Shown piece after piece: positions 1 to 51,124 of a DNA stretch of 51,124 nucleotides. The stretch is from a virus. Numbering within the stretch: position 1 is the stretch's first letter; the number at the start of each line of letters is the position of its first letter. The translations under genes and the position numbers were made by a program. The notes beneath the pieces were generated by a model, which was not told the origin of the DNA, did not search any database, and worked only from the letters and a program-made list of their open reading frames with translations. Location of the stretch: IMG/VR virus record IMGVR_UViG_3300027747_004319, positions 1 through 51,124 of that record. One strand, 5' to 3'.

Positions 1-342
1 GACTGTGGGTGTAGCAGTTGGTGTTGGTGTCTTGGTTGGTGTAGTTGTCGATGTTGGTGTATTTGTCGATGTTGGTGTATTTGTAAGTGTGACTGTGGGT
101 GTAGCAGTTGGTGTTGGTGTCTTGGTTGGTGTAGTTGTCGATGTTGGTGTTGGTGTCTTGGTTGGTGTAGTTGTCGATGTTGGTGTATTTGTCGATGTTG
201 GTGTATTTGTAAGTGTGACTGTGGGTGTAGCAGTTGGTGTTGGTGTATTTGTAAGTGTGACTGTGGGTGTAGCAGTTGGTGTTGGTGTCTTGGTTGGTGT
301 AGTTGTCGATGTTGGTGTGGCAGTTGGTGTTGGATAAGTAAA
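1..342 (-). repeat. Low-complexity array coding for Pro-Thr repeats
   Basis: The segment is built from shuffled 6-, 12- and 18-base units related to ttggtg, which on the minus strand encode PTPTATPT-type residues with Lys, Val, Ser and Asn substitutions. The repeats are imperfect, and the same longer block (ending in TVTLTNTPT in protein terms) recurs three times. Such arrays change length easily by slippage or recombination. Confidence 0.85.
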
Positions 343-1338
343 ACCTGGAAGTGTTTCAGTTAGAGTTGGAGTTGGAGTTGGAGTTGGAGTTGGAGTTGGA
401 CCCAAAACCTCTTCTACAAGATAGCTGCACCATGGACAATGAATGTTTCCTGGAAGGAATGCTCCCCCAACCTCTGCCAGGTGTTGTTCCACATATTCAA
501 ATGTTGCATCGCATACCTCTGCCGCCACTTCAAAAAAAACTATAGTATCTGTGTCGTACTGATAGCTCCAGTCAGGATTATAATCTGCTGTATATTTAAT
601 TATTTTTCCTAAAACATGAAGTGGAGGCTCCTGTCCACTTAATTGTTTTCTTGCACTACTTATTTTTAGTGAATCAGTTAATTTAATTACAAAACTATTG
701 ATCGATGACGAACACCTAACTTTAAAATATGCTACTTCTGGTGTTGTAGTGGGTGTTGTAGTGGGTGTTGTAGTGGGTGTTGTAGTGGGTGTTGTAGTGG
801 GTGTTTCTGTTGGTGTAGGAGTAGGTGTAGGCGTAGGAATCAAAGGAAATCCCAAATCATAGCCAACAGAATTACTTATAAATAAATATATTTTATCTTT
901 TTGTAAAATAGAGTTTATTAATATAGTTGGATTCCAAACAAGCAAAGATAAACCAGATTCAGACTCTTTATAAACTTCAGATATTTTGTTCTGGATTGTA
1001 GGATCCAAGTTATTTAAATTGAAATTTTCATCATTTCTATAAGTAATAAATTGATATTTCTTTGAAACATAACTAGTTTGATCTGCTATATATGTATTTA
1101 TATCTATGTTATATGAATAAAATCCAAAGGGTTGACTTATAATATAGTATGTTTTTCCATCAATTAAATAATTGAAATTTGATATTTGAGCGGGCTGCCA
1201 AGAAAGAATAGAAGAACCAAGATTAGATTCTGTTTTTATGTAAAGTATTTTGTTTTTAATCTCCTCTGGTAAAGAATTTAGATCGAAAATCTCCCCAGAA
1301 TAAGAAAAAAATTGATTTATTTTTGTTACAATCAACAT
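1..1338 (-). CDS. Tail adhesin with Thr-Pro linkers and a BP74-like domain (3' end outside window)
   Basis: The frame is open from an ATG at 1338 to the window edge (446 codons seen). Residues 1-165 form a globular head with two diverged copies of a motif (N-K-I-x(n)-Y-K/I-x-E-S followed by L-x-W-x-P). A Thr-Pro tract of about 35 residues follows. Residues about 203-308 resemble the BP74 N-terminal family: [50 protein letters not shown] and [10 protein letters not shown] appear in the order I remember for that family. After that come a TPTPTP stretch and a long PTxTPT array running off the edge. Its place beside the baseplate genes and the shared linker style suggest a tail fibre or adhesin. 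The role of BP74 here is unknown and the C-terminus is not visible. Confidence 0.8.
741..800 (-). repeat. Five perfect 12-base repeats coding for Thr-Thr-Thr-Pro
   Basis: The unit gtgttgtagtgg (plus strand) occurs five times without mismatch and encodes a TTTP linker between the head and the BP74-like domain of the adhesin. A second short array, agttgg six times at 364-399, encodes the Pro-Thr stretch just after that domain. Confidence 0.9.
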
Positions 1339-1349
1339 ACACTCTCCAG

Positions 1350-3224
1350 CTAGGCGATGGTCACATTCCCAGAAGAAAATGTACCCGTATATTTTTTACC
1401 ATCATAAATTAAATCAAATGTATCTCCAACATAACCAGAAGGTATATTGGCTACTGCGATCTGAGAAGATTCCAAATAGATATGCATCACAGAAGGAATG
1501 CCTAAAGCTTCAATATAATTAAATATTAAAACGCATGGTTTTGTTAAACTTGTAATATTCATACCAGCCAACTCGCCAAAATAATAATTATTTAAAGAAT
1601 CATATTTTGTTAATAAATTTTTATTATAGTGAGATGTTGAGCTACTTATATTAAAATTACCATCTATAAGCGATCCACTATAGGTTACCCCATCTACTAT
1701 TAAAACAAACGGTTTGTTCAAGTAGCCACCACCTAAATAATCAATGCTAGCTACTGTACTGCCGTCAAATATTAAATTCATGGTGGCACCACTGCCAGTT
1801 GTCGATTCATTATATGCAATTCCAAGCACCATTCTATCACATACAACGGTAGCCCCGGTTTCGCGAGAATCTAAACAACCCCAAATAAAATGTCCTGGTA
1901 TCTGGCACTTTTCATCTGTTGGGGGAAAGTTTGCATCACAATTACCATATAAATAAGAAAGCTGGATTGCCTGAGTTATTGTTGGAGTGGGTCCAGGAGT
2001 TTCCGTGGGTGTAGCTGTTGGTGTTGCTGTAGCGGTTGGTGTAGCTGTTGGTCCAAGTGTCTTTGTTGGTGTAGCTGTTGGTCCAAGTGTCTTTGTTGGT
2101 GTTGCTGTTGGTCCAAGTGTCTTTGTTGGTGTTGCTGTTGGTCCAAGTGTCTTTGTTGGTGTTGCTGTTGGTCCAAGTGTCTTTGTTGGTGTAGCGGTTG
2201 GTCCAAGTGTCTTTGTTGGTGTTGCTGTTGGTCCAAGTGTCTTTGTTGGTGTAGCTGTTGGTCCAAGTGTCTTTGTTGGTGTTGCTGTTGGAGGATAAGT
2301 AAATCCTGGTGGAGTTGCTGTTACAGTAGGAGTAGGTGTGGCCGTCGGTGTTGCCGTGCCGGTTGGCGTAGCTGTTGGAGGATAAGTAAATCCTGGTGGA
2401 GTTGCTGTTACAGTAGGAGTGGGTGTTATCACCAACGTCCCAGTAACTACTTCAAAGTCCACAACTATTTTATCCGTAGTGTTTATTGAAGAAGATAAAG
2501 TGAAACTTCCTGAACTTGCATTTTCTGTGAAGCTAACTTTTTTCCAAGACGAGATAGTTATCAAACTATTATTGTCTGATACCACAGGATAATAAGAAGC
2601 ATTCTCCGATGCGCCAAGTATTCTTGATCCATTAATATACACTCGTAATGATCCTGGCTTAAATATATATTCAACATAGTACTTATTAGAATCAGATAAC
2701 ATCGGTGCTACTTGGTAGAAATGTTGATGATAATCAGTAGGTATCGCCAGATTCGCTCTTACTACGTTGTCATTCAGATCCCAGGTAACACCATTGGAAT
2801 TTTTAAATACTAAATTTCCATTATCGACAACACCCAAGCTAACATCATATTTATTTTTAAATTCCACAGTTAAGGCAGATGCTATTTTTAATCTTTCTTC
2901 ATCTGTCATTCTCACAAATCCACCACCATCTATATGGTCAGATATATGATGCATAGACAGGTCTACTGCATTCTTCTTCAGAGTCCCATCTTCGTTTAAA
3001 GAAACAGCCAGCCTGGCAAGAAGATCTCCGATATCCACACCTTGTGTTTGTAATATGGATATAAGATTGTTTACTTGTTGAGATATTATCTCGTCTCTTT
3101 TTGCCAGAGACCTTAGGGGTTTATTGTCGTATTCCCAATGATACGGATCCCCAGGCTGATAAAAAGGAGTGTTTTGGTTACTTAAATTTAAATGCTTAAA
3201 AGATTTCTCGTCGTTATTCTGCAT
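1350..3224 (-). CDS. Tail-fibre-like protein with eightfold Pro-Thr repeat
   Basis: 624 residues. The N-terminus ([18 protein letters not shown], then a segment on sequential indexing and [16 protein letters not shown]) is of a kind common at the start of phage tail-fibre and baseplate-attached proteins. A beta-rich region to about residue 260 follows, then a Thr-Pro linker with the decamer [10 protein letters not shown] eight times and the phrase PPGFTYPP twice. The C-terminal part has Cys residues and two related short units ([25 protein letters not shown] and a later [15 protein letters not shown]), suggesting a small duplicated beta domain. It follows the small tail gene at 3267-3740 in the same direction, and 11 bases separate it from the next adhesin. 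Virion attachment via the N-terminus and receptor binding via the C-terminus are inferred. Confidence 0.75.
2041..2280 (-). repeat. Eight 30-base tandem repeats inside an adhesin gene
   Basis: Each unit encodes the decamer [10 protein letters not shown]. The copies differ only at synonymous positions (gtagctg, gttgctg or gtagcgg), so the peptide is perfectly repeated while the DNA has begun to drift. The period is exactly 30 bases through the whole block. Confidence 0.93.
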
Positions 3225-3266
3225 AGAGATATATATCGTCTACATATAAAAAATGGAGCCAGAAAA

Positions 3267-3740
3267 CTATAGAAAATTAATTCGCCAATTCCATGTTATC
3301 TGCATATTTTCAGTCTTGGTCAGGTCTGGAAATGTCACCATACTGTATAAATCTCCGCTATTCATTTCTAAAGCCATTTCACTTAAAACCCTTCCGTTTA
3401 TCTCTGAGTATTTTATAACGGATGTAAAAACAACCTGTGATGATATTGAAGGATCTATATTGGCTATTATAGGCTTGGATATTACTTTATTTCCAAACAA
3501 TGCGTTTCTACCTCCATCTACTATCTTTGGAGAAGAGTTCAATGTCCCTCCATCTCCAAATATCATTTTAGAAACATAAAAGGAGTAAATATCACCTACT
3601 TCGTTAGCCAAACTCATGGCTAATGCTTCTTTTCCTTTATTCAAAATTGTGTTTTTCATTGTATAAAAAACTTTATTTTTATTTAAATCTTCTATGCAAA
3701 CGTCAACAAAACCTTGAATTTTCTGACTTTCTTCTTTCAT
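3267..3740 (-). CDS. Conserved small phage tail protein
   Basis: 157 residues. Its start overlaps the stop of the preceding tail gene as ATGA, so the two are probably translationally coupled. The motifs MIFGDGGT, ISKPIIANID, VVFTSVIKY, MALEMNSGDLYSMVTFPDL and MQITWNWRINF match, from memory, a conserved protein found next to baseplate and fibre genes in many large myoviruses, whose function I cannot name. No signal peptide or membrane segment is visible. Its position between the gpI-like protein and the fibres suggests an adaptor or a short fibre component (inference). Confidence 0.7.
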   Translation of the reverse strand: MKEESQKIQGFVDVCIEDLNKNKVFYTMKNTILNKGKEALAMSLANEVGDIYSFYVSKMIFGDGGTLNSSPKIVDGGRNALFGNKVISKPIIANIDPSISSQVVFTSVIKYSEINGRVLSEMALEMNSGDLYSMVTFPDLTKTENMQITWNWRINFL

Positions 3741-6700
3741 ATTTCTCCCTTTTCTCTGAATCCTTCTAAAGTTGTTATTTCGAAGCTAATGCTTTCTTTT
3801 TGGGACATATAGTGATTGACACCAGAATTATCTGTTGGGCTGACGATTTCTTTTCCACTTCTGTCTACTGAAAACTGTGCTTGCGGCAAACTCAAATAAT
3901 CTTCATCAACAACGGCGTTAGTTTTCATGTACTTATAAATCTCCACTTCCATCTCAACGCCTTCTGTTCCAAAATTTTCAAAAAGACCAGCCAACCAGAT
4001 TGTTTTGCCATCTATCTCTGAAATAAAATAGTAATTATCCCCAGAATTCAAATTTATATATGGATCATCATAAACTTCTTTTACTAAAATCGAAAAATCT
4101 TCTTTAAAATTGTCAGAGATAGTCTTCACAGAAGAATCACTATTTTTACCATTAACTATACTTAAAGTTTGCTCAAGATTAGTAGGGCAATCTGCTTTCA
4201 GACCTACATAGGCAAAATATCCTTCAGAAGAAGGCAGCAATATCTGCCTATACTCTAGATTGGTTGAACCCAAGTTGCTTCCATTGTAAGTATCTATGTA
4301 TAAAATATCCTCATCCTCAGAATAACCCACTATTTTACACAAATAGTCATCGCCCCCAACAGTAAAGAATACATAGTTATTATTTCTATTTAAAATAGAC
4401 ATACCTTCTGTATTATTAAATTTGATTTTTGATCTATTTGAATGTCGAATATTACAAGTGCTGGTTGCGTTTTCATTATTAATTTCTACAGCATCTAAGT
4501 TTTTGTCTAAAATAGAGTATGTTTTGTTTAATAAGTTTCCCGTTATCAAATTATTATTGTTGCTTAACAATAATTTATTGTTTGGTAAAATTTCTATTAT
4601 GTCAAAATTATAGTAAGACCCACCTATATTGATTCTCACATAGCACCCAGCAGTTGGTAACGGCGTAGGCGTCGGTGTGTGCGATCTTGAGACGGTTGCT
4701 ATGTTTAAATCTTTGAAAGAAACACTGTTGTCTGAAAGTTCTACAATATCATCTTTTGTTACAAATTCTGTGTCGTAACTAAAGAGTTTATTATATAATT
4801 TAAAATTAAAAGGTGCCACGTTAAGTGGTTCCATCGCATCCGTGACAACAACGAAATTCCCAGATCGTGATACACGATACCCACCAGAATTTAATCCCGA
4901 TGTGACTTCTATATGACAATTTTCCGATATTGGTATGTCGGCAAGATTTAAATCACCACTAAATAAAACTACTTTTTCATTGTAAAAATTTAGTCTACCA
5001 GAGAACACTAGTTCTTTAGATGCCATGTCACTTCTTATTTTCAGCTGGTTCATTAATTTATTTCTATAAAACCATTGTTGTGTGGCGCCAGCTATAACCG
5101 ACTCTTGGCTTGTGTTTTCAATCAATACATCGTAGTCTTCAATTGGCGGCGTAACAAATTCGTTTTGCCCACCATATAGGTTTATAGTTTTTAATATTGA
5201 GTGAAAAGGAGTATTTTCTGCAATTATACTTTTAACTTCTGATATTCTATCATTCGATAAACTTTCTACTTCTAAGTCTATATCAAATTTTCCACTCCTG
5301 CAGTATGAGCAAGAATCTAAAAAGTCTTTATCTATGTCGCATGGATCTAAACTGTCTCTCATACTGCCATTATATTCATCCATGTTATAAACATTTTCAC
5401 TGTATGGAAACTCTGTTCTTATTTTGCCAAAAACTATGTTTTTAACAAAAGGATGCCTTTTAGTTAGTATTGAACTAACCATTGGATCACGCTCGGATAT
5501 AAGTCTAGTATTCCAGTTTTTCAAAGGGATGGTTAAAACACTCTGTCCATCAACAATAGTTTTTTCTTCCCTTTCATCTATGAGTTGAAGATTTTTTATA
5601 TAAGTATCAACAGATTCCTCTGATAAGGAGGGAATTTTAAAATAATATAAGAACCTTATAATATCTCCCGGAACTAATCCCACACTACTAGAAACTTGAG
5701 CAAAATATTCGCCATATTCATTTTCTATAATCTCGATATTGTGTGTGTCACCATTGGATATATCGACACTTATTGTTTCTGTGCTATTATTTTTTGTTAA
5801 ATATATTTCAAAGTAATCAGTAGTTAAAGAAGCTGGTTTTTTAGACAGTTTAAAAGTATTTGTTTCCAAAACAAAAAATGACTCTTGTGTGAAAAAAGGA
5901 GATGTTATTTGCCAAAAATTTTCCAAACTTATGAGCCGCATCCCAGCCTGTGAAAAACTATCCTTTAAAGATCCAATTGTTCCTTTCTTTTTATAAAGGG
6001 GAACTGCTTCTTTTATTTGTCTTCTCCATAATGTTGGATCTTGACTCTTTAATTTAACGTCGAGTGTATTGCTTAGGTAAGTTATCATATACTCACCCAC
6101 AGCGTTAGAATCTAGAAGATCTACAATTTGATTTCCGATATCTTCTAAAACAGTAAATCCTTCAGCAACAGAGCTGTTGAATTTTTGAATAACATCTGGT
6201 GATCGATCTGTGTCGGTAAGCATGATTTTGTACATTTCCGGCAAGTATCTGTCCAGAAGTGTTTCATATTTACCAGGAGTGGTGTGATGCGTAGGTGATG
6301 TCGTAGACAAAGCATTCGAAGATCTGAGATTAAATTTAATATTATCTGAAAATACACTGCTTGATACTTTTGGCATCCAGCTCCAACATATAAAATAATC
6401 TCCCTCTCTCATCCCTGTGGGATCCCATGTGTATTCAAAATGCCCAATAGAATCAGTCTTTTTTATCAAGCTATTCGCCAGATCCCCAGAGAACCATGCT
6501 GGGAATTCCGCAGTACCCACAGTTTTAACAGATATAACACCTTTGTAATAAAAGGTATCCGAATACACAGGATCGTTTGTAGATGTTTCACTAAACTTCA
6601 GAGAAGCCCCAGCTAAAGTTTTAGAGGCAGGATAAGAAAGTATTATTGATGTTTCATTTAAAACATACGAAATAGTAGTCCCTATCTTTATCCCATCTCC

Positions 6701-6982
6701 TTCAACCAACATTCCAACTTTTAAATTTGTATTATATGTGAGATTGCTTATTTTCCTTGAATCAGAGTTTAAATCTCCTGTTATAACTAACGAAGGATTT
6801 TGTTTTATTTCAAAATTATATTCTTTTTGTTCTGTGTCTCCAAAATCTCTTTCAACAAAGTATATCTTTACATTTTCAACTTTATATGGATCTATTAAAT
6901 TATTATTTTCATCTGTTATTTTTAAATTAAACAGAATGTTATCCGCAACAGATGGATTTTGATCTATTGTTAAAGTTTTCAT
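3737..6982 (-). CDS. Baseplate protein, P2 gpI-like tail protein with large C-terminal extension
   Basis: 1081 residues. Residues about 243-360 carry the tail-protein-I signature: LLDRYLPEMYKIML, then VAEGFTVLEDIGNQIVDLLD, YLSNTLDVKL, LWRRQIKEAVPLYKKKGTIG and LKDSFSQAGM. In P2-like phages this protein (I) follows W and J, which is the gene order here. P2 gpI itself is far shorter. The extra N-terminal beta domains (1-230) and long C-terminal half probably hold fibre-docking domains. A short PTPTPLPT linker near residue 770 marks a fusion point. The start overlaps the upstream stop as ATGA. Confidence 0.78.
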   Translation of the reverse strand: MKTLTIDQNPSVADNILFNLKITDENNNLIDPYKVENVKIYFVERDFGDTEQKEYNFEIKQNPSLVITGDLNSDSRKISNLTYNTNLKVGMLVEGDGIKIGTTISYVLNETSIILSYPASKTLAGASLKFSETSTNDPVYSDTFYYKGVISVKTVGTAEFPAWFSGDLANSLIKKTDSIGHFEYTWDPTGMREGDYFICWSWMPKVSSSVFSDNIKFNLRSSNALSTTSPTHHTTPGKYETLLDRYLPEMYKIMLTDTDRSPDVIQKFNSSVAEGFTVLEDIGNQIVDLLDSNAVGEYMITYLSNTLDVKLKSQDPTLWRRQIKEAVPLYKKKGTIGSLKDSFSQAGMRLISLENFWQITSPFFTQESFFVLETNTFKLSKKPASLTTDYFEIYLTKNNSTETISVDISNGDTHNIEIIENEYGEYFAQVSSSVGLVPGDIIRFLYYFKIPSLSEESVDTYIKNLQLIDEREEKTIVDGQSVLTIPLKNWNTRLISERDPMVSSILTKRHPFVKNIVFGKIRTEFPYSENVYNMDEYNGSMRDSLDPCDIDKDFLDSCSYCRSGKFDIDLEVESLSNDRISEVKSIIAENTPFHSILKTINLYGGQNEFVTPPIEDYDVLIENTSQESVIAGATQQWFYRNKLMNQLKIRSDMASKELVFSGRLNFYNEKVVLFSGDLNLADIPISENCHIEVTSGLNSGGYRVSRSGNFVVVTDAMEPLNVAPFNFKLYNKLFSYDTEFVTKDDIVELSDNSVSFKDLNIATVSRSHTPTPTPLPTAGCYVRINIGGSYYNFDIIEILPNNKLLLSNNNNLITGNLLNKTYSILDKNLDAVEINNENATSTCNIRHSNRSKIKFNNTEGMSILNRNNNYVFFTVGGDDYLCKIVGYSEDEDILYIDTYNGSNLGSTNLEYRQILLPSSEGYFAYVGLKADCPTNLEQTLSIVNGKNSDSSVKTISDNFKEDFSILVKEVYDDPYINLNSGDNYYFISEIDGKTIWLAGLFENFGTEGVEMEVEIYKYMKTNAVVDEDYLSLPQAQFSVDRSGKEIVSPTDNSGVNHYMSQKESISFEITTLEGFREKGEI

Positions 6983-8544
6983 TGAATTTGTTCGTACTGG
7001 AAGTTTAAGGTAATAATTCCCGGTCTAATTATTTCATTGAATTTAGGAGCAATAATTGAAACACCACCTGCTTCCATATCATTTTCATTTGTAAAAGAAA
7101 CCTCATAATGATCTGGCTCCTTTATATCAGCTAATTTTTTAATAACATCTACGTCTCTTATTGTTTTTCCATAATCCCAATTACTTAACAAAAATAGATC
7201 CAATAATCTTCTTGTAATTTTTTCTCTCATTTCATCTTCAAACTTTCTGTAGAGCCTATCTATAAAAATATCCACAGAAACATCAACCAACACTACTACG
7301 CCATCTCTTATGCAAACAAAATCCGTTATCATTTTATTTGCTTCTATATAAGTTTTAAGTTCGTCTTTAAGTTGATCGCTTGCTTTTTCTAAAGTTTGTT
7401 CATCTTGCTTTGCCAGAATATAAAGATCTACTATATTTGCTGAGCAACCATAATTTCTTAAAGAAGCAACAGATTTTCCAATTTGTCCTTGATAAGGACT
7501 TACGAATTGTTCAGATAATGTTTTATAATCCAGTCCTGTAACAGCTCTATTCTGAGTCCTAAGATATTGAGGAAGCTTTCTTCTTATATCATCTATTGTG
7601 TCGCCATTATACCCAAACTGCCCTTTGGTATAATTATTAAAAGTAACTGGAACGCTAATCTCATAATTAGGAGGGTTAATTATAGTTTGGGTACTAACAC
7701 TACCAGCAACAATATTACCTATGGATCCGCCGCCGGTCCTATACGTTACTGATACTTGAGATCCTTGCGAAGGCAAAAGCCCGGCTCTATTATTTCCAAA
7801 TATAATATAAGCAGTATAGGTAGAATCAAATTCAACTCTATACTCTCTTCTTGGTTGAGAATCTGTAAAATATTCTACTTCATTCCATCTAACTCCATCA
7901 ACTGAAACTCTAATAGAATCATATATTACAGGGAAGTAACCTAAAGCAACAGTTTGACCAACTTGACCCGTTCCATCTATAATATCGTTTCGAGTCACTC
8001 CTTCAAGACCAACAACGCTTGCATTAACAAAACTACCAGCAGGTATAATTATATCGTCATCAAGAACGGGATTATTATCGGCATCTGAAGGGAACAATTC
8101 TATTCTTATAATTCTATCCCCACTAACTGTTTCTATATCGAATGGTGTTGGTATAACTAAATCGAAATCTAATGCATTATTAATTGTTGCTGTCCAAAGA
8201 GATCTTGCGCTTATTGGTGGTTGGGGTTTAAAGCCAACCAATTTGGATAATCTGAATGCATTTTCTAATTCTGTTACTGTGTCTATGAATATTTCATTTG
8301 CAATTTGATCCATCTTGAAACTTAGAGTATCTGCTATAAATGCCCAGTTCTCTATGAGCATAATTGCAATCGAGGATTCTACAAAGTCGTTAAATTCCGT
8401 GGAGTATTTTTGTCTTATAAACTCCACCAACCTAGTCTTCATAGACCAGAAATCTTGGTTTGTATAATTTAAATTAAAAATATTAGGTTTTTTAATAGTT
8501 TGTGATTGTGCGTACGGCGTTATATCAAATGGACAGTTGCTCAT
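6979..8544 (-). CDS. Baseplate wedge protein, gp6/gpJ-like (Baseplate_J family)
   Basis: 521 residues. N-terminal motifs (NLNYTNQDFWSMKTRLVEFI, ENWAFIADTLSFKMDQIANE, ENAFRLSKLVGFKP) and the central segment (VTYRTGGGSIGNIVAGSV, then RAVTGLDYKTLSEQF and a C-terminal V-D-V-S-V-D-I-F strand) are typical of the gp6/gpJ wedge family that forms the ring around the hub. It lies between the gp25-like and gpI-like genes, as in P2 (W-J-I). T4 gp6 is longer and P2 J shorter. No clear Shine-Dalgarno site precedes the start; a CTATATT box lies at 8551-8557. Confidence 0.87.
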   Translation of the reverse strand: MSNCPFDITPYAQSQTIKKPNIFNLNYTNQDFWSMKTRLVEFIRQKYSTEFNDFVESSIAIMLIENWAFIADTLSFKMDQIANEIFIDTVTELENAFRLSKLVGFKPQPPISARSLWTATINNALDFDLVIPTPFDIETVSGDRIIRIELFPSDADNNPVLDDDIIIPAGSFVNASVVGLEGVTRNDIIDGTGQVGQTVALGYFPVIYDSIRVSVDGVRWNEVEYFTDSQPRREYRVEFDSTYTAYIIFGNNRAGLLPSQGSQVSVTYRTGGGSIGNIVAGSVSTQTIINPPNYEISVPVTFNNYTKGQFGYNGDTIDDIRRKLPQYLRTQNRAVTGLDYKTLSEQFVSPYQGQIGKSVASLRNYGCSANIVDLYILAKQDEQTLEKASDQLKDELKTYIEANKMITDFVCIRDGVVVLVDVSVDIFIDRLYRKFEDEMREKITRRLLDLFLLSNWDYGKTIRDVDVIKKLADIKEPDHYEVSFTNENDMEAGGVSIIAPKFNEIIRPGIITLNFQYEQIQ

Positions 8545-8567
8545 AATGTTAATATAGTTTTTAATTT

Positions 8568-8984
8568 TTAAGTTAGTGGAATCTGTAATCTTAATTCTTG
8601 CACCTCAGATATCTGTTCTGGGTCCACAAATGTTATTTTAATATACAAGATGTTATCTACGTCTTCTCTTGGATCCATTGGATTCAAGCTGCTATTCGGA
8701 GTTTCCCTGGAAACTTCTATCTGACTAACTGCTATTCTTGGCTCCCACGTAGATATTGCTTCTGCTATCATGTTTTGTGCCATAGTTTCCAGCGCTGCGT
8801 CGTTTTGTTCAAATATCAACCTCTTTAGAGGTGTTCCATAATCAGCAAGAAAAACGCGTTCTCCTGGATTTGTTAATAATAAAGATAACAAATCTGATTT
8901 TATTTGAGAGACTCCGCTCTGAGTTCTAAAAAATCCAAGTGGATTTTTTATTACAGGATATGGTAAACCAAGAAAATTAGCCAT
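8568..8984 (-). CDS. Baseplate wedge protein, gp25/gpW-like
   Basis: 138 residues, the usual size for the family. The signature NPGERVFLADYGTPLKRLIFE, then AISTWEPRIAVSQIEV and a closing beta strand, identifies the gp25-like (also GpW/TssE-like) fold, which joins sheath and baseplate in contractile injection machines. It sits between the spike and gp6-like genes, as in P2 and many large myoviruses. There is no Shine-Dalgarno site just upstream, but a CTTATATAG box lies at 8988-8996 on the coding strand. Confidence 0.9.
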   Translation of the reverse strand: MANFLGLPYPVIKNPLGFFRTQSGVSQIKSDLLSLLLTNPGERVFLADYGTPLKRLIFEQNDAALETMAQNMIAEAISTWEPRIAVSQIEVSRETPNSSLNPMDPREDVDNILYIKITFVDPEQISEVQELRLQIPLT

Positions 8985-9011
8985 ACACTATATAAGCTTA
9001 TATTTTTTTAT

Positions 9012-11270
9012 TTAAATGCCAGAAGCCTGATTTTCTGATGATTCCCCAGAAGTAATGGCTTGTTTTGCTCTTAGGGTGCTCTCATCTGCGGCTTTATCTG
9101 CCGGAGTACCAGCACTAGATTCGCAGCAAGGAGTAGTTGGACACAATGCAAGAGGCTCTAGCATGAATATACTTGCTCCTTGTGCTGTGCAACTGGCACT
9201 TGCATAAACTCTATCGCTCAACCTTAAGCAACCACCCACATATACAACAACAGGACCTAAGCATGGAACACATCCTTCATCATTGTTCTTTGGTTGGCAA
9301 TCTTTACCGGCAAGCAATAAAATTTTCTCATTTGCTACAAATACATGTGACTTTTTAGTAACATTCACACAGTAATCTTCAGTAGAAACAACTTTGAGTC
9401 TGCTTACTATCTCTACAGAATCAGATGGATTTTTTTCTGGGTCTCCGATTATTTCAACTTTATCTTTGCATGTAGAAACAACATACCGCCCCCCAGAACG
9501 TAAGAAAATATAAGAATTTTCAGAGTTGGTGCTTTCTTGCATTCTTATTATGTGAGGTCCACAGCTGCCAGGTTTTGTTTTTTGAGGAGCAAGTAACTGG
9601 ATGTATTGCTGTTGTGTTTCGTCTTGAGAAGATGAATCATTCATCATTATCTCCAGCCCATAGCCTGTTCTCATTTTAACATAGGCTTTTTTAGCCTTAG
9701 CTTTTGGACTAGCTCCTTCTTTTCGAGTCTCAGAGCACTGTTCGTTTGCCTCATCACACATGTCTAGTGTGTGATTAGAAGTGCTTTGTATATGTATGCC
9801 TCTTCTGGATCCTGCTGTGCAAGGAGCAATTGTATGATCATTTAATTCCACCTTATTACCAGTGGCAGTTTTTAACATTATGTAATTATTTTCACTTCTT
9901 GCTGGAATATCTCCGCTGGTCTCCAAGTCACTAATTTCTATAGAATGCCCTGTTGCACTTTTGAGATACATTCTCCCTGCAAAAGTATTGTTACAACCAA
10001 AATCAAACGCCTTTGTTGACCTTGCCCAACCCATATCACCAGACGGCTCTTCAACACTGTCATCCATAACAAAAGTATGTCCAGATATACTCATAAACTG
10101 TATACCAGTTTGTGGTAAATCACACTTATTATTTTGTGGTGTATTTGGACCCTTATAAGGTCTGCACTCATTCTCATGTTTAAAATAAGGGTTATCTCCA
10201 ACCTGACTATCAGGATATTTAGAATTTGGGCTGCCTGTACTTGGATGTCCTCCTATAATTTTTTTATTACTTGTTTTACCATCGCAATCTAATTTTTCTT
10301 TCGGATTATAGCCTATGGGACCAATATTTGTTGTTCGTGCTTCGGGTGAAATAGCGCTTTCTCCAAAAGCCTGATATCTACTTATTAATCCATACTGTTT
10401 AGTTGTATCATCTTCTGGACTTCCTTCATCTTGTCCTGGGACACAACTCACATCTCCTGGCTTGGCTCCACAACTTGTGTGTGCCCACTGACCACCATAG
10501 TGCAAGTGATCATCTTTAAACATCATCCAGTTACCACAGCTGGACATCAACTCCATTCTTTTCCATTTTCTATTGCACTTAGCATCTCCATCTACCATTT
10601 TAAGCATGTGTTTTTCTGGTGTCTTAAAGCCGTAGATATTTGGATATGTTATTCTTTTTTGAGCTTCTACATCTTGGGAAAAATCAACAATTGAATTAAG
10701 ATCAAACCCATTATAGCTTTCTGTATTCCAAGGCGGCAGAACTTGACTTTCATCGTTAGCCCCTACTAAATATCCTTTTCTTTTGCCCTCATATATTTTT
10801 TTATATTCGCTGTCTGGACCTCCCATGGAGCTATACAGCCAATTATGTCTTCCTTGGGGTCCTCTATTTCTGTGCCAAACTGTTCCTAAATAATATGGCG
10901 CATTTCTATCTCCATTTTCAAACATGATGGCAACAGTGCTGCCTGCAGGCGGAATCCAATTTAAGCCACAATCATCAATTCCACCCATGCTTGATATTGG
11001 ATAAGCCCAAGGAAATTCTTTTAAAGGTCTTTTAGGATTGTGTAGAAATGGACAGAAAAATCTTATTCTGTTCATTTTCCATATATCAATAGTATCAATA
11101 CAGAAAGCTAAATAAATACCGTGTAAAGTTTCTTCTTGTACGAAAACTTTCATTCCATCATTAAGAACACTTTGAACTACAGATTTTGTTTCATATCTCA
11201 TGTTTCCAAATCGTGTTTCAATAGCCCTTAGTCTAAGGTCTATTTTCTTTAAATCTTCTGGGTTAAACAT
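9012..11270 (-). CDS. Tail spike/puncturing protein, gp5/gpV-like with OB fold
   Basis: 752 residues from an ATG that shares one base with the upstream stop (TAATG); a GTG at 11282 is possible but would overlap the hub gene. The first 140 residues form the OB-like domain: GIYLAFCIDTIDIWKMNRIR, HNPKRPLKEFPWAYPIS, GLNWIPPAGSTVAIMFENGD and YYLGTVWH. A long middle with several H-S-I-E-I/H-T-L-D-M type beta repeats resembles VgrG/gp5 needle regions. The C-terminal 120 residues are Cys-rich (CVPCLGP, CPTTPCCES). I see no lysozyme domain of the T4 gp5 kind, so wall penetration would need another enzyme. It would sit at the tip of the tail tube. Confidence 0.83.
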   Translation of the reverse strand: MFNPEDLKKIDLRLRAIETRFGNMRYETKSVVQSVLNDGMKVFVQEETLHGIYLAFCIDTIDIWKMNRIRFFCPFLHNPKRPLKEFPWAYPISSMGGIDDCGLNWIPPAGSTVAIMFENGDRNAPYYLGTVWHRNRGPQGRHNWLYSSMGGPDSEYKKIYEGKRKGYLVGANDESQVLPPWNTESYNGFDLNSIVDFSQDVEAQKRITYPNIYGFKTPEKHMLKMVDGDAKCNRKWKRMELMSSCGNWMMFKDDHLHYGGQWAHTSCGAKPGDVSCVPGQDEGSPEDDTTKQYGLISRYQAFGESAISPEARTTNIGPIGYNPKEKLDCDGKTSNKKIIGGHPSTGSPNSKYPDSQVGDNPYFKHENECRPYKGPNTPQNNKCDLPQTGIQFMSISGHTFVMDDSVEEPSGDMGWARSTKAFDFGCNNTFAGRMYLKSATGHSIEISDLETSGDIPARSENNYIMLKTATGNKVELNDHTIAPCTAGSRRGIHIQSTSNHTLDMCDEANEQCSETRKEGASPKAKAKKAYVKMRTGYGLEIMMNDSSSQDETQQQYIQLLAPQKTKPGSCGPHIIRMQESTNSENSYIFLRSGGRYVVSTCKDKVEIIGDPEKNPSDSVEIVSRLKVVSTEDYCVNVTKKSHVFVANEKILLLAGKDCQPKNNDEGCVPCLGPVVVYVGGCLRLSDRVYASASCTAQGASIFMLEPLALCPTTPCCESSAGTPADKAADESTLRAKQAITSGESSENQASGI

Positions 11271-12844
11271 TATTTTACACACTTTCCACAGTTTTTATCT
11301 TCTGAAATATTGAGCTTAAATCCATCTGGGTCATCACCAAGAGGAGCATTTCTATTCATTTCAACATTTGGAGCATCTAACATCACCTTTAATATAGTGA
11401 CATAAGAACCGGATTTTATTTGATGATTAACCGACATTATTCGCCAGTTTTTATTACTAAAAACAGGATTGCAGGCTGGTTCTGCCAACCATTCTGGACA
11501 ACCCGCATCACTTAAAACCAAGTTTTGACTTTTCAAATGAAAAGGATTCACCACTATCAAAGATAGTGTTTTGCTAAAAAAATTTATTGGAAAAACATAT
11601 TTAGGATCACCTATTATTTTTAATTCTGCTTCTATTGATGGAATTATTTCTCTTGGAGCATTAGCTTTTTCATGAGCTGCATTTGCACTGGCAGTATCTT
11701 TGGCTTGTCGATCCGGAGCTCGGTTGTTATCCTGACCGCCAGTACTCATTTTAGAAGCTGTGCCTCCTTTATCTTTATCGCTTTCCGCGCAGCTAGCTCC
11801 TGCTTTTGCACCGGCTGCACTAGCACCCGCTTGAGAAGCACCAGATGATCCTGATGATGCAAATTGCCAATTGCATTGGGGGTTAAAGCTTAATACTGGG
11901 CTTTTATTTCCTCCGTTAACTATGTAAGTTCCAATATTAGCATGACACTCACTTAATCCTTCTTTTTCGTTTGGCTCTGGGTCCTCTAACAAAAGTATTG
12001 TTCCTCCTTCTTTTGGTATTCCTTTTGTTTCCTTTCCCTTCCACTGAAGAAGTATTCCTTTATCGTTTTCTGTTTTATATGGAGATATCCATCTTCTTAA
12101 AGTTGCCAACTTATTTTGTTGGCAAGAACCCCACACACTTTTTGGACCTTCTTTTCCACCGTCTGAGTTTTTAAAATTCCACTCTTTTCCATCTTTGTCT
12201 ACAAATTCTACATTTAAAGTTGGAGGCGGAAGGTTTTCCTTCATAAACTTTCTTATTGCTTCTTTTAAAGAAACTTTTTTATCTTCTGTTCCTATGTTAC
12301 ACTCTTGTCTTACTTCACTAATTCTTCCTACCATGTCTTGGGCTTCTAACGTGTATTTTATTTTACCTCCCTCGTAAACCACATTCATTTTTAGTGGAAG
12401 CAAATGTATTGGAGATCCGTTTTCTGTCACAACAGAAAATTTTTGAACAGATTCTCCACCGCATTTCTTTTCAACTATCCACCCAAAGTCTAGCTCCACA
12501 TAATTCATATCTCTCGAAACATCTCCAAGACTTTTGTTAAGTGCTTGAAAAGATTTTGTGAAATTTCCGCCTTGTTCATCGAATATTTCAATATTAACCC
12601 CCATTCCTTCAGAAGCACCATATTCCAAAGACGTAATAACAGCCGTGTTATCTCCATCGGGTCTGGAGTTGTTACCTACTGTTACCACCTCTTTATCAAA
12701 TCCTATTTTTAATTCAACAAAAGTTGCAAAAGAATATCCTTCATATTTTTTATCTCCATCGATCACTCCGTCAAAAGGAAGTCTAGGGGGTCTGCCTGCA
12801 CAAGAAAATTTAGACAAACAATTAACTAAAAAATCTTCAGCCAT
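11270..12844 (-). CDS. Baseplate hub protein, gp27/gpD-like
   Basis: 524 residues, with a good Shine-Dalgarno site (GAGG) before the ATG. The protein precedes the OB-fold spike with a one-base overlap, as hub/spike pairs usually do. The C-terminal stretch NWRIMSVNHQIKSGSYVTIL followed by K-V-M-L is the closing strand typical of the gpD/gp27 tube-like fold. The region at about 340-400 is Ala/Ser/Gly-rich, low in complexity and probably a flexible insertion. The first 240 residues contain the segments expected for the first hub domain (EYGASEGMGVNIEIFDEQGG, KYTLEAQDMVGRI). The assignment rests on order and these segments, not on a strong single motif. Confidence 0.72.
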   Translation of the reverse strand: MAEDFLVNCLSKFSCAGRPPRLPFDGVIDGDKKYEGYSFATFVELKIGFDKEVVTVGNNSRPDGDNTAVITSLEYGASEGMGVNIEIFDEQGGNFTKSFQALNKSLGDVSRDMNYVELDFGWIVEKKCGGESVQKFSVVTENGSPIHLLPLKMNVVYEGGKIKYTLEAQDMVGRISEVRQECNIGTEDKKVSLKEAIRKFMKENLPPPTLNVEFVDKDGKEWNFKNSDGGKEGPKSVWGSCQQNKLATLRRWISPYKTENDKGILLQWKGKETKGIPKEGGTILLLEDPEPNEKEGLSECHANIGTYIVNGGNKSPVLSFNPQCNWQFASSGSSGASQAGASAAGAKAGASCAESDKDKGGTASKMSTGGQDNNRAPDRQAKDTASANAAHEKANAPREIIPSIEAELKIIGDPKYVFPINFFSKTLSLIVVNPFHLKSQNLVLSDAGCPEWLAEPACNPVFSNKNWRIMSVNHQIKSGSYVTILKVMLDAPNVEMNRNAPLGDDPDGFKLNISEDKNCGKCVK

Positions 12845-12855
12845 TTTTCCTCATT

Positions 12856-13188
12856 TCATGTTAAAATAGCATCAGGTATTCTTAAGTTTAATCCTGGCTT
12901 AAAATCAAATATGTCTTTTATCCCATTGACTTCCATTATTTTCCACCAAAAGTCTGGTGTTCCATAAACTTTTTGAGATACTAAATCTGGTCTATATTCA
13001 TAACCTGGGGATACAACCATGAACTTGTCATTTTGACTTGTTTTAAAATTTTTCTTTTTATACGTATTAAAAGTTATCAGTTTGTTTTCTGTATAATAAA
13101 CAACAGTCGAGTTATAATATCTGCTTGAAAAATTTACAAATTTTGCAGGATTTGTTGTTGTTTCTTCATAGTAATTTGACATAATCAT
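12856..13188 (-). CDS. LysM-type baseplate protein (gpX/gp53-like)
   Basis: 110 residues. The C-terminal half, GYEYRPDLVSQKVYGTPDFW, then WKIMEVNGIKDIFDFKPG and LNLRIPD, is a LysM-like fold as in tail protein X and the LysM part of T4 gp53. The first ATG (13188) overlaps the upstream stop as ATGA; a second ATG at 13182 is equally plausible, with GTGGGG better spaced before it. It lies between the tube-initiator-like gene and the hub, where LysM proteins of contractile systems usually lie. Confidence 0.75.
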   Translation of the reverse strand: MIMSNYYEETTTNPAKFVNFSSRYYNSTVVYYTENKLITFNTYKKKNFKTSQNDKFMVVSPGYEYRPDLVSQKVYGTPDFWWKIMEVNGIKDIFDFKPGLNLRIPDAILT

Positions 13189-13721
13189 GCCCCACTTCTT
13201 AATATTTTCGATTGACCAGGAAGACTATTGCTGCTGTACACGATATCCCATTGTGTGTCTACGCTAAATTTATAAGGTATTTTGGTTACTTCGTCCCAAG
13301 CTACATCTGTGGGAAATTTAACAGAGTAAGACTTTAGAACAGCACATATTGCTTTAGACTCACTTAAAAGTTTTCCGCAAGATAAAACACAAACTGGGGG
13401 AGGCGCATAAGGGGCACCAGAGTTACCATCTCTTGGATAAACTGCACTTTGAATGGCTCTTAAATAACTTAAGTTTTTTACAGCATCTCCATCTTTTAAA
13501 ATCATAAAGTAAGATGTCCAATTAATAGCCCTATTTTCTGAGTGTGAATAAGTTTTCATTGGAAAGCTTCTTCCAATTATTGGTTCATCATTATATTGAG
13601 CCGACTTTCCGTCAGATATATCTGGCAGTATTCTCATGGGAATTTTACCATAGCCAGGAATAGAAATATAACAATCTTCTATTGGATTTAATGTTCCCCC
13701 TGAAATTGTAGATTGCATCAT
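13185..13721 (-). CDS. Tail tube initiator/adaptor-like structural protein
   Basis: 178 residues, with AGAGGA six bases before the start. The sequence carries RAINWTSYFMILKDGDAVKN, LRAIQSAVYPRDG, APPPVCVLSCGKLL and VLKSYSVKFPTDVAWDE, followed by a final strand pair ending V-D-T-Q-W-D-I-V. This fits a tail-tube-like beta fold of the kind found in tube initiators (T4 gp48/gp54) and LysM-partner proteins. It lies directly after the tape measure and before the LysM gene. The functional label is inferred from position and pattern; another baseplate tube protein is possible. Confidence 0.55.
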   Translation of the reverse strand: MMQSTISGGTLNPIEDCYISIPGYGKIPMRILPDISDGKSAQYNDEPIIGRSFPMKTYSHSENRAINWTSYFMILKDGDAVKNLSYLRAIQSAVYPRDGNSGAPYAPPPVCVLSCGKLLSESKAICAVLKSYSVKFPTDVAWDEVTKIPYKFSVDTQWDIVYSSNSLPGQSKILRSGA

Positions 13722-13752
13722 GATTGATCCTCTTTAATAGTTTAGTATATTA

Positions 13753-16700
13753 TTATACATTAGCTATGTTTGTTATTCCCTTACTTGCAGTCTGATTAAA
13801 GCTGCCGGTAGACCACTTATAATACCTAGGAGGACTAGTCACCACAGAATTTGTAAGGGTGGAGCCACCCGCCTGACCTCCGCCGCCACTGCTAGAGGAT
13901 GGTTGCATGAGCGCCACCATATCTGTTAGCAATCCAACCATCTCTGTTAACTTCTCAACTTGTGTTTGACTGCTTCCAGCTATGGTTCCTAACTCTGGAC
14001 CTCCTACGCTTGATACTGATGGTTCTTTTGTCACTTGATCTCTTTGAACTCTTTCGTGCATTGATGCTGATGTTGCTGTTTGTGCTGAAGTAGATTTAGT
14101 AGCACTTGCCGCTGATAAACTGTCATTTAAAAGCGTCCCAGCTTTACTTCCGAGCCAACTGGCTCCATCTAATACTTTTTGACCCGCCCACAAAGCTCCC
14201 TTTCCTACCGTTTTCCAACCATCGATATATTTTTGCCCCAGCCACAGAGCGCCTTCGCCAACAGTCTTTCCTACCGCTTTCCAACCATCGATATATTTTT
14301 GCCCCAGCCACAGAGCGCCCTCGCCAATAGTCTTTGCCCCATCCCATAGTTTTGATCCTAAATTTTTTGTGCCTTCCCACAATGTTGATCCAAGATTTTT
14401 TGCACCATCCCAAGCACTACTTGCTATCGACTTTGCTCCTTCCCATGCGCTGCCCGCTAGTTTTCCTGCACCACTTATTAGTCCGTCTCCAAAAAAGTCA
14501 ATTCCTGCTGATAGTACAGGTCCTATAAACGGAATCGCCCCAGCCAGTCCGCTTGCCAGTTCTTTTACTGCTCCTCCAACATTTCCTTGAACCAATGCCG
14601 ACAATGCAAACCCGGCGCCAGCCAAAGCGCCTATTCCAGGTAATTTCTTTAATAAACTTTTACCTACTCCTCCTAATCCTGCCTTGGCTATAAAACCGCC
14701 AGCCTTACCAAACATACTTCCCATTAAACCGCCACTTTTACTAAATAGCCCCCCAGCTTTTGCAGCAACTCCCCCTGCTTTACCAAACAAACTACCTAAC
14801 AAACCACCGCCTTTGCTTAACAATCCTCCGGCTTTTGTAGCAACTCCTCCTGCTTTACCAAACATACTCCCTAACAAACCTCCAGCCTTAGAGACAGCAG
14901 GATTTTTTGAAGCCTTTCCCCAAAGATTTCCCATCAATCCTTTGCCTTTTTCCATAACACCTGCTGCGCGAGCTTTTGCTTTACCGAATAACCTTCCCAT
15001 TAATCCGTCAGATTTTCCGGCAATCTCTGCCGCAGCTCCAAGAGGAGAATCTGATATTGCTTCTGTAAGACCGCTGCAACAGCATCCGCTGCCTGATTCT
15101 GCCGCTTCTCCTCCTCCACCTCCAAAAAAAGATCCCAACATAGATTTACCAGCCCCAGCAACAGAAGATAATAATCTCTTGCCTTTTCCTAACAATCCTT
15201 TTCCCTTACCCAGAACGCCAGCACCCGCACTCAACGCACTTGAACCTGCGCCTAAAATACTTTTGCCTGCTCCGCTATTTTTCATGCCACCAAAACCAGC
15301 CAAAACAGATTTAAAAAATCCTTGTTGTGAATTTTTTGCTCCGCTAAAACCTTTCACAAAGCCAGAAAATAAGCTCTTGGAATAACCAGCTATTTCTGAA
15401 AAACCTGTTTTCATAGTTCCTGATATTAACGACACAATTGATCCTATTCCTTTCATTATCCCAAATGGTAATTTTGCAAAAAAGAATATTATTTTTGTGA
15501 CAAGGTCTGGAACTATACTGTGTCCTACAAGTATGTCGTAAAGCCATCTAAATGGAGCTAATATACTATTAGCCAAATTGTTTGCCCAAGTTATAATTCC
15601 ATTAAAGATGCCTGTAAAGATACCTGTAAAGCTTGTGATAAAAGATCTATATAAACCTTGTCCTATTTTGAATATATCAAAAGTTGCTATTCCCTGTAAT
15701 ACTTCTGCTATACCCATTCCAAAATTATAAAACATCTCAATAAAAGGAGATATCAAATAAGAAACTATACTAAAGGCTGTGCCTACTACACGAATAGCGT
15801 AAGCCAAAGGTTCTATTACAACACTTATTAATCCCCCTATTAATCTTCCAACTGTTCTTAAAACAAATCTTATCACTTTGCCTAATGATCCAACTATATC
15901 TGCAGTCATTTTAAATAAACTGCCTGTTTCACTTAGGGATGATTTGAAATCAAAAAATGGATCAAGTATTGCAAAAACAACGTCTCCTATTGCACTAAAA
16001 AGTGATCCAAATGGTTCAAAAATATAATATATCATTTCACCAATTCCCATTATCGTATCGCTGATGGTTGTAACAACTCCCCAAATTGCTCCCCCTATCA
16101 CATCTATTATGCCCATAACGATTGACAGTAAAGGAATAACTCTATTAAAGTGAGCAAGAGCTTTCGTGATAGATCCAGCAGCACCAAGCCAATGATCAAA
16201 TATTCCAAATGTTATTGTGTTTAAAAATCCTGTGACAAATCCAGCACCTTTAGCTGCATAAAATTCAGCAGTAGTTACTTCTTCCATGCTTTTCCCAAAA
16301 ATCTCCGCAGCTTTTTCTCCACTTCTTACACTTTGAATTAACCCTCCAACTGTTCCTGCAACTACGGCAGCAGCAACACCAATACTTGCAAGAGAAACAT
16401 TCATGCTTGATGCAAAAGATGTTATTGATTGCCCAACACTTGAATTCATGAATGTTCTGAAATTTCCCCCGAGAGTTTCCAAGGAATTTTGAAATGCTCC
16501 ATAATCAACAACTGCACCGTAAGCAAAGCCAGCAAACCGACCACCAACATCAGCCAAGGTTGTCAGAATTCCTAAAGACCTACCAAACACACTACTTAAC
16601 ATAGAGCTAATAGCACCTTGAGTTGTTCCTCTTAAAGTTTCGTTTAATGTAATCATACTCTGATTAAGCTCAGTGGTAACATCAAGCTGAGTCTTTTGAC

Positions 16701-18624
16701 CAACACCAGCCTCTGCATTAGCCTTGTTTATTTGGCTGACCATTTCTCTATATGCTTCTGGGTCATTTAAAGCTTTGCCTATGTCTTTTTCACTTATTTG
16801 TAATTGTTTTTTACCAGCCTTCTTTAAGTTTTCATTTATCCCTGCAACAGATGCCTTCATTGCTTCTTTCATTGCGACTTTTGAATCTGTTGTTTTTATT
16901 CCCATTGCGTTTAAATCATCTGCCAATTCACCCATTTTTAAATTAGAAAAAGCCTCGCCCATGTTTTTCGCACCCTTTGAGGCTGCATCTAATTTTGTTA
17001 AAGCTTCAAGAGCAGTGTTTGTTTTTAAGCTTCTTTCTTGTTCAAGAAGATTTGCCTTTTCCTCAAGAGTCAATGTCTTTTCTCTATCTTTATTTATTTT
17101 AGTTAACTTATCTCCTAAGGATGCTCCTTGTTCGTTGTAACTATCAATTAAACCTAATACTTCACCCGCACTCTTCTTGATAGGAGATAGTTGCAGTCTT
17201 GTGTTTAATTCTTGTTTTTCGTAGTCGCTTAATTTTTCAAAATCTTCCCTAGTTCTGACCATTCCTCCGGAGAACTCGGCAAGCAGATCTCCCATGCCTG
17301 TTGCCATTTGTTTGATTCCCTTTTTTGTATTCATTAAAGTTGCATCATAAATCTTTGTCATATCTCCACCAGCAGCTCTGGACAGAATAAGTTTCATTCC
17401 TGCGTCTGCTTGCATAAAACCTGCCATGCCCTTAGAAAGAGTGGCTGTTATTTCTTGACCCGCTTCTGAAACTCCAAACTTTTTGAAACTTGCCATTAAT
17501 CCAACAACATTACTCGCAGCCTCAGCATTCAGACTGCCAGCGTTGCGCATGTTTTTTATTATGTCTTCACTGGATCTAACAGCATCTGCTAAATTCTCTC
17601 CCGTTACACCAGTATTTCTTGCAACCTCTTGTATTCCTCTGCCGAACTCTGACATTTCATTGTTGCTCATTTTCATTTGCAACGACATATTTAAGAAGGT
17701 GTCGCCCAAAGCTCCTGCTTCCACACCTATCATTTTTTCAGTATTGAGCTGCTTCTTTGTTATAGCTTCAGAAAGCTTTTTATCTTTTAATCCTTTTCTA
17801 TAATTAGAAAGATATGCTTTTGAATAAGTTGTTCTATCAAACCCTGTTTCAGATGCTGCCTTGCCTATGTCTTCAAATGCTCTTTGCAAACCTCTTGATT
17901 CTTTTGTGATACCGGCAACTTCAAAAGCTGCCTGTCTGGCGTCAATAGTAAATTTCCTCTCCTCTGCAAACAAATCTTTAAAAACAGTGTCTGTTCCTCT
18001 AAATCCAAATAATGTTTGCTGTAGATCAGCAGCACTATTACCAAGATCTTGCATCAATCTAAGAGGGATGAAACTATCTCTTATTTCTTTCATTCGTTTT
18101 TCTGTTGCTTCAAGTCTCTCTGCTTCTGCTGCTTCCGGGGATGAATCCCTCTTATTCTCATATTTCTCAAGCTCCCCAACCAGATTCTTTATTTCAAGCT
18201 CTAAGTCTGCTAGTCCTGTGCCACTTGTCATGGCAATTCTCAGAGCTTTTGTTTCCAGCCAATTAAGTCTTGCTATTTTTTCCAAATAAACATCATGGGT
18301 GTATATGCTTCCTTTTTTAAGACCATGCTCAGCCATTTTGAGCATCATCTTTTCAGATTTTATAGAAGTTGGGTTTTTTAAAGTAGGTTTGTCACCACTT
18401 TTACCTTTAAAGTTTTTTACAAAGTCTTTGAGAAGCTTCACCATATTATCAAACTTTTTTGACATCTCTGGTGGCATGGCGCTTTGGCTTGGTTCACTAC
18501 CTGCCGTTTTGTTGAAAGGTACCGCTTTTCCAACATTTCCTTTTGCTAAGGATGCAACGGTTCCCCTGAGTTCCTGGGAATTCATGCCGCCGCCAACATC
18601 TCGTCCTATATTGTCTATTGCCAT
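13753..18624 (-). CDS. Tail tape measure protein
   Basis: 1623 residues, the longest gene in the window and placed just before the baseplate genes, as tape measures are. Residues 1-700 are helical and charged with coiled-coil character. The middle (about 700-1100) has several hydrophobic spans (for example VVAGTVGGLIQSV and IIFFFAKLPFGIMKGIGSI), as expected for a tape measure that contacts the membrane at injection. The C-terminal part is Gly/Ala/Lys-rich with repeats GKAGGVATKAGGLLSKGGGL and W-x-G-A-K-x-I/L, then a Gly/Ser tail. Using the usual 1.5 Angstrom per residue, the full length would give a tail of about 240 nm if not processed (inference). Confidence 0.88.
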   Translation of the reverse strand: MAIDNIGRDVGGGMNSQELRGTVASLAKGNVGKAVPFNKTAGSEPSQSAMPPEMSKKFDNMVKLLKDFVKNFKGKSGDKPTLKNPTSIKSEKMMLKMAEHGLKKGSIYTHDVYLEKIARLNWLETKALRIAMTSGTGLADLELEIKNLVGELEKYENKRDSSPEAAEAERLEATEKRMKEIRDSFIPLRLMQDLGNSAADLQQTLFGFRGTDTVFKDLFAEERKFTIDARQAAFEVAGITKESRGLQRAFEDIGKAASETGFDRTTYSKAYLSNYRKGLKDKKLSEAITKKQLNTEKMIGVEAGALGDTFLNMSLQMKMSNNEMSEFGRGIQEVARNTGVTGENLADAVRSSEDIIKNMRNAGSLNAEAASNVVGLMASFKKFGVSEAGQEITATLSKGMAGFMQADAGMKLILSRAAGGDMTKIYDATLMNTKKGIKQMATGMGDLLAEFSGGMVRTREDFEKLSDYEKQELNTRLQLSPIKKSAGEVLGLIDSYNEQGASLGDKLTKINKDREKTLTLEEKANLLEQERSLKTNTALEALTKLDAASKGAKNMGEAFSNLKMGELADDLNAMGIKTTDSKVAMKEAMKASVAGINENLKKAGKKQLQISEKDIGKALNDPEAYREMVSQINKANAEAGVGQKTQLDVTTELNQSMITLNETLRGTTQGAISSMLSSVFGRSLGILTTLADVGGRFAGFAYGAVVDYGAFQNSLETLGGNFRTFMNSSVGQSITSFASSMNVSLASIGVAAAVVAGTVGGLIQSVRSGEKAAEIFGKSMEEVTTAEFYAAKGAGFVTGFLNTITFGIFDHWLGAAGSITKALAHFNRVIPLLSIVMGIIDVIGGAIWGVVTTISDTIMGIGEMIYYIFEPFGSLFSAIGDVVFAILDPFFDFKSSLSETGSLFKMTADIVGSLGKVIRFVLRTVGRLIGGLISVVIEPLAYAIRVVGTAFSIVSYLISPFIEMFYNFGMGIAEVLQGIATFDIFKIGQGLYRSFITSFTGIFTGIFNGIITWANNLANSILAPFRWLYDILVGHSIVPDLVTKIIFFFAKLPFGIMKGIGSIVSLISGTMKTGFSEIAGYSKSLFSGFVKGFSGAKNSQQGFFKSVLAGFGGMKNSGAGKSILGAGSSALSAGAGVLGKGKGLLGKGKRLLSSVAGAGKSMLGSFFGGGGGEAAESGSGCCCSGLTEAISDSPLGAAAEIAGKSDGLMGRLFGKAKARAAGVMEKGKGLMGNLWGKASKNPAVSKAGGLLGSMFGKAGGVATKAGGLLSKGGGLLGSLFGKAGGVAAKAGGLFSKSGGLMGSMFGKAGGFIAKAGLGGVGKSLLKKLPGIGALAGAGFALSALVQGNVGGAVKELASGLAGAIPFIGPVLSAGIDFFGDGLISGAGKLAGSAWEGAKSIASSAWDGAKNLGSTLWEGTKNLGSKLWDGAKTIGEGALWLGQKYIDGWKAVGKTVGEGALWLGQKYIDGWKTVGKGALWAGQKVLDGASWLGSKAGTLLNDSLSAASATKSTSAQTATSASMHERVQRDQVTKEPSVSSVGGPELGTIAGSSQTQVEKLTEMVGLLTDMVALMQPSSSSGGGGQAGGSTLTNSVVTSPPRYYKWSTGSFNQTASKGITNIANV
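14207..14338 (-). repeat. Two near-identical 66-base repeats in the tape measure gene
   Basis: The blocks starting at 14207 and 14273 are nearly identical and encode a 22-residue unit containing GEGALWLGQKYIDGW. A third, shorter relative (GKGALWAGQKVLDGASWLG) lies toward the C-terminus. Copy-number change here would alter tape length by steps of 22 residues. Confidence 0.85.
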
Positions 18625-18744
18625 GGTTTAAAATATATATCTGAGAATTTTCTTTTTCAAAGAATATATAGTGTCTTTTTCTAAAATAGTGTTTGCTAAA
18701 ATTGAAGTTTCTCAACAGAAGTTTCTTCGTGGTACGCTTTTGTG

Positions 18745-18773
18745 TTGACAACAGAAACCCATCCGCATAGAGT
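18745..18773 (+). promoter_or_regulatory. Sigma70-like promoter with the ATG at the expected transcript start
   Basis: A perfect TTGACA (18745-18750) is separated by 17 bases from TAGAGT (18768-18773). The downstream start codon at 18780 lies six bases after the -10 box, which is where transcription should begin, so the mRNA may be leaderless. No convincing Shine-Dalgarno site lies in front. Confidence 0.6.
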
Positions 18774-18779
18774 TCAGAT

Positions 18780-19352
18780 ATGTTCAACGATACAAAAGAC
18801 CCCCCAGATTATCCTTCTTTTCATAAAAAAAATATTTCTAAGAAAACTTCTGTAGAAAAACCGCTGGAGCCTCCAGAAATAGAAGAGAATACAGAAGACA
18901 AATTCGATTATCCCTTCACTTGTCTATCTTGGCATTCCGGCAAAGATTACTATCCAGAATTGGACTCAGCAATAGAGTTCTACAATCAAAAAAGATACAA
19001 AACAGCTTTGGATCTTTTTGAAACTCGTCCAGCAGATCCAGCCCGAGGACTCAAAAATCTCGTTTGTACCTTTCGCGGACCAATTGGTTGGCTGCTTATG
19101 GCAAACACCAAGGCTGCTAAGAATGAATTCTTGAACTTTTGCATAGCAAGTTGCCATTACCAACTGGGCTCTTATGCAAAAGCGTTGGATTCTTTGAAAA
19201 AAGATGCCAGCGAAAGAGCTTCTTATCTAAGGGCTTGGTGCCAATACAAGTTAAACAAGCATGATGAAGCAAAAGAAACTTTCAGAAAAGTCTTCTATTC
19301 AAACCCAAGGTTCTTAAGCTATTCCAATCCATACGGGGAAGATTACGAGTGA
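18780..19352 (+). CDS. TPR-like repeat protein
   Basis: 190 residues. After a polar N-terminus the protein reads as helical hairpins of the tetratricopeptide type: AIEFYNQKRYKTALDLFE, FCIASCHYQLGSYAKALDSL, ASYLRAWCQYKLNKHDEA and ETFRKVFYSNP. Such repeats act as protein-binding scaffolds; the partner is unknown. It is the only plus-strand gene between the minus-strand tail block and the minus-strand packaging-side block, and it has its own host-type promoter. That suggests expression at a different time from the tail genes, possibly early (inference). Confidence 0.72.
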   Translation: MFNDTKDPPDYPSFHKKNISKKTSVEKPLEPPEIEENTEDKFDYPFTCLSWHSGKDYYPELDSAIEFYNQKRYKTALDLFETRPADPARGLKNLVCTFRGPIGWLLMANTKAAKNEFLNFCIASCHYQLGSYAKALDSLKKDASERASYLRAWCQYKLNKHDEAKETFRKVFYSNPRFLSYSNPYGEDYE

Positions 19353-19377
19353 TCACTTGATTATTTGATTTGTGATC
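19351..19377. terminator. Hairpin between convergent genes
   Basis: GATCAC at 19351-19356 pairs with GTGATC at 19372-19377 around an AT-rich loop, overlapping the stop codons of two genes that meet tail to tail. A short T-run follows on the plus strand. The stem is only six pairs, so this is a weak call. Confidence 0.35.
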
Positions 19378-19802
19378 TTTGCAAGCTGTTCGTTGACGGT
19401 TTTTCTTATCGCTTCTACTTCATTTGGAGAAACAGCTCTTACACTGCCCATCAAATTCAATATAAAATCGCAGTCAAGCTGTTTTAATCTTCTTATTCCA
19501 CTTCTTTTATACTGTCTAAAGGATGACACAAGATATTTGTCTCCTTTTATTGTTCTATAACTGAAATTAGGATTGTTGCAGTTTGCTTTCAACAAATTTC
19601 TTATATATGGAAATGTAAGATAATGTATATTCAATCCTCTTATATACAATTGATTCACATCTGTTACTATTACATTTGGAAGCGGATCATGCCCGGCTTT
19701 ATGAAACATATAGTTGAATGAAACTAGGCTTCCTTTTTTTACATTTTGTAAAAAAGTATCATTCTTTTGAGGAATATTTTTGAATACAAGGTTGAGATCC
19801 AT
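19353..19802 (-). CDS. Conserved phage protein, probably structural
   Basis: 149 residues from the ATG at 19802, three bases after the upstream stop; a TTG at 19808 is an alternative start. Motifs include GSLVSFNYMFHKAGHDPLP, VIVTDVNQLYIRGLNIHYL, TFPYIRNLL and RRLKQLDCDF. I remember similar proteins from large myoviruses near neck and tail genes but cannot attach a function. It is basic, with no membrane segment, and ends a run of five minus-strand genes with very short gaps. Confidence 0.6.
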   Translation of the reverse strand: MDLNLVFKNIPQKNDTFLQNVKKGSLVSFNYMFHKAGHDPLPNVIVTDVNQLYIRGLNIHYLTFPYIRNLLKANCNNPNFSYRTIKGDKYLVSSFRQYKRSGIRRLKQLDCDFILNLMGSVRAVSPNEVEAIRKTVNEQLAKITNQIIK

Positions 19803-19804
19803 AA

Positions 19805-20281
19805 TCAAAACTTAGAGTAAACACTGGAGCTATAATCGGTACCACTTGATCTGACCATCAGATTTTTATCGTTGCCTTTTTCTATTTTGTTTTGAGCGTC
19901 TGAGCTCATTTTGAAAAACCTCTTGATTTCTTCGACAAGAGTATCTGCAACTTTCCCCCCAGCCTTTTCTTCATCTGCACCTTTTTCTGACATAAAAGTG
20001 TTGAATATATTTTCAAAATCTAAAAGATACGCTTTTCCATATGGATGTGTGTCTATTCTGTTTTGAATTTTGAAGGCTATGTTCCTTCCTATCGAATATA
20101 TTCTTATTCCTTCAAAGTCACACTCTGGATCTGTTGAATAAACAAACAAAAACGGATCATCAACATCCAAAAATATTTTGTTTTGGATCTTGCTCAGCTT
20201 TAAAATATGGTGAATTATTTTAAGCTTTCTTTTTGCTCCAAGTGCATTTCTGTTTACATAGTCAAAAAATTTGTGTCTCAT
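19805..20281 (-). CDS. Hypothetical phage protein
   Basis: 158 residues. The N-terminal half (KFFDYVNRNALGAKRKLKII, then DVDDPFLFVYSTD and FEGIRIYSIGRNIAFKIQNR) looks like a compact alpha/beta domain. The C-terminal 60 residues are polar and helical with a Ser-rich tail. It lies 4 bases after the upstream stop and 2 bases before the next start, so it is part of one transcription unit. The opening KFFDYVNR weakly recalls the tag motif described in the findings. No family recognised. Confidence 0.55.
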   Translation of the reverse strand: MRHKFFDYVNRNALGAKRKLKIIHHILKLSKIQNKIFLDVDDPFLFVYSTDPECDFEGIRIYSIGRNIAFKIQNRIDTHPYGKAYLLDFENIFNTFMSEKGADEEKAGGKVADTLVEEIKRFFKMSSDAQNKIEKGNDKNLMVRSSGTDYSSSVYSKF

Positions 20282-20285
20282 ATAA

Positions 20286-20642
20286 TTACATATTTAATGG
20301 TTTCGCCATTCTTCCACCCACCGATGTAGTTGCTCCTGCAAGTGTGTTTATTAGCTCCCCAAATAATTGCATGGCTTCTGGATTTTTCTTAAGATGAGCA
20401 AACAAAGGCGTATACATGCCTCTGGTATCTTTGTTTATTCTCTCTATGTTTAGTAGAGCTTTACGCACCTCTTCTTTACCAAATGAGTGGGGGTTGAGCG
20501 ATTCGTCAGATCCTGGCTTAACACTTCCGGTGTTACTGGCTCCATATCCTGCCAATTTAAGTCCCGAATCATTGGAGGGCTTTGCTCCCATTACTGGATT
20601 AACATCCGCTTCCATTATTCTATATAATTTACTGAATTCCAT
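20286..20642 (-). CDS. Hypothetical protein with N-terminal packaging-tag-like peptide
   Basis: 118 residues, with AAAGG well placed before the ATG. It begins MEFSKLYRIMEAD. The segment I-M-E followed by Ala fits the (L/I)-x-E cleavage rule of T4-type prohead proteases, and F-S-x-L-Y is like the T4 internal-protein targeting peptide. The rest has a Gly/Ser-rich linker and a helical C-terminal domain (VRKALLNIERINKDTRGMY, HLKKNPEAMQLFGELINTL). Function unknown; a capsid-internal protein is a hypothesis only. Confidence 0.55.
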   Translation of the reverse strand: MEFSKLYRIMEADVNPVMGAKPSNDSGLKLAGYGASNTGSVKPGSDESLNPHSFGKEEVRKALLNIERINKDTRGMYTPLFAHLKKNPEAMQLFGELINTLAGATTSVGGRMAKPLNM

Positions 20643-20667
20643 AACTTAACCTTTCTTATAATTATAT

Positions 20668-21990
20668 TTAGCAAGTTCTGAGTAAAATTTCTTGTGCCGA
20701 TGGAACACATCTCTGTAATACCAATAAATCACTGGGATTGCCGTTGTAAGGCGTTTCTTTTACAACAACACCAGGAAAGCTTCCAGCAGCTTCTTTTATG
20801 GTTTTCATTTGAGCTGTTAAGAATAGCATTCCATCTATTCTTTCCAAAAAGTCGCTTTCTCCCTTTTTGGGAAATCCGTTTTCGTCAACCTCACCAGTTT
20901 CATAAAGATACTTGACTTTAAGATCAACAAATGGAACTAAGTTTCCATCATCATCTATCATGGCTTCACTGTTGTCTGATTGAATGATTCTTACGCTAAG
21001 TTTTCCCTCAGAATAAGCTGCATCCAAACAACTAGCCAAATCCAAGCCCAAGGAGTATACTGTTCCGTCATTTCCAACAACGTTTATTAAAAAGCTTCTC
21101 TGCTTGAAATAGTCAGATATACTCTCCATTATAACTCTTCTTCTCAGAACATCTTTTTCCTCTGGGCTTCCATCTTGAAGTCTCTTGAGCTCGGGATCTT
21201 CTAGAAACTTCTCTGGGTCATCTTCTCTTAAAGCCCATTTTCCAAGATCAATTCTTCCCCATTTTTCATTGAATCTTGTTGATATTTTTATTGAGTATTT
21301 TCTTTCGTTGTAAATAAGATCTTCGCTGTTTGATCCATTGCCAACTTGAACAGCCCCCAGTAAAGCAGCCATATACTTTCTGTGAAGATCACCCTTCATT
21401 CCAAGAGTGCCCTTCAATTTTATGAAAACACTACTGAGTTCACTCATTGGTTGAAGAGCTGTGAAAACATGTTTTGTTAAAGATACCGAAGGATTGTTTT
21501 GATCCAATTCTTGTCTGATTAGCCTTCGTATCTCTTTATTAGCTTTCTCAATATTGGAATTTTGCCTAAGAAATAAAATCTGTAGATTATCCTCTACAAA
21601 CTTTCTTGGATAAGAGTCTAGCTCTGAATCTCTTATTCCATGAATACTATCCAAGAGTGTTTTAGTATCACCTTTTGCGCTATTTTTAAAATACTCCATC
21701 TTCCATGTTTCAAAATTTTCTTCTGGCTTGTTTTCTTCCTCAGGCATATCAGGAGTGACAGGTTCTTTAACTTCTTGTTCTGGAGGTTGTTGAGCTTGAG
21801 GTTGTTGAGCTTGAGGTTGTTGAGCTTGAGGTTGTTGTTCTGTTTGTTGGGGATCTTGTGGCTGTTCTGCTGGATCTGCAGCGGGAACCTGCATTCCAGA
21901 AGAAGCATTAGTTGCAGGTTGATTTGCTGCAACTTCACCTGGATCGCCAAGATCCTCATTTAACCAGTAATTCATTGTGTTAAATCTCAT
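20668..21990 (-). CDS. Large hypothetical phage protein with Gln/Pro-rich linker
   Basis: 440 residues. It opens MRFNTMNYWLNEDLGDPG, again a short aromatic stretch ending in an L-x-E site (L-N-E). Residues about 20-90 are disordered, with the unit QAQQP three times in a row. The remaining 350 residues are globular (VEDNLQILFLRQNSNIEKAN, FTALQPMSELSSVFIKLKG, AALLGAVQVGNGSN, FLTAQMKTIKEAAGSFPGVV). It overlaps the upstream gene by 11 bases. I recognise no enzyme motif. Position next to a terminase-like gene suggests head or packaging, without proof. Confidence 0.6.
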   Translation of the reverse strand: MRFNTMNYWLNEDLGDPGEVAANQPATNASSGMQVPAADPAEQPQDPQQTEQQPQAQQPQAQQPQAQQPPEQEVKEPVTPDMPEEENKPEENFETWKMEYFKNSAKGDTKTLLDSIHGIRDSELDSYPRKFVEDNLQILFLRQNSNIEKANKEIRRLIRQELDQNNPSVSLTKHVFTALQPMSELSSVFIKLKGTLGMKGDLHRKYMAALLGAVQVGNGSNSEDLIYNERKYSIKISTRFNEKWGRIDLGKWALREDDPEKFLEDPELKRLQDGSPEEKDVLRRRVIMESISDYFKQRSFLINVVGNDGTVYSLGLDLASCLDAAYSEGKLSVRIIQSDNSEAMIDDDGNLVPFVDLKVKYLYETGEVDENGFPKKGESDFLERIDGMLFLTAQMKTIKEAAGSFPGVVVKETPYNGNPSDLLVLQRCVPSAQEILLRTC

Positions 21991-22465
21991 TTTGACCTTC
22001 CTCTTTTTTCTTATTTAGTGCCTCTAGAAATTGTCTTTTATTGTTCCCTGAATTAATATTTATTGTGTTATTTTGATTTGCTGCTAAGTATTTAGGGAAG
22101 GTATCTTTATCTTTTAATTTAATTCTTGTCATTAAATCTGCTATTTTTGCCATTTTGTCAGAAGTATCATGCTTGAGCTTGAGTAAATTCACAAGAGCTT
22201 CTTTGCTTGCACTCGTAGAGTCTCCTTCGTTTATAACTAAATCAGCAAAGTTATTTATAAATTCATCTGTTTGTTTTCTATCTTGTCTTATGTTTTCGAG
22301 AACTTCCTGATAAACATCTACAAGTTGTTCATCACTTACTATGTTTGACAAACTATTCTCTGAGTCTTGCACGCTTAAAGAAGAAACATTCATGCTGGGG
22401 AGAACCTCGCCAGCTATAGCCAAATCTTCTTTTGCTTCATCTAAAATATTATCATTTTTACCCAT
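21980..22465 (-). CDS. Possible small terminase subunit or packaging-associated protein
   Basis: 161 residues, acidic and almost wholly helical. The core (ENIRQDRKQTDEFINNFADL, SKEALVNLLKLKHDTSDKMA, KIADLMTRIKLKD) followed by AANQNNTININ resembles proteins annotated as small terminase or its regulator in large T4-like phages, as I remember them. It is first in a five-gene minus-strand run. A CTATATAG box lies six bases upstream of the ATG. No large terminase is in this window, so the label is tentative; an unrelated helical structural protein is the alternative. Confidence 0.45.
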   Translation of the reverse strand: MGKNDNILDEAKEDLAIAGEVLPSMNVSSLSVQDSENSLSNIVSDEQLVDVYQEVLENIRQDRKQTDEFINNFADLVINEGDSTSASKEALVNLLKLKHDTSDKMAKIADLMTRIKLKDKDTFPKYLAANQNNTININSGNNKRQFLEALNKKKEEGQNEI

Positions 22466-22495
22466 ATACTCTATATAGCTTAATATTTATTATCT

Positions 22496-22837
22496 TTAGT
22501 CACCTTTTATTATTCTAATTGAGTCTTCTTCAAAATGTTGTGTTGAAAATTCAAACAACTCACTTTCTTCCAATGCTATTATTTGATGTCTTGTTCCTCT
22601 TGGTATATCAATTTTATCACCTGGATTTAATACTATATCTTTGGCTTCTTCCATGTTGTCCGTAGATCCAAGTTTCAATAAAATCCTTCCACTCTGTAGG
22701 TAGAATGTCTCCAATTTTAAAACATGGGTATGGTATGAGCATTTTTTATTTTTATTAAAATATAATATTTTCCCACAATACTCATTGTTGTTAACAATAA
22801 TTTTTTCGTAACCCCAGCCCTTTTTTATAATTTCCAT
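22496..22837 (-). CDS. Cupin protein, mannose-6-phosphate isomerase/GMP C-terminal type
   Basis: 113 residues, a single cupin barrel. The metal-site motif is visible as SYHTHVLKLETFYLQSGRIL (H-x-H with a following E), and the second cupin motif as PGDKIDIPRGTRHQI. KGWGYEKII at the start and FEFSTQHFEEDSIRI at the end are like the C-terminal cupin of mannose-6-phosphate isomerase/GDP-mannose pyrophosphorylase. That would suit a role in nucleotide-sugar supply or regulation for the glycosyltransferase block that follows. A general small-molecule cupin cannot be excluded. Confidence 0.75.
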   Translation of the reverse strand: MEIIKKGWGYEKIIVNNNEYCGKILYFNKNKKCSYHTHVLKLETFYLQSGRILLKLGSTDNMEEAKDIVLNPGDKIDIPRGTRHQIIALEESELFEFSTQHFEEDSIRIIKGD

Positions 22838-22892
22838 ATTATCATTTTAGTGTTTTTCTTTAAATTTTCAAACGAAAAATGTAAATATTAAT

Positions 22893-23243
22893 ATGGATCA
22901 ATTGACAAAAGAAAAATTAAACAATCTTGAAAAAAGCCAAGATAAAGTTTTGCAAAAAATAGATGAATTTAAAAAAGAAATTATTGAATTTGAAAAATCA
23001 TTGAATTCAAAAGATTCTAAAATCAGCGTATTACAAAGTAAAATAAAAGATTTAAAAGAAGATGTAGATACTTTTTGTGAAAAAGTTCAAAATTTTGAGG
23101 TTAAAATAGAATCCATCCACATACGCACCACAAGCACAGAAAGTAAATGGTCAAGTATAATTGAATTTTTTGTTAAGATATTTTGGGTAATTATGGTGTC
23201 CTATCTACTCTACAAACTAGGTATACAGGGACCACCAGCATAA
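22893..23243 (+). CDS. Coiled-coil protein with C-terminal membrane anchor
   Basis: 116 residues. Residues 1-80 are a long charged coiled coil with Leu/Ile heptads (KLNNLEKSQDKVLQKIDEFK and so on); one hydrophobic span near residues 88-110 (FFVKIFWVIMVSYLLYKLGI) ends in a short tail. This layout resembles XhlA-type or other lysis-accessory membrane proteins of phages, but many phage membrane proteins look alike. It has no neighbouring endolysin or holin. It is divergent from the cupin gene, with only 55 AT-rich bases between. Confidence 0.55.
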   Translation: MDQLTKEKLNNLEKSQDKVLQKIDEFKKEIIEFEKSLNSKDSKISVLQSKIKDLKEDVDTFCEKVQNFEVKIESIHIRTTSTESKWSSIIEFFVKIFWVIMVSYLLYKLGIQGPPA

Positions 23244-23261
23244 TTAATTTTTAAAACACCC

Positions 23262-23271
23262 TAATATATAG
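23262..23271 (+). promoter_or_regulatory. Candidate T4-type late promoter box
   Basis: The sequence taatatatag lies about 24 bases upstream of the chosen start at 23295, with the AAGGGA ribosome site in between. T4 late promoters use one TATAAATA element at -10 and no -35 box. Similar TATATA boxes stand upstream of several genes in this window. Confidence 0.35.
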
Positions 23272-23294
23272 TATACAAGATGAAGGGAACAAAT

Positions 23295-24512
23295 ATGCCA
23301 GGCAAATTTAGTGATTACTTATCCATCAGAGAAAATAAAACCCCTGTATTATCAAAGGTTAAGCTGGCTAGGTCACCAGGACAAGAAGAGTTTCAGCCAT
23401 TTGTTATTGATAAAGAAAATCACTCAAATTTACGAGAATTAGTAAAAGCTTTTGAAAATAGTACAGAAGTTGGCGTTGGTTACACGACAATAGACAAAGA
23501 AAAAGGTGAAGTTGAACCAAAATTAAAGAAGAAAACATTATATCTTACTGGTGGTGCTGTTAGAGATCATCTAAAAGGAAAAACTCCACGTAATTATGAC
23601 CTGGCGACTGATGCAACAGCCAGTGAAATAAAAATGATACTATCAGGCTCTGGTTTCGAGGAGATTCATTCTGAATTTTCTAAGGACAAAAATTTACCAA
23701 CTAATCCAAAATCAAATAAATATTTCTTTGTAAGCAGGCTCAGCAAAAAAGGAAACGAGGCTGAATTCACAGCTGTAGTTGATAATGAAGATTTCTTTTT
23801 GGCTCCAATGTCAAAAAGTCTAAAAAGCAGAAGACTATCGCCCGAAGATTTTTCTGCCTCAAGCCTGGAGGATGACGCTTCCTATAGAGACTTTACAATT
23901 AACTCAATGTATATTCCTTTAAAAAATTCAGATGGAGATAACACAGAGCTGATAGATATTTTTGGTGGAGCTCATCATTTAAAAAATGGTCAAGTGGTCT
24001 CTGTTGGTGAGTTTGGCAAAAAGGTCAAAGATGACCCGATCACAGCCCACAGATATTTAAGAATGCAGGCAAGATATGGCAAAGGAGAAATGCCAGAAAA
24101 ACTCACAAATATCACAAGAGGAATAAATGGCTTGGACCCAGACTATAAAAAAGAATATGTCTTTGGTCTTGAGAACCCAGATATAGATTCGTCCAGATAT
24201 CTCAAGATGTATTCAAATTCTGGTCTTTTGAACACAGTTTATCCTATAGATGATTTGTCTGTTGAAGATATGCCAGAAAAAGCCTTGGGAGATAGGTTTT
24301 TAACAAGTGCTTGGTTGTTAAAAGATAAAGATATGGAGCAAACCAAGTTTGCTTTAATGTCTGCTGGTTGGGATAAACAAGAAGTAAATGATATTTTATA
24401 CTTAATTAAGGCGTATCAATCTTTTAAAAACAGATACGACACTACAGACCAAACAAGCTCAATGTGCGGTTTGCCAGCGTATAAAATAAACAAATGGAAA
24501 AACCTATACTAG
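23295..24512 (+). CDS. Poly(A) polymerase / tRNA nucleotidyltransferase-like protein
   Basis: 405 residues. I chose the ATG at 23295 because AAGGGA lies six bases before it; an in-frame ATG at 23280 would place that site inside the gene. The head domain of class II nucleotidyltransferases is clear: LYLTGGAVRDHLKGKTPRNY, then D-L-A-T-D-A, and later YRDFTINSMYIPL (the R-D-F-T-I-N motif), followed by the helical RNA-binding part (ITAHRYLRMQARYGKG). At the catalytic D-x-D the protein reads N-Y-D (residues 100-102), so one of the two expected carboxylates may be missing. The N-terminus MPGKFSDYL fits the proposed packaging tag, followed by an I-R-E site. It would add nucleotides to RNA 3' ends if active. 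Confidence 0.8.
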   Translation: MPGKFSDYLSIRENKTPVLSKVKLARSPGQEEFQPFVIDKENHSNLRELVKAFENSTEVGVGYTTIDKEKGEVEPKLKKKTLYLTGGAVRDHLKGKTPRNYDLATDATASEIKMILSGSGFEEIHSEFSKDKNLPTNPKSNKYFFVSRLSKKGNEAEFTAVVDNEDFFLAPMSKSLKSRRLSPEDFSASSLEDDASYRDFTINSMYIPLKNSDGDNTELIDIFGGAHHLKNGQVVSVGEFGKKVKDDPITAHRYLRMQARYGKGEMPEKLTNITRGINGLDPDYKKEYVFGLENPDIDSSRYLKMYSNSGLLNTVYPIDDLSVEDMPEKALGDRFLTSAWLLKDKDMEQTKFALMSAGWDKQEVNDILYLIKAYQSFKNRYDTTDQTSSMCGLPAYKINKWKNLY

Positions 24513-25342
24513 TTCAAGCAATCGGATCTCCCTTCGATTTAAATGTAAGCTCTTGTGGAAAAAGAAAGCCAAAGCTTTTTTCTTGGACTAATAGTCCACA
24601 AGATATCAAAATAAGAATAGACCACGCTTTACATGATGGCTTAAGCGATAATAATAAGTCTGGCAAATTTGGCTGGACATGTGAATCTAAAGCTATAACT
24701 CGTGGACTCTTTGATGGATTGAGAAATAATTTTACAAGATACAAAGAATCTTACTCTAAAATTTTCACTTACGATGAACAGTTGATCGAGTTAGACCCAG
24801 ACTTTTTCATCTATTGTCCTGCAGGCAGTAACGCTCCATGGACACCTGATGAAGAATATGGAATTCATGAAAAAACAAAACTTGTTTCTTTTTTGTGCAG
24901 CAATAATTCAATGACAGATGGTCATCGTTATCGTTTGTCGTGGGCTGAGAGGCTACAAGATAAGGTAGATATGTATGGTGGAGCCTGTGGAAGCAAACAA
25001 ATAGGCGGCTCGCATTGGTACCATCATCAAAGAAAAACTGAAGCAATGAACGAATATATGTTCAGCATAGCAATAGAGAATGTCAACATGGATTGCTACT
25101 ACACAGAAAAAATAACAGATTGTTTTGCAAATGGGGTGATACCAGTTTATTATGGTTCAAAAAGTATCACAAAACACTTTAACAATGATGCTATAATATT
25201 CTTGGAAGAAGACTTTGATGTAAATCAATTATCGGAAGAATTATATTATTCCAAATTAGAAGCTGTTAAAGATAATTTGAACATAGTTAGAAACATGTGT
25301 ATTTCTGATGATTTATTGTTCAAAAAAATATCTTTATTGTGA
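24494..25342 (+). CDS. Glycosyltransferase family 10 (fucosyltransferase-like)
   Basis: 282 residues. The family 10 donor-site signature is present at about 193-222: AIENVNMDCYYTEKITDCFA then NGVIPVYYGS. Upstream, RYRLSWAERLQDKVDMYGG is the usual fold entry of alpha-1,3-fucosyltransferases, which move fucose from GDP-fucose. The GDP-sugar link fits the mannose-type cupin at 22496. It overlaps the 3' end of the nucleotidyltransferase gene by 19 bases, so it is probably co-transcribed with it. It is slightly short for the family but contains the catalytic half. Confidence 0.85.
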   Translation: MEKPILVQAIGSPFDLNVSSCGKRKPKLFSWTNSPQDIKIRIDHALHDGLSDNNKSGKFGWTCESKAITRGLFDGLRNNFTRYKESYSKIFTYDEQLIELDPDFFIYCPAGSNAPWTPDEEYGIHEKTKLVSFLCSNNSMTDGHRYRLSWAERLQDKVDMYGGACGSKQIGGSHWYHHQRKTEAMNEYMFSIAIENVNMDCYYTEKITDCFANGVIPVYYGSKSITKHFNNDAIIFLEEDFDVNQLSEELYYSKLEAVKDNLNIVRNMCISDDLLFKKISLL

Positions 25343-25357
25343 AAGCGTAGATAGATT

Positions 25358-26083
25358 ATGAATAGAAAAATAACAATAGTCCACCCCTCCAGGCAAAGAA
25401 GCGATCTTTGCTATAGAATAGCTGATTTGTTTTATGGCAATTGTGTAAACAAGGACAATGTTTCTTATTATATATCTATTGATTCAAGTGATCCAACAAA
25501 AGATGAATACCTAGCTGGCAAGAAAGATTATGCCAAAATAATTGTTGGAGATGGAAACTCTTGTGTAGAGGCAGTAAATATTGGGGCTAAAGAATCAAAT
25601 TTTGAAGACATAATTGTGATAGTATCAGATGATTTTGTTTGCCAAAATGGATGGGATCAAAAAATACTGGATTTTGTAGGGGATAAGAAAAATTTTGTTT
25701 TAAAAACAAATGATGGAAGAGAGCCTTGGATTGTAACGTTTCCAGTTATGGACAAAGAATATTACAATAGATTTGGCTATGTTTACAACCCATTATATAA
25801 ACATTTATTCTGCGACACAGAAATGACACATGTTGCAGAGATTACTGATTCTCTTCTAATAGATATGTCTAATGTCATAGAGCATAAAGCAACAGAATTA
25901 ACAAAAAATGATTCTGTAAACATGAAAAACAACTCAACTTGGTGGCAGGGAGAATCTGTTTATCTACAAAGAATAAGAGAAAATTTTGGATTAAAAAAAG
26001 AAGAGATTGTTAAAACTCCATCTCATCCATCGCATATAGAATGGCTTAAGCAAAAAGGAATAAATATAAACGAACACTCATAG
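25358..26083 (+). CDS. Glycosyltransferase, GT-A/family 2-like
   Basis: 241 residues. The opening strand KITIVHPSRQR, the segment YYISIDSSDPTKDEYLAG and the acidic site IVIVSDDFVCQNGWDQKIL resemble GT-A transferases (family 2 type), where D-D marks the metal and nucleotide-sugar site. The middle has T-N-D-G-R-E-P-W-I-V-T-F-P-V-M-D-K and a closing helical part. It lies 15 bases after the family 10 gene in the same direction. The sugar transferred cannot be inferred. Confidence 0.65.
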   Translation: MNRKITIVHPSRQRSDLCYRIADLFYGNCVNKDNVSYYISIDSSDPTKDEYLAGKKDYAKIIVGDGNSCVEAVNIGAKESNFEDIIVIVSDDFVCQNGWDQKILDFVGDKKNFVLKTNDGREPWIVTFPVMDKEYYNRFGYVYNPLYKHLFCDTEMTHVAEITDSLLIDMSNVIEHKATELTKNDSVNMKNNSTWWQGESVYLQRIRENFGLKKEEIVKTPSHPSHIEWLKQKGININEHS

Positions 26084-26110
26084 TTATAATTATTTTATAA
26101 CAGATGAGTG
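26075..26110. terminator. Long hairpin across two convergent stop codons
   Basis: CACTCAT (26075-26081) pairs with ATGAGTG (26104-26110), and inside it GTTATAA (26083-26089) pairs with TTATAAC (26095-26101) around a five-base loop. The hairpin covers the ends of both converging genes. No long T-run follows on either strand, so it may act as a weak two-way terminator or an RNA end stabiliser. Confidence 0.5.
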
Positions 26111-26605
26111 GATATAAAAATCATCTTGTCTATTTACTTCTTTTATAAGAATGTATCCTCTATCGGTCAAGTATTTTCTTGAGGCATCTTTTGTGCCACA
26201 TTCTCTATAGGCATCTGTTTCAAATGTAATTACATTAAAAGTATATTTATCAAAAGGAACCTTGTACAAAGCTTTGAGGCTTATGTGAGGGGGCTCTAAA
26301 TCGATTGTGAGATAATCTATTGTTTTATTGTCTTTGAAAAACTCATTCATTTGTTTTTCATATTCAAAAGTTAAAGCATCATGACAACAAAACTTTGTGT
26401 TAGGTCTATTATCGAAATAGCTATTTGTATGATCTTCAATATCAATACACATTCCACTCCAACCAAAACCCTTGTCTAGGGCATAAGTATTCGATATAGT
26501 CTCAGACGGTCCAGCTCCAATATCTAAGAATGTGCCTTTTTTTTTGAAATTCAATGTTTCCATTACAAATACATCTTGCCCTATTTGAGACCTATAGTAA
26601 TTCAT
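26090..26605 (-). CDS. FkbM-family methyltransferase-like protein
   Basis: 171 residues, with AGGAG before the ATG. The SAM-binding motif is KGTFLDIGAGPSETISNTYA (motif I, D-I-G-A-G), followed by GWSGMCIDIEDH (motif II acid) and YLTIDLEPPH with I-S-L (where FkbM proteins have D-x-E-G). The final part NVITFETDAYRECGTKDAS and RKYLTDRGYILI matches FkbM proteins often encoded with sugar-transferase genes in phages and viruses. It would methylate a sugar hydroxyl. It forms a minus-strand pair with 26618-27445. Confidence 0.78.
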   Translation of the reverse strand: MNYYRSQIGQDVFVMETLNFKKKGTFLDIGAGPSETISNTYALDKGFGWSGMCIDIEDHTNSYFDNRPNTKFCCHDALTFEYEKQMNEFFKDNKTIDYLTIDLEPPHISLKALYKVPFDKYTFNVITFETDAYRECGTKDASRKYLTDRGYILIKEVNRQDDFYIHSSVIK

Positions 26606-26617
26606 ATTTATATTCTC

Positions 26618-27445
26618 CTAAAAAATAACAAATTGCCCATTATCCTTACATTGCGATAATTCTTTTAAATTTGCCCGATATAATACAGGTATTAAGCCGC
26701 AATTTCCTGAATGAGTTATCAAATATTTACAATTAGATATAATTCTAACTATTGACTCAAAGTTTATACTCCACTCTATTTTATTCTCAGTTGGTTTGAC
26801 ATAAGTGTTGTTAAATATCATTTCTTCAAAAAAGAATGCATTATCAAAATTTGACATAAATATATCTCTATTGCGAAGTTCATCTGTTTGTATAAGAAGT
26901 CTATATTTTTTGTTTCTTTTGTTGATATGGTCTAACCAATCATTTGGGTGCGCTAAATTAACCTCAACATGCTTATCAGTTCCTCTGTTAAAAATAGCCA
27001 TAGTGTTACTGTAATCTATGTTGTATTTTTGTTCTAAAAATTTTATTCTTTCCAAAACAAGATCAGAAGGACTAAAGTAAATGTCTTCGACCATTTTGAT
27101 TTGCTTGAAATTTAATTTTTGAAATTCTGCATGATTCGACCAGTAACCATCATGATTTCTAAGAACTCCTGATTCAAAATCTTCAGACTTAAGTTGATCT
27201 AAAGTTTCTAAATTAACCTTGTATATAAAAGGATACAGGTCTTTATCATCACTGTAATTGTGCAGGTGTTTTAAAGTATCGTTAAAAGAAACATTCTCGG
27301 GATATATTTTCATTCGCGCCAATTCATATATGGCGAAACGTACCTCATTTATGCATGAATAAAAACCGCCTGTTTTATGAGTCCCGTAAACAGTTTTGTC
27401 TTCTTTATTGTAATAAGCGTTTCTGAGAAAAATTAGTTGTTCCAT
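26618..27445 (-). CDS. Probable glycosyltransferase, fucosyltransferase-like fold (uncertain)
   Basis: 275 residues from the ATG at 27445, preceded by GGAGGAGG nine bases upstream (a TTG at 27454 is less likely). The N-terminus FLRNAYYNKEDKTVYGTHKT and the late segment NCKYLITHSGNCGLIPVLYR are like NodZ/alpha-1,6- or alpha-1,2-fucosyltransferase-type GT-B proteins, in which a C-terminal S-G-N/S-S-G segment binds GDP-sugar. The region YRLLIQTDELRNRD agrees. I do not see a full family signature. The surrounding genes support a sugar-transfer role. Confidence 0.5.
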   Translation of the reverse strand: MEQLIFLRNAYYNKEDKTVYGTHKTGGFYSCINEVRFAIYELARMKIYPENVSFNDTLKHLHNYSDDKDLYPFIYKVNLETLDQLKSEDFESGVLRNHDGYWSNHAEFQKLNFKQIKMVEDIYFSPSDLVLERIKFLEQKYNIDYSNTMAIFNRGTDKHVEVNLAHPNDWLDHINKRNKKYRLLIQTDELRNRDIFMSNFDNAFFFEEMIFNNTYVKPTENKIEWSINFESIVRIISNCKYLITHSGNCGLIPVLYRANLKELSQCKDNGQFVIF

Positions 27446-27539
27446 CACCTTCAACCTCCTCCTTGAGTTTGCGATTTCCTACAGTATATATTATTTTATA
27501 TTTAAAAATTAAATAAATATTTTTTTTATATATAATGAT

Positions 27540-28199
27540 ATGAAAACAACACTTCTTACATTTACTGATCCGAATTACGAACCAAGAAGATTAACAACTC
27601 TTTCTTTTAATAAAAAAATGGTTGATAAAGTTTGGAACGCAAACCCATCAGATTTTGATGATAATTTTAAAAAACAAAATGAATTTATATTAAATCAACG
27701 TAGAGGTTATGGCTACTGGCTTTGGAAACCATACTTAATACTAAAATACATAGAAAACCTATGTAGTGAAGATGAAATGCTTATATATTGTGATGCCGGA
27801 GATTGGTTCTCAGAAAAAATGCTTGACTTGGCTAAACTGGAAACAAAAGATTGTCTTTTTATAAGAGGTCCTTTTTTAAATTATAAATATACAAAAAAAG
27901 ATTGTTTTGTACTAATGAATTGTGATGAAGAAAAATACTGGAATTCTGGTCAAACGTATGGCGCTCTTTGTTTTTGGAGAAAAACAAAAACAACAATAGA
28001 CTTCTTAAAAGAGTGGTTTGATTATTGCAAAAATCCTAATATTTTAACTGATGCTCCCAACATTCATGGAGAAAATATACCTGGATTTATAGATCACAGA
28101 CACGATCAATCTGTTTTGACTAATTTGACCATACAACGTGAAATGTTAAGAAAAGATCAAACAACAGACAATCCTTGGAATGTAATTTATAATGATTGA
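27540..28199 (+). CDS. Glycosyltransferase-like protein with RGYGYWLWKP motif
   Basis: 219 residues. The block RRGYGYWLWKPYLILKYIEN then EDEMLIYCDAGDWF is characteristic of a group of GT-A-like proteins in capsule, LPS and giant-virus clusters, with D-A-G as the probable metal site. NSGQTYGALCFWRKT and the final HRHDQSVLTNL fit the same group. The acceptor is unknown. The next gene starts inside its last codons (8-base overlap), so the two are probably expressed together. A TATATAA box lies at the start codon. Confidence 0.65.
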   Translation: MKTTLLTFTDPNYEPRRLTTLSFNKKMVDKVWNANPSDFDDNFKKQNEFILNQRRGYGYWLWKPYLILKYIENLCSEDEMLIYCDAGDWFSEKMLDLAKLETKDCLFIRGPFLNYKYTKKDCFVLMNCDEEKYWNSGQTYGALCFWRKTKTTIDFLKEWFDYCKNPNILTDAPNIHGENIPGFIDHRHDQSVLTNLTIQREMLRKDQTTDNPWNVIYND

Positions 28200-29079
28200 T
28201 ATAAATGATGTGGATAACCCTGAGTTATATTATAATTTAAAAAAAGGCTATGAGTTTTGCTCTTCGATAGCAGATGAGACTTTATCAAAACCAACTGAAT
28301 ATCATGTTGTTTGGAGCGGAAAATTTGATCGCAAGCAGTCTCTCCCAATAAAAAGTTTTTTTGCAACACAAAATTTCAAATTAGCCAAATTAAACTTGTG
28401 GTCCAACGAAGATCTGATCAACAATAATTATTTGAAACCCTTTAAAGATTTGATCAACTTTAGAAAATGGGATCCAATCGAAGAGGCTAAAGGAACGATC
28501 CTTGAGGACTATAAAAGTTTAACAGCCACAGACGGAAAATTTTGGATCGATGGAGATATATTTAGATTGTTATGCTTGCATAAGTATGGAGGAGTCTATT
28601 TCGACATGGATGTTGTTCTGTTGAGAGATTTTTCTCCACTATTAAACCAAGAGTTTATGTACAAGTGGGCAGCAGAAAAAAACATGATTAACGGAGCTAT
28701 AATGCATCTTTTTAAAGATAGCAAATTAACAAAAGATTTACTTAATCAACTATTGAATACAGCTCCAACACCAAATAGTCATTGTTACGGCAGAGATCTA
28801 TATACTTATGTAAGGGCTCAAAATAAAAATTGGACTATATTTCCAAGCACTTTTTTTAACACAGAGTGGCAAGCAACTCCGGAAGATACAAAAGACTATC
28901 CTGGCTTGGCTGAAGGGTTTAAACCATTTCAGAAATGCAATACAACCCATCTTTTTGAAAGGGCGTTTAGTTGGCACTGGCATAACCGATGGGGTGAATC
29001 AATAGAGATGGGAAGTAAGTGGCAAATTATCGAAGAAATTATTGAAAAAAAGCTGTCCAGTATTGGATTCCATCTATAA
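28192..29079 (+). CDS. DXD-type glycosyltransferase (family 32-like)
   Basis: 295 residues. The block FWIDGDIFRLLCLHKYGGVY followed by FDMDVVLLRDF is the sugar-binding region with the D-x-D motif (D-M-D) shared by family 32 enzymes, such as OCH1-like mannosyltransferases and many bacterial capsular transferases. YHVVWSGKFDRKQSLPIKSF at the start is the usual first strand. The C-terminal H-L-F-E-R-A-F-S-W-H-W-H segment is a common closing motif. It overlaps the preceding transferase by 8 bases and is followed 16 bases later by a methyltransferase. Confidence 0.85.
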   Translation: MIDINDVDNPELYYNLKKGYEFCSSIADETLSKPTEYHVVWSGKFDRKQSLPIKSFFATQNFKLAKLNLWSNEDLINNNYLKPFKDLINFRKWDPIEEAKGTILEDYKSLTATDGKFWIDGDIFRLLCLHKYGGVYFDMDVVLLRDFSPLLNQEFMYKWAAEKNMINGAIMHLFKDSKLTKDLLNQLLNTAPTPNSHCYGRDLYTYVRAQNKNWTIFPSTFFNTEWQATPEDTKDYPGLAEGFKPFQKCNTTHLFERAFSWHWHNRWGESIEMGSKWQIIEEIIEKKLSSIGFHL

Positions 29080-29095
29080 TTAGAAGAGGTGTTTT

Positions 29096-29695
29096 ATGAA
29101 ACATATGATAGATTGTGGCACTAATTTGTTTTATGGATTGAATGCGCTATCCAACAGATTTAATTTTGATGAAACTTGGAAAATAGATTGTTTTGAGGCA
29201 AATCCTTTTGTTTACGAACAAGCGATGAATCTAATTAAAAATGGAGACATTAAAAAATATTATCCAAGATATGATTCGAAAAACTTAAATTTATTCAACA
29301 AAGCCGTTTGGGTATATGATGGATTTATTGATATGAATATAGAGGCTGACAAACTCAGTAATGTGGCTAACATATTGAATAAACCCCCAGAAAAAGATAC
29401 GGTCTATAACAGAAATTTTAAATGGTCAAAAACAAAAATTCCTTGCATTAGATTATCTGAAATAATAAAGCAGTCAAATGCTGAAAAAATTGTTGTTAAG
29501 CTTGATGTTGAGGGAGCAGAATTTGAAATTATTCAAGATCTTATCAAAGAAAATTTATTGAACAAGATTAATTTCTTTTATGTTGAGTTTCATGAAAGAT
29601 TCTTCGTAGAAGAATTAAACAAATATTCTGATATTAAAAATCAATTGATATCAGAGATTAATAAACAGGTAGAATTTTTCCAAGAATGGGATTAG
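29096..29695 (+). CDS. FkbM-family methyltransferase
   Basis: 199 residues, with AGAGG before the ATG. MIDCGTNLFYGLNAL is the SAM motif I, WKIDCFEANPFVYEQA the motif II acid, and KIVVKLDVEGAEFEIIQDLI the diagnostic FkbM segment (L-D-V-E-G-A-E). FFYVEFHERFF closes the core. FkbM proteins methylate sugars or polyketides; next to glycosyltransferases the glycan role is the natural reading. It is a full-length, typical member and is the third gene of a plus-strand trio. Confidence 0.88.
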   Translation: MKHMIDCGTNLFYGLNALSNRFNFDETWKIDCFEANPFVYEQAMNLIKNGDIKKYYPRYDSKNLNLFNKAVWVYDGFIDMNIEADKLSNVANILNKPPEKDTVYNRNFKWSKTKIPCIRLSEIIKQSNAEKIVVKLDVEGAEFEIIQDLIKENLLNKINFFYVEFHERFFVEELNKYSDIKNQLISEINKQVEFFQEWD

Positions 29696-29701
29696 TGAAA
29701 C

Positions 29702-30598
29702 CTACAAATTTCTTTCATGTATCTTTGTGGAAGAATAAGATTGCTCACCCCTTCTTATTTTTTCTGTTATTCCTCCGTTACTCACAGAAGATCTTTTATT
29801 CAAAACTTCTTGGTTTAAAGCACTTCTCGATTTTCTGGTTGCTCCCTCTGACAGTATGGATCTAAACTCGATCGGAATATATCCACAAACCCATTGATTG
29901 TAAGTTTTTGCCCTTGTGTTTATGTCGTGATCATCATTCCCTAAGACAAAGTTAACCTCATCTAAGTAGTTCAGAGTCTTTAATTTTTCTCTGTCTATCA
30001 TCCATGGTCCACGATTACATGTATCACCCACATAGAACTTATCGTATTGTTCGAACCTTAGATTCAAAGGAATCTCTACGTCTACTCCGAGTTTTCCTAA
30101 GCCTTGAGAATAATCAAACAATCCATGCACGCATCTCCCGGAAACAGAGAACACATCATTGTATTTTTCAAAAGGACGAGACATTATGTGGTCATAACCA
30201 TATGTGAAAATTTGTATGTCTGCTTGTATTTCTATAACATAATTGGCGGTAGATAATTTAAAACCAATGTTATCACATGTTGTTTCAAATAAAGGATAGG
30301 CACTTTTTACAAGTGTTATTTTTTTTAAATTTGAAAATGTGTTTTTATTTAAAAATTCTTTTACAACTTCCAAGCTTTTATCTTCGCAATTATCAAAGAT
30401 CATTATTAATTCAAAATCTTTTGAAATATTTTTTAAATTATGATTTAAATTTTTTATTATTACTCCTTCGTGGTTGTGAACAGGAGTAATAATGGAATAA
30501 ATAAATTTATCAGATTTTTTTTCAAAAAAATCAACTTTAACATTTTTATAACCTTCTGATGACAAAAAATTTTCTATTTCATTTGGGTCGTTCAACAT
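29702..30598 (-). CDS. Glycosyltransferase family 2
   Basis: 298 residues. KFIYSIITPVHNHEGVIIKN with FELIMIFDNCEDKSLEVVKE is the standard opening of family 2 GT-A enzymes. YVIEIQADIQIF holds the D-x-D-like metal site, and FVLGNDDHDINTRAKTYN occupies the place of the catalytic base region. The last 50 residues are basic (SRSALNQEVLNKRSSVSNGG). It lies on the opposite strand to both neighbours. The donor sugar is unknown. Confidence 0.83.
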   Translation of the reverse strand: MLNDPNEIENFLSSEGYKNVKVDFFEKKSDKFIYSIITPVHNHEGVIIKNLNHNLKNISKDFELIMIFDNCEDKSLEVVKEFLNKNTFSNLKKITLVKSAYPLFETTCDNIGFKLSTANYVIEIQADIQIFTYGYDHIMSRPFEKYNDVFSVSGRCVHGLFDYSQGLGKLGVDVEIPLNLRFEQYDKFYVGDTCNRGPWMIDREKLKTLNYLDEVNFVLGNDDHDINTRAKTYNQWVCGYIPIEFRSILSEGATRKSRSALNQEVLNKRSSVSNGGITEKIRRGEQSYSSTKIHERNL

Positions 30599-30639
30599 AA
30601 AACTCTATTCTATTTTAATTGTTACTTATATATATTAGT

Positions 30640-31257
30640 ATGAAGAAAATAATATCATTTTCATTATGGGGAAGCAAACCGATATACAACATAGGTGCTA
30701 TCAAAAATGCAATATTGGCAAAAGATTTATATCCTGGTTTTGAGTGTTGGTTTTATTGTGATGAAAAAACAGTTCCTAAAGAAACATTTGATGGACTGTA
30801 TTCTCTTGATAACACAAAGATAATAATCAGGCAAGACGCGATAAAATCCTCTACCTGGAGATTTGAAGCTATCGACGACCCAAATGTTGAAATAATGCTA
30901 TCAAGAGACACAGACTCAAGAATATCTTTAAGAGAAAAAATAGCAGTTGATGAATGGTTATCCTCTGATAAACCATTCCACATAATGAGAGACCATCCGG
31001 ACCACAGAATGCCTATAATGGCTGGAATGTTTGGAACCAAGAAGATACCGGAAATAAATAGTTGGAGTGAATTATTGAATTCTGTTAATTCTTCTCATTA
31101 TGGGAATGATCAAGATTTTTTAATGAACCAAATCTATCCTGTAGTGAGAGATAAAAGTATAATACACGCTTCTTTTAATAAAATAGAAGGAGATGAGTGT
31201 AAAGATTTCTTATTTAAAGATGGTTCAAAATTTGTAGGAGAATATGTTTATGAATAA
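30640..31257 (+). CDS. Glycosyltransferase-like protein of phage glycan clusters
   Basis: 205 residues from the ATG at 30640. The frame opens earlier, but the start MKKIISFSLWGSKPIYNIGA is the conserved first strand of this group. GFECWFYCDEKTVPKETF and EIMLSRDTDSRISLREK (R-D-T-D as acidic site) and HIMRDHPDHRMPIMAGMFGT follow. These are features of a GT-A-like group in phage and giant-virus glycan islands, as I remember. A TATATATA box lies just upstream. The enzymatic activity is not proven by motif alone. Confidence 0.6.
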   Translation: MKKIISFSLWGSKPIYNIGAIKNAILAKDLYPGFECWFYCDEKTVPKETFDGLYSLDNTKIIIRQDAIKSSTWRFEAIDDPNVEIMLSRDTDSRISLREKIAVDEWLSSDKPFHIMRDHPDHRMPIMAGMFGTKKIPEINSWSELLNSVNSSHYGNDQDFLMNQIYPVVRDKSIIHASFNKIEGDECKDFLFKDGSKFVGEYVYE

Positions 31258-32106
31258 TCAATTGAATTTTTCTAATGCATAATTCAAAAATTCTTCTTCA
31301 TTTAGATCTCTATATTCTTCTGGACAGTCAGTTTTTGTTACCCTCTTATTAAACATTTCTGCGAACGTTCCTTTGAATCCATCATCAAATGGCAGATGAT
31401 AATTTTCAATTATATCTATTCCATACATCATGCAGGCGGGTTTTATTTCAAAACAATCTCCATATCTTTGTAGATTTTTTGAATCAACAAATTTACCAAT
31501 CTCATACCATTTGTGACAAAATTTTACCATTGTATCAAAATCTATTTTATTAAAAAACAATTTATTCTCTATAGGGCATCTCATTTCTGCAAAATCTTTT
31601 TCCTGTAAATCTGGCATGTAATGATTTACAATTGTTTTCAATTTATGGTTTATCATAATCTCTCCCGCAGCATTATACACCTGATGATAATCACCAGAGC
31701 ACTTGACTATGTTTGAGCAATACAAGCCTTTTTCAGTAAAAGAATCAAAGCAAGATTTGCCAAAGCTGCCAGTAGGTAAAACATCTGCATCTGTATGACA
31801 GATAGAGTTATTAGGTATAACCCTGGATGAGTAAGCGAGAGCTAAAGACTTCAAATAATATTTAAAGAATGTAGATTTACCATGACCAGGAAGAGTATAT
31901 CCTGATGGCTTTACAATATTGTTTGATAAAATATTAAAATGACAAATAACTTTTTTTGAGTTTATTCTTTGACTAAAATCTCTATCTGTTGTTATGCAAA
32001 GATTTATTTTATCGTCATATATTGCATCTAATTTTTTAATAAAAAGTCTTGTGAAACTTTCATAAAGATCGCCCACAGACAACACGCTTAAAGTAATGTT
32101 TTCCAT
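31258..32106 (-). CDS. GT-A-like protein (hypothetical glycosyltransferase)
   Basis: 282 residues. ITLSVLSVGDLYESFTRLFI and the segment NSICHTDADVLPTGSFG, with D-A-D after a hydrophobic strand, have the spacing of a nucleotide-sugar metal site. TFFKYYLKSLALAYSSRVIP before it is the helix that usually precedes that strand. The middle is Cys/His-rich. Its stop is adjacent to the stop of the convergent gene at 30640-31257. No named family recognised; it is called a transferase from the D-A-D site and its neighbours. Confidence 0.5.
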   Translation of the reverse strand: MENITLSVLSVGDLYESFTRLFIKKLDAIYDDKINLCITTDRDFSQRINSKKVICHFNILSNNIVKPSGYTLPGHGKSTFFKYYLKSLALAYSSRVIPNNSICHTDADVLPTGSFGKSCFDSFTEKGLYCSNIVKCSGDYHQVYNAAGEIMINHKLKTIVNHYMPDLQEKDFAEMRCPIENKLFFNKIDFDTMVKFCHKWYEIGKFVDSKNLQRYGDCFEIKPACMMYGIDIIENYHLPFDDGFKGTFAEMFNKRVTKTDCPEEYRDLNEEEFLNYALEKFN

Positions 32107-32225
32107 ATGATTTCCAGGGTTTTATTAATTTAAAGAGCTGGGCATCCATGCCCAAAATTGATAATCCTAATCATCTCTACTTATATTTATCCTTCTCGTT
32201 TACATAAATTTTTTGTTTGATAAAT

Positions 32226-33062
32226 TTAAAAAAAATTTTTATTATCAAGATAATTTTTTGCAACATCTGCGATAAAATTTGAACACCTTGTGTGTCTAAT
32301 TTTAGATAAACACACCATTGGTTTGTCTGGATGCATGGAGAAATCATTTTTGCTGAACCAAACTTTATTGAAACTCGGTTGTATTCCATGATCATAATTT
32401 ATAATATTTTTAACAACATTTTCTAACATATTGCTTTCAATTGAATACGGTCTGATTTCAATGTTTGATGTTTCTTCATCTTTAAAGAAAAGAGCATCCC
32501 AATTTTTCCAAACACTTAAATTTAATGCTGCTGTGTCAATTCCTAAAAATTCTTTTTTATCTAAAAAATATTTTATATATAACAAAACGTCTTCAAAAAA
32601 AGATACAGGCAGATTGTTGAAAGATATTGTGCTTCCAAATTTTATCCAATTGTTTTTAATTTTATCTTCTTCTGAGGCTAGTTCTTCATAGTAATCACTA
32701 ATTATATTGTGTGTTAAAAAAGAATCTTCACTCGACACTATTTTATGATCACCAATAGAAATATCACTACAAAATACGCTACAGGGATTTAAAACTGTCA
32801 CAGGAAAGATTTCTTTTTCATCACCCGCAGTCTTCAAAAAAGACTGCCATTTATTGAGGCTTAAATTTGAATGTGTTTTTTTAAAATAAAATACTTTGAC
32901 ATGCTCGGCTAAATTTCTGCAATCATACATCGACATAGAATCATCAATGCCAACAGTCACATACAGATTATTTTCTATGCCTTTTTCTTTAAAGCTTTGT
33001 ATCAAAAGCTCTATCTGCCAACTGTGTTGGTAGCTATTTTCAATTGATACAAAATAATTCAT
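32226..33062 (-). CDS. Hypothetical protein, possibly a peptide O-glycosyltransferase-like enzyme
   Basis: 278 residues. The opening MNYFVSIENSYQHSWQIELL followed by IQSFKEKGIENNLYVTVG resembles the first segment of hydroxyproline/serine O-glycosyltransferases of plants and algae (A-T-D-x-x-Y-x-x-W-Q then a Y-K-K-F helix). That similarity is from memory and weak. A 119-base AT-rich gap with a small hairpin (GGGCATCCATGCCC near 32134-32147) separates it from 31258-32106. If the similarity held, the enzyme would modify Ser/Thr/Pro-rich polypeptides such as the adhesin linkers in this same window. Confidence 0.4.
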   Translation of the reverse strand: MNYFVSIENSYQHSWQIELLIQSFKEKGIENNLYVTVGIDDSMSMYDCRNLAEHVKVFYFKKTHSNLSLNKWQSFLKTAGDEKEIFPVTVLNPCSVFCSDISIGDHKIVSSEDSFLTHNIISDYYEELASEEDKIKNNWIKFGSTISFNNLPVSFFEDVLLYIKYFLDKKEFLGIDTAALNLSVWKNWDALFFKDEETSNIEIRPYSIESNMLENVVKNIINYDHGIQPSFNKVWFSKNDFSMHPDKPMVCLSKIRHTRCSNFIADVAKNYLDNKNFF

Positions 33063-33073
33063 AGTAGGCTAAT

Positions 33074-33484
33074 TTACTTTGGGATGCTAAATTTTCCACA
33101 AAGCTTCTCAGCTGATGCTGAGGAGCCGACTTTTTCTTTGTATGATTCATTAACAAGCTTCTGATATACTCTGTAAACTTCACTGTATGCAACACCCCAT
33201 GTTGCGTCATGTGAAAAATCATCGAACCTATCATCTGCTTCCATTGAATCCAACAGATGATTCCAGGCACGAGCATGAGCCCATTCATGAATTAATGTCT
33301 CTATGGCGAGATTTTCACTAAGATCTTTGTTTATTTTTATAAAGAATTTTTTCTTGTATTTAACACATTCTCCGTCGAGAGAACGGCTCATGATACACCT
33401 TCTGACACTAACAGGATACGCAATTGGTAAGTTTTTCTTTAAAAAACTGACCAATCTTTTGTAGTTTTTGTATTTGTTATTCAT
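33074..33484 (-). CDS. Small HExxH metalloprotease-like protein
   Basis: 136 residues, with GAGG before the ATG. The zinc site reads IETLIHEWAHARAW (H66-E-W-A-H70). A helix and an acidic stretch (DSMEADDRFDDFSHDATWGV) follow, with H or D as possible third ligand. The size and layout are like SprT-type or other minimal zincins of phages. Substrates could be virion proteins or host proteins; the sequence does not say. It ends 11 bases before the next gene on the same strand. Confidence 0.65.
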   Translation of the reverse strand: MNNKYKNYKRLVSFLKKNLPIAYPVSVRRCIMSRSLDGECVKYKKKFFIKINKDLSENLAIETLIHEWAHARAWNHLLDSMEADDRFDDFSHDATWGVAYSEVYRVYQKLVNESYKEKVGSSASAEKLCGKFSIPK

Positions 33485-33501
33485 GTTCGCCTCATTGTTA
33501 A

Positions 33502-33530
33502 AGTGTATTCAAAATCAACATTCGAATCAA
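33502..33530 (-). promoter_or_regulatory. Candidate promoter for the metalloprotease gene
   Basis: On the minus strand TTGATT (33530-33525) is followed after 17 bases by TACACT (33507-33502), about 17 bases before the start codon. Each box matches consensus at four of six positions, so this is only suggestive. Confidence 0.3.
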
Positions 33531-33629
33531 CAATAGTATTTAGTGTTTCTGGATTTTGTTTTTAAGTTATATATTTTTTTGATATAAATCATTGAAAACA
33601 AAGGACTTACGTCAAGCAGAAAATGGCTA

Positions 33630-33658
33630 TTGACCCAACATTCAATGTGTGTTAGTAT
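33630..33658 (+). promoter_or_regulatory. Strong sigma70-type promoter with extended -10
   Basis: TTGACC (33630-33635), a 17-base spacer and TAGTAT (33653-33658) preceded by TGT give a near-consensus promoter with a TGn extension. Transcription should begin near 33665. The AAAGGA site at 33670-33675 lies well before the ATG at 33683. Confidence 0.72.
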
Positions 33659-33682
33659 CCCGCCAACCCAAAGGATAAACAA

Positions 33683-33964
33683 ATGAAAATTAAAGTTTTA
33701 AAGTTAATCACAGGTGAAGAAATCATCACTCAAGTTAAATCTGAGGATGAAAACACTGTTGTTCTTGTTGAACCACAGAAATTTATTATGAGCCAAGAGG
33801 GTGTCGGATCAATGCCATTGATGCCCATGTCTAAGGATAAAGAGTATTCAATATTAAAAAGTCATGTTTTGATAATATCGGAGCCAGATGATGATATTAA
33901 AAATGTTTATAATACAAAATTTGGTAGCGGCGTCGTAGTTCCAAGCGGTATCATCACAGGGTGA
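33683..33964 (+). CDS. Small beta-barrel protein (possibly Sm/LSm-like)
   Basis: 93 residues. MKIKVLKLITGEEIITQVKS, VVLVEPQKFIM, GVGSMPLMPMSKDKEYSILK and HVLIISEPDDDIKNVYNTKF describe a short five-strand barrel, like the Sm-like proteins common in cyanophages and other T4-like phages. Such proteins may bind RNA, but that is inference. It has the best host-type promoter of the window and a clear AAAGGA site, and is followed after 4 bases by a zinc-ribbon gene, so the two form an early operon by appearance. Confidence 0.62.
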   Translation: MKIKVLKLITGEEIITQVKSEDENTVVLVEPQKFIMSQEGVGSMPLMPMSKDKEYSILKSHVLIISEPDDDIKNVYNTKFGSGVVVPSGIITG

Positions 33965-33968
33965 ATAA

Positions 33969-34355
33969 ATGGCTTTTAAAATATGCCCAGAATGCAACGA
34001 GAAAAATCCAGCAAGAATAAGAAAATGTAAAAAATGCGAATCTATCTTTGGATTTAAGGCTAAGAAGAAAAAGCAAAAAAAAGAAACGGTAAGTGATTGG
34101 AAGATACTTATTCCTGGCGATCAAATAAAGGTCGCCAGCGGTGGTCCCGTATTTATTGATAAAGATAAAAACGAACTACCCATGGGATATCATGGTAATT
34201 TTTCCGTCATATCTCTTGATAAAAATGGAATAATTGCCCATGGACTAGATAAGTGCTGTGGCTTTTGTCACATTTGGATGGGAGAAGAAAAAGAAAGCAC
34301 TGCTGGCGTGTTTAAAAAACCACATAAAATTTACAAACTAGCTGCTAGGGTTTAA
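33969..34355 (+). CDS. Zinc-ribbon protein
   Basis: 128 residues. The N-terminus FKICPECNEKNPARIRKCKK then C-E-S-I-F-G-F is a four-Cys zinc ribbon (C-x2-C...C-x2-C), followed by a very basic Lys stretch. The second half (WKILIPGDQIKVASGGPVFI, GYHGNFSVISLDKNGIIAHG, CCGFCHIW) has another Cys cluster and looks like a small beta domain. DNA, RNA or protein binding are all possible. The ribosome site is GGTGA at the end of the previous gene. Confidence 0.7.
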   Translation: MAFKICPECNEKNPARIRKCKKCESIFGFKAKKKKQKKETVSDWKILIPGDQIKVASGGPVFIDKDKNELPMGYHGNFSVISLDKNGIIAHGLDKCCGFCHIWMGEEKESTAGVFKKPHKIYKLAARV

Positions 34356-34357
34356 AT

Positions 34358-34534
34358 TCACTTTTGATTTAACTGGCAGTAATTGTACTTATCTCGACAG
34401 TTTTTACCCTCTTCATATCCTGCAATAAAAGCTTGTTCAAGTAGATCAAGGTTTTCTGCTTTAATTTTTTCGATTTTTAACCACTCGTTAAAAGATTCTG
34501 TTTTATTCTCAAAGCAGAAATCATCAACGCTCAT
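34358..34534 (-). CDS. Small 58-residue protein coupled to the patatin gene
   Basis: 58 residues. The start (34534) overlaps the stop of the patatin gene as ATGA and the gene ends 3 bases after the stop of the convergent zinc-ribbon gene, so it fills the gap exactly. The product is acidic and helical (MSVDDFCFENKTESFNEWLK, DLLEQAFIAGYEEGKNCRDK) with three Cys. The segment EQAFIAGYEEGK is of a kind seen in many small phage proteins. No function can be given. Translational coupling suggests it is made with the lipase. Confidence 0.72.
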   Translation of the reverse strand: MSVDDFCFENKTESFNEWLKIEKIKAENLDLLEQAFIAGYEEGKNCRDKYNYCQLNQK

Positions 34535-35370
34535 ATAATATTCCTTTTTTTGAACAAGCTCTTAATTGCTTTTTTGTTGTATTTATTGTATTCAGTTTTA
34601 CCGTACTCAACACCCGATTTACATTTATTAAAGTAAACTGAGTCAAATAAAAGTTCCTTTGGCTCAATAAGATAAATATTTATCCCTTTATAATAAGGGT
34701 CATCTTCGTTCTTAATAGACTCATTTATATCTCTTGTCATTATTTCATATAAACTTATATCAAGGGCTCTAAAAGCCATCTCAGCAGGCTTTAAATAGCC
34801 TTTAGGCTTATCCCAGAAGCTTAGAGCTAAAGGTCTGCCCATAATAAGATATATTTCATTGCAACCAAAATCAATACATTGTTTTAAAGGAGCTAATTGG
34901 CGACTACCAGCATCAACCCAGCCATCTACATCTTGAACAAGCCCTGTTATAGCCACACTCCCCAGAACGCTTTTGACAAACTCTTCTTTTGAAACCTGCA
35001 TATTGGAGACATATTGCATCTCACCGGTGTGTATATTCATTTTAGATACAACACTCTCACATATTGGATCGTTTTTAACTGCGTTTTCTACTATTTTTTT
35101 CATCGGCTTTTGATTCATAACACCAGTCTTGTTCCAAAAAGTATAATTGATGCTAAAAACATCAAAAACATTGGATATATTTGACCACATATCTGCTAAT
35201 CCTTGTGGACCAAGATAAGAATAACTAGCGGCGCATATACTTCCGCTGGATATCCCTATTGTTAGATCTGGTTTGATTCCTTTTAAGCTCAAGGAAAGAG
35301 CAATCCCAGATTGAATGGAGCCGCGAGCACCCTCACCAGTAAAACAAAATCCTATTTTTTTATTCTTCAT
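34531..35370 (-). CDS. Patatin-like phospholipase
   Basis: 279 residues. The oxyanion motif is FTGEGARGSIQSGIALSL (usual G-G-G-x-x-G, here G-E-G-A-R-G), the nucleophile elbow is IGISSGS (G-x-S-x-G, Ser41) and the catalytic Asp is in WVDAGSRQLAP (D153-A-G). Patatins cleave acyl chains from phospholipids. A phage copy could act on the host membrane or be carried in the virion. Its start overlaps the previous gene by 11 bases with AAGAGA before it. All catalytic residues are present, so I expect an active enzyme. Confidence 0.88.
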   Translation of the reverse strand: MKNKKIGFCFTGEGARGSIQSGIALSLSLKGIKPDLTIGISSGSICAASYSYLGPQGLADMWSNISNVFDVFSINYTFWNKTGVMNQKPMKKIVENAVKNDPICESVVSKMNIHTGEMQYVSNMQVSKEEFVKSVLGSVAITGLVQDVDGWVDAGSRQLAPLKQCIDFGCNEIYLIMGRPLALSFWDKPKGYLKPAEMAFRALDISLYEIMTRDINESIKNEDDPYYKGINIYLIEPKELLFDSVYFNKCKSGVEYGKTEYNKYNKKAIKSLFKKRNII

Positions 35371-36004
35371 TGTTTCTCTTTATAAATCTCGCTAAGGGTG
35401 ATGGCTTGCTTATAATTGAACTACCAGTTTTGGGTTTTTCTTCTTGATCTTGATTTGATCCAAATATGTCTAAGGTTTGTTGATCTTGTTGTTTTTGCTT
35501 ATCATCCTCTGCCTTAGCACTTGCAAACCAATTTCTCAAAAACTTAACTTGGTCATCATCTATTTGTGGTTCTTTTGGAACAACAGGAGTTACCTCGGGT
35601 TCCTTATATTTTGACTTATACTTAGCATATTGTCTTGGGGTTAATTTGATCCATAAGTTTTTTGCTCCCATAGCAGCAAGATCTCGCTCTTCCCGTGGCT
35701 TTAGTCTAACGCCTGTCAACTCTTGTTTTTCGTAAAGATGATCAATAGGTATTATGATTCTACTGCCATCATTTTTTGACAAATCTAGAGCTTCTACGTG
35801 GCTTCTCTTTATTTCTACAACCTTAGCCAGTCTGGTGACGTTAGCCCCTTTAAGCTTAGTTTCAGGTCCTAGTTCTATAATATCGTTCAAAGACACAGAC
35901 ATTTTTACAGATTTTTTAACACTAATTTCAGGGCGATAAACCACATGCTTGGATTCAAATATTTCTTGCTTTTTTATCCATTCGAAAAAACTTTTTCGCT
36001 TCAT
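35360..36004 (-). CDS. Hypothetical protein with N-terminal tag-like peptide
   Basis: 214 residues. The start MKRKSFFEWIKKQEIFESKH has the aromatic S-F-F-E-W-I pattern of the proposed packaging tag and an I-F-E site before Ser. The middle (ARLAKVVEIKRSH-like strand, RIIIPIDHLYEKQEL, LTPRQYAKYKSKYK) is a small beta-rich domain and the last 80 residues are Gln/Lys-rich and disordered. It overlaps the start of the patatin gene, so it is likely co-expressed with the lipase. Function unknown. Confidence 0.55.
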   Translation of the reverse strand: MKRKSFFEWIKKQEIFESKHVVYRPEISVKKSVKMSVSLNDIIELGPETKLKGANVTRLAKVVEIKRSHVEALDLSKNDGSRIIIPIDHLYEKQELTGVRLKPREERDLAAMGAKNLWIKLTPRQYAKYKSKYKEPEVTPVVPKEPQIDDDQVKFLRNWFASAKAEDDKQKQQDQQTLDIFGSNQDQEEKPKTGSSIISKPSPLARFIKRNNEE

Positions 36005-36051
36005 GATAAATTATATATTAATATTATACAATTTTTATCATAGTTAATAAT

Positions 36052-36411
36052 ATGGAAAAAGACTTTATAGATAAAAAAGTAGAAGAGGCTGTCAAACAAA
36101 CTTTAAAAGAGTACAAAGAATTTGCATTTAAACAAGATTTAGAAAAAGTTTGTTTAGCTGTAATATTAGGTGGCACTTTCGACAGCCTCATTAGAAATAT
36201 TTCTGCAAACCTAATTATGCCATTTTTTGACTTTATAATAAACAAAACTCACGGTGGCTGGCGAGATTATAAATTGGTAATAGCAGACGGACTAGAACTG
36301 GGGATAGGCAAAATTGCCGGTGGTTTCTTGGATTTTGCCATAATAAGTGTTGTTTTGTTTATTGTTTTTCAAAAAATATTCAGAAACAAGATAGAGTCAA
36401 CTAAAGACTAA
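36052..36411 (+). CDS. mscL: Large-conductance mechanosensitive channel MscL homologue
   Basis: 119 residues. KEYKEFAFKQDLEKVCLAVI followed by L-G-G-T-F-D-S-L-I-R-N and ISANLIMPFFDFII aligns with the first transmembrane helix of MscL, including the I-M-P end. GIGKIAGGFLDFAIISVVLF and I-V-F-Q-K-I-F-R-N-K is the second helix. An amphipathic N-terminal helix is also present. MscL forms a homopentameric pore that opens under membrane tension. Length is near that of bacterial MscL (about 130), with a short C-terminal bundle. It is unusual in a phage; it may vent osmolytes, help lysis or protect the swollen cell (inference). Confidence 0.87.
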   Translation: MEKDFIDKKVEEAVKQTLKEYKEFAFKQDLEKVCLAVILGGTFDSLIRNISANLIMPFFDFIINKTHGGWRDYKLVIADGLELGIGKIAGGFLDFAIISVVLFIVFQKIFRNKIESTKD

Positions 36412-36479
36412 GCATTATTCTTATTTTATTGCAAAACTATATCGAAGTGCTTTATGGTTTTGTTGCATATATAATTCAT

Positions 36480-38873
36480 ATGCCCACAAATGTAGTACTA
36501 TATTCATCGGATGGAACAAACTGGAATTATGTTCCCACCAATTTCATAGATAATGCCACATCAGGACAAAACATATGGTGTTACGGTGATAATAAATACC
36601 TATATCTGGCATCGGATGGTGGAAGCGGAAATAAAATCTACTACTCTAGTGATTTGTCTACATGGACGAGAATATCTGCAAACAGTCAAGATAATTCAAC
36701 CCTTGGTGTCGCAAGTGGAACATTGTGGTCGATCATATATGACGGAAGCAAGTTTATTTGTTTGCTAAGTAACCAAACACCAGCAAATTCTTCGGGTAGT
36801 CCTAGTGTTTTGTCAACCTCAACAGATGGTCTAAGTTGGACGCCAGTTCCTCCTATTATCGCCGGCAGCTCAAATGCACCAAATGGCAATCCATACTATG
36901 CTAAACATTGTATGAATTTTCGTGGAGTTACCAACATATTGTATAATGGCAGTAGCACCTACATGATAGATGGATCTTTGCGAGAACAATATCAATCTGG
37001 CTCTAACTATGTTGATGGATCAAACTATTGGAAATGCATAAGTATAGATGGAACTAATTGGACTACCGCTCCTTATGAAAGAGTAATAGTGGGGGCATCA
37101 TGCTATGGTGATAATAAGTTCGTAGAAATAGCCTATGACTCAAGTAATGTCTTATCATGTTATATAATAACAGTCAATTATGACGCTACAATAAGCTATA
37201 CTAAGTATTCAAGCCCTTTTTCTTCTTACAATAATACTTGGAACGGCTTCAGCAAACAATACAGCATGGATTATGGAAATGGTAAATTTGTAGCAGTAAG
37301 ACTATCAAACCCAGCAATTATAGCTTATAGTAGTAATGCTATTAATTGGACTGAGGTTAGCATCCCCGTATCTGGTAGTAAAATCTGGAATGGTGTTAAG
37401 TTTGGTAATGGTATTTTTATTATAAATCAATATGGTGCTGGTGACGACACATATTTATATTCATCGGATGGTATGAATTGGAATGTTGGTCATCACAGCT
37501 CACATTCTTCTTTTTCTCAAGAGGCATCATTTGCCAATGGTCAATTTGTGTTTTTTGCTGAGGACCCCAATACTACTCCTACACCAACGCCGACCAAGAC
37601 ATCTGCACCAACACCAACACCAACACCAACCAAGACATCTACACCAACACCAACCAGGACATCTACACCAACACCAACCAGGACATCTACACCAACACCA
37701 ACCAGGACATCTACACCAACACCAACCAGGACATCTACACCAACACCAACCAAGACATCTACACCAACACCAACACCAACACCAACACCAACACCAACAC
37801 CAACACCAACATCAACATCAACATCTACACCAGGACCGACAGCAACTGCAACTCTCACGCTTGGACCAACTACCCCAACTCTTACCAAGACACCAACTGC
37901 TACCCCAACTCTTACTAAGACACCAACTGCTACCCCAACTCTTACTAAGACACCAACTACAACTCCAGGACCAACTACTACTCCAACTGCAACGCTAGGA
38001 CCAACAGCAACTGCAACTCCTGCTACAACAGAATTTCCTGCAACTAAAATAAGATTTTATACCATGGAGTTGGTTTTAAAAGTTTTTGTAGACCCAAAAA
38101 TTACATTTGGAAAGCTAGTTGATTTTAATGATCTTTCTAAAGATGTTGGTTTATATTTTTATAATGGCATAGGAAATAGAAATGTTGATCCAAGCACTTG
38201 TATGCCTATAAGAGCAGTAGGACAATATTTACAATTTGTTCCAAAGGCTGGTCCTGGTAATACTGCGATGTCTCAGAATGATTACAACCAAATAGTTTTA
38301 AAGAGAGAAGAGACAGAAAAAGTTACTGTGTATTTAAACAAGGTAAAACAATTTGAGTTTTATGATTATGAAAAATACGCAGTAATAGACTCAAATTCTT
38401 TATGGTTTTTCAAAGATGATAATATTACAAATAATGAAGAGTTTAAATATAGAGTCTCTAAGATAGTAATATACCCTGATCCATTATCTGATGAAGAAAT
38501 CGAGAGTTTGCCAATATTCCACGGAATTACATCTGATTGTGTGATAGGAACACCAGAACCAACAGCTTCTCCGCTACCAACACCCACACCAGAAGTTTGC
38601 ATTGTAGATATTAGCGATGTCCCAGAAAACCTATATACTTTCAAAGATTGCCCAGACCCAGCAGATTATTGCTATACCACAAGCTTTATTTCTCATTTAA
38701 CAAATATTTATTCAACAAATTATTCAAGAGAATGCCGCTCCACAAGCACGGGCGTTGGATACAGAACAGAGTGCTTTTCAACAAGCTTTTCTACAAGCTG
38801 CTTTTGCACATCCACATCCACATCCACATCAGCATCTCATGGCTTTATAGATATGGTTGATTTTATTCCATGA
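36480..38873 (+). CDS. Tail adhesin: beta-propeller, Pro-Thr linker and LamG-like domain
   Basis: 797 residues from the ATG at 36480; the frame opens at a TTG at 36429, but the first propeller repeat begins at the ATG. About six units of Y-S-S-D-G-x-N-W form a propeller in residues 1-360 (YSSDGTNW, YYSSDLSTW, STDGLSW, SIDGTNW, YSSNAINW, YSSDGMNW). A Pro-Thr stalk of about 150 residues follows. A concanavalin/LamG-like part comes next (EKVTVYLNKVKQFEFYDYEK, SLWFFKDDNI, VSKIVIYPDPLSDEEI), and the end is Cys/Ser/Thr-rich with a run of Ser-Thr. It is the only adhesin on plus and meets the next one tail to tail with one base between stops. Confidence 0.75.
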   Translation: MPTNVVLYSSDGTNWNYVPTNFIDNATSGQNIWCYGDNKYLYLASDGGSGNKIYYSSDLSTWTRISANSQDNSTLGVASGTLWSIIYDGSKFICLLSNQTPANSSGSPSVLSTSTDGLSWTPVPPIIAGSSNAPNGNPYYAKHCMNFRGVTNILYNGSSTYMIDGSLREQYQSGSNYVDGSNYWKCISIDGTNWTTAPYERVIVGASCYGDNKFVEIAYDSSNVLSCYIITVNYDATISYTKYSSPFSSYNNTWNGFSKQYSMDYGNGKFVAVRLSNPAIIAYSSNAINWTEVSIPVSGSKIWNGVKFGNGIFIINQYGAGDDTYLYSSDGMNWNVGHHSSHSSFSQEASFANGQFVFFAEDPNTTPTPTPTKTSAPTPTPTPTKTSTPTPTRTSTPTPTRTSTPTPTRTSTPTPTRTSTPTPTKTSTPTPTPTPTPTPTPTPTSTSTSTPGPTATATLTLGPTTPTLTKTPTATPTLTKTPTATPTLTKTPTTTPGPTTTPTATLGPTATATPATTEFPATKIRFYTMELVLKVFVDPKITFGKLVDFNDLSKDVGLYFYNGIGNRNVDPSTCMPIRAVGQYLQFVPKAGPGNTAMSQNDYNQIVLKREETEKVTVYLNKVKQFEFYDYEKYAVIDSNSLWFFKDDNITNNEEFKYRVSKIVIYPDPLSDEEIESLPIFHGITSDCVIGTPEPTASPLPTPTPEVCIVDISDVPENLYTFKDCPDPADYCYTTSFISHLTNIYSTNYSRECRSTSTGVGYRTECFSTSFSTSCFCTSTSTSTSASHGFIDMVDFIP
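37641..37760 (+). repeat. Five 24-base tandem repeats in an adhesin linker
   Basis: The unit acaccaacaccaaccaggac plus atct occurs four times exactly and once with aag for agg, encoding TPTPTRTS. Looser (caacac) repeats flank it, giving a Pro-Thr region of about 450 bases in all. Confidence 0.93.
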
Positions 38874-38874
38874 T

Positions 38875-41217
38875 TCAAGAAGATAAAATTTTATCTATAT
38901 AAAAGCCAGACACATAATCGATTAGTATGTATAAGTAGTCATTCACATAATTAAATTTTAAGTCTATTATTTCACCATCACCGTAGTACAATAACGAAGT
39001 ATTGGTCAAAGAAGAATTTATTTTATATAAACTGTTTCCATGAGAAGTATTCCCTGGGGCTCCACAGATATAAACATAACCATTTTGTTCATCGATGTCC
39101 ATGCTGATATGTTCCACGAAACTATTGGTCGGTTGATTATTCACTAAAGTGATAGAAGATCCAATAGTATTATTGGAATTCACCAGAGTTACTTTTAATG
39201 TAATGTGTCCTGAAGAACTCCAATCATCATTGACTGTAGCAACATATGTCAAATCGTTAGTTGTGTTAGACTTTATAGCTACGATATACTCACCAGAGGG
39301 TAGGGTCAATGTTTCTATTGCAGAGTTGTTGGATGTATTTATAATATGCACAACATTTGAATAAAAATTGGCTACATACAATTTATTAGAATGGGTGTTG
39401 ATCTCCATAGAACCATTGGGATAAAAATCACCAGATATCGTGGTTAAAATAGAGGTTGTTGTGTAATTTCTAACTACTAATTGATTAAGACCTTCTGCTG
39501 TAAATATTTTATTGTTTACACTATCTAGCGCTGCATTAAATATAGCGTATGTGGGATCACCGTTTATTGTGGCGACAACAGAATCAGACGCTAAATCAAT
39601 AATGCTGGCAGTTTTGCTTACATAATTTACAACTATTGCCTTTCTTTGAGTTCTATCCACACTAATAGTTGAGGGTTGAGCGCCAACAGTGATAACATTG
39701 CTGACAGAGTTGGTGTCATTATCAAAAACCCAAACAGTGTTGGTCTCTCCACCAGTACTGCCAGTGTTTAATATATAAAGTTTGTTCGAAGTTGTGTCTA
39801 GATCCATTGCGTCTGGAAATGTCATTCCCAATAAAGTCAGGGATATTGGCGTGGCTGCTGGTGTAGCAGTTGGTGTAGGCGTAACAGTTGGTGTTTTAGT
39901 AGGTGTAGCACTTGGTGTAAGCGTAGATATTGCTGTTGCTGTTAGTGTAAGCGTAGGTGTTGCTGTTTGTGTATGTGTAGGTGTTGGTGTTGCTGTTTGT
40001 GTAGGTGTTGCTGTTTGTGTAGGTGTTGCTGTTTGTGTAGGTGTTGCTGTTTGTGTAGGTGTGGCAGTTAGTGTAGGTGTGGCAGTTAGTGTAGGTGTAG
40101 GTGTTGGTGTTGGTCTCACATCATCACAATCTCTCCAATCAAAATAATTATCAGAATAATATTTGAAGTTTGTTACTAATTCTCCTGCTATACAAGCTGA
40201 TTGATTTTTTAAAACATTAACTCTTTTGCCCAATATGGCCACCACAGATCCCCCAATATTGATCCAGTCGTACCCAGATTGCCGCATTACTCCGTCCTTG
40301 TAAGCAACTAACTCCAAATCAACATTGCCAGATTGTCTTGTGTTATACCAAAATGCTTTCAAAGAGCCGCATATAGAAAAGCTATCACTATTAGAATCTC
40401 TTATATTTTTGATATACATAACAACGGATTCATAGCCAGTACCAACATTATCCCCGCCCCACTCATACCAGGGCAAAGCGGGTGCATCAGGGTATAAACG
40501 TTTTTTGCACCAACCAACTTCATGTCCCTGTTCAGAACCATAAGAAATTGATGTTCTTGTGTCTAAATCTAATCCATCTAAGAACTTATATCTCACTACT
40601 ATAAAATCGGCATCTATAAAACCTACATCTACTATTGGTGTGGCTGTTGGTGGTATAATTGTGGGCGATGGTGTTATCGGGCAGCAAGCACAATTGCATA
40701 TAGGCTTAAGTTTTGTGCACTCCACCAGACTCTCAATTGCAAGCTTAAGTCCTGTGCCTTTTTCTACTCTTATAACAACAGCATTGTTGCCATCTACTAT
40801 ATCGCAAGCATAGTTGTAGTTTTCGTTGTATGGAACAAGATCTTTTGTTCTTTCGTTCCACTCTCTGAGATTATTCTGGAAGTAAAATCTGACGTCTTTG
40901 GATATCGGGCAAGATAATCCACAAAGATCAAAGTGCCCGAATTTATTTGGAATTTGATCGAGAGAGCCAGCACCATAACAATCTTCCCAAGATATAAATA
41001 TTGTATTAACACTAACGCCTTGTGTTGGCTCTGGTGTCGTGAGTGGACAACAAGACATATACTCCAGATTATTCCAGTGTTTAACTCCATCGCCAATTTT
41101 CAATTTTCCCGTGTTTATCTCAAACCCAGGTTCACCCAAAGCTAAAATCGGATTAGCATCATACCACTCTTGAAAAGTTCCATTTCTCAGATGTATTTGC
41201 GTGAATGGCGTTGTCAT
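38875..41217 (-). CDS. Tail adhesin: phage-fibre N-terminus, Pro-Thr linker, YVTN beta-propeller
   Basis: 780 residues. Residues 1-55 ([40 protein letters not shown]) are the short trimer-type N-terminal domain found at the start of many phage fibres. Residues about 70-190 form a Cys-containing domain ([20 protein letters not shown]) shared with 42533-45166. A further domain ([38 protein letters not shown]) of a phage-fibre type I cannot name runs to about 365. A linker with PTQTAT units leads to a C-terminal propeller ([53 protein letters not shown]) of the YVTN type. It lies divergent from no gene and 61 bases from the next adhesin. Confidence 0.8.
39991..40062 (-). repeat. Four 18-base tandem repeats in an adhesin linker
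   Basis: The unit tgctgtttgtgtaggtgt is repeated four times exactly and encodes PTQTAT. Two copies of a related unit (ggcagttagtgtaggtgt) follow directly. These lie in the linker before the YVTN propeller. Confidence 0.92.
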
Positions 41218-41278
41218 AATTATAAATTATATAGTTTTTATCCGATTAATTGTCAAAAAGACTAGCCTCTGCCTGCTA

Positions 41279-42523
41279 TCATGATACATATCCAACAAAC
41301 TGAAGGCTATTAACTGATGATTTATTGTTTTTAATTTCCATCTTATAGTATCTATAAGATGCCGGGGATGTTATGTTATATTTATAAATCCCCGAATAGG
41401 ATGTGTCCGACCCAGATCTATTATCAAGCGAATTCCATGTAGAATTATCATTTGATCCATATAAAGTCCATGCTGTGAGTCTGTAGCCCCTGTTGTAGTT
41501 ATCCGCATATATTCCACTTGTAATGTTGTAATAGCTTAGAGTGACGGCAACTCCGAAATCAAGATATCCAACTCCTCCTGTTTCAAAAGGACCCCAAGCA
41601 GATCGGGAAAGATCATAATATTTGTTTAGAGAGCTTACGGAGCTACTTTGGTTAGGGAATAATCCAAAATCACTACTAATATTTGCGCAATATCTAAACC
41701 CGAGATTTGAAAAAACTCTAGCGAAACTTGACCTATGACCTGTCCCAGGTGTTTCAACAAGAACAGAGCCAAAACCATCAATACATTTGGCTGTTGGAAA
41801 CAATGTATATCCTCCATGAAGTTCACAAGGAGTACTAGGACTTTCATACCCCAAAATTTGCATTTCCCCAATCTGAAAAGCTTGTTCATTACGCAGGTCA
41901 GACACACTTCGCCCGCCTTTAGTAACTATTAATCTATAGTTTTTATAAGCCGTAGCACCAGAAACAGAATACTCTGAGTAAGAACAATTTCGGGCGAGCT
42001 TGCTTGTTGCGTTCGGAAATTTACCTTGAGATGTTCTGGCATCTACAGTTGTCCAAGTAACACCATCGTTTGTTCCAGACAAATACCAGTCTTGGGGAGT
42101 TTGGTCACTCATATCACCATATTGGTTTGTAATATCGTCAAATAGATTTCCAATAACCCCTGCTCCAAAAGCATTATACATCCTGTATTTTGTAATTACC
42201 ACAGGAAGACCAAAACTAAAATATGCCTTAGATCTTGATACATAACCAGTTGTTCCTCCTCTCATTGAGTTTTTATAAAATGAATCATAAATACTTTGGT
42301 ACGGCAAAATTCCTGTAAATAAATTATTAACATAATTTATACTTTTTGTAGTCCCATCAATTAAACTAGAGTTATTGTATCTATTTCCAGAATAAATTAT
42401 TGCTTCTGTATTATTTACATAATTATCACTAACAGAAAATTTATAGTATGACTTATGAGTAGAACTTACGTGTGTGTTATCATACATTGTTCCTCCTCCT
42501 ACTAAAATTCTTTCGGTCGGCAT
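41279..42523 (-). CDS. Protein with two discoidin (F5/8 type C)-like domains
   Basis: 414 residues, with AAAGGTG before the ATG. It starts RILVGGGTMYD, closely like the start of the discoidin part of 42533-45166 ([11 protein letters not shown]). The first domain (about 70-228) has KYRMYNAFGAG, TPQDWYLSGTNDGVTWTTVD, YKNYRLIVTKGGRS and IGEMQILGYES; the second (about 229-414) has GYLDFGVAVTLSYYNI, LTAWTLYGSNDNSTWNSLDN and YRYYKMEIKNN. Both are F5/8C-like sugar-binding beta sandwiches. It lacks the fibre N-terminus and Pro-Thr linker of its neighbours, so it may bind another fibre as a cap or be secreted (inference). Confidence 0.78.
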   Translation of the reverse strand: MPTERILVGGGTMYDNTHVSSTHKSYYKFSVSDNYVNNTEAIIYSGNRYNNSSLIDGTTKSINYVNNLFTGILPYQSIYDSFYKNSMRGGTTGYVSRSKAYFSFGLPVVITKYRMYNAFGAGVIGNLFDDITNQYGDMSDQTPQDWYLSGTNDGVTWTTVDARTSQGKFPNATSKLARNCSYSEYSVSGATAYKNYRLIVTKGGRSVSDLRNEQAFQIGEMQILGYESPSTPCELHGGYTLFPTAKCIDGFGSVLVETPGTGHRSSFARVFSNLGFRYCANISSDFGLFPNQSSSVSSLNKYYDLSRSAWGPFETGGVGYLDFGVAVTLSYYNITSGIYADNYNRGYRLTAWTLYGSNDNSTWNSLDNRSGSDTSYSGIYKYNITSPASYRYYKMEIKNNKSSVNSLQFVGYVS

Positions 42524-42532
42524 AATTCACCT

Positions 42533-45166
42533 TTATGTTAAATAACCTTGTAATTGAATATCACTAATTTTTCCTAAGAAAAAAGTAGTAGAATTAACAC
42601 CATCAGTAACGCCATATCTATTTGAGCTATCTGTAACAGATATCTTATAGTAAAAATAAGAGTCTGGTGATGCTATGGCAAAAGTTGCCGAAGAACCAAC
42701 TTCAACAAGGGTTCTGGTATCGAGCAGCGTCCATGAGTTAAATGTATTGGCTCCATATACTTTGAATGAATACTTTACCGGAGCGCCGGTAATGTTATCA
42801 AAATCAGCCCACATTTTATATGATGTTAATATTATTGGATAGTCAAATCCAAGATATCCATCTTTTGTTCTGTTTGTTGGCACCCCATTGGCACTACTTG
42901 CGACTTCAAAACTCCATTGACCTAGCTTAGCTAGATTTCCAGTTAAGCCAAGAATTGTTCCCATATTAAATACAGTACCAAAGGAATCAGAGTTTGTCAA
43001 AACACCAGAATTATTAAGATATTTAACTGTTGGTAATAATGTGTTGTATCCATGCAATGCACAAGGTGTTGTTGTGCTTTCATATCCCCAAAGCTGAATT
43101 TCACCAATTTGAGTATCATAATTACAGAGACCGAGTGTTGCTGTTGGTGTTGGAGTTTTGGTTGGTGTTAGAGTTTTAGTTGGTGTTGAAGTTTTAGTTG
43201 GTGTCGGTCCAGGCAATCTAGTTGTTGTTGTTGGTGTTGTTGTTGGTGTTGTTGTTGGTGTTGTTGTTGGTGTTGGCGCAAGGGTTTCTGTTGGATCGGG
43301 TGTTGAATCAGGTGGTGTTGGTCCCAAACATCTATAGCCATTTCTTCCCCCTGTAGAAATAACAAGTTTATATACTTTATAAGCTACAGGCGCCGGTATT
43401 GTGAATTCAGAGTAACTACTCAAACTTGGATCTGTTGATGTTGCATATGGCAATCTTGGTTGATTTGATCTGGTGTCAACTACATTCCAAGATATTTCAT
43501 CGTTACTACCATGCAGCGTCCAAGCTTGCGGAGTTTGATTACCAATATCTACATATCTGCCTTCAACACCATAATTAGCTAAAAATCCATTCCACATTCT
43601 ATACTTTGTTACTACAGTTGGAATTCTAAAATCAAACAAAAATATTGGGAAAGAATTATTACTAAAGCTATATGAATCGCTTAACACATATTGAAGAGGA
43701 AGTTCACCATTAAGAATACAGGCATTGGCGGGATTTACTACAGTATTAAAATACTGTCTGTAGTCAGGATTTATTAATATTGGTGGATTGTATTTTACTC
43801 CACCACCAACCAACGCCCTAGGCGTGCCAGGCGCTGCTGTTAGCGTTGGTGTTGCTGTTGGACCAGGTGTTTTTGTTACTGTTGGTGTGGGCGTTACTGT
43901 TGGTCTGAGTGTTGCAGTCGGTCTAGGTGTTGCTGTTGGACCCGGCGTTTTGGTTGCCGTCACCGTTGGTGTTGGACCAGGTGTTTTAGTTAATGTTGGT
44001 GTTGGACCAGGTGTTTTAGTTAATGTTGGTGTTGGACCAGGTGTTTTAGTTAATGTTGGTGTTGGACCAGGTGTTTTAGTTAATGTTGGTGTTGGACCAG
44101 GTGTTTTAGTTAATGTTGGTGTTGCCGTGGGTGTTGCTGTTGGTCCAAGTGTAGCTGTGGGTGTTGCTGTTGGTCCAAGTGTAGCTGTGGGTGTTGCTGT
44201 TGGATAATAACAAACATCTATATTTGCTGTAAATGATCCGCTATTATCACCTCTTACATTATCGTTTGTTGCAAGGTAAAGTCTACCTGCTCCGACAGCA
44301 AAAGATTCAAAAGAAGACCCAGCACAAAACGGTTGACCGCTTAACCCTATTTTGGCAATAATTGCCTCATGTCTACATGGGCTTATAACATTGTCGATAT
44401 TGTATAAAGAGTTTGGTAACTGGGCATCCGTTAGTCCATCCGGATCAGAATTATAGTTCGGGCTGTTCATGAACGAATTTACTATTCCGGTTGCATTTAT
44501 TTTTAAGTAACCAGAAACATCAATTTCACTATCTTGCCAGGGTATAGTAGGATCAATAATAAACGATTTTTGGCAATAAGGAGTTGATGTTGGTGTTGGT
44601 GATATTGTGGTAGGACAACAAGAACAATTGCATATAGGCTTGGGTTTTGTACACTCTACCAAACTATCAATTGCAAGCTTGAGCCCTGTACCTTTTTCTA
44701 CTCTTATTACAACAGTATTGTTGCCATCTACTATATCGCAAGCATAGTTGTAGTTTTCGTTGTATGGAACAAGATCTTTTGATCTTTTGTTCCATTCTTC
44801 AAGGTTATTTTGGAAGTAAAATCTGACATCTTTTGATACCGGGCAAGATAATCCACAAAGATCAAAGTGTCCGAATTTGTTTGGAATTTGATCGAGAGAA
44901 CCAGCGCCATAGCAATCTTCCCAAGATATAAATATCGTATTGACACCTGGTGTTGGCTCTGGCGTTGGCTCTGGCGTTGGCTCTGGCGTTGTGAGCGTAC
45001 AACAAGACACGTAATCGAGATCGTTCCAACTTTTAGTTCCATTGCCGATTTTTAATCTTCCTGTGTTTATCTCAAACCCAGGTTCACCCAAAGCTAAAAT
45101 CGGATTAGCATCATACCACTCTTGAGAAGTTCCATTTCTTAATTGTATTTGCTTGAATATTGTCAT
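42533..45166 (-). CDS. Tail adhesin: fibre N-terminus, LecA-like lectin, Pro-Thr linkers, discoidin-like domains
   Basis: 877 residues. 1-55: phage fibre N-terminal domain; 72-195: Cys domain nearly identical to that of 38875-41217; about 201-320: LecA (PA-I)-like galactose-lectin pattern ([61 protein letters not shown]); 321-446: Pro-Thr stalk with [10 protein letters not shown] repeats; 447-877: two discoidin-like domains. A second Pro-Thr stretch (about 615-679) lies inside the first discoidin domain, flanked by Cys613 and Cys681. It is the most complex adhesin here and probably binds sugars by two unrelated folds. Confidence 0.8.
43981..44100 (-). repeat. Four perfect 30-base tandem repeats in an adhesin linker
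   Basis: Four exact copies of a 30-base unit beginning gtgttttagttaatgttggt encode [10 protein letters not shown], with a fifth partial copy to 44124. The absence of any mismatch suggests recent amplification, in contrast to the drifted repeats at 2041-2280. Confidence 0.93.
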
Positions 45167-45180
45167 TATAAATTGTTTGC

Positions 45181-45867
45181 TTAATTGTCAAAAGACTTAA
45201 GTTTAGCTTCTACTTGTTTGTGGGCTATTTCAATCTGTTTATACCTTGTTAATAATCTATCTTTGGCTATTCTATCGTTGGTGGCATCAATTTGAGTTTT
45301 AAGTAAGTTTAATTCACCCAACTTTTTATTTAAATCCTCCATCACATCGACATATTTTAAATCTCTTTCCGAAAGCCAATTGATGGAGAGTTTATCCTTT
45401 ATTCCATCTTTTAATTCGATGTAAACGAAATCACCTTCTCTTTTTACAAAGAGTCCTTTTTTTTGTTCTGTTCCTTCTTTGTTTGTCCAAACATGATTCT
45501 TTTTTGGCTCAACGTATTTACCTCCACCAAGACTAGATCCGGAATCATCAAAAGAAATCGGACCATTTTTATTTTTTTTCATTGCTTGTTTTAAAACTGC
45601 AGCAGCACCAAGACCCAAATTAGTCAATAGACCAAAAACACTTTCTTCACATTTAAACTCGGGATGCTCAGCTTCTAAATATTCTTTGAATGTTTTTCTT
45701 TTTTTGTTTGGTAGCCCTTTATGCTTAGTAGAAGCAAAATCTTTTGCATCTTTTTTGTTGATATTATCTGCAACTTTTTTAATTTTTGGACTCAAACATT
45801 CGCCTGTTTTTTGACATTTACGAACTAATCCGAAAAATCTTTGTTGAGATTTACTTTTACTGGGCAT
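45181..45867 (-). CDS. DUF3008-like phage protein with internal FKEYL tag-like motif
   Basis: 228 residues, with AAAGGA before the ATG. The N-terminus [20 protein letters not shown] and [20 protein letters not shown] match the DUF3008 pattern (basic, S-K-x-Q-Q-R-F...[10 protein letters not shown]), a family seen in bacteria and phages without known role. Residues 58-67 read [10 protein letters not shown], like the tag motif. The rest has a Gly/Asp stretch, a small beta barrel ([20 protein letters not shown]) and a C-terminal coiled coil. It may be a head-internal or DNA-binding protein (inference). Confidence 0.7.
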
Positions 45868-45901
45868 TTGATATCCTTTTATAAATTTAATTACTTAAAT
45901 A

Positions 45902-45908
45902 TATATAA
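45902..45908 (+). promoter_or_regulatory. Candidate T4-type late promoter box
   Basis: TATATAA in the 69-base divergent gap lies 28 bases before the start at 45937, with ATGGAAC as a possible ribosome site between. Spacing suits a T4-like late promoter, but an AT-rich gap will contain such boxes by chance. Confidence 0.3.
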
Positions 45909-45936
45909 TAACAACACTATTAAATAATGGAACAGC

Positions 45937-46323
45937 ATGAAATCATTCAAATTATTCTCAGAGAAAAAAGACAACGATCTTGCAAAAAATGATATTCATA
46001 AAATAATAGAATATAGCAAAAAATTACAAGAAATCATCAAAACCAACATAGAATTAGAAGATTGGGTTAAAGCTAAATTAACCCATGCCGAAGACTATCT
46101 TAATACAGTATATGATTATTTGATGTTTTATAAGCAAGATAATAAAAACGAAAACTCAAAAATGGCTGTGGGAGACCTAAAAAGTATATTGTATAAGGCT
46201 ATAGAAATAGAAAAGCTTTTAAATAAAAAAGATATAAAAGATTGGGTTAAGGCTAAATTAAACTTGGCTGGTGAGTATATGGATGATATTTTCCACCACT
46301 TAGACTATAATAAAAACAAATGA
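45937..46323 (+). CDS. Internally duplicated helical phage protein with tag-like N-terminus
   Basis: 128 residues made of two copies of one unit: LEDWVKAKLTHAEDYLNTVY (about 41-60) and IKDWVKAKLNLAGEYMDDIF (about 100-119). Each is preceded by an I-x-x-x-x-K-x-L-x-x-I/L helix. D-W-V-K-A-K-L is conserved in T4-like phages, as I remember, without known function. The start MKSFKLFSEKKDND is of the tag type (F-K-x-F-S-E). The next gene starts in its stop codon (ATGA), so it is coupled to the HAD phosphatase. Confidence 0.65.
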   Translation: MKSFKLFSEKKDNDLAKNDIHKIIEYSKKLQEIIKTNIELEDWVKAKLTHAEDYLNTVYDYLMFYKQDNKNENSKMAVGDLKSILYKAIEIEKLLNKKDIKDWVKAKLNLAGEYMDDIFHHLDYNKNK

Positions 46324-46772
46324 AACCAGAAAAAGTAGTATTTCTTGATATTGACGGTGTTTTAAACACCGATAAGCATTTAAGAAAATTTGGTCGAGAT
46401 TATATTGACCAAAAATTGACTTCGATACTAAGAACTATAGTGCTTCAAACAAAAGCAGAAATAGTACTTAGTTCAACGTGGAGGTTAGATGAGTATGCAA
46501 AAAATTTAGTTAAAAAAGCTCTGGAGATCAAAGATTTAAAGTTTATATGCTGTACACCGCATATTGAAAGCACAACAAAAAAAAGAACACACAGATCAGA
46601 AGAAATCAAAAAATGGCTTGAAAAACACAAAAGTGTCAAAAAATACGCAGTGCTGGACGACAGAGATGACGCAGGCTATGGAATTGAAAAAAGTTTTTTT
46701 CAAACAGATCCCAGAGTAGGCTTAACTTATTCAATAGCAGAAAAAATAGTGAGTCATTTAAATGATGACTAA
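46320..46772 (+). CDS. HAD-superfamily hydrolase
   Basis: 150 residues. KVVFLDIDGVLNTDKHLRKF is HAD motif I (D-I-D-G-V-L-N), AEIVLSSTWRLDEY is motif II with the S-S-T-W-R form, and KYAVLDDRDDAGYG carries the acidic motif IV. S-S-T-W-R together with L-D-D-R-D-D is typical of the HAD domain found in RNA-repair and phage proteins (polynucleotide 3'-phosphatase-like). It could process RNA or DNA ends. It overlaps the convergent AAA gene by 4 bases. Confidence 0.83.
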   Translation: MKPEKVVFLDIDGVLNTDKHLRKFGRDYIDQKLTSILRTIVLQTKAEIVLSSTWRLDEYAKNLVKKALEIKDLKFICCTPHIESTTKKRTHRSEEIKKWLEKHKSVKKYAVLDDRDDAGYGIEKSFFQTDPRVGLTYSIAEKIVSHLNDD

Positions 46773-47896
46773 AAGCCTATTTTAGGCTTTTCTTCTTTTT
46801 TGGAGTAATTTTCTTCTTCGTTGTATATCTCAGCCAAAGTCATAGGAACATCTGTTTTTCTCTTAGACTTCATGCTTTTAAATATTTTATTGCAATTTTC
46901 AGGAGACAGAACATCAAATTCATGCTCTATTAAAAGCCTGCCTTTTCTCACAAGAGCTGAATCTATTTTTTCTTTGTTTATATTGAACGTTGCGATTATT
47001 AAAATATTTAAACAATCTCCAAGAACACCATCAGTTATGTTTAATATGTTGCTTATCGCATTGTTATCCTGATTCTCTCTGCTCCTTAAAGCTTTTTCGG
47101 CATCCTCCAACAAAAGTATGGAGTTTCTATAGCCCATTATAAAGCTTAAAAAATCAGGATTAGTCAGTTGATCGGCAGAGCCAGAAGACAAATAGATTAC
47201 TTTTCTATCTGTTTTGGTTGTCAAATATTTTATGAAAGTACTTTTACCAGTACCTGGCTTACCCGATAATAAAACCAAGCCATTTTTATTTTTCTTTGTA
47301 TAATCAATTATTTTATCAAACTTATCAGAAGCAGATTTTCCATAATTTAATTCCAGGTCTATTTTTTTATCTGGAAGCTTCACTTCAAACTTTTGTGTTG
47401 TAAGCATTCCATCCAAGCTACAAAGCAAATAGACATTTTTTTTCTTTTTATCTTCTGCCAAGAACTCCATACATTCTTTGACTTTATTTAAGGTTTCTTC
47501 TTTTTGATAAAGTATCTTGCAATTATAATTTTTGAAATCTTTTTTATTTATATTGACGTTTGATTCAACGTCATCAGCCTCCGACCCATCCAGAAAGAAA
47601 TCTATTTTGTTAATTAAATCTTTTTTGCGAAAAAATTGAATTACCAAATCTTCGTATTCATAGCAAGACTCTATATTGTTTATTTTATTTTTTCCATTAT
47701 CACTTTTTTCTAAATCAAAAGTGAACACCTTGACTGCACCTAACTTCTCAAGATTTTTAAAAGTTGCCTCGCCTATATCTGCGATAATTTCAAAAACATA
47801 AGGCTGTGCTTGAAATTTTTCACAATAATTATAAAAGATATTTAAATAAGTTCCATAATCGTGCGGTGGCGATTTTTTACAGTAACTGTTTTTCAT
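46769..47896 (-). CDS. AAA-family ATPase
   Basis: 375 residues, with GAGGA before the ATG. Walker A is LLSGKPGTGKSTFIKYL (212-220), Walker B ILLLEDAEKAL (260-265), sensor 1 IIATFNINKEKID (300-305) with R-K-G-R at 317-320 as the possible arginine finger. The arrangement is like Bcs1/CDC48-type single AAA modules. Residues 1-200 are a separate domain without recognised motif, perhaps for substrate binding. It would act as a remodelling ATPase on a protein or nucleoprotein. A strong terminator lies about 67 bases upstream of its start, so its own promoter must lie in that short gap or readthrough is needed. Confidence 0.85.
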   Translation of the reverse strand: MKNSYCKKSPPHDYGTYLNIFYNYCEKFQAQPYVFEIIADIGEATFKNLEKLGAVKVFTFDLEKSDNGKNKINNIESCYEYEDLVIQFFRKKDLINKIDFFLDGSEADDVESNVNINKKDFKNYNCKILYQKEETLNKVKECMEFLAEDKKKKNVYLLCSLDGMLTTQKFEVKLPDKKIDLELNYGKSASDKFDKIIDYTKKNKNGLVLLSGKPGTGKSTFIKYLTTKTDRKVIYLSSGSADQLTNPDFLSFIMGYRNSILLLEDAEKALRSRENQDNNAISNILNITDGVLGDCLNILIIATFNINKEKIDSALVRKGRLLIEHEFDVLSPENCNKIFKSMKSKRKTDVPMTLAEIYNEEENYSKKEEKPKIGF

Positions 47897-47962
47897 AATA
47901 TCCTCGAAAGTTGATCCGAATTATACCAGAAAAATTATTCAAAATCCACTAATAATCTCATT

Positions 47963-47996
47963 AAAAAAAAAGTCTGCCTCTTTTAAGGAGGCAGAC
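47963..47996 (-). terminator. Intrinsic terminator
   Basis: On the minus strand GTCTGCCTC (47996-47988) pairs with GAGGCAGAC (47980-47972) around a seven-base loop, followed at once by nine T residues (47971-47963). The nine-pair stem with a T-run is a textbook terminator for transcripts coming from the helicase or micro-ORF side. Confidence 0.9.
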
Positions 47997-48029
47997 CTAT
48001 TCATACACACAAAGAAAGAGGCAGATGTG

Positions 48030-48140
48030 TTATGAACTGCGGACGTTTAGCTCATGGTTAAAGCCGACTACCTTCCGCTGAGTCACCGTTTCTGCTGGAC
48101 AGACGACAGCAGCAGCACATACACGGTAAGTTTTTATCAT
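48030..48140 (-). CDS. Possible 36-residue micro-ORF or small RNA body
   Basis: An ATG at 48140 opens 36 codons ending at TAA (48030). The product would be a short Val/Ala-rich basic peptide (begins MIKTYRVCAAAVVCPAETVT). By my count it is about 48% G+C, well above its surroundings, so it is a compositional island. The ATG falls where transcription from the promoter at 48147-48174 should start, so the mRNA would be leaderless; alternatively the segment is a non-coding RNA of about 175 bases ending at the terminator. I cannot tell these apart from sequence. Confidence 0.4.
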   Translation of the reverse strand: MIKTYRVCAAAVVCPAETVTQRKVVGFNHELNVRSS

Positions 48141-48146
48141 CCAACC

Positions 48147-48174
48147 AACATACCACAGAAAGCATCAATGTCAA
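48147..48174 (-). promoter_or_regulatory. Sigma70-type promoter, minus strand
   Basis: On the minus strand, a perfect TTGACA (48174-48169), a 16-base spacer and TATGTT (48152-48147) preceded by TGG (extended -10). It lies just after the stop of the helicase gene and drives toward the micro-ORF and the terminator at 47963-47996. No other gene lies between. Confidence 0.65.
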
Positions 48175-48207
48175 GTTTCATCTTCGACGCTTGGTACATT
48201 TGTACTA

Positions 48208-51066
48208 TTAAATAAAAAATAAATCAAGGTATTCTTTGAAAGAGACATTTTCATCCATTGCTTTAGCGGCGGCGTTAGCTATAAGCCTGTTGATCTCACT
48301 ATCAATTTCTTGCATTTTCTTTTGTGCATCAATGATCTTTTGTATTGTTTCTTCATCAACCTCTTTTTCTTGATATTCTTTTCTGTATCTTTGAATAAGC
48401 TCGGCTAACTTTCTCTTTTTCTGAACAATTACAAAAAGCTCTGTGTCTAAACCCTTAGCTATTGTGTAGGTTATATTTACTGGGTGCTCTGTGTTTATTC
48501 GGTAGATTCTTCCCTCGCTTTGTTCAGCAGACTCAGGAGTCCAGTCAAAATCGTTTATTATCATGTTTTGACTGGCGTTTGGAAAGCTTATTCCAGTTCC
48601 GCCCATCTTCATACTCATAACCAAAGCTTTGGCATTTGGGTCATTGGTAAAAACTTCTTTGACTTTATTTCTTTCCGCTTTTTTGGTTAAAGATAAATAA
48701 GTAATAACTTTGAATTTTGGATCAAGATCTTGTAATTTTTTAGATAGCTTTTCGAATATTTCACTTCCTGCTTTTACAAAGTTTGTAAAGATAACAACTT
48801 TGCTGGCTGCGTAATTGTTGGCGGGTTTGTCTAAATTTCTTTTTATTGTCTCAAAAGCCTTATTGACTGTGTAATCCACCTTCATATTAGCTAAAACTTC
48901 TCTACTGGCGATTAATTCACTTATAGCCAAATCTGGATCTTTATATCCTTTGAGCTTTTCTTTTAACTTCTTATGAAAATCTTCTTCGTGTATATCAGTT
49001 GAAGCAGCATCTATGCTTAAATTTGGCATCTCTCTTAAATCTTCTTTGGTGCGCCTCACATAAACGCCAGAGAGATTGAGCCACTTGTTTAGTTTTTCTG
49101 CAGCTCTTATTCTGTCCTCAAAACTTCCTTCTGTGTAAGCCCCTCTATAGCCACCAGGAACCATACCCGCAAAATCTCTTTTGAACTTGCCGTCTTGTAT
49201 GTCTCCAAGAGGATGTCCGACAATCTTCAATTGATTTTTTACGTCAGAAGGTCTGTTTGCACTTATTGTTGCGCTTGCGCCCCATTTATACGGAATATTT
49301 TTTGTTGCTTCTTCAATGTTTTGACTTCTTTTTGCTGTTTGGTGTTTTAGCTTGTGTAGTTCATCAAATATAACTATTGAATAGTTAGCGTTCTTGGTTG
49401 AATTGATTACATTTTGAAGATTCTTGCCACTTGAGAAATTGTCGTAATATAAAACAGTCCAGCGTTTTGGATTTGTGCCATCCTTGGATACGTCAGCGTT
49501 TTCTCCAACAACATCTTTGATTTCTTCTACCCATTGATTTTGAACTGCCTTTAAAGTTATCACAAGTGTTTTTGAATTAGATCCAACATCTTGCATCCTC
49601 AACTCGGCAGCAGAAATCATCTGCACCGTTTTGCCCACCCCAGTGGCATCACCAAGTATTGCATGATTTCTTCCATACAAAAAGGCTATGCCATCTTTTT
49701 GCTCTTTATAAAGCTCGAATTTAGATTCAGGCAATCTTGAGTCTATCTTTTCTTTAAAGTCTGCGTCTACTTTTCCTTCTTGATCAGCTCTCTTGACTCC
49801 ACCATTTTTCAGCTTATTGTCTAATATTGCTCTAAGATCTTCAACATGATAGCCAAACCTTTTTAATATTTGCCCAAACGTAGCATACTGTTTGAAATTA
49901 CCAGAAACTACATAAGAAAAGTTTTTATCATCCCATCTATAAGATGGAAATGTGTATTGAATCAACTCCTTTAGAAATGCTTTTTGATCCTGAGAAGCTT
50001 CTCTGTATGGAACGCTTATTGTCATAACATCATCAACGCCGCCTCTTCTATCTGCGAAAGATATTATCGGTTTACTGGTTTTTATTTGCTCTGATTTCTT
50101 TTCAAAAGAAATTTCTTTTTGACTCTCCCCAGAGAATAATTCATTTTCATCTACAAATTTATCTAAATCGGTAACATCTATTCCGCCACCTACTAATTTA
50201 CTTTTAACAGCATCGTATAAATCTTTGCTATCTGCTGCTATCAAAAACTTAGGAGGTCTTGTTGAACCATCAAAACTATACCCTCTTGGAACAAGGCTGG
50301 CGCTTCTTGCAGAATCTAATATTGACTTGCTTTGATCAAAAGAAACATTTAGTTGTATTGCTATTTTTTTACCAAACCTGGTGTCTTGTATTCCGACAAC
50401 AACCAGCTGTTTCTTTTCAGAAATAGGAGTTTTTTCTTCAGAGCCAACAGGAGATCCCGAGACCTTGGTTGATATACTCATTTCTCCCGAAATCAGCTTT
50501 ACAACATCGTCTATCACCTCTGGGTGAATGTAATATGTATTTAATTGATTTCTATCTGTGTTAAAAAACTTAAACACAGGATACTTCATCGCACCATAGT
50601 TATCCCTCACCTTGACCAGCTTTTTCTTTTCAACAATAAGATCAGAAATTTTTGTCATTAGCTTTTTACTAATTCCACCTGGAACATAAACTTTAATTTT
50701 ACCCCAGACTCTTTCTGCATCTGTGTGGATTACTATTTCTTGATGATCATCCATTTTTAAACTAGATTTGATATCATTTTCCACAGCCTTCTTTATATCT
50801 TCATAATTTGAAATTTGTGTATTTTTATAACGAGAAAGAATTGCAAGCATTCTGCTAGCTGTAGCCAATGGTATTGAATCATTGTGAAAATTTGGATCGC
50901 TGACAATTGCTTTGTATGCTCCAAAGTCTACTTTGTTAAAACCAGTAAAGTCATCTACAACTGGAGCGCCTCTTTCAAACATATCATGAAACGTAGTTTT
51001 TAAGAGATCTACACCCGGTCCAGACACAAGATTTTCTTTATTTTCTAAGAATGATGAAAATTTCAT
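48208..51066 (-). CDS. SNF2-family helicase/translocase with tag-like ends
   Basis: 952 residues. Motif I is AILGDATGVGKTVQM (471-480), motif II VIFDELHKLKH (DELH 568-571), motif III GASATISANRP (598-600), then the second lobe (VVIFTNFVKAGSEIFEKL, ALVMSMKMGGTGISFPNASQ) and motif VI EQSEGRIYRI (849-857). This is the SNF2-like superfamily 2 type that translocates on double-stranded DNA. The first 450 residues hold three or more alpha/beta modules; the part at 360-405 (FLKELIQYTFPSYRWDDKNF) is like the HARP region of SMARCAL1 proteins. The start MKFSSFLENKE and the end VSFKEYLDLFF both look like the tag motif. It may remodel phage or host DNA. Confidence 0.85.
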   Translation of the reverse strand: MKFSSFLENKENLVSGPGVDLLKTTFHDMFERGAPVVDDFTGFNKVDFGAYKAIVSDPNFHNDSIPLATASRMLAILSRYKNTQISNYEDIKKAVENDIKSSLKMDDHQEIVIHTDAERVWGKIKVYVPGGISKKLMTKISDLIVEKKKLVKVRDNYGAMKYPVFKFFNTDRNQLNTYYIHPEVIDDVVKLISGEMSISTKVSGSPVGSEEKTPISEKKQLVVVGIQDTRFGKKIAIQLNVSFDQSKSILDSARSASLVPRGYSFDGSTRPPKFLIAADSKDLYDAVKSKLVGGGIDVTDLDKFVDENELFSGESQKEISFEKKSEQIKTSKPIISFADRRGGVDDVMTISVPYREASQDQKAFLKELIQYTFPSYRWDDKNFSYVVSGNFKQYATFGQILKRFGYHVEDLRAILDNKLKNGGVKRADQEGKVDADFKEKIDSRLPESKFELYKEQKDGIAFLYGRNHAILGDATGVGKTVQMISAAELRMQDVGSNSKTLVITLKAVQNQWVEEIKDVVGENADVSKDGTNPKRWTVLYYDNFSSGKNLQNVINSTKNANYSIVIFDELHKLKHQTAKRSQNIEEATKNIPYKWGASATISANRPSDVKNQLKIVGHPLGDIQDGKFKRDFAGMVPGGYRGAYTEGSFEDRIRAAEKLNKWLNLSGVYVRRTKEDLREMPNLSIDAASTDIHEEDFHKKLKEKLKGYKDPDLAISELIASREVLANMKVDYTVNKAFETIKRNLDKPANNYAASKVVIFTNFVKAGSEIFEKLSKKLQDLDPKFKVITYLSLTKKAERNKVKEVFTNDPNAKALVMSMKMGGTGISFPNASQNMIINDFDWTPESAEQSEGRIYRINTEHPVNITYTIAKGLDTELFVIVQKKRKLAELIQRYRKEYQEKEVDEETIQKIIDAQKKMQEIDSEINRLIANAAAKAMDENVSFKEYLDLFFI

Positions 51067-51124
51067 AAGATTATCTAGTTGAATACGGCTAATATTTTGT
51101 TAAAATATTAGAATGAACTTAAAA

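Follow-up and report, generated by a model that had tools for sequence, protein, structure and literature searches.

A short N-terminal peptide resembling the T4 capsid-targeting sequence recurs on dozens of unrelated giant-phage proteins

Sequence comparison showed that dozens of unrelated giant-phage proteins start with a peptide close to the one that loads internal proteins into the T4 head, among them several encoded in the window (the whole 51,124-nucleotide stretch of viral DNA analyzed here). We consider it about 80% probable that this peptide serves as a capsid-targeting sequence (CTS) of the T4 type, with an unusually large cargo set that is cut, packaged, and injected. At the level of sequence, the reading is supported by an N-terminal signal, unrelated carriers, an excess of (L/I)-x-E sites, and a match to T4 ipI, ipII, and ipIII. 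Giant phages carry many genes without an assigned function, and most of these phages have been detected only in metagenomes. Given the likeness to the T4 peptide, carried and injected proteins can probably be predicted from sequence; a readable packaging tag would single out proteins probably delivered at time zero and let candidate injected proteins be listed for each contig, and a device known from three small T4 proteins would serve far larger cargo, enzymes included.

The motif has the consensus M-K-T-F-K-E-W-L-E-x-x-E. The pattern F..[YFW][LIVM] was enriched 3.4- to 12-fold at N-termini relative to protein interiors in six larger related records, occurring within residues 2–17 of 41/438 proteins in G002, 35/357 in G001, 35/847 in G009, 35/357 in G007, 18/524 in G004, and 53/1061 in LR756511, vs. 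0.8–1.5% of internal 16-mers; the enrichment was also controlled by a Fisher test and by shuffles with a wider pattern. Genes came from a simple home-made caller, and some starts may be wrong. A positional matrix passed 31 to 60 N-termini in each of five large records, where about 4 to 11 are expected by chance, and at scores of at least 11 it matched 92 of 15,880 N-terminal positions vs. 32 of 259,262 internal ones (one protein per cluster, proteins of at least 90 aa). A de novo search of 3,212 N-termini (150 random starts for the real set and 80 for each control; G001, a near-duplicate of G002, was omitted here and retained in the other counts) returned [TKS]-[FL]-[KR]-[ED]-[WFL]-[LIV]-E-E with a logLR of 857, vs. 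467 for internal and 226 for shuffled segments, and its two aromatic-rich columns are as in the T4 peptides. The preliminary description of the window had proposed checking the peptide for enrichment at N-termini genome-wide and against shuffled N-termini, and these counts show both.

The T4 genome served as an untrained control, as the matrix was built from giant-phage N-termini only. Of 260 T4 ORFs, it ranked ipI second, ipII third, and ipIII fifth, in keeping with the earlier suggestion of a T4-like targeting peptide; gp61.1 was also among the top-ranked N-termini. The scores of ipII and ipIII were modest (p = 0.009 and 0.019), and T4 as a whole was not enriched by the matrix (3/260 vs. 2.6 expected), so that in T4 only the ranking speaks. 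Because the search pattern itself imposed the F, W/F/Y, and L/I/V/M columns of the 119 representatives described below, only the de novo search and the T4 ranking test the motif without this constraint. As described in PMC9026906, the T4 CTS is N-terminal and 10–19 residues long, MKTFKEF in IPI and MKTYQEFIAE in IPII and IPIII (Mullaney and Black, 1996), and IPIII mutants place targeting mainly at residues 4 and 7 and processing at 8 and 10; these four positions coincide with those of the giant-phage motif. Alanine replacing both aromatics is reported to prevent IPIII packaging, and Asp in place of the E to prevent cutting alone. The two peptides share the N-terminal location, aromatics at 4 and 7, and an (I/L)-x-E end. 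The giant phages mostly have Phe4 and Trp7 where T4 has Tyr4 and Phe7, their E often falls at residue 12, their matrix-passing N-termini number 31 to 60 in five large records compared with three named IPs in T4, their carriers include enzymes, and internal and C-terminal copies are possible.

The preliminary description had called the carriers unrelated, and across genomes this was so: the 194 motif matches fell into 147 clusters whose bodies had no BLAST link at 1e-4. Removing 20 representatives whose F lay past residue 6 and eight with a hydrophobic stretch after the motif left 119, of which 108 were scanned for families (those shorter than 80 aa and one crossing a chunk edge were omitted). 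Among the matches listed (the first 25 of 28 Pfam and first 25 of 46 PHROG families), carriers matched the distinct domains SNF2, NUDIX, AAA_33 kinase, C39 peptidase, and PolyA_pol, those of the relatives including NUDIX, kinase, and RNA-repair domains. A defence-gene library matched the 108 carriers in 17 families with one member each and no clear theme. A Toprim protein, a DegT aminotransferase, and a lipoprotein-like leader at G015 100410 are probably false positives. Small genes could in principle have been duplicated together with their starts and then diverged, making the likeness one of kinship rather than signal; some matches look like paralogues judged by their starts (G015 2057 and 2931), and LR756511 has more adjacent tagged pairs than expected (p = 0.0085). 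We regard such shared descent as very unlikely given the separate clusters and different domains, with Pfam matches already suggesting unrelated folds for a few carriers and no excess of adjacent pairs in the other four genomes tested.

Least probable of all the explanations considered is a nucleic-acid signal at gene starts, acting in translation initiation or regulation, with the peptide likeness incidental. The motif does sit at the start codon, GAA is favored over GAG even in GC-rich genomes, and motif GC3 is slightly below that of the genome in five of six cases. Synonymous codons nevertheless broadly track genome composition, with motif-codon GC3 ranging from 0.25 to 0.67 across genomes of 36% to 56% GC, which argues that selection acts on the peptide, and in some proteins F lies at residue 13 or beyond, although wrong start calls may explain part of these.

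Behind the motif, (L/I)-x-E occurred in 55 of the 119 representatives vs. 30.2 (SD 4.1) after shuffling; the remaining 64 lacked it within the tested stretch, making the site an excess across the set and not a feature of each protein. Of the 14 residues tested, only E rose strongly, and K and R dropped. The excess recurred in a further viral MKTF[NK]EW set from outside G001/G002 (19/35 vs. 8.3, SD 2.2; none of 2,000 shuffles reached 19), which comprised 46 distinct peptides before removal of three from G001/G002 and of those shorter than 40 aa; a few of the 35 resemble each other or training-set proteins.

The window lies at 99.8% identity within a 144-kb contig, G015, that carries head genes of the same virus: a T4-type capsid gene and the gp21-like prohead protease on which the preliminary reading depended. 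This S77 protease (G015:9540-9956; 95.9 bits vs. a cut-off of 27) can be aligned with T4 gp21 across GEL-x-HP and SSRG-x-G. The window itself gave no S77 match, unsurprisingly for a fragment. Across 20 giant-phage records, many of them fragmentary, a gp21-type protease was found in eight and not found in 12, mostly fragments but including the 340-kb G004; S-PM2 was part of this protease search and outside the motif test. Between the G015 protease and capsid genes lies a scaffold-like gene of 298 aa with 16 (L/I)-x-E sites (6.9, SD 2.3, when shuffled) and 12–16 in four relatives; its G002 orthologue had no PHROG match naming a scaffold. Protease, capsid, and scaffold-like genes of the same virus add support at the sequence level. 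In common with T4, the genome combines an S77 protease with a Gp23 capsid protein and, as a candidate counterpart of the T4 scaffold, the scaffold-like gene. Along G015, 25 of 164 N-termini fit the peptide model vs. 1.6 expected, six of the 25 belonging to the window, and of the 31 genes lying no more than 15 kb from the protease, 13 bore the motif, compared with 12 of 133 elsewhere (p = 4e-5). Clustering with head genes was also seen in G001, which is not independent of G015 because the two are related; it was borderline in G002 (p = 0.065) and failed in G009, G007, and LR756511. Counting against the capsid-targeting reading, the motif is absent from the capsid, protease, and scaffold-like proteins themselves.

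The peptide might instead address proteins to a membrane, a replication compartment, or a phage nucleus. It is short and amphipathic, a helicase is among the carriers, and a Toprim protein resembles them, but we find this unlikely: it leaves unexplained the (L/I)-x-E excess, the high ranks of T4 ipI–III, and the fact that, in the window's own virus, tagged genes cluster near those for capsid and protease. Furthermore phiKZ, a nucleus-forming phage, had no N-terminal enrichment by pattern (7/353, shuffle mean 7.8), though the matrix gave 7 vs. 3.5 expected.

We favor the capsid-targeting reading, and infer the following course. Many unrelated proteins would be made with the peptide at the front; aromatics 4 and 7 would bind the scaffold core during prohead formation, so that tagged proteins enter the head; a cut after (L/I)-x-E just behind the peptide, made by the gp21-like protease, would free the cargo; and the cargo would be ejected alongside the DNA when the next cell is infected. 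There the nucleotidyltransferase and SNF2-type helicase, and the relatives' NUDIX, kinase, and RNA-repair proteins, may act early in take-over or counter-defence.

According to PMC5694885 and PMC10052503, the prohead protease of SPN3US and phiKZ removes propeptides for which CTS-like roles were proposed, many head-packaged ejection proteins are present, and the SPN3US propeptides are mostly 111–254 residues long, two being of 20 and 24. The conserved part here is about 10–17 residues, and phiKZ had neither an S77 match nor N-terminal enrichment by pattern; a propeptide of this type with at least 100 residues was rejected, as alignment of two families showed conservation over residues 1 to ~13 only, followed by variable sequence. 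PMC9026906 also describes T4 Alt, an ADP-ribosyltransferase that is packaged and bears a propeptide at either end. As depicted there, Alt resembles the proposed cargo enzymes in being packaged and injected and offers a precedent for processing at both termini, while C-terminal copies in the giant phages are only suggestive. The literature searched describes the T4 signal, CTS-like sequences in close T4 relatives, and long giant-phage propeptides; a short tag spread across giant-phage genomes did not appear in it.

Within the window, six of 47 N-termini (35360, 48208, 23280, 45937, 19805, and 20668) exceeded the 99% level of 920 internal segments from the window's own proteins vs. 0.5 expected, with orthologues of four (19805, 35360, 45937, and 48208) in the matrix training set. 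The bare pattern [FY]..[YFW][LIVM] was weak in the window alone (4/47, Fisher p = 0.034; four was the maximum of 200 shuffles). On the best reading, the candidate cargo comprises an RNA nucleotidyltransferase, an SNF2-type helicase, and mostly proteins of no known function. The peptides quoted in the preliminary description, whether N-terminal, internal, or at the helicase C-terminus, were all present where it placed them, as were its four (L/I)-x-E sites; five of its six named N-termini held, the one at 20286 did not, and 19805 had been overlooked.

The helicase (ORF 48208-51066; PF00176, PF00271, phrog_62) opens with MKFSSFLENKEN (MKFSSFLENKE; 51031..51066, minus strand), whose score of 16.7 was reached by none of the 920 null segments. 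Its orthologues (42–69% identity) open with MKSIKFLIENNE, MKFSDWILIKE, MKFSNWFFLRE, and, in G002, MSLFKNYVESQE, and in the L299 orthologue MINFKNW lies in frame directly upstream of the match. The nucleotidyltransferase (PolyA_pol head, PF01743, E = 4.8e-19; gene to 24512) carries MPGKFSDYLSIRE at 23295..23333 (plus strand; an in-frame ATG lies 15 bases upstream of start 23295), with a score of 13.4, again unmatched among the 920. The E of its (I/Y/L/F)-x-E site is invariant in all six sequences and is followed in the alignment by a linker of variable length and then the conserved core.

The other carriers are of no known function. ORF 35360-36004 (214 aa) has the best-scoring N-terminus of the window, MKRKSFFEWIKKQEIFE (35954..36004, minus strand; 17.3), and its G001/G002 orthologue opens with MKLFSEWIVDNHPE. 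ORF 45937-46323 (128 aa) starts with MKSFKLFSE (45937..45963, plus strand; score 10.9, p = 0.003); the orthologue in G001/G002 has MLNFKTFLENLE, and the G002 copy lies about 3.4 kb from the prohead protease. In ORF 19805-20281 (158 aa), MRHKFFDYVNR (20249..20281, minus strand; score 10.1, p = 0.005) has no (L/I)-x-E close behind it; the pattern is kept in seven of seven genomes, with F5 invariant. Its AlphaFold model (mean pLDDT 75) has a short helix at residues 3–9, itself of low confidence, and matched nothing in the PDB at E 0.001 or better (best 0.042). ORF 20668-21990 (440 aa) has an atypical peptide, MRFNTMNYWLNE (21955..21990, minus strand; score 7.5, p = 0.0098). Homologues open with MKINTLNWFNEE, MSNHALEEWLIED, MSNHAIWEWMK, and MTDRINLEDWLDQ, W9 being invariant in the five aligned and followed by a P/Q/A-rich stretch, and the G009 homologue has a different start; the structural model was too poor to use (pLDDT 44). 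The ORF at 20286..20642 (minus strand), opening with MEFSKLYRIMEA (MEFSKLYRIME), was rejected as a carrier: its N-terminus, with a score of −4.4, departs from the motif, and BLAST gave no homologue in the six big relatives. One similar start occurs in the same virus, MNFYKMMKVLE at G015 129010.

A broader proposal is that the tag forms a genome-wide address code, in which some 25 to 60 proteins per genome would bear a portable, cleavable tag, N-terminal and sometimes internal (after a DUF3008-like unit) or C-terminal, that loads an enzyme kit (RNA nucleotidyltransferase and SNF2-type helicase; kinase, NUDIX, and RNA-repair in relatives) entering the cell before phage gene expression. This we put forward tentatively, rating it somewhat below even odds. 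The window's highest score, 21.6, belongs to the internal 10-residue peptide at 45667..45696 (minus strand), residues 58–67 of ORF 45181-45867, standing after a DUF3008-like N-terminus (19.2 bits, under the Pfam cut-off of 24); residues 1–63 match phrog_26015 (E = 4e-23), and the protein had no BLAST homologue in six relatives. A second, SFNEWLKIE (34469..34495, minus strand; score 15.8), missed in the preliminary description, occupies residues 14–22 of the mechanically called 58-aa ORF 34358-34534. Internal copies, like C-terminal ones, are only possible signals.

The helicase C-terminus, SFKEYLDLFFI (48211..48243, minus strand; score 11.2), is a possible second copy, and SF-x-x-YL near the C-terminus recurs in its orthologues in G002, L296, and L298; that of L297 is looser (SSFIERVMEF) and L299 lacks SF-x-x-YL. 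For this terminus, a sliding-clamp-binding tail is close to an even call: YLDLF is similar to the clamp motif of bacteria, QL(S/D)LF, C-terminal clamp peptides are known in T4, and the L296 orthologue ends in SFKDYLEFFNI with FF kept, but G002 ends in SFSDYLKILELGFNADT and L298 in SFSSYLEKLQEIRDALMPLE, retaining SF-x-x-YL and losing FF. As a general rule, C-terminal copies were rejected, their excess being marginal (9/34,936 vs. 32/259,262 internal at score 11, p = 0.048; p = 0.09 at score 9 and 0.21 at score 13). Speaking against a clamp tail, double tagging was slightly overrepresented among N-positive clusters (4 of 120 vs. 14 of 2,061, p = 0.015), though all four clusters come from G002 and one is the SNF2-type helicase. 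The N-terminal peptide of T4 Alt is unlike MKTFKEW.

A search with the helicase led to IMGVR_UViG_3300027741_000025 (G015), a contig of 144,363 bases that contains the entire window at positions 48257–99386 with 99.8% identity. We take the two to be the same virus, and the rest of G015 was therefore considered a fair place to search for head genes. The 51-kb window carries no tRNA genes. The baseplate protein of the window shares 46% identity with LR756511.1, a 595-kb uncultured phage, and 59–100% with the 80 best of 266 related IMG/VR loci, which lie on contigs of up to 533 kb. Six long relatives (G001, G002, G004, G007, G009, and LR756511) were used for motif statistics, with genes called by a simple script that covered 90–92% of each relative and 97% of the window.

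The preliminary description had pointed out that several unrelated window proteins open with similar aromatic peptides and had suggested that these might be T4-like capsid-targeting sequences; the peptides it quoted are present where it placed them. The pattern F..[YFW][LIVM] occurred within residues 2–17 in 41/438 proteins of G002, 35/357 of G001, 35/847 of G009, 35/357 of G007, 18/524 of G004, 53/1061 of LR756511, and 4/47 of the window, against a background of 0.8–1.6% of internal 16-mers in these seven sequences. With the wider pattern [FY]..[YFW][LIVM], each of the seven sequences still showed a significant N-terminal excess (Fisher p between 1.5e-14 for G007 and 0.034 for the window). 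The proposed enrichment over shuffled N-termini also held, as the wider pattern exceeded 200 shuffles in all six relatives; the count for the window alone, 4, equaled the maximum of 200 shuffles. Among control phages, this pattern showed no excess in T4 (5/260), phiKZ (7/353), or Cr30 (9/270), was borderline in KVP40 (13/375, p 0.044, inside the shuffle range), and was enriched in the cyanophage P-SSM2 (19/306, p 3e-5). A de novo motif search, run without any supplied pattern on 3,212 N-terminal sequences of five relatives, returned [TKS]-[FL]-[KR]-[ED]-[WFL]-[LIV]-E-E with a log-likelihood ratio of 857, vs. 467 for internal segments and 226 for shuffled sequences, under a broad fitted model that takes in 41% of sequences. 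When a score matrix trained solely on giant-phage N-termini was applied at its 99% level, 25 of 164 N-termini passed in G015 (1.6 expected), six of them being those of the window and some others having orthologues in the training set; the corresponding counts were 16/375 in KVP40 (3.8 expected), 11/306 in P-SSM2 (3.1), 8/270 in Cr30 (2.7), and 7/353 in phiKZ (3.5).

Restricting the pattern to residues 2–13 gave 194 hits, which formed 147 clusters whose bodies had no BLAST link at 1e-4, and 119 representatives were retained after 20 with a late F and eight membrane-like sequences were dropped. Their consensus is M-K-T-F-K-E-W-L-E-x-x-E, with F usually at residue 4; the F, W/F/Y, and L/I/V/M columns are imposed by the pattern, and the other columns are free. 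Glutamate was enriched at F+2, +5, +6, and +8. The gp21-type cleavage site (L/I)-x-E followed the motif in 55 of 119 representatives, vs. 30.2 (sd 4.1) after shuffling, and of 14 residues tested in the last place of the site E alone rose strongly (z 6.1; D 2.6, Q 2.4, K −1.8, R −2.3). In a further set of 35 viral proteins outside G001 and G002, chosen solely by a start of MKTFNEW or MKTFKEW and with a few members resembling each other or training-set proteins, the site was present in 19, vs. 8.3 (sd 2.2) expected, a count reached in 0 of 2000 shuffles. The MKTFNEW DNA pattern matched 27 stretches in the viral collection and eight in prokaryote genomes totalling 257 Gb; half of those eight lay deep within longer frames. 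Third-position GC of the motif codons broadly tracks genome composition (0.26 in G002, 0.67 in G007), so that it is the peptide itself which is conserved. In several small proteins from different genomes, the tag is followed by a Tyr-Pro-rich stretch (GLYPLGYGGIGLYPP and similar; e.g., locus L099 18787–19230 and locus L185 2604–2846).

The first 10 residues of the T4 internal protein IPIII are enough for incorporation; residues 4 and 7 chiefly determine targeting and residues 8 and 10 processing, with Asp at residue 10 blocking processing and leaving targeting intact (PMC9026906). These four positions coincide with positions of the giant-phage motif. Applied to 260 T4 ORFs of our own calling, all outside its training set, the matrix ranked gp61.1 (MKTFKEFIKE) first, ipI (MKTFKEF) second, ipII third, and ipIII fifth, the ipIII score of 6.2 being tied to one decimal with that of the sixth-ranked ORF. 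By our own arithmetic, the chance of three given genes falling in the top five of 260 is ∼10 in 2.9 million. T4 as a whole was not enriched (3/260 above the 99% level vs. 2.6 expected). At the sequence level, four of the five features tested for the T4-type capsid-targeting sequence (CTS) family were found, a scaffold-like gene being the candidate for the fifth, the scaffold, and we rate the giant-phage peptide as a putative variant of that CTS, with packaging and cutting predicted. Earlier papers describe the T4 CTS and CTS-like sequences on other proteins of T4 relatives, and suggest that T4-like phages may apply the CTS to varied proteins (PMC9026906; PMC3012670); for giant phages, long propeptides are described for which CTS-like roles have been proposed (PMC5694885; PMC10052503). 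Our literature search, whose coverage mostly excluded preprints and subscription papers, found no description of giant phages with a short CTS used genome-wide. As a separate observation, in T4 gp61.1 (gene 61.1, locus L195 18966–19130) the sequence after the MKTFKEFIKE start, NPENISIGTTSGAVVNKGP, looks similar by eye to a stretch of gp23, NATNIAAGQTSGAVTQIGP: a CTS-like start joined to a capsid-like piece.

A prohead protease, which the preliminary description had named as a requirement, was found in the window's virus: Peptidase_S77 (the gp21 family) scored above cut-off in G015, where the protein aligns with T4 gp21 across GEL-x-HP and SSRG-x-G. The profile was also above cut-off in 6 of 14 IMG/VR relatives, in LR756511, and in the T4-like controls T4, KVP40, P-SSM2, S-PM2, and Cr30; it had no match over cut-off in phiKZ and none in the 340 kb of G004. 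With G015, the one positive among five more records searched, the total is 8 of 20 giant-phage records, many of them fragments. A Gp23-type capsid protein was matched in all eight records searched, G004 having a short piece only. In G015, the capsid gene (6981–8414), recognized through gene-order alignment, is followed by a scaffold-like gene and the protease gene (9357–10052). The 298-aa scaffold-like product has 16 (L/I)-x-E sites, vs. 6.9 (sd 2.3) after shuffling; a PHROG search with its G002 orthologue gave no match naming a scaffold. Motif carriers were concentrated around the G015 protease: they accounted for 13 of the 31 genes lying no more than 15 kb from it and for 12 of the remaining 133 (p 4e-5). 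Such clustering near the protease was likewise seen in G001, a relative of G015 (11/37 vs. 21/320, p 9e-5), was borderline in G002 (5/32 vs. 26/406, p 0.065), and was absent from G009 (1/38), G007 (3/38), and LR756511 (3/43). Gp23 pieces also occur in short ORFs (88–149 aa frames) of genomes with a full copy (G009:C1 58177, 351378, 453543, and 517826; W01:C1 588176; G007:C1 108409), and the piece around profile positions 296–350 returns weakly in other genomes (E 0.004 to 0.008). A second, diverged S77-like ORF is present in addition to the prohead protease in LR756511 (242621–242989, above cut-off) and G009:C1 (238352–238600, below).

Six window ORFs, named by coordinate, passed the matrix: 35360 (score 17.3), the SNF2-type helicase 48208 (16.7), 45937 (10.9), and 19805 (10.1), which have orthologues in the training set, and the RNA nucleotidyltransferase 23280 (13.4) and 20668 (7.5), which are outside it. 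ORF 20286, previously listed among the carriers, failed. In the nucleotidyltransferase, the site Glu is invariant in six of six sequences and is followed by a variable-length linker and then the conserved enzyme, which is the anatomy of a putative cleavable leader. Among helicase orthologues, the start sequence varies and the pattern is maintained; the C-terminal copy is partially conserved. C-terminal copies in general were marginally enriched, and double-tagged proteins were rare (4/120 N-positive clusters vs. 14/2061, p 0.015, all four from G002). The highest-scoring copy in the window is internal, within 45181–45867, behind a DUF3008-like start, and is a candidate signal.

At most 28 of 108 carriers had a Pfam match, because 28 families were matched with one member each in the 25 listed. 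Among the matches listed were SNF2 helicase, NUDIX, AAA_33 kinase, HAD_SAK_1, tRNA_lig_CPD, C39 peptidase, and ParB; a DegT aminotransferase was probably a false hit. HAD_SAK_1 and tRNA_lig_CPD are linked to RNA repair by family name and, together with the nucleotidyltransferase, the families lean toward RNA repair, in numbers too small for a claim. T4 IPI is described as an injected restriction inhibitor (PMC9026906) and IPIII as required for infecting one E. coli strain (PMC9391042); by analogy, early counter-defence is a likely role for the carriers.

Elsewhere in the window, 24494–33062 holds a run of ORFs that look glycosyl- or methyltransferase-like by eye. An untagged ORF at 34531–35370, patatin-like lipase by eye (GEGARGS, GISSGS), lies directly downstream of tagged 35360, with the same placement in G001 and G002. 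Several large proteins have long Thr-Pro repeats (1–3224 and 36429–45166), one of which matches again in G015 near 109.8 kb.
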